Of a DNA stretch of 21,996 bases, positions 1 to 21,996 are shown in pieces (the stretch's first letter is position 1; every line of letters begins with the position of its first letter). The translations under genes were made by a program, and so were the position numbers. Below the pieces are notes generated by a model. The model searched no databases. It was not told where the DNA came from and saw nothing but the letters and a program-made list of their open reading frames with translations. The stretch is from Saccoglossus kowalevskii (lineage: Eukaryota > Hemichordata > Enteropneusta > Harrimaniidae): assembly GCF_000003605.2 (NCBI RefSeq), contig NW_003126903.1, forward strand, positions 35,761 through 57,756. Direction: 5' to 3'.

Positions 1-73
1 TGGCTTGTGTTGGCATTAAATACAATCGTACTTGCAAGATATTGAAACTCAAACATCTGCTTTCCCACATATA

Positions 74-79
74 TTTATT
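74..79 (-). terminator. Poly(A) signal of copy 1
   Basis: AATAAA on the minus strand lies about 190 nt past the proposed TAG stop and is followed by a GT-rich stretch (TATATGTGGG, then GTTTGAGTTTC). This fits a cleavage and polyadenylation signal and puts the transcript end at roughly 40-60. The aligned position in copy 2 is AATACA. Confidence 0.5.
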
Positions 80-269
80 GAACTAACCTTGTTGAGCAAT
101 ACGTGTATTAATTATCTAATTTCACGATAACGTTAGTGTATACTGCTTTATATCGCAATATCTGAATTGTTGTGTATTTCACAGATAACCATCACCATAG
201 AATGTTGAAAATATTGCTTTCTAACCAGGATCAAGTTATTACCACGCTCGTGCTTTCGTCAGTTGTTTC

Positions 270-279
270 CTAGTCAAAT
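270..279 (-). CDS. Copy 1 exon 8: three-residue terminal coding exon
   Basis: After an intron of 574 nt ending in TTATAG, the sequence A TTT GAC TAG completes the split Lys codon and gives K-F-D-stop. The same acceptor, phase, Asp and TAG occur in copy 2 (19099-19090), where the middle codon is TGT (Cys). This parallel, the expected position of a terminal VWD cysteine and a downstream AATAAA support the exon. The coding part is so short that transcript data would be decisive. The alternative is intron retention, ending at TGA directly after exon 7. Confidence 0.6.
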
Positions 280-3200
280 CTATAACATAGATACATAAAT
301 ACATAGCTTTAAACTGAAAATTTGAAATGAAAATTACCACTGTAATATAGGATAATTCATCTCCAGATGGAATGCACATGCTGAATTTCAGACCAATCAA
401 AGAAATACGACACATGTGACTGATCAACGTTATTATAAATTTTCGCATTCAAACAATATCAGTTGAAGCACCTACTATTTAAGTAGAGAGATGAAAAATA
501 ACAAATTTGAAAGGAGAAATGTGGTAATAGTTTAAAGTCATTTTCTGTTTAGAGAAAAACCAATAAGCTTGCCAATCCACGTGACCAATCATAGAAAACC
601 TCTTTGATGAACTTTATACATAGATGCTAAAATCCGAAATTCTTTATGTTCATTGGTTCTAAAAAATAGTTTTCTACTTGTCATGGCGACAGAGATCACG
701 TGGGTGTCGTAAACCTTCAAAAAACTAGTATTTGATTCATACAGAAGTAAAATAACAGACAATAAGTAGGCCCTAGTATTTAGCTCAAAATTAATATTCG
801 TTGACCATGAGGTTGCAAAACGATGATGATGTAAAAATACAATTGCAACTCACTTTTTGTAATTTAATTTCCAGCTTTCACCAAACTCAAAAGCATCTTT
901 GACAATGCTACCATCTGGTTTCTGGAAGTCATTGCGGGGATCACCATCTGCATTACCCATCAGACCGCATAGCTTTCCGTTGTAAAAAGAGCCATTGTAG
1001 GATACATCTAATGCGTGCTTTCTCAGAGTCCAGTTAAGACTGAAGGTTGTGTCCTTCGAAGTGAAGTGCAGTTTAATATTTTTCTCTTCTTCCTGGATTG
1101 TTATATGTTTTGCGTCAGTCACCTGTCCACCTATACGTCCCTATGGGATGAATAATTGGTTAGCATCTAGTTATGATCAATGAATTTGTGAAAATTTAAA
1201 TTATGTTTGCAGCATATAAATACTACATACTGAGAACTTACTGTAGTAACATCAAGACCATCAATAATTGCGTATTGATTTCCAACAGTTACTTTAATTG
1301 CGACAGTTTTCGTTTTGATTTGGTCTGGGGTACTGTCATCCCTTGGTTTAAACTTGGTTGTGACTTCAAAATGGGGATTGTCGGAACAGTCCTTGAATAG
1401 AGAGTACCAGCCTATCCCTTGGAAATTATATGAACGCCCATCGAATGTCCTCATATGAGGTTCACCGTGATCGCCATGCCCTACAGAAAACAATGTTGTA
1501 TGTTGTATAATATTGTTCTGGCTAAACACATAAAACACGAGACTTACAAGTGAAAAAAAAAAAGTGATTGCTCCATTGAAATTTTGTTCAGTCATCTGCA
1601 GTAAAAATCGTAGAATTAACGTTTGCAAAACTTATATTATGTAAGCAAGAGTTGGTGGTTACAACACGCTGGTTTATTCAAAAGAATATAATTATATTTA
1701 CAAGCAGAAATACTGAGCCAAATAGCCGTTTTATAGAAAAGTTTTATTTGGCAAATAAATGGTTTACCACAAACACACTCAAGTGATAGAGCGAATTATA
1801 TTAAGAAGCTGGATCCTTTAGAACCATACTCACACTCGCAGAATGCATTGGCCCGTTTCACCGTACAATTAACGTCATTCCATTTGCCATCCAATTTCCT
1901 GTCAAACATAAGTTCATTAATTAAAATATAATTTCATAAACAATTTTTGTTTATTAGCATGTTTTGTATCAATGGGATTACCTTCGCGATCAAATGAATA
2001 TTTATGAAATTGTGTGTAATGCAGGAACAACCTCGCCCTCATTGTTTTTACGTGACATTAACTTACTTACCAGACTTCAACACAGTTCTCATTTCCAAGT
2101 TCATTATTTGGCTCGTCTTTATCCCAGTTGGTGAAATCAAGAGCTTCATTATTTGAGTAATAAGTGAAAGTCCCTTCGTGGTTTTCATCGGTTATACCAA
2201 GCCAATAAAATCCTAATAAAAAACGAGGCAAGATAAAACAAATACTTTATACAGATACAAAATTACTAAGTTTTTTGTTTTGTTTCATGATTAAAATGTT
2301 AGTTCGGAACAATTACGATATATCTATACTTGCAAGTATACCTGCCACATATAAGCTCATTATCGCGTTCATTTGGGCCAAAGTTTTTGGTTGTGCAAGT
2401 TGCCATCCCCACATAGCTTCACATCGGACTTTAGCTTCATACCAGTCCATTGGGCCTTCAATAACTTTATATAAGGAAGGTGGGTGACCTGCATAACAAA
2501 ACGATTAATGGTTAACAGCAACCCTATATACCAAGTAAGTGATATATGTTGGCAACTAAAAGAAGTAAATATTCTATGTAGCTGCTGATAGACAGTGTAG
2601 TTATGTTGATAGTATTTATATTCAATTATATATATATAACAAATTCATACAAATTGATATAATAGTAATAGTAATAATATTAAAATCGGGTTGAAAACAA
2701 ATTCCGTTGAATCGCAAGGTAAACAATAGTATACACACAATAATATCATTCAGAGTAATAAATGCAGTTGTGTGTCTACAGATATTTAATCTCATATGAA
2801 TACAGTAAATCACTTTTAAATGAAGCCAAATAATTGGGCGTAAAAATGTATGACACAGCATCTTAAATTCAAGCATTGAAACCTTTGTAATCTTTAACAC
2901 CGTGCATACATTTGTATCCTTTTAAATACTTGAAAATCATTGATATACAAACTTATATGGCATTTTCAGTGTTTAACTAACAACTACGAGCACTTACGCT
3001 TCTCAACCAATTCCTGGAAAAGAAAGAAAACAAAAATATTTTTTTTTTCAATGCAATTGAAGACAGTTCGCAAATGACCATTGTAACTGCCTGTCGTATT
3101 CAATTCTTTTCATCATCCACTTTCTCCATTGCTAACACTTACTAAAGACGTTTTCTGATGAACATTATATTTTGGAAACATTACCGGGAATTTACGAACA

Positions 3201-3706
3201 CAACTTTTATGACTGAAAATTGTGAAAACGGGAATATATAATACAAATCCCGTGCAATTTTGTATATTGCCTATGGTCATTGATGATGTGATACAAAGTA
3301 ATTCAGAATTTTTTTCAGAACTTGTGCACTTTTGATGAAACAAATAATAATAACTAACGGTTTTGATTTGCTAATAGAATGTTATACAATAACAAACGAT
3401 ATCAGGTCATTATGTGTCCGTGAAATAATATTTTGAATTTTCATAAACAATATTTCAAATCATTTATTTCTATGATGTAAAATTATCTCTGATGTATAGC
3501 ATACTTCTACATCCACTTGGCGTTGTGCCGTGTTGTAATAGAAGGGTGGTATATATACAAACTAAAATAACGTTGGTATGATGGCAATATTAGATGATTC
3601 GTGAATATACACAATACGTCGTAACTTAATAAAAGAGTGAGCCTACCTCGTGTGGGGCAGCTAGAGTCAAACTCGTAACCGCAAGGATCAATATTAAACG
3701 TAACAT
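270..3706 (-). CDS. Copy 1: secreted C-type lectin-VWD protein, 8 coding exons
   Basis: I built this gene by joining exons at GT-AG boundaries with matching phases: 3706-3647, 3013-2998, 2488-2342, 2212-2071, 1898-1834, 1480-1242, 1140-854, 279-270. The lengths (60, 16, 147, 142, 65, 239, 287, 10 nt) total 966 nt, or 321 residues plus TAG. The order is signal peptide (1-18), a short segment ending in EKR (about 21-26), a CTLD (about 32-142), a VWD domain (about 149-320) and stop. The mature protein has six cysteines (48, 118, 133, 142, 175, 281). By family rules these form C48-C142 and C118-C133 in the lectin fold and C175-C281 in VWD. The start was chosen because it opens a classic signal peptide. 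A sugar-binding secreted or matrix protein is inferred from the domains. The specific orthologue is not recognised. A diverged paralogue lies about 15 kb upstream on the same strand. Confidence 0.88.
854..1480 (-). CDS. Copy 1 exons 6-7: von Willebrand factor type D domain
   Basis: Exons 1480-1242 and 1140-854 encode residues about 145-318. The VWD signature GEPHMRTFDGRSYNFQG (usual form GDPHY.TFDG) comes first, then WYSLFKDC with Cys175, a hydrophobic VGNQYAIIDGLDV stretch, IKLHFTS, YNGKLCGLMGNADGD with Cys281 (usual form CGLCGN), NDFQKPDG and FGESWKLN. Intron 6 is 101 nt and phase 0. Departures from the family are Asp to Glu in GDPH, Gly167 where VWD has a Cys (GxCxY), and Met284 for the second Cys of CGLC. 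The last codon overlaps the donor: unspliced reading gives AAG TGA, while splicing at AA|GTGAGT continues to exon 8. C8 and TIL modules, often found after VWD, are not present. Confidence 0.9.
1834..2488 (-). CDS. Copy 1 exons 3-5: C-type lectin-like domain with EPN motif
   Basis: Three exons (2488-2342, 2212-2071, 1898-1834) encode a short-form CTLD, residues about 32-142. In order I see the opening YKV and GPMDWYEAKVRCEA helix with Cys48, WLGI (the WIGL core), TFTYYSN, NWDKDEPNN, NENCVEV with Cys118, WNDVNC with Cys133, and AFCE with Cys142. The EPN triplet (108-110) plus WND (128-130) form the standard calcium site of mannose-type lectins, so carbohydrate binding is plausible. Introns are 129 and 172 nt, phases 1 and 2. 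The extra N-terminal cysteine pair of long-form CTLDs is absent. The exon after this begins in phase 1 and turns the codon at the junction into Trp144, where copy 2 has Cys. Confidence 0.92.
2998..3013 (-). CDS. Copy 1 exon 2: 16-nt microexon
   Basis: The exon is GAATTGGTTGAGAAGC, preceded by a polypyrimidine run and CAG and followed by the consensus donor GTAAGT. It enters in phase 0 and leaves in phase 1, which exactly bridges exon 1 to exon 3. It encodes ELVEK plus the first base of an Arg codon, so splicing creates a dibasic KR just before the lectin domain, a possible proprotein convertase site. The short length makes it the least certain internal exon. The frame does not work without an exon of this phase. 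Confidence 0.72.
3647..3706 (-). CDS. Copy 1 exon 1: signal peptide
   Basis: Twenty codons starting MLRLILILAVTSLTLAAPHE. There is a basic residue at position 3, a hydrophobic core and a likely signal peptidase site after the Ala pair (residues 16-17 or 17-18). The exon ends on a whole codon (GAG) just before GTAGGC, so the intron is phase 0. An upstream in-frame Met exists at 3835, but its residues are charged and not signal-like, so I prefer 3706. Intron 1 is 633 nt. Confidence 0.85.
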
Positions 3707-3885
3707 CGTGGTTGTCTTTCCTGCAATACTCTTTAACGGAAAATGTTGTGTAGAGACGTCAGAGAAAGACTCATGCAACTGGTAGATTTGATCCGGTCGT
3801 TCGATTATAACAATTATTTTCTTGCTGACGTGCATGTTTGTATATTAATCTCTCCATTTGGAAGCATTTCTATTGGCCAAATAAA
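3707..3885 (-). promoter_or_regulatory. Possible core promoter of copy 1
   Basis: Upstream of the ATG on the minus strand are a TATA-like TTATAATCG (about 3803-3811) and a CCAAT box in GGCCAATAG (about 3870-3878). Their spacing suits a start site near 3775 and a short 5' leader. Such short motifs are common in AT-rich DNA, so this is a weak call. Confidence 0.25.
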
Positions 3886-4459
3886 TATATTGCACACGAA
3901 AGTGAATTATTTTGCGCATGCTCATTTTCATTTTTTACGCAGCAACTGCTGGTAATGCTGTAAACCATACATAGCTGAGAAATACACTAAACGTTTTCAC
4001 GAGTACCGCACACTACTGAGAAAAAAGCTAAATATACTTTCATACAACATTTGTACTTATGTCATAACGTCTAGAGTGAATCATATAGATTGAGTGAAAA
4101 TACATTGCCGCATGTGAGTCAAACATCTTTTTACTGAGACGATTCAAAGGTTTTTTATGTTCAAATTAGCTCTAATCATTGTTTACAGTGTGTTGCCGAA
4201 ATATTAAACTTCTATTTCAGAAATAACGTAGGCTGAATGATTGTTTACGCAAAATATCAGCATACATACATGCTCATATGCAAATGTTGAGTAAACATCA
4301 AATGTGTACATAATATCATGCTGTCATACTGTTCTGGCAGTTGACTGCTCAAAGGACACATGGAAAGTAATATTATTTTGATGATACATTTATGTCTACA
4401 TGTTACATTATGGAATTGTTGATCTCAAGATCAAAATAGTGAAGTCATACACACACATT
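3886..4459. other. Non-coding flank upstream of copy 1
   Basis: AT-rich sequence with no exon-like or conserved segment that I could find. It may contain distal regulatory DNA for copy 1. Confidence 0.4.
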
Positions 4460-4800
4460 GTCTGGAGATTGCAGTGGCGGCGGCACCGGGGGTCACCCCC
4501 TTGAAAAAAGTGTTGGGGGTATCGCCCCTCCCAAAATCAAGCCGAAATCCTATGTTATGTTATGTTATGTTATGTTATGTTATGTTATGTTATGTTATGT
4601 TATGTTATGTATGTCAGCTATATTTTCCCATCAAAGTGCAGGAAATAGCGTTTCAGATGGTCTAGATTTCAATTTTTCTAGGGTAACATGTCCCCGAACC
4701 CCCTAGTAAGGTCGCGCCTTCGGCCTTACGAATGGTGAGCAGGTCTCGCCCCCATGCACAATTGCGTTCCTCCGCCCCGGGATTGCCGTGTGCAAATGTG
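4460..4800. mobile_element. GC-rich interspersed repeat fragment
   Basis: A sharply GC-rich island in AT-rich DNA. It starts near CAGTGGCGGCGGCACC, contains GGGGGTCACCCCC, CCCCGAACCCCCTAG and a hairpin GTAAGG/CCTTAC at 4706-4729, and is split by a pentanucleotide microsatellite. Composition and palindromic short stems are typical of non-autonomous transposon copies found many times in invertebrate genomes. The class is not determined. Confidence 0.45.
4551..4614. repeat. (TATGT)12 microsatellite
   Basis: Twelve perfect TATGT units (4551-4610) plus ATGT. Short open frames reading YVMLC repeats across it are an artefact of the repeat. Confidence 0.97.
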
Positions 4801-5477
4801 AGGATTTCTGAAATGCATAAGTTTTTGTTCAAAACTAAAAATTAGAAAGAAAAACTAAAGACATGACATCATTATATTTTTGAATGGGCTAGCCAAGTTT
4901 TCCATATATGAAGATACACATACTATCTGATACTATATTTATTTTATTTCCACTTAATTCGTTAAAACTAATTCGCTTTATAATTTGTATGTATGTATAT
5001 ATGGTATCTATATTAAGTTTCTGCACTTGAAAAGTAATAGAATTTCACAAAAATAAGTATGTCTTTAGAGGCTTTTTTGAAAAGCTATACTTTTCTAAAT
5101 GGGTACCAGGTCTGTCTTGGAGTACCCTCCCCGGGGGTCTAAAGGTATATAACAATAAGGTTATGTAAGATCTTTATGTTATTTATTTTTCATACTTGCA
5201 TATCAACAGTTAAGTTTTCTATCTACATGAAAGGCTTGCTTGGCGGTTTACGCGACCCTCGTCCTAATCTGACATCAGCAACAGTGGAAAGCCCTATTTT
5301 ATTGCACAGACACCTATACCATTGTGTAGTTTCATATTTCAAAAGGATTGGGGATATATAAAATGCCTCTCGCATCTCTCTGTAACAAATAACTCTATGA
5401 CTTCATAAACAACTACATAATTGTATTATATGAAGATAGATACTTTGATATTCTGCCGTGATTTTGCTCAAAATAAT
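4801..5477. other. No gene recognised
   Basis: AT-rich apart from small GC-rich patches (CCCTCCCCGGGGGTC near 5125), perhaps decayed pieces of the same repeat family as 4460-4800. Confidence 0.35.
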
Positions 5478-5687
5478 TTTAAAAAGCATCTTTCTATATC
5501 AACTAAATGTATATTGAAATGAATGATTTTCGTCATCAGACTCTGTGAATCTAACAATGCCGTGGATGATAGCATTTTGGTGCACTGAATTGTTATTCAG
5601 GATGCAGGTGTGCATTAAAACCCAGTCAGCATAATGATAGGATTATATCAACTATTGTCTATAATTGTAAACAATGGTTTGATTGGC
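5478..5687 (+). mobile_element. tRNA-like SINE candidate, copy A
   Basis: It shares an extended, gapped match with 12987-13194: CTCTGTG..TCTAACA.TG, GTGGATAA/GATAGCAT-TTGG, ATTAAAACCC.GTCAG, ATCAACTATTGTCTATAATTG and TTTGATTGG. The start resembles a valine-type tRNA with an A-box-like GTGGAT segment and a decayed B-box-like TGCATTAAAACCC. Two dispersed copies with no coding content support a SINE. The ends are approximate, with no poly-A tail or target duplication resolved. Confidence 0.5.
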
Positions 5688-5789
5688 ATTTCGAATGCGA
5701 GCCATACTTCACTCAATTTTAAAAGAATATTTCTAAATTGTATGATGAAATTCGTGGAGACATAGTCCACGAGCAAACGACATTCGAAC

Positions 5790-6600
5790 TTATGCACTAG
5801 AAGAGATTTCTTAACCTGAAAAAATAATGGTACGATTGTTAAGCTATTCTTACAAATGGTGAAACATTAATGAGTCGAACACACGTAATCTTATTCGTAT
5901 GCTCATTTATTGACCCCAATCACTGCCCTGTCATCATCGTGTATTGACCCCGAGCGACATGTGAATATACACAAATATGTATATTCTAGAAGAAATTGGT
6001 CAGGATTTCTTAAGCTGAACAAATAATGGCGCGTTTGTCATTCAAGCTATCTATACAAATGGGGAAAACACTGAATGTTGAAAAGTTACACACACGTAAT
6101 CGTATTCGTATGCTCGTTTATTGACCCAAATCACTGCCCTGTCATCATCGTGTATTGACCCCAAGCGACATGCGAACATTCGCGCAAAGGTAATCTCTAG
6201 AAGAAATTGTTGAGGATTTCTTAACCTGAACGAATAATGGTGCGTTTGTTGTTTAAGGTATCTATGCAAATGTGGGAAAACGTTGAATGTTGAAAAGTCG
6301 AACACAGGTAATCTTATTCATATGTTCGTTTATTGACCCAAATCACTGCCCTGTCATCATCGTTTTTTGACCCCAAGCGATATGCGAACATACACGCATA
6401 GGTATATTCTAGAAGACATTAACCAGCATTTCTTAACCTGAACAAATAATGGTGCATTCGTTGTATAAACTATCGTTACAAGTGGGGGAGAACACTAATG
6501 TTGACTGGTCGAACACATATACTCTTATTACTATACTCGTTGATTGACTCCCATCACTATACTATCATCGTGCATTGACTCTAAGCGATGAAGTGTTATC
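5790..6600. repeat. Satellite of about four 200-212 bp units
   Basis: Successive units start at about 5806, 6005, 6216 and 6428, each with ATTTCTTAA(C/G)CTGAA, then AATAATGG, GAACACA-GTAATC, TTTATTGACCC, ATCACTGCCCTGTCATCATC and ATTGACCCC-AGCGA. The last unit is the most diverged and fades by about 6600. A partial unit may precede 5806. Units 2 and 3 look most alike. Open frames inside are not conserved between units, so it is non-coding. Confidence 0.9.
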
Positions 6601-8149
6601 GTTGTGCCCCAAGCATTTTCCTGTTATCGTCTTTATTGACGATAACATTCATGAAGTTGGTTATCAGAGACATCAGAAAGCAACATTGGCAGTCCTTAAT
6701 TGTCTGCTTCTACCTATGTGTAAAAGAAATAACCTGATCAACCGTGGAATCGAGCAGTCATACAATGTTACATGTAACAATATGGGGTAGGTACGCCATT
6801 TTATCGATGATCAGTTATAAGTGAATAATGAGACTGCAACAATTAAACGTGCATATATGATTAAAAGAGCTTGCATAATTCCGCAACCAGTTTTTGTGAA
6901 GTTCAATAAACATAAAGATCGTTCAGTTGTCTAGCTTGAAAAAAGTTAAATGCGATGACATTGGTTGCAGATGCAAATAAAAATCCCAATTATGTAATGA
7001 CAAAATCATGATTGATTGATAATTATATTATATCATTGTCAATACCAGGGGTGATATATACAAGTAAATGTGATGCACGACGTGGGAGTTTGTCTATAGA
7101 GCGCGGGCACAGAGATATGATGTTTTTTTTCTGTTTTTGTAGCCAGTAGTACTACACATTTTGCGAAACGAGATCAAGACCGACGTGACATTTATTTCCT
7201 CAGTGCAACTTCTCGGTGATTGTCACAGTCCGGGCACAGTTTGCATGAACGAATAACAATGACATCCACCTTCATGGTTTGAAAACACTCGAGGACAACA
7301 TAAATGTACCCAGGGTACACACCTCTACGCACAGGCCACGGCTGACACCAAGACGGCGTACCAGTCACAGTGTGCCGTTCGCTCTGGCGATCACTATAAT
7401 GCTACTCCACGCCACTCACCAGTCACTCGACAACTCGCAATGTAAATTGTTGAATGAAAACTAGTTTCTTTCTCAGTTTATCATATGAGATTGGGGAAAC
7501 AGTTATCAAAAAGACATTTTAAATTATGAAAATTCACGGGCCAGTGGCTGAAAACTGTTCCGTTCACTGCTGATTTCTCTCCAAAGTTAGTGGCAGCAAA
7601 TCCACTGGACAAGGCTACGAAATAATAACAAGAATGAACTCCCTGGTTCATTATTGTTTCATTATTCGTCTTGATACCTCAAGACCAATCAAAGTCTATG
7701 GAGTAGGGCAATAAATAGAAGTGTAATCAAGTTTATAATGATTCACAATTACGGCACTTCGGACAATGTAAATGTAAACTGTTCTAATCTGAGTGCTATG
7801 CTATGTTATGACACGTTTATGGTTTGAGTAGCAATTGGAATAATTTTGATCTTTTTATTTTATTTTATTTGCATTCACGTAGTGTATTTTTAATTGAAAA
7901 TTATATATCAGTAAATGTTTTTGGAATGAGTTTGCCAATTATATTTAGATAACAAAATATGGCTTGGGAGCAATATTAGGGTAATCCTTGACAACAATGG
8001 TTTAAATAGTATATTTTGGGTGATTTATTTGTTCAAATATTTAGTTTGCCTTAACACACCTCACTCATTCAATTGCTAGGGATTAACTGTGAACAAAATC
8101 GTCACAGTCTTTCTGCATATAGCATATAAGCTATAGTATTGAGCCTCGT
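6601..8149. other. No gene recognised
   Basis: Mostly AT-rich DNA. The 61-71 codon plus-strand frames here show no domain, splice context or repeat support. A moderately GC-rich patch at 7180-7440 also has no identifiable content. Confidence 0.35.
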
Positions 8150-8440
8150 ATATGCCTCTTATCTACTTATCTTGCATGGGTGATTGAATGGAAACTTTAC
8201 CATCTTGCAACTTCACTTGCATCAGTGTCTTCTGGTAACAATTCACTGTCACTCTCTGCAATACCATGCTGTTTCTCACCTTTCAGCGTGACCCATAAGT
8301 TTTCCCATGTCTTCCGAGAGGTTCAACTTGACCTCCTCTGTATTTCTTACCTTCATGAATGTGACGTCTTCCAGGATATAACTTATCTATCACTAGATCG
8401 GGTATTTCCATAACTTACCCTATTCAAAGTTCACTCAACC
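8150..8440 (-). other. Coding-like minus-strand stretch, unassigned
   Basis: From about 8412 down, an open frame reads MEIPDLVIDKLYPGRRHIHE and on to YGSR then TGA. The next frame continues VTLKGEKQHGIAESDSELLP to a stop. The composition is protein-like and GC-richer than the flanks, and it lies just beyond the retroelement tail. It may belong to that element or to another degraded one. I do not recognise a domain. Confidence 0.3.
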
Positions 8441-8799
8441 CACCTGATTAAACTGATTGTGCATTAACAGTCTATAGTTGCTTCAGCCTATCCACAATTT
8501 CTTTGCATGGCTCTGAAATACTCATGTCTTGTATTCAGCTTTTAGCATAACGTTTCTGCCACCGCTCATATCATGATGGTGCTCTGTTCAGCTTCTTTGA
8601 CCACCTTACTACTGGGGTTCACCCTCCATTTCCGTGATTAGTTTCTTCTCAAATTATATTTTTGGTAGTTTGCCAGTTTTCCCTGGTGAGAAGCATCACT
8701 GGTACATCCACATCATGGGTATCCCTCAGTAGAACAGGGCTTCTACATTAATTTGGGGTGGAGTTATCATAATTACATCCTCCATGACGTTGTTTACCA

Positions 8800-9125
8800 A
8801 TCATTGGGATGTCGTGGGGGCATTTTTACCACGCAAAATTCGGGAAGAAGTTTTTCGGCTGTAAGTATTTGGCTAATGGAACAGAGTTGTTTGCTCCACC
8901 CTTCCAATGACATAATCATCTTTTAAAGCTTCCTCATCGGATTGAACGTTCTTGTTACCTCTTTTACCATAACATCAACCAATTGCGATTTCTTTCTTTT
9001 TCGAGACACTGCATATACTGGTATATCAGGATTGGGTTGTGCGAAGAAAGTAATCTTTTATATGATCATTTCTGCTAACTTCTTTATATTTGTAATCATT
9101 TTGCCTTTTGCGCACGTTTGTTCAT
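8800..9125 (-). pseudogene. Weak integrase C-terminus and tail
   Basis: VRKRQNDYKYKEVS (about 9117-9075) resembles the basic region before the integrase C-terminal fold (usual R-RQK-YYD-K). Further on, SDEEALKDDYVIGRVEQTTL (about 8945-8885) is an acidic, open stretch. The frames are broken. I could not find the HHCC or DDE residues. Confidence 0.4.
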
Positions 9126-9440
9126 CTGTTATCAGTCAGGTCAAAGGTTAAATTAATAGGATAAACAGCCAATGTCAATAGAGTAGCAAAGGTGTTAAAA
9201 ATAAATTAAGTATTGGAAAATTGTATGTGCCAAACGCATGCTTTAAGGTTCAAATGTTGTTCTTTTTGTGGACTCTCAAAGCCCTCAAAATCTAATATAA
9301 TTACATGTAAGTATGTTTTCTTCATAAACTAGTGTTCGCAGTTCCCTTTCTGCATACCAGAATATTTGACTTTGTCCTTAAACAAAAGAGGTCAGCACTA
9401 AATACAAAGGAAAGTTTATCAGCTTAAAGTGGATTTTGAT

Positions 9441-10289
9441 TGTCACGGTGTTATAATCCAAATCTCCCCTGGAAGAGTTGTAAACAGAAATTTTCATATG
9501 TTGTGTTTCCTCTGATTACCGGGGTTCCGGACCAATCACTCTTCATAGTATAGATTCCTTTACCTATTAGTTATATGGCAAACTTATTTCCCACAGAACT
9601 TTTATATGCTTCTTTTGATGCTAGTTTTTTTTATAACTGGATTTCTTGTGTGCTTATGATTTACATAACAAAGGGTGTTTACAACTTTGATAGGACAATT
9701 GGAATCTACCATGTGTGCTGTTATTTGAATAACAATAGTTGTTTATGATCTACTGACTTGCCTATGTGACACAGGTGCTAGCAAGATCACATTCAGATTG
9801 GCTCATGTGGAAACCCAGGTGGTGTCACTGAATCTGGGCCATTTATGCCTATAAATTGGGCAGACTGGGGACAGTTGAGGTACATCATCTCTAATGTGTA
9901 TCCTGTGTGTAGCTACTGCGATATTGTGAGACAAGTGATACATGCTTCAATCATCGATCTGTGAGACTCGGATGAACTGCTCTGCGATCTCCTGTTTTCA
10001 GCGGTACCCTCCAGAATACCATCGTTCCTCTACAAGACTACTATATTTCTTCGTTGTTGTGTTGCAAGAGCCATTGACTGTCATCCGTTTCTACATCCTG
10101 GAACTGTGAGTTATCACCAATGCACACTTCCCTAAGCAATCCCATATTTTAGTGACTTTATTCATTTTTCTGTGTTTTATTTCTTGTAATTATTTTGAGA
10201 GGTATTAAAGCCAGGAGCTTTAGAGAAAGAACCCCTGTCCAGTGTGGATGGCCCTCTCAATTGCTATGACCAGGTCTTACACCGTGACA
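9441..10289 (+). mobile_element. LTR-like block with 11-bp inverted ends
   Basis: It begins TGTCACGGTGT (9441-9451) and ends ACACCGTGACA (10279-10289), a perfect inverted pair with TG...CA ends as in many gypsy LTRs. On the plus strand there is a TATAAAT (about 9850) and an ATTAAA (about 10203), which would suit an LTR promoter and poly(A) site. No coding sequence is seen. It interrupts the RNase H region, so it is probably a solo LTR nested in the older element. The flanks (TTGAT and CATCC) do not form a clean duplication, so it could instead be this element's own 3' LTR after loss of integrase. Confidence 0.55.
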
Positions 10290-10294
10290 CATCC

Positions 10295-10490
10295 TATTTT
10301 GTTTGGAACAGTGCACATGTTACCTACCGGTTACTATAAGTAATTACTACATTTGGTTATCCTTCATACAAATCAATTTCACAGTTATAGCCCATTTCCA
10401 TAAAACCAATTTATGACTGCATAGTTCATTTCTGCTGCTGTTAAACCATCGCTTGCATATGCAACTGGAGTCATTGTTGTCTTTCCATTT
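10295..10490 (-). pseudogene. RNase H fragment, interrupted
   Basis: PVAYASDGLTAAEMNYAV (10470-10415) matches the gypsy RNase H segment usually P-V-AYAS-R-L-AE-NY. A second frame continues ITYSNR, a stop, VTCALFQTK, like the YTDH block but with TDH altered. It stops at the LTR-like block at 10289. Short related sequence (SADLF, cf. the usual NADALSR) may resume below 9440. Confidence 0.75.
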
Positions 10491-10624
10491 ACCATATCTT
10501 CTTGACTCAAGGTTGAACCTAAAAACTGATATGAGCCTCAAAAGGAAGCTCATGATGTGCTGTTATGATGTGCTAAGATTTTCTAACAATATATAAAATA
10601 TTATCTTGAGTGCAATCACTCGAT

Positions 10625-10925
10625 GTGTTTGTCAAATGTGGTTTACAATATAATATCATCATCTAAGTATATGAACAATGTTTTGAGGTTCAGCCCATCT
10701 AAATAACTGTCGATATTGCAATGAATTTTGCAGATGCATATTGCAAAACAAATGGCACTCATGGGCAATTCTAAGGTAGTGGTAAAAGCAGTCTTTGGAA
10801 AATCCTTACTGACCATGTCAATTTACCAGTACCAACTCTTCAAGACAATGCATGGATACCTGGTACTGCATATGAGTTTCGTACAGTACTAGTATTCACC
10901 TTCCTGTAGTCAACACATAGTCAAA
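10625..10925 (-). pseudogene. Reverse transcriptase fragment
   Basis: LCVDYRKVN (near 10920-10895), then VRNSYAVP, then DFPKTAFTTT (about 10815-10785), a shifted frame with CN..LQ, and finally YLDGLNLKTLFIYLDDD ending near 10652. These are the RT blocks D-YRK-N, KTAF and the catalytic YLDD. Stops follow YLDDDIIL and occur before and between blocks, and at least one frameshift separates KTAF from YLDD, so it is inactive. Confidence 0.88.
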
Positions 10926-11362
10926 CACATTGCATTATGGGTACTAGGTGATCAATCATATATCCTCCAAGTTCCACCCAATTACAACCAAGCCTTGTTC
11001 TTCCCATTATTGACGTAGGCTAGTGTTGTTTAATCTCCAAAGGATGCCTCCACACCTCAATTTGTTTTCATCACTCCCGAAAATTGCCCTTGGTGCTCCA
11101 ATCCATACATGGTGATTCGCTACCTGGTATGATTCTGTCATTTGCTATCTCTCTGTAACTTGTCTTGTACTGGTTCAGCAGATTGGTTCATGTTTTCAGT
11201 GGTATATATTGGCTATATTTGCTCTAGTTACCCAAGTACAAAAACATTTTGTTCTTTCTCATCATCAAAAATCTCAGACGGAAATACTATGCCTGCATTA
11301 ATATACCTGCACAGACATTACCCTGGGCCAAGTTTTTTTCTTACATTCGTCTATAATTTTGG

Positions 11363-11449
11363 ACAGTTCTCGGAAATATGCCCTTCCTGATTGCAGTTTG
11401 AGCATCTTGGAGCCAATTACTCATTTGCAAAACAATCACAGTTGAAACA
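11363..11449 (-). pseudogene. Gag nucleocapsid zinc knuckles
   Basis: CSNCNQEGHISENC (11404-11363) is a perfect C-x2-C-x4-H-x4-C zinc knuckle for nucleic acid binding. Just before it, 11449-11402 encodes CFNCDCFANE, a stop and LAPRC, a first knuckle that has lost its His and gained a stop. Adjacent upstream sequence (about 11455-11660) reads as gag-like protein including KTFAQLMS. Confidence 0.8.
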
Positions 11450-12309
11450 ATGAATAGATTTCTTCTTGCCATTTCTTCCACATTGAGTCAGGTTGATCTG
11501 GTATATTGAGTTATAGGATGCCCTTGGAATTTATTCCAGTTTGGCTAACTTCAAACAGAACTACAGCACTTTTCACTATCATTTCCTGTTCTGTAACTCT
11601 GTTCATGCTCATCAACTGAGCAAATGTTTTACACTGCTCATACTGATGTTTGATAGACATAATCATTTTGTCATTTCACTACCCCCAAAATATGACCCCT
11701 CCACGACCATTCCTAAAGCTTGCATCAACAGCTAATGGAACAAAACCATCTCCTGGACACGCTAGATTCATCACTCCTCTGCATTGGTACCATACTGGCC
11801 ACTGATTTATGCCCTCCTGGTCATCTTTAGAATTATATACATATACATCTTCCAACTTTTAGATTATGCTGAGAATTGATGAATTCTTGTCCAGGTGATG
11901 AACTACCTGACTGGCCATCACCAGATACTGCACTTCAAAATAAATGTCTTTCCCAAAATATTATCTAGACTTGACTGTTGAGAACAATTCACAGACCCTG
12001 TGGGCCTGGACACCAAACCTTCCTGTAAGTGTGCCTTTGTTCATGTTAAGTGAATATAATTGAGAGTGTGTTTTTATATAGAAGCTTCACATATTGGCCG
12101 AAAGATTGGGGGCATGGCTTTTCGTACCATAATTAGTCATGCCCAACATCAGTTGCTGGGCAGATTTCCAAAGTTCATCTTCTCACTGCATGATACACTC
12201 ACTGGACTTACTTCGCAGAAACAGTTTGCCTCTGTGCACATGATCATCTCCATCTAGTGTATGTAGTTGATAATAATCATCATCTGGTTAAGGTTTCAAA
12301 TGTGTTTAA

Positions 12310-12425
12310 TCCCCCTGCTCTCCCCAATTGTAGAGGTCCCACAATACCACCAGGAACACGCCAAACTTGGAAAAATTGGGATCCATATATATATACCCTA
12401 GACCCCTTCCCGCTTTTATAAGGTC
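12310..12425 (-). promoter_or_regulatory. Possible retroelement promoter and leader
   Basis: On the minus strand TTATAAAAGCGGGAAGGGG is a good TATA box context, followed by GTTCCTGGTGGTATTGTGGG and GGGGAGAGCAGGGGG, which look like a retroelement leader upstream of gag. No LTR boundary is seen here, so this is a guess from position and composition. Confidence 0.25.
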
Positions 12426-12986
12426 TGTTCGCACCTTTTATTGTGAACTGGAGTCACCTTTTCTTTGCTCTTCATATCTATAAAAACTCTCTTTCCGCCA
12501 CAGCCTTAAGTGGTCCTGAACAAAACAGTAATGACACTTACTATGAATGTCGCCCTTGAAAGCCAAGATCAACTTAGTAACCGGATAATACCCTACTTAG
12601 AATTCATTAATGTGTAATCCACACACGAAAAATAAAAAAATATTAAATTCAGTCTCGTTAACAAAAACAATGTATTATTAGTGATTATGTTGGTGTTTTA
12701 TTGTTTCTGCTTGACGCCTCAATACACAAAGTTTTAATTCCAATCAAACACCATGTTCCTCGAATATCTTACCTTCTGTGTGTTCTTTTTCATGAGTTGT
12801 GTCTATGATGTATCTGTTTTTGCCGGTGGTCTATAGTATTTAAATATTAGGCTAAACAATATAAATAAACTTCAGTGTCCATGTTTATTTGTCTTTGTTT
12901 GTACATATCCTGTTTTCAAATGTGGTTTAATCGCGTGACAGAAAAAATGAAAGTGTTTCTACACTTAGATGCCACTTTTCAATTGT

Positions 12987-13194
12987 AATTTCAAAAAGCT
13001 TTTTCATACATAAATATTTGTATGGCGAAATAAATAACAACATTATTTGTCAGTCTCTGTGGTTCTAACAGTGTAGTGGATAACATGTTGGTTCAGTAAA
13101 TCGTTAATCGAGAAGCAGATGTTCATTAAAACCCGGTCAGGACGGTGGTTTACATCAACTATTGTCTTTATTGACAAGATAGGCTTTGATTGAC
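12987..13194 (+). mobile_element. tRNA-like SINE candidate, copy B
   Basis: The closest tRNA-like form is CTCTGTGGTTCTAACAGTG, TAGTGGATAACATGTTGG, then GTTCATTAAAACCCGGTCAG. The preceding AAAAAGCTTTTTCATAC also aligns with copy A, so the element may begin near 12987. It lies about 7.5 kb from copy A in the same orientation. Confidence 0.5.
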
Positions 13195-13494
13195 AGATCT
13201 AGTGTGACCTGTAGTCGTATTTTACTACTTCGCATAATGTACAAAAAACCTCCCTAAACTGCTTTAAAGAAAAATTAGGTCTAAAACAATTTCTTTTCTA
13301 TCGCCAGTGGGCGGTTGGTAGATGCGAAACATGATGAGCCCGGTGACCAGTAATACTGAATCGAGTGATGCAACCTGTCGTCACTGATACTAGTCACAAT
13401 ACTGCACGGTATGTAGGGGACTATTTTGTGAATGTTAATTGGCAAAGTAATTAACATTAAAATAGTGATGTTTTATGGCTGGAAAATAGTTAAA

Positions 13495-13524
13495 CGATAT
13501 ATATATATATATATATATATATAT
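13495..13524. repeat. (AT)15 microsatellite
   Basis: A simple dinucleotide run within AT-rich intergenic DNA, after GTTAAACG. Confidence 0.95.
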
Positions 13525-15175
13525 CCATTGTTTTAGTGATGATCAGTGTACATCCGGATCGTCGTTTAATTAATGACAGTATTATATAGTTTTAAATTCG
13601 TATGTGGGGGCGCTATAATATTTTTTGCTATCATATTTCATTGCTAATTAGAATTGTCTATGGTTTACAGTTTCATTCATATTTTGATTGGCTGTTCTAT
13701 AAAAATGTAATATCATTTTCTTCTCTCCAGATGCCATTTTATGTTTTATTTATATTGCATAAACCTGAATACTATTATTGAAATACCGTTATAATATATA
13801 ATCGCTGTGTATAAATTGTTTATATACTTTGTATGTCTCCTTGTTTTGTTCTCGTCCACTGTGTGTCACCAACGTAGTTTTTTTTTATTTTTTATTATAT
13901 TACCATTATGTAGTATGTCGTATATCGCTGTTTTAGAACCGTGGAATAATACCCTGCTTCTGAATTCTGGATTTACAAAAGTTCTCTACACTCGGGCTTA
14001 TGTTTTATTGTATGTTGCCGATTGATATTACCTGCTTTCAAGTAGCACTGAACCATATAAATTAATGTCTCCAAGCAGTATTCCGATAAAATAAGCCTAT
14101 GTACTGTATTTGCCTGTGGTTTTCCTATGGAGTAGATATCTCGTCACTGTAAACCTAAAATTTACTTATCGGAAAAAAAAAATGTTATTCTGACCACTAA
14201 CATTTCAAATAGACACATTAGCTGATCTTTCCAGTGATATTTCCTATTAGTAAAATCGTTTTGTCAACTTTGTTATACAACTAACATTTATAGATTCATC
14301 CAATTATGTTCTACATTAACACAATTACAAGCGTTTACTTATATTCTGTGTATTTTTTTGTATTGAAGAAATATACTGTTTTGTATATCTTGCCCATAAT
14401 TGAAGGAAATTATTGTAGTTTTCTCATGGATTTTATTTTCTATGCAGAGAAACATTGTATTCTGAGTAATTTCATACTAACAGACATTTCATCAGTTTAG
14501 TCTGGATTATCTAATACTTACAGGTTGAAAGACGTTACTAGTTTCTCTGTGCTTTTTTCTATCGAGAGACAACTGTGTTACTTAGTAGTCTAACATAGCT
14601 GCGGATTTTCATAGTTTCCTGTGATTTTCTATCACAAACCAGTACATTTACAAATTTTCTCGAAAATCAACAAAATAAAGTGTTGTTGATGATTATATCT
14701 AGTGTTCATATTTCGGCATTTATTGTAATCTCTCTGTAATTTTAGTGTTAGTTAGTGCAAAATAGTTTGTCAACATTTATACAGACATTGCTTGTTTTCT
14801 TTCTTCTTTTTTCTATCGAGAAAACGTTGATGTATTTTGTAATAATCTTGTTTTTGAGTACACATTAATTTTTCAAGTTTACCTAACATTCTGTGTTAAG
14901 TAATATCGTAAGTGTTGCAATTTATTTGTGGCTGTAGCATTTTAATATCATACTTTTTAGCCATCCGTGTATACATGGTATATTACGTTTTCTAGGTAAC
15001 TCAGTTAATGGGATATATCTCATATCGTTTTTTTTTTATATTTTATAGAACTCTTATAAGTTTTTAGTTAAGGTAATTGAAGTGACACTAGTATTATCAT
15101 CTTTAAAACATTGTTGCAATACCCAATATATGTTTACTTGTTATCTCACTTAAAGCAGATAACTAGCTTGTTACA

Positions 15176-15199
15176 AATAATAATAATAATAATAATAAT
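15176..15199. repeat. (AAT)8 microsatellite
   Basis: A simple trinucleotide run. The open frame across it (IIIIII) is an artefact. Confidence 0.95.
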
Positions 15200-16189
15200 G
15201 CAGTCCACCAACGTCTTGCTCACTAGAAGACCAAAGATAACGAACTATGTTGCATCATATGTGAGAGACAAATACTATGTGTTGAAAAATCAAAGTTAAA
15301 TGTCAATTAAAACAATGTGCACGCAAAAAACATTAAGAGATATATCAAATGAAAGCACATTATTGTTCCCTCTGATAGATCTACAATAGAATCAGCGTTG
15401 TTACCTGCATTATTTTTTACAATTTTTAATGCACTTTATTTTTTGACTTCTAACCATATACGTTGGTGTAACGCTGAAGCCGGTACATTTATTATCTGAA
15501 CACATAGACGAATACTAGTTTACTGCGTCCTACTTGCCATTCGCAGGGGACGCTGTGAACCATTGAACGTCCAATCTCAGTAATGTAATACCCTCGCTAA
15601 TACATGTAAATAATCAGTCCAGATTTAAAACACAATTATATCATCGCTAGGATCATTATATAATCAACATCACTTGGGCCAAATTTAACGTTGGGGCGCT
15701 TTTCAGTGTCAGAGAGTTTATCTATAGAATACACAGGGTGAGGGCGCTGTACGAAAATGTTATCATAAATTCATTCGTAGAAATTGTGAAGAGTACTCAC
15801 AATCACGCGCCATAATTCAGAAATGTTGGCAGGGTTTCGTATAGTTGGACACATTAATTGTAAATGCGAACTCACAGTACAAGCGTAATTCATTTGGTAG
15901 TTTGAGTATACAAGAGTTGATAGACAGAATTACCATACCGATTATCTGCACGGTTAAAGAACCCATCAGCGGTCAGCAGTTCTTGTGATAAACGAGAGAT
16001 GGTGTCACCCAAGAGTCACTGAAAATTCAGGTTTTAAGGAGGAGGCCGACTGCTTCCCACAGTGCTGTCTCAAAATAAGTGTGAACACTATGGGAAATAT
16101 GTGTTGACTAATTCAAACTTGCAAGCTAAACTAATATCTCTACTATGGGGGGGGGGGGTAACTCCACCATCTAATGAGTGTACTTTTCA

Positions 16190-17040
16190 ACACGACAACG
16201 ATTCTTACAGCCGTTCTGGGAATTATTCGAACAGTCAGTTAGCAAAATGATTTGCAACTTTGAAAAACACTTTGCTCTTTGTCCAATTGACGGTGCCACT
16301 TGATTGACGGGAGCGTAGTTTAGGGTTACTATTGCATAGGGGTTGTCGGCATGGCGAATTGCAAGTATTATCTAGCGTGCGTTTACAGCAACCATTCTTT
16401 ATTTTTTATATTTATATTGTAATTATTTTCAGTAATTTTAAAAATCGTATGTTGCGTGTTGCTTAAATTTGTCGAAAAATGTCAACCTCTCGCTCATTTA
16501 GTCAGTTGTAGCTGTCACAAACATGGACTAGACATAATAACGGTCGTCATACCCCGTCATTTTCAAACTGCAGTTGGAAAAGTGATTCGCACAAGGAAGG
16601 CACTTTTGATTTGACAAAGTCCATCAAACCGTTATAATCGAGTATCCGTCCGTGTATCCCTTACGTACTCTCCCACCTCGGTATAAAATCTGAATTTGAT
16701 ACATAATGCACCAGTAATGTAACAACAAACTAAGCTAAGAAACTTTACCTTTGAGCCTTCCGTGAAGTTCATTACTACCTGTAGTTACTCACCACACGGG
16801 AGTTATTTTGTAAATTGCAGGTGGACTCAGATACAACATATAACCTGTTAATGTATGGTAACCAACGCGTGTCGTTTTGAAAACAGCGTTTTACCCGCAT
16901 CTAGCAAGATTGTGGGCGTACCAATACAACGGCGCCATCAAGTCTAGATTGGAAAATGACCCAAGTGTTTTGCAAAACTCCAAGATATATTGCTAAATAA
17001 TTCTCAGAACGGCTGTAAATACAACGATTTCTTCATGGTC
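16190..17040. repeat. Diverged inverted repeat, arms about 90 bp
   Basis: Left arm 16190-16290 (TTACAGCCGTTCTGGGAATT and AAAACACTTTG) matches the reverse complement of 17035-16950 (TTACAGCCGTTCTGAGAATT and AAAACACTTGG), with about 660 bp between. Shorter inverted matches may extend outward (AATTCAGAAAT..TTGGCAG at about 15813 and 17050-17075). It could be an old transposon or an inverted duplication. No open frame is recognised inside. Confidence 0.55.
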
Positions 17041-17444
17041 TGAAACACAGCTCTGCCAATGATTTCTGAATTGTTGGAAAATTAGAATATTAGTATATTA
17101 TCTTTTTTCGACTTCGCTGATAGTGATTTCTAGGCTAATTAATATTCATCAACTCAATTCCTTATTAAGAATATCCTTATTAAATATATGACAAATAGTA
17201 CTTATACCACGAATCCTTGTTTTCATAAGTTACTCATACAGCTGCAATCACTATGAACAGTGCTCACCGTCATGCAATCTCGAATAAAACACTCACAGTG
17301 CAAGGCTAGTTCATCAACATGTCTATTCTCTTGCTTGAGTGTGAAAGTACATGGTTTAGTGACGACCTCTGTTTTTTTTAGAAAGTAGAATTTATTTTAT
17401 TTGGGAAGGGTCTTCTATAAAAATATAACAGATGTAATGAATAA

Positions 17445-17768
17445 ATTTTAATATTTTATTGTAATTTCAACACTAGATGTGGTCACTGGCTTGAAAATGG
17501 TAGTATCGCAGAAATTGAGCTGGAGATCGACTGCAAGCCCCCATGGGTACAAGTTATAATATGTTTTGGGGTAAGTGAATGAACTGTATACCTTCATTAA
17601 TTAGAGCATCATTTGATGTTCACTGCTTGTAATATTGTAATTAATTAATTTTTATATTTTATTTTAATTTCAAGACTAGATGTGATTCACTGCCTGGAAA
17701 ATGGTATATCACAAAAATTGAGCTGCAGTTAGACTTCAAGCCCCCATGGGTACAGGTCATAAGTCCTT
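17445..17768. repeat. Tandem duplication with 203-bp period
   Basis: 17449-17565 and 17651-17768 align along their length with small indels: TATTTTATT-TAATTTCAA-ACTAGATGTG, AAAATGGTA, AAATTGAGCTG and AAGCCCCCATGGGTACA. In unit 1, 17477-17570 is open for 31 codons between an ACACTAG acceptor-like and a GTAAGT donor site. Unit 2 has lost that frame. Confidence 0.75.
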
Positions 17769-17769
17769 G

Positions 17770-18790
17770 ATCAATTATAATGTTTACATGGTAGTGTATG
17801 TTCTCAATACCATGTATACAGTGAAAATAAAGAAAAAGGGAGAAGTTCTCGCAAAGCATGATTAGAAGTACACCTTCAAATATGGAGTTACTCAACTTAT
17901 TCATGCACAAATAAATAGAAAATTACATTAATATAGAAAATTACTTTTCCCAATCAACGACTCACAAATAAAAAAAAACATGGTACAGTCATGTCAACTG
18001 GAAAGACAATCGAATTCAGCCTCGAAACATTACCAACACAGAGAAAGTTATTGTAATGCCTTAAGTCGATACTAAATGACTTTTGTTATCTCGTTCTTGT
18101 TATGTTTATCTTGTTTTTTTAGGCGTGTGTCTAGTAGTACAATCGCAACATATATAATATCTGATATCGATAAAGTATGATTCCTAAATGCTTGGATGTG
18201 TGAGCAAATACATTTGGGTAATTTAATATTGTTTACTGGTTTTTAATTTCACTATTTCGAAAGTAAGTAAAATCCGCTAAATTAAAAAATTGTAAAATGA
18301 CAAAAGAACTATTTTATATGCAAAATTTATCAAAATAGTGAAACGGTTTAATTGTGCAATGTAGTTACCAGTTATATACACTGTGAAGAATTCAGATCAC
18401 CATGAACACAATCTATCGATGTTTTGCCGTATTAGTGTGTCGTTATCATTACAACAATGGGGGAGTCTTGTGTATATTGATAGGAATTTATATGTACTGA
18501 TCCCCTTCCCGCCTCAACGGTAAGAGATGTCGGGAGGCAATTTTTACTTTTTTATATTCAACATTTGCAGACTACACGGTTATATTAAACCCATTATATG
18601 GTTATGAGAGCAAGATATTATTAAAAATTAGTATCTTGATATAATATCTCAAAATCGGTTTTTAGGTTTTTGGTTAAACAAATTCCAGGTTTATCGACGT
18701 ACAACTTATTACCCACTGTTACATTGCTTATTCGCACATTCTACCAATCATGCTAGAAACTATCTGCTTGCAGTTACCTGGAAGACTGGG
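17770..18790. other. Intergenic DNA downstream of copy 2
   Basis: No exon recognised on either strand. Detectable similarity to the 3' flank of copy 1 begins near 18795 and runs right. The window starts at the aligned position in copy 1, so whether similarity extends further cannot be judged. Confidence 0.4.
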
Positions 18791-18848
18791 GAATAGTGTT
18801 GTCGTATTTGTAACATAATTAGAACTCAAACGTTTTTTTCCACATCTT

Positions 18849-18854
18849 TGTATT
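18849..18854 (-). terminator. Variant poly(A) signal of copy 2
   Basis: AATACA occupies the aligned position of the copy 1 AATAAA, within conserved flank (GGTTA-TTCAATA). It is a weaker known variant hexamer, so 3' end formation may be reduced or use another site. Confidence 0.35.
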
Positions 18855-19089
18855 GAATTAACCTTTATACATTACTTATCTACTGAATACCCACATTTGC
18901 GATGTATAATCCATTTGATATAGCGTCATTGAATATAATGAATCAAAACCATACTGCTTAACTACAAATCTAAATATCATAATTGTTGTATATTACACAT
19001 TATATCATCACAGATAATGTTGAAAAATCCAAATATCTAAAACTGATAAAGATGTTACCACGTTCGTCCTTTCCCCAGTTATGGCATTC

Positions 19090-19099
19090 CTAATCACAT
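19090..19099 (-). CDS. Copy 2 terminal coding exon with Cys
   Basis: After TTATAG the sequence A TGT GAT TAG completes Lys and adds Cys, Asp and stop. The intron is 155 nt. The Cys sits where VWD domains have their last conserved cysteine. Support comes from matching position, phase and stop in copy 1. Confidence 0.6.
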
Positions 19100-19254
19100 C
19101 TATAATATGAACATATACAAATGATTAAGCTATATAAATTTGTGAAAGAAAGATATTACCACTGTAATATCTCAGCATAATGATTAATTTAAAACCGTGA
19201 AGTAAAGAATGTAATTTTTTTATAATCAATGTAATACTTTTACAAACAACTTAC

Positions 19255-19898
19255 TTTTTGTCATTCAATTTCCAGCTTTCGCCAAATTCAAGAACGTCTT
19301 TGGCAATGCTACCATCTGGTTTCTGGAAGTCATTGCGAGTATCACCATCTGCATTACCCATTAGACCGCATAGCTTTCCATTGTAAAAAGAACCAGTGTA
19401 GGATACATATAATTCGTGCTTTCTGAGAGTCCAATTAAAAGTGAATGTCGTGTCTTTCGAAGTGAAGTGTAGTTTAATACCCTTATCTTCTTCCTGGATT
19501 TGTATAACTTTTGCGTCAGTCACCATTCCACCTGTACTTCCCTGTGAAATAAACAAGTGTTGTGTATCTAGCTATGATCTTTGAATTCATAAAAAAATGA
19601 ATTAAATTATGTGTGGCACATCTCAATTCAACAAATTGGCAACTTACTGTAGTAACATCCAGTCCATCAATAATTGCGTATTGATTTCCAACAGTTACGT
19701 TGAATGCGATTGTTCGTGTTCTGACTTGGTCTCGCCATGGTGTACTATCTTCTCTTGGTTCAAACTTGCTTGTGACTTCAAAACGAGGGTTGTCAGTGCA
19801 GTCCCTGAATAGATAATACCAGCATGTGCCTTGGAATGTATAAGCACGCCCATCGAATGTCCTCATATGAGGATCACCGCTCACTCCATTAGGAGGAC
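19255..19898 (-). CDS. Copy 2 exons 6-7: intact VWD domain
   Basis: Exons 19898-19648 and 19541-19255 carry GVSGDPHMRTFDGRAY, GTCWYYLFRDC, VGNQYAIIDGLDV, KLHFTSKDTTF, YNGKLCGLMGNADGD and FGESWKLND. The canonical GDPH and the GxCxY cysteine are both kept, unlike copy 1. Exon 6 is four codons longer than in copy 1 (extra residues before GDPH and a WR after STP). Over exon 7 and its split Lys I count 79 of 96 residues identical to copy 1. The donor AA|GTAAGT again overlaps an in-frame stop (AAG TAA). The second Cys of CGLCGN is Met in both copies. Confidence 0.9.
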
Positions 19899-20079
19899 CT
19901 GATAGAAACATTTAAACACACGTTATGAATAATTGCTCTGCTTCTGTACATGAAATAAAGAAAATACAAGTGGAGAAACAAAATATGCATCTTTTGAAAA
20001 TCTTATTTTTTATTCATATGAATGAAGGAGTGAATGAATGAATTAAATAATTAATTAACGGGTCAAACACCATACTCAC

Positions 20080-20144
20080 ACTCGCAGACTGCATTATTTT
20101 CTGCTGTTTTACAATCATAGTCATCCCATGTTAAATCGCTAGCC
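20080..20144 (-). CDS. Copy 2 exon 5: end of CTLD
   Basis: At 65 nt it is identical in length and phase to copy 1 exon 5. It encodes LTWDDYDCKT and NNAVCE, then a split Cys codon completed by the next exon, giving CEC. WDD replaces WND, so the calcium-site asparagine is also changed. Acceptor GACAG and donor GTGAGT are both strong. Confidence 0.85.
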
Positions 20145-20370
20145 CTGTCAAATATAAGTTATTTGACTAAAATATAATTGCATAAGCCACAATAAATCAC
20201 TATATCATCTTTCGCAATGTTTTACCAACGGGATTATCACGGGATCAATTGGTTATAGATGAGATTCAATGTGATGTAGAAACAATTTAAACGTTAACCC
20301 CAAACTATGTTTCGTCGGCATTATTCTTAACTATCATTGTTCGCGGTTACGTGATATTAATTTTGCCTAC

Positions 20371-20511
20371 CTAATATCAACGCAGTCATGAGATCCATAG
20401 TAATCTATTGGATGTTTTCAGCCCAGTTATTGTATACAATGTTTTCATCATCAGTGTAGTAAGTGAATCGCCCTTCGTGGTTCAGATCTGTTATCCCAAG
20501 CCAATAATAAC
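20371..20511 (-). pseudogene. Copy 2 exon 4: CTLD core with one-base deletion
   Basis: The exon opens with YYWLGITDLNHEGRFTYY, very close to copy 1, and reads in frame to NNWAE. The frame is then lost and hits TAG at 20405-20407. The other frame resumes family-like sequence (HPIDYYGSHDCVDI) to the donor GTAGGC, where the phase again fits exon 5. The length of 141 nt versus 142 fits a single lost base, most simply in the AAAA run at 20415-20418. The EPN position aligns with HPI, so the sugar-binding triplet is gone regardless of the frameshift. Confidence 0.8.
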
Positions 20512-20535
20512 CTAATAAAATAAAATAAAAACAAT

Positions 20536-20644
20536 TAAATTAAATTAAATTAAATTAAATTAAATTAAATTAAATTAAATTAAATTAAATTAAATTAAAT
20601 TAAATTAAATTAAATTAAATTAAATTAAATTAAATTAAATTAAA
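20536..20644. repeat. (TAAAT)21 microsatellite in copy 2 intron 3
   Basis: About 109 bp of perfect TAAAT repeats fill most of the 149-nt intron between exons 3 and 4. On the transcript strand it reads (ATTTA)n, the AU-rich element pentamer, but within an intron. Copy 1 intron 3 (129 nt) lacks it. Confidence 0.97.
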
Positions 20645-20660
20645 ACGCCTTGAAGTATAC

Positions 20661-20801
20661 CTGAAACAAGTACAGCTTGCAAAGCATCGTTTTCGTACTC
20701 AGATTTAGGCTGTGCTAATATACAACCAAGGGCTTCACATTTATCTTTTGCACCAGACCAGTTCATGGGCCCATCCAAAACTTTATATACGCTCGAAGGA
20801 T
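20661..20801 (-). CDS. Copy 2 exon 3: start of CTLD
   Basis: After TTATGCAG the exon reads on through VYKVLDGPMNW, AKDKCEALGC and ILAQPKS, ending in GCACTT-like coding and a phase 1 donor GTATAC, exactly as in copy 1. It has two cysteines (KC and GC) where copy 1 has one. The helix and loop after Cys are heavily substituted (SEYENDALQAV in place of TLAQMNAIMSL). The exon is two codons shorter than copy 1. Confidence 0.85.
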
Positions 20802-20944
20802 CTGCATAACAAATAATGGACAATGATTAACAACATACCTATATAGCAATAGAGTGATACCCGCTTGCTGTACATAGTCGGTGTAGCTGCTGATACACAG
20901 TATGCATTTTGTGATACTAATTTTATTCAATTATATATAACTAA

Positions 20945-21147
20945 AGCCCCTAGAGACTACAACGGCTTGCGACTCGAAATTTTTCCCGTTGTACGACTCG
21001 TTGTATCCTGGTGCAGTGGTCGTTCACCTCTCGTACGATTTTATATATTGATTGCGACTCAAAGACAACACTTCTACAACAGGACGGACAAAATATTTTC
21101 GAAAAAAAAATTATCGCATGAGTGAGGCGCCAATTGTGAAAGGGGCT
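20945..21147. mobile_element. 203-bp MITE with TAA target duplication
   Basis: The ends are AGCCCCT (20945-20951) and AGGGGCT (21141-21147), flanked by TAA at 20942-20944 and 21148-21150. The interior is non-coding and GC-richer than its surroundings. A three-base TAA duplication fits PIF/Harbinger-type elements (TWA targets). The perfect terminal repeat is only seven bases, so the superfamily is tentative. It sits in the intron upstream of copy 2 exon 3, precisely where similarity with copy 1 ends. Confidence 0.6.
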
Positions 21148-21407
21148 TAATATCACTGTATTGATACAGTGTTAAATGGGAACTAAATAGCGCCCACATG
21201 AGGTATAAACAAAAAAGAAAACAAAGCATACTATCTATCTGATTATATATAAACAACCTGGGGAGCCATAGATGGCTGGATTGGCCTAGGGAGTTTTGAC
21301 TTTTACTTTTAACATGCCCACGTGCAAATACTAGTATTATGGATGTGCGAATGATCAAGACAGGCATTTTGTTTTTTTTCTTTTTCTGTCCAACTGGTTT
21401 CTAATAA

Positions 21408-21602
21408 ATGCTGTTTCCAGTACTGCTCGCTGCTCGAGTATGCAATCCAATCCAGTTTGTAGGGTGGTGGTGGAAAACTTTTCGTTCATGTATTCTGTTC
21501 TTTTGTAACACAGACGCTCACTTGCTGTACTGGAAAATCAATGGGACAACTGTCACAGGAACGCCAAGCAGATTGTTCACCGACCGTATTTTGAAATAAA
21601 AC
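21408..21602 (+). pseudogene. Possible transposase C-terminal fragment
   Basis: An open frame of 63 codons follows a CTGTTTCCAG acceptor-like site and ends beside AATAAA (21595-21600). It contains GWWWKTF and AHLLYWKING, which recall the WWK and N-A-x-I-L-Y pattern near the end of piggyBac-type (DDE_Tnp_1_7) transposases. No DDE catalytic residues are present in this piece, and the similarity is by eye only. It could equally be a chance frame. Confidence 0.25.
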
Positions 21603-21714
21603 TATCACCCGAAGAAGGGGCATCGTCGACGTCAGATAGACTCCCGTCACTCACACTAGACTGATCTGAATATTCGCCAAATTCACATTCTACCGTACAT
21701 CCCTGAATATGTAA

Positions 21715-21760
21715 AATCGGTAAAAATGAGGGGTTGGCTTATACTCAAAGATGACCTCGG
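21715..21760. mobile_element. Possible pogo/Tigger-like terminal sequence
   Basis: The stretch with AAAATGAGGGGTTGGCTTAT and ACTCAAAGATGACCTCGG resembles the GGGGT-GGCTTATAC-CGAG terminal sequences of pogo/Tigger-like elements common in invertebrates. No partner end or target duplication is visible, so the extent is unknown. Confidence 0.25.
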
Positions 21761-21762
21761 AA

Positions 21763-21801
21763 AAGATGATTGGGGGGGGGGGGTAACATTGTAATCATCT
21801 T
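21763..21801. other. Hairpin with a G12 loop
   Basis: AAGATGATT (21763-21771) pairs perfectly with AATCATCTT (21793-21801). The loop contains twelve consecutive G (21772-21783). A second G12 run followed by TAAC is at 16147-16158 without the stem. Confidence 0.5.
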
Positions 21802-21996
21802 ACCACCCACTAAAAAATATCCAAATTATATCTTTTGTTCACCAAGCCAGGCTCGGGGAGATATTACTTATTTTTGAAGAAAAAATGCGTCATTGATTTC
21901 CCTGCACTTTTACAATGAAGAAACAAACATGTTCATAATAAAACACACATTTTATTACAATACGATTTACATACTGTCCGAATTTATCGTGTACAA

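Follow-up and report, generated by a model that had tools for sequence, protein, structure and literature searches.

The window, a stretch of 21,996 nt from Saccoglossus kowalevskii (GCF_000003605.2, NW_003126903.1, 35,761-57,756, forward strand), very probably holds two members of a large VWD gene family encoding secreted proteins, in which a predicted bridge between the GTC cysteine and a cysteine of the C-terminal tail has been lost pairwise in a group of genes carrying Gly at the first of these sites. Both genes, copy 1 and copy 2, are placed on the minus strand by the gene models, and the range 270-19898 extends from copy 1 exon 8 through the 5' end of copy 2 exon 6. The contig ends where the window ends, beyond copy 2 exon 3. 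The features are as follows:

3647..3706, minus strand: copy 1 exon 1, signal peptide with the hydrophobic stretch MLRLILILAVTSLTLAAP, assigned from the sequence
2998..3013, minus strand: copy 1 exon 2, with GT/AG borders
2342..2488, minus strand: copy 1 exon 3, C-type lectin part 1, CEAMWGWQLA, no extra Cys
2071..2212, minus strand: copy 1 exon 4, lectin part 2, with EPN
1834..1898, minus strand: copy 1 exon 5, lectin part 3, with WND; the junction codon T/GG is Trp
1242..1480, minus strand: copy 1 exon 6, VWD first half, with GEPH and FQGIGWYSL; GGC at 1410-1412
854..1140, minus strand: copy 1 exon 7, VWD second half, with CGLM
270..279, minus strand: copy 1 exon 8, A-TTT-GAC-TAG (KFD-stop), without a terminal Cys
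20661..20801, minus strand: copy 2 exon 3, lectin part 1, with an extra Cys (LGC, codon 20722-20724)
20371..20511, minus strand: copy 2 exon 4, lectin part 2, frame broken inside, the two ends in different frames
20080..20144, minus strand: copy 2 exon 5, lectin part 3; the junction codon T/GT is Cys (CEC)
19648..19898, minus strand: copy 2 exon 6, VWD first half, with GDPH and FQGTCWYYL; TGC at 19822-19824
19255..19541, minus strand: copy 2 exon 7, VWD second half, with CGLM
19090..19099, minus strand: copy 2 exon 8, A-TGT-GAT-TAG (KCD-stop), terminal Cys at 19096-19098
471..471, minus strand: first base of a rival copy 1 3' exon in intron 7 (TAGTAG/GTGC, giving KCFN-stop)

Copy 1 has GT/AG borders at all of its splice sites and an open frame of 321 residues ending at exon 8, and its full length matched only Lectin_C and VWD in Pfam, with no C8 or TIL domain after the VWD domain. 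The VWD family PF00094 is matched above its curated cut-off of 22.9 bits by both copy 1 (76.6 bits, E-value 3.4e-21) and copy 2 (92.8 bits, 3.6e-26), the GDPH motif being intact in the latter and GEPH in the former. The lectin domain of copy 1 (PF00059, 9e-14, 52.6 bits against a cut-off of 22.6) contains both EPN and WND, while the lectin pieces of copy 2, searched apart, scored 41.7 and 20.7 bits, with WDD replacing WND. Because the frame of its lectin exon 4 is broken, copy 2 is not a clean reference; for its exons 1-2, nothing above shuffles was found in the 1,195 bases upstream of exon 3. Scanning the window for Rfam families (gathering scores) and for tRNAs gave no match, the six ORFs between the genes had no Pfam match at 0.01, and no relatives outside this genome were found in the scanned viral-contig and genome-contig collections.

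The preliminary description had noticed a Cys in GTCWYYL and a last Cys in the terminal exon (KCD) of copy 2, both of which are confirmed by the reading of exons 6 and 8, and had reported both as gone from copy 1 (GIG, KFD), as the GGC and TTT codons there bear out. Both cysteines of a predicted GxC-tail bond are therefore present in copy 2 and absent in copy 1. In VWF D3, C889 and C1031 form a disulfide pair. The bond that had been proposed between the GxC cysteine and the last VWD cysteine also holds in the homologous FCGBP D10 VWD, for which PMC10880436 gives C4097 (the GTC Cys)-C4255, with C4255 at the end of the VWD region. In the phmmer table, residues 10-175 of the query match 1-167 of chain 8qci_B; the GTC cysteine is in register in the displayed alignments to other FCGBP chains, from which, and not from the 8qci_B alignment, the register was taken. 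Copy 2 C26 corresponds to C4097 if P4081 is taken as residue 1 of 8qci_B, and with the same numbering the tail Cys lies at W+7 here vs W+9 in FCGBP D10, a point against the predicted pairing. The DC and KxCGL cysteines, which form the other VWD pair, occur in both copies, and an anchored alignment that is unsure in L034 and L041 shows Cys at both places in 41 of the 42 loci. L047 keeps DC and has lost KLC (Gly there), which leaves a Cys without evident partner, and L018, with CEPH, has another such Cys.

The VWD domain of copy 2 has four cysteines, and a random loss of two would hit a bonded pair in 2 of 6 choices; as the window alone is thus weak evidence for pairing, 42 paralogous loci were examined among the 62 paired loci in the genome, the 20 left out being mostly more distant. 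About a dozen of the examined loci, including both window copies, also carry an N-terminal C-type lectin domain. The GTC site is Cys in 35 loci and Gly in seven (L010, L011 and L014-L018, copy 1 among these). An x-Cys mini-exon is present in 33 of the 35 Cys-type loci, most of these exons having been selected by their Cys and only four found by homology without that criterion; of the other two loci, one is unclear and one is without an exon 7 end. The aligned terminal exon is without Cys in all seven Gly-type loci, where the second-site codons (TGA, CGT, AGT, TGA, CGT, TTT and TAA) represent four kinds of change and a stop replaces the tail Cys in three. In 40 of the 42 loci both sites can be scored, and all 40 have either both Cys or both non-Cys, which supports the earlier statement that the two partners are missing together. 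Fisher's test on the 33 Cys-type and seven Gly-type loci gives p 5.4e-8 with kinship ignored; with kinship corrected for, only two independent contrasts remain, each pointing the way predicted (p 0.5 by the sign test). The loss in copy 1 is not private to it, being common to seven genes, and the comparison supports the placing of copy 1 in a seven-gene group with pairwise loss of the predicted VWD bridge. VWF and MUC2 D3 assemblies use intermolecular bridges, in MUC2 via C8 and TIL cysteines, and the two cysteines here might likewise be partnered elsewhere, the tail Cys forming an intermolecular bridge and the GTC Cys another. However, this is scarcely credible given the concordance of the two sites and the direct bond between the equivalent residues that PMC10880436 describes for FCGBP D10.

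The tiny terminal exon, which the cysteine pair had been said to support, is very likely real judging from its sequence, as it is now backed beyond the two copies by the donor, the acceptor and the x-Cys exon across paralogues. Exon 7 ends in SWKLNDK-AA/GTAAGT in copy 2 and SWKLNYK-AA/GTGAGT in copy 1, and, measured from the SW tryptophan, the donor has the same offset in 37 of the 42 loci, while two others have it a codon closer. Exon 8 of both copies is preceded by an identical TTATAG acceptor, which is found in 12 of the 12 nearest loci. By DNA homology with no Cys required, an alignable terminal exon was found in 11 loci, two of them being the window copies behind the profile; the exon has a Cys in the four Cys-type loci (three outside the window) and none in the seven Gly-type loci (six outside the window). 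Of the 32 Cys-type loci with a rule-found donor, 26 have the x-Cys mini-exon as their highest-scoring short-exon candidate. Cys stands as residue 2 in 35/140 short-exon candidates on the sense strand of Cys-type loci, with 3/90 on the reverse strand as a control, and in 2/28 and 1/12, respectively, in Gly-type loci.

Copy 1 might instead splice to the acceptor before 471 and end in KCFN, in which case the tail Cys would be kept and only the GTC Cys lost. With a matrix built from 11 acceptors of the two genes themselves and the exon base counted, this acceptor tops the 38 AGs of copy 1 (7.90), where that of exon 8 ranks fourth (6.38; in copy 2 it ranks second of 26), and the exon would put the Cys at an equal distance from the tryptophan. 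However, the order flips once the exon base is dropped (7.8 for KFD, 5.7 for KCFN), the 471 exon sits in a stretch of intron 7 without copy 2 counterpart, and it is 270-279 that aligns across the nearest paralogues, the other six Gly-type genes having no Cys in the exon aligned to it. Early-Cys candidates in Gly-type loci are KCFN and NRCFN in copy 1, NCK in L018 and one beginning KCRR in L015, along with KCFLNTRMAM in L010, 2,314 bases past the donor; of the six other Gly genes, only L018 (NCK, 4.5) has a Cys at residue 2 or 3 in a short-exon candidate that scores at least 4.5 and lies within 1,300 bases. The use of the 471 acceptor is accordingly considered very unlikely.

In trees with the trait codons excluded, copy 2 is the sole Cys-type gene within an eight-gene clade holding the seven Gly-type genes (support 100/99 from DNA and 96/86 from protein), and the starred branches of the trees used force two changes at the first site. 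The coupling could also reflect shared descent, with one ancestral loss of the first Cys and a regain of both cysteines in copy 2 by gene conversion from a Cys-type paralogue, which we regard as unlikely. A single clade of all seven Gly genes stands under the AU test (p-AU 0.144), and the two copies differ less in their VWD exons (dS 0.38) than in lectin exons 3, 4 (part) and 5 (1.26, 0.94 and 0.62), which suggests exchange. However, the protein tree groups copy 2 with the five GIG genes, apart from L011 and L016 (97/88), a conversion restoring both sites must span exon 6 to exon 8, and the tail codons vary (TTT, AGT, CGT and TGA/TAA), so that the tail Cys was not lost in one event. The losses could be neutral debris in decaying pseudogenes, as the stops at the tail Cys place in three of the Gly genes and the broken lectin exon of copy 2, a member of the same clade, might indicate. 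Nevertheless, zero stops occur in the aligned exon 6 and 7 codons of the seven Gly genes, copy 1 is open across its 321 codons with intact splice borders, and dN/dS is 0.17-0.37 in six Gly-gene pairs; these sequences point to genes still evolving under purifying selection, and decay is very improbable as an explanation. A tie between loss of GDPH and the lost bridge was rejected, as Asp has become Glu in only three of the seven Gly genes (L015, L017 and L018), and L022 and L034 have lost the motif and keep the Cys.

A further cysteine pair lies in the lectin domain and comprises the extra Cys after the first lectin Cys and the CEC at the exon 5/6 junction. It is present in L009, L010, L011 and L016, and both of its cysteines are missing from L014, L015, L017, L018, L022 and L026; in L012 the first Cys is absent and the linker has a different Cys (SGCH), and L013 has the same linker, its exon 3 not being found. 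This distribution led to a revision of the view that copy 1 had just lost two of the bridges seen in copy 2; the pattern suggests that the pair was gained at the root of the eight-gene clade, a gain probably followed by a paired loss in the branch of copy 1.

Among known systems, FCGBP D10 is similar in its GDPH, in FQGTC with the cleavage-aiding Gln and in the bond of the GTC Cys to the last VWD Cys; its cleavage is blocked by Asp to Ala or Asn in GDPH, as stated in PMC10880436. Unlike it, copy 1 has no C8/TIL domains by Pfam, has GEPH and is predicted to be without the GTC bond, and both copies have Met at the CGLC place, so that the bridge of strand 1 after cleavage seems to be missing. In fact, none of the 42 rows has a Cys at this place, Met or Leu standing there instead, in an alignment unsure in L034 and L041. 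The CGLC cysteine holding strand 1 is of the VWF C996 type. In the VWF alignment, the G-x-C, DC and KxCGL cysteines and the NxDGxxxND loop are in register with VWF D3; however, VWF D3 and MUC2 D3 belong to a full D assembly, whereas here a stand-alone VWD follows a C-type lectin domain and the tail Cys has its own 10-base exon. The best-matching PDB entries for the lectin domain of copy 1 include SP-D and MBP-A, with EPN and WND kept, but in contrast to these collectins copy 1 has no collagen part and its lectin domain is fused to VWD.

The VWD family has expanded in this genome, the window holding two of its members, and the GTC Cys of exon 6 would bond to the Cys of the tiny last exon (x-C-D/E-stop and variants), thereby anchoring the C-terminal tail on the VWD core. 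A single loss of the first Cys (TGC to GGC) probably took place in the five-gene GIG branch, and the tail Cys left without partner might then have been lost several times, by missense or stop. With the second VWD bridge (DC to KLC) and the calcium-type loop GNADGDxxND still in place, the fold would be kept, and the likely effect would be a looser C-terminal tail with altered stability or interface and not a dead domain. A splice-controlled disulfide switch might also be imagined, in which retention of intron 7 would stop the protein before the tail Cys and free the GTC Cys for intermolecular bridges, the Gly genes being the fixed, always-open form. Of 39 loci, 37 have a stop as the first complete codon past the donor; yet the usual donor GTAAGT yields a stop automatically in this phase, and such a switch is highly improbable.

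Pairwise loss of disulfide cysteines is an already known rule, and their pairwise gain and loss is given as general in PMC7456536, which cites Thornton 1981 and Rubinstein and Fiser 2008. Here, as distinct from that rule, a last mini-exon consists mainly of one partner, and the tail codon disappeared in several different ways in a single genome. An impression from two copies thereby becomes a comparison among the genes of one genome: dozens of paralogues keep a terminal exon of some three codons, likely overlooked by gene finders, and genes lacking the bridge partner also lack the tail Cys codon, lost by several routes including stops. This provides sequence evidence on which VWD cysteines pair and on the order of loss in one branch, and marks VWD domains that are predicted to retain only one VWF/mucin bridge.

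The minus strand of the window carries two lectin-VWD genes, of which copy 1 (locus L017) has a 321-residue open frame comprising a signal peptide, a C-type lectin domain and a VWD domain (Pfam Lectin_C 9e-14; VWD 3.4e-21). For copy 2 (locus L009), a search of the 1,195 bases upstream of its exon 3 did not reveal exons 1-2; the contig ends with the window. The frame of its lectin exon 4 is broken, the two ends lying in different frames, and might reflect either a pseudogene or an assembly error; the flanking exons and the VWD exons are open. Copy 1 has 6 cysteines; copy 2 has 10 in its readable exons 3-8, with its lectin part read as two pieces.

Features of the window
3647-3706, 2998-3013, 2342-2488, 2071-2212, 1834-1898, 1242-1480, 854-1140, 270-279, minus strand: copy 1, exons 1-8, GT/AG borders
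20661-20801, 20371-20511, 20080-20144, 19648-19898, 19255-19541, 19090-19099, minus strand: copy 2, exons 3-8
20722-20724 with 20080 and 19897-19898, minus strand: copy 2, second cysteine pair (exon 3 Cys; CEC at the exon 5/6 junction)
5805-6548: tandem array, 211-base unit, 3.6 copies
4551-4614 and 20533-20644: TATGT and AATTA microsatellites

As the preliminary description had claimed, the copies differ at two cysteines together: exon 6 encodes FQGTCWYYL in copy 2 and FQGIGWYSL in copy 1, and exon 8 encodes KCD and KFD, respectively, before the stop. If copy 2 is taken to show the older state, as the paralogues support, TGC became GGC at the GTC site (1410-1412) and TGT became TTT at the tail site (276-278). 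The block that holds exon 8 can be aligned from one copy to the other and has the same TTATAG acceptor in both, and intron 7 is 574 bases long in copy 1 versus 155 in copy 2. By arithmetic, two of the six ways to lose two of four VWD cysteines remove a bonded pair; two copies alone are weak evidence, and paralogues of the same genome were therefore compared.

A search of the 572 Mb genome gave 157 matches, and the 150 listed formed at least 62 exon 6/exon 7 pairs, leaving 7 first halves, 16 second halves and 3 full-length matches unpaired. Among the 42 of 62 pairs sampled, the 20 left out being mostly more distant, the GTC site is Cys in 35 loci (Cys-type) and Gly in seven (Gly-type). Two unpaired first halves outside these counts, L052 and L053, have GTC and Val at this site, respectively; their exon 7 was not found in the fetched DNA. 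On the opposite strand of the same contig lies locus L010 (own genome, contig C1956:21267-26879), a third lectin-VWD gene and a member of the clade that holds the two window copies.

The exon 7 donor was found by rule in 39/42 loci, 37 of them at a constant distance from the SW tryptophan (W) and two (L049 and L050) one codon nearer; L024 and L026 have a GTATGT donor at the usual place, and in L034 the last part of exon 7 is missing. A profile built from the DNA of the exon-8 block in both window copies, in which Cys was no search criterion, matches 11 loci, these two included.

Exon-8 profile matches, with tail codons of the Gly-type loci
Cys-type, 4/4 with Cys: L009 (copy 2) KCD, L012 KCY, L013 KCD, L022 KCD
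Gly-type, all seven loci, 0/7 with Cys: L010 K-stop (TGA), L011 KRF (CGT), L014 KSD (AGT), L015 K-stop (TGA), L016 KRF (CGT), L017 (copy 1) KFD (TTT), L018 K-stop (TAA)

In addition, the Cys-type loci beyond these four have an acceptor with an x-Cys-[D/E/N/A] mini-exon, the exceptions being L034 and L049, which offers only an unclear SCP; in six of them, extra residues stand between this motif and the stop. In all, 33/35 Cys-type loci have an x-Cys mini-exon. Cys-type mini-exons beyond the profile matches were selected by their Cys, and controls were hence drawn from short candidates that had an acceptor score of at least 4.5 and lay no more than 1,300 bases from the donor. In 26/32 Cys-type loci, the top-scoring candidate has Cys as residue 2 (not in L009, L012, L013, L020, L030 and L049). 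Such a Cys occurs in 35/140 candidates of Cys-type loci versus 3/90 on the reverse strand, and in 2/28 versus 1/12 for Gly-type loci, the two being KCFN (copy 1) and NCK (L018). Looser early-Cys candidates in Gly-type loci are KCRR... (L015) and KCFLNTRMAM, 2,314 bases past the donor (L010). The alignable exon in 11 loci and the mini-exon in 33/35 support the tiny terminal exon of the preliminary description; at the level of sequence, this exon is conserved and the two sites co-occur across loci. Literature searches on lectin-VWD architecture, VWD last exons and paired loss listed no description of this mini-exon, although one may exist.

In VWF D3, the alignment places GEC at 889 and ends at Q1030, in agreement with residues 889 and 1031, which we take to be a disulfide pair. 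The pairing of the GxC cysteine with the last VWD cysteine, given for VWF D3 in the preliminary description, holds in FCGBP D10, for which the crystal-structure passages of PMC10880436 state that the fragments would be held by C4097-C4255 and give C4255 as the end of the VWD region. Query residues 10-175 map to residues 1-167 of chain 8qci_B in the table of matches, and the GTC cysteines are in register in alignments to other FCGBP chains; with P4081 taken as residue 1, C26 (GTC) corresponds to C4097, and W174 to residue 4246. The tail Cys is at W+7 in the window genes, whereas C4255 is at W+9. Q4094, whose change lowers Asp-Pro cleavage according to the same passages (PMC10880436), falls on the Gln of FQGTC. 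We infer that the GTC and tail cysteines are bonded to each other in these genes.

The CGLC place, for which we assume the VWF numbering, has Cys in none of the 42 loci (L034 and L041 are unsure there), and the bridge holding strand 1 in FCGBP therefore seems absent from the family. In the anchored alignment, 41/42 loci have Cys at both the DC and the KLC place; in exon 7 of L047, KLCGL has become VGGLL, so that the partner of DC is lost while DC, GTC and the mini-exon are kept, and in L018 Cys replaces the Gly of GDPH, and thus single cysteines do occur. Among ten lectin-bearing loci with both places read, the extra exon 3 Cys and CEC are both present in L009, L010, L011 and L016 and both absent in L014, L015, L017, L018, L022 and L026, and are predicted to form a disulfide; in L012 and L013, the linker carries another Cys. 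The cleavage motif is intact GDPH in copy 2 (19867-19878) and GEPH in copy 1 (1455-1466), with Glu also in L015 and L018 and NDPH in L014. As changing this Asp to Ala or Asn abolishes FCGBP D10 cleavage in the passages of PMC10880436 on this domain, copy 1 is probably uncleaved.

When the trait codons are left out, the trees unite the seven Gly genes with copy 2 in one clade (support 100/99, DNA; 96/86, protein). L011 and L016 (GTG, tail CGT) are sisters, and the other branch holds L010, L014, L015, L017 and L018 (GIG) with copy 2 adjoining (97/88; the five GIG genes, 89/59). On the protein tree, the GTC site must have changed twice, either by two losses or by a loss followed by a regain; on the DNA tree, a single clade of all seven Gly genes is not rejected (AU test, p 0.144). 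The GIG genes have the first change in common and differ at the tail codon; in this branch, the first cysteine was therefore probably lost before the tail cysteine, whose loss would have occurred repeatedly. Fisher's test on the counts 33, 0, 0 and 7 gives p 5.4e-8 with kinship disregarded; with kinship counted, there are only two independent contrasts, each of which goes the predicted way (p 0.5).

Divergence at silent sites (dS) between copy 1 and copy 2 amounts to 0.38 for the VWD exons (854-1480 versus 19255-19898), 1.26 for lectin exon 3, 0.94 for part of lectin exon 4 and 0.62 for lectin exon 5, with a dN/dS of 1.1 on 21 codons of exon 5. Identity in intron 6 is 71% (72/101), and this, together with the lower dS of the VWD part, hints at exchange between the VWD parts, possibly by gene conversion. 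For exons 6-7, dN/dS is 0.17-0.37 in six pairs of Gly genes, and comparing copy 2 with three of these genes gives 0.16-0.29; the proteins are therefore still under constraint. The bridge would tie the C-terminal tail to the VWD core, and its loss may be tolerated since the other bridge and a loop remain, the latter, whose motif was counted in the loci, being presumably of the calcium type.
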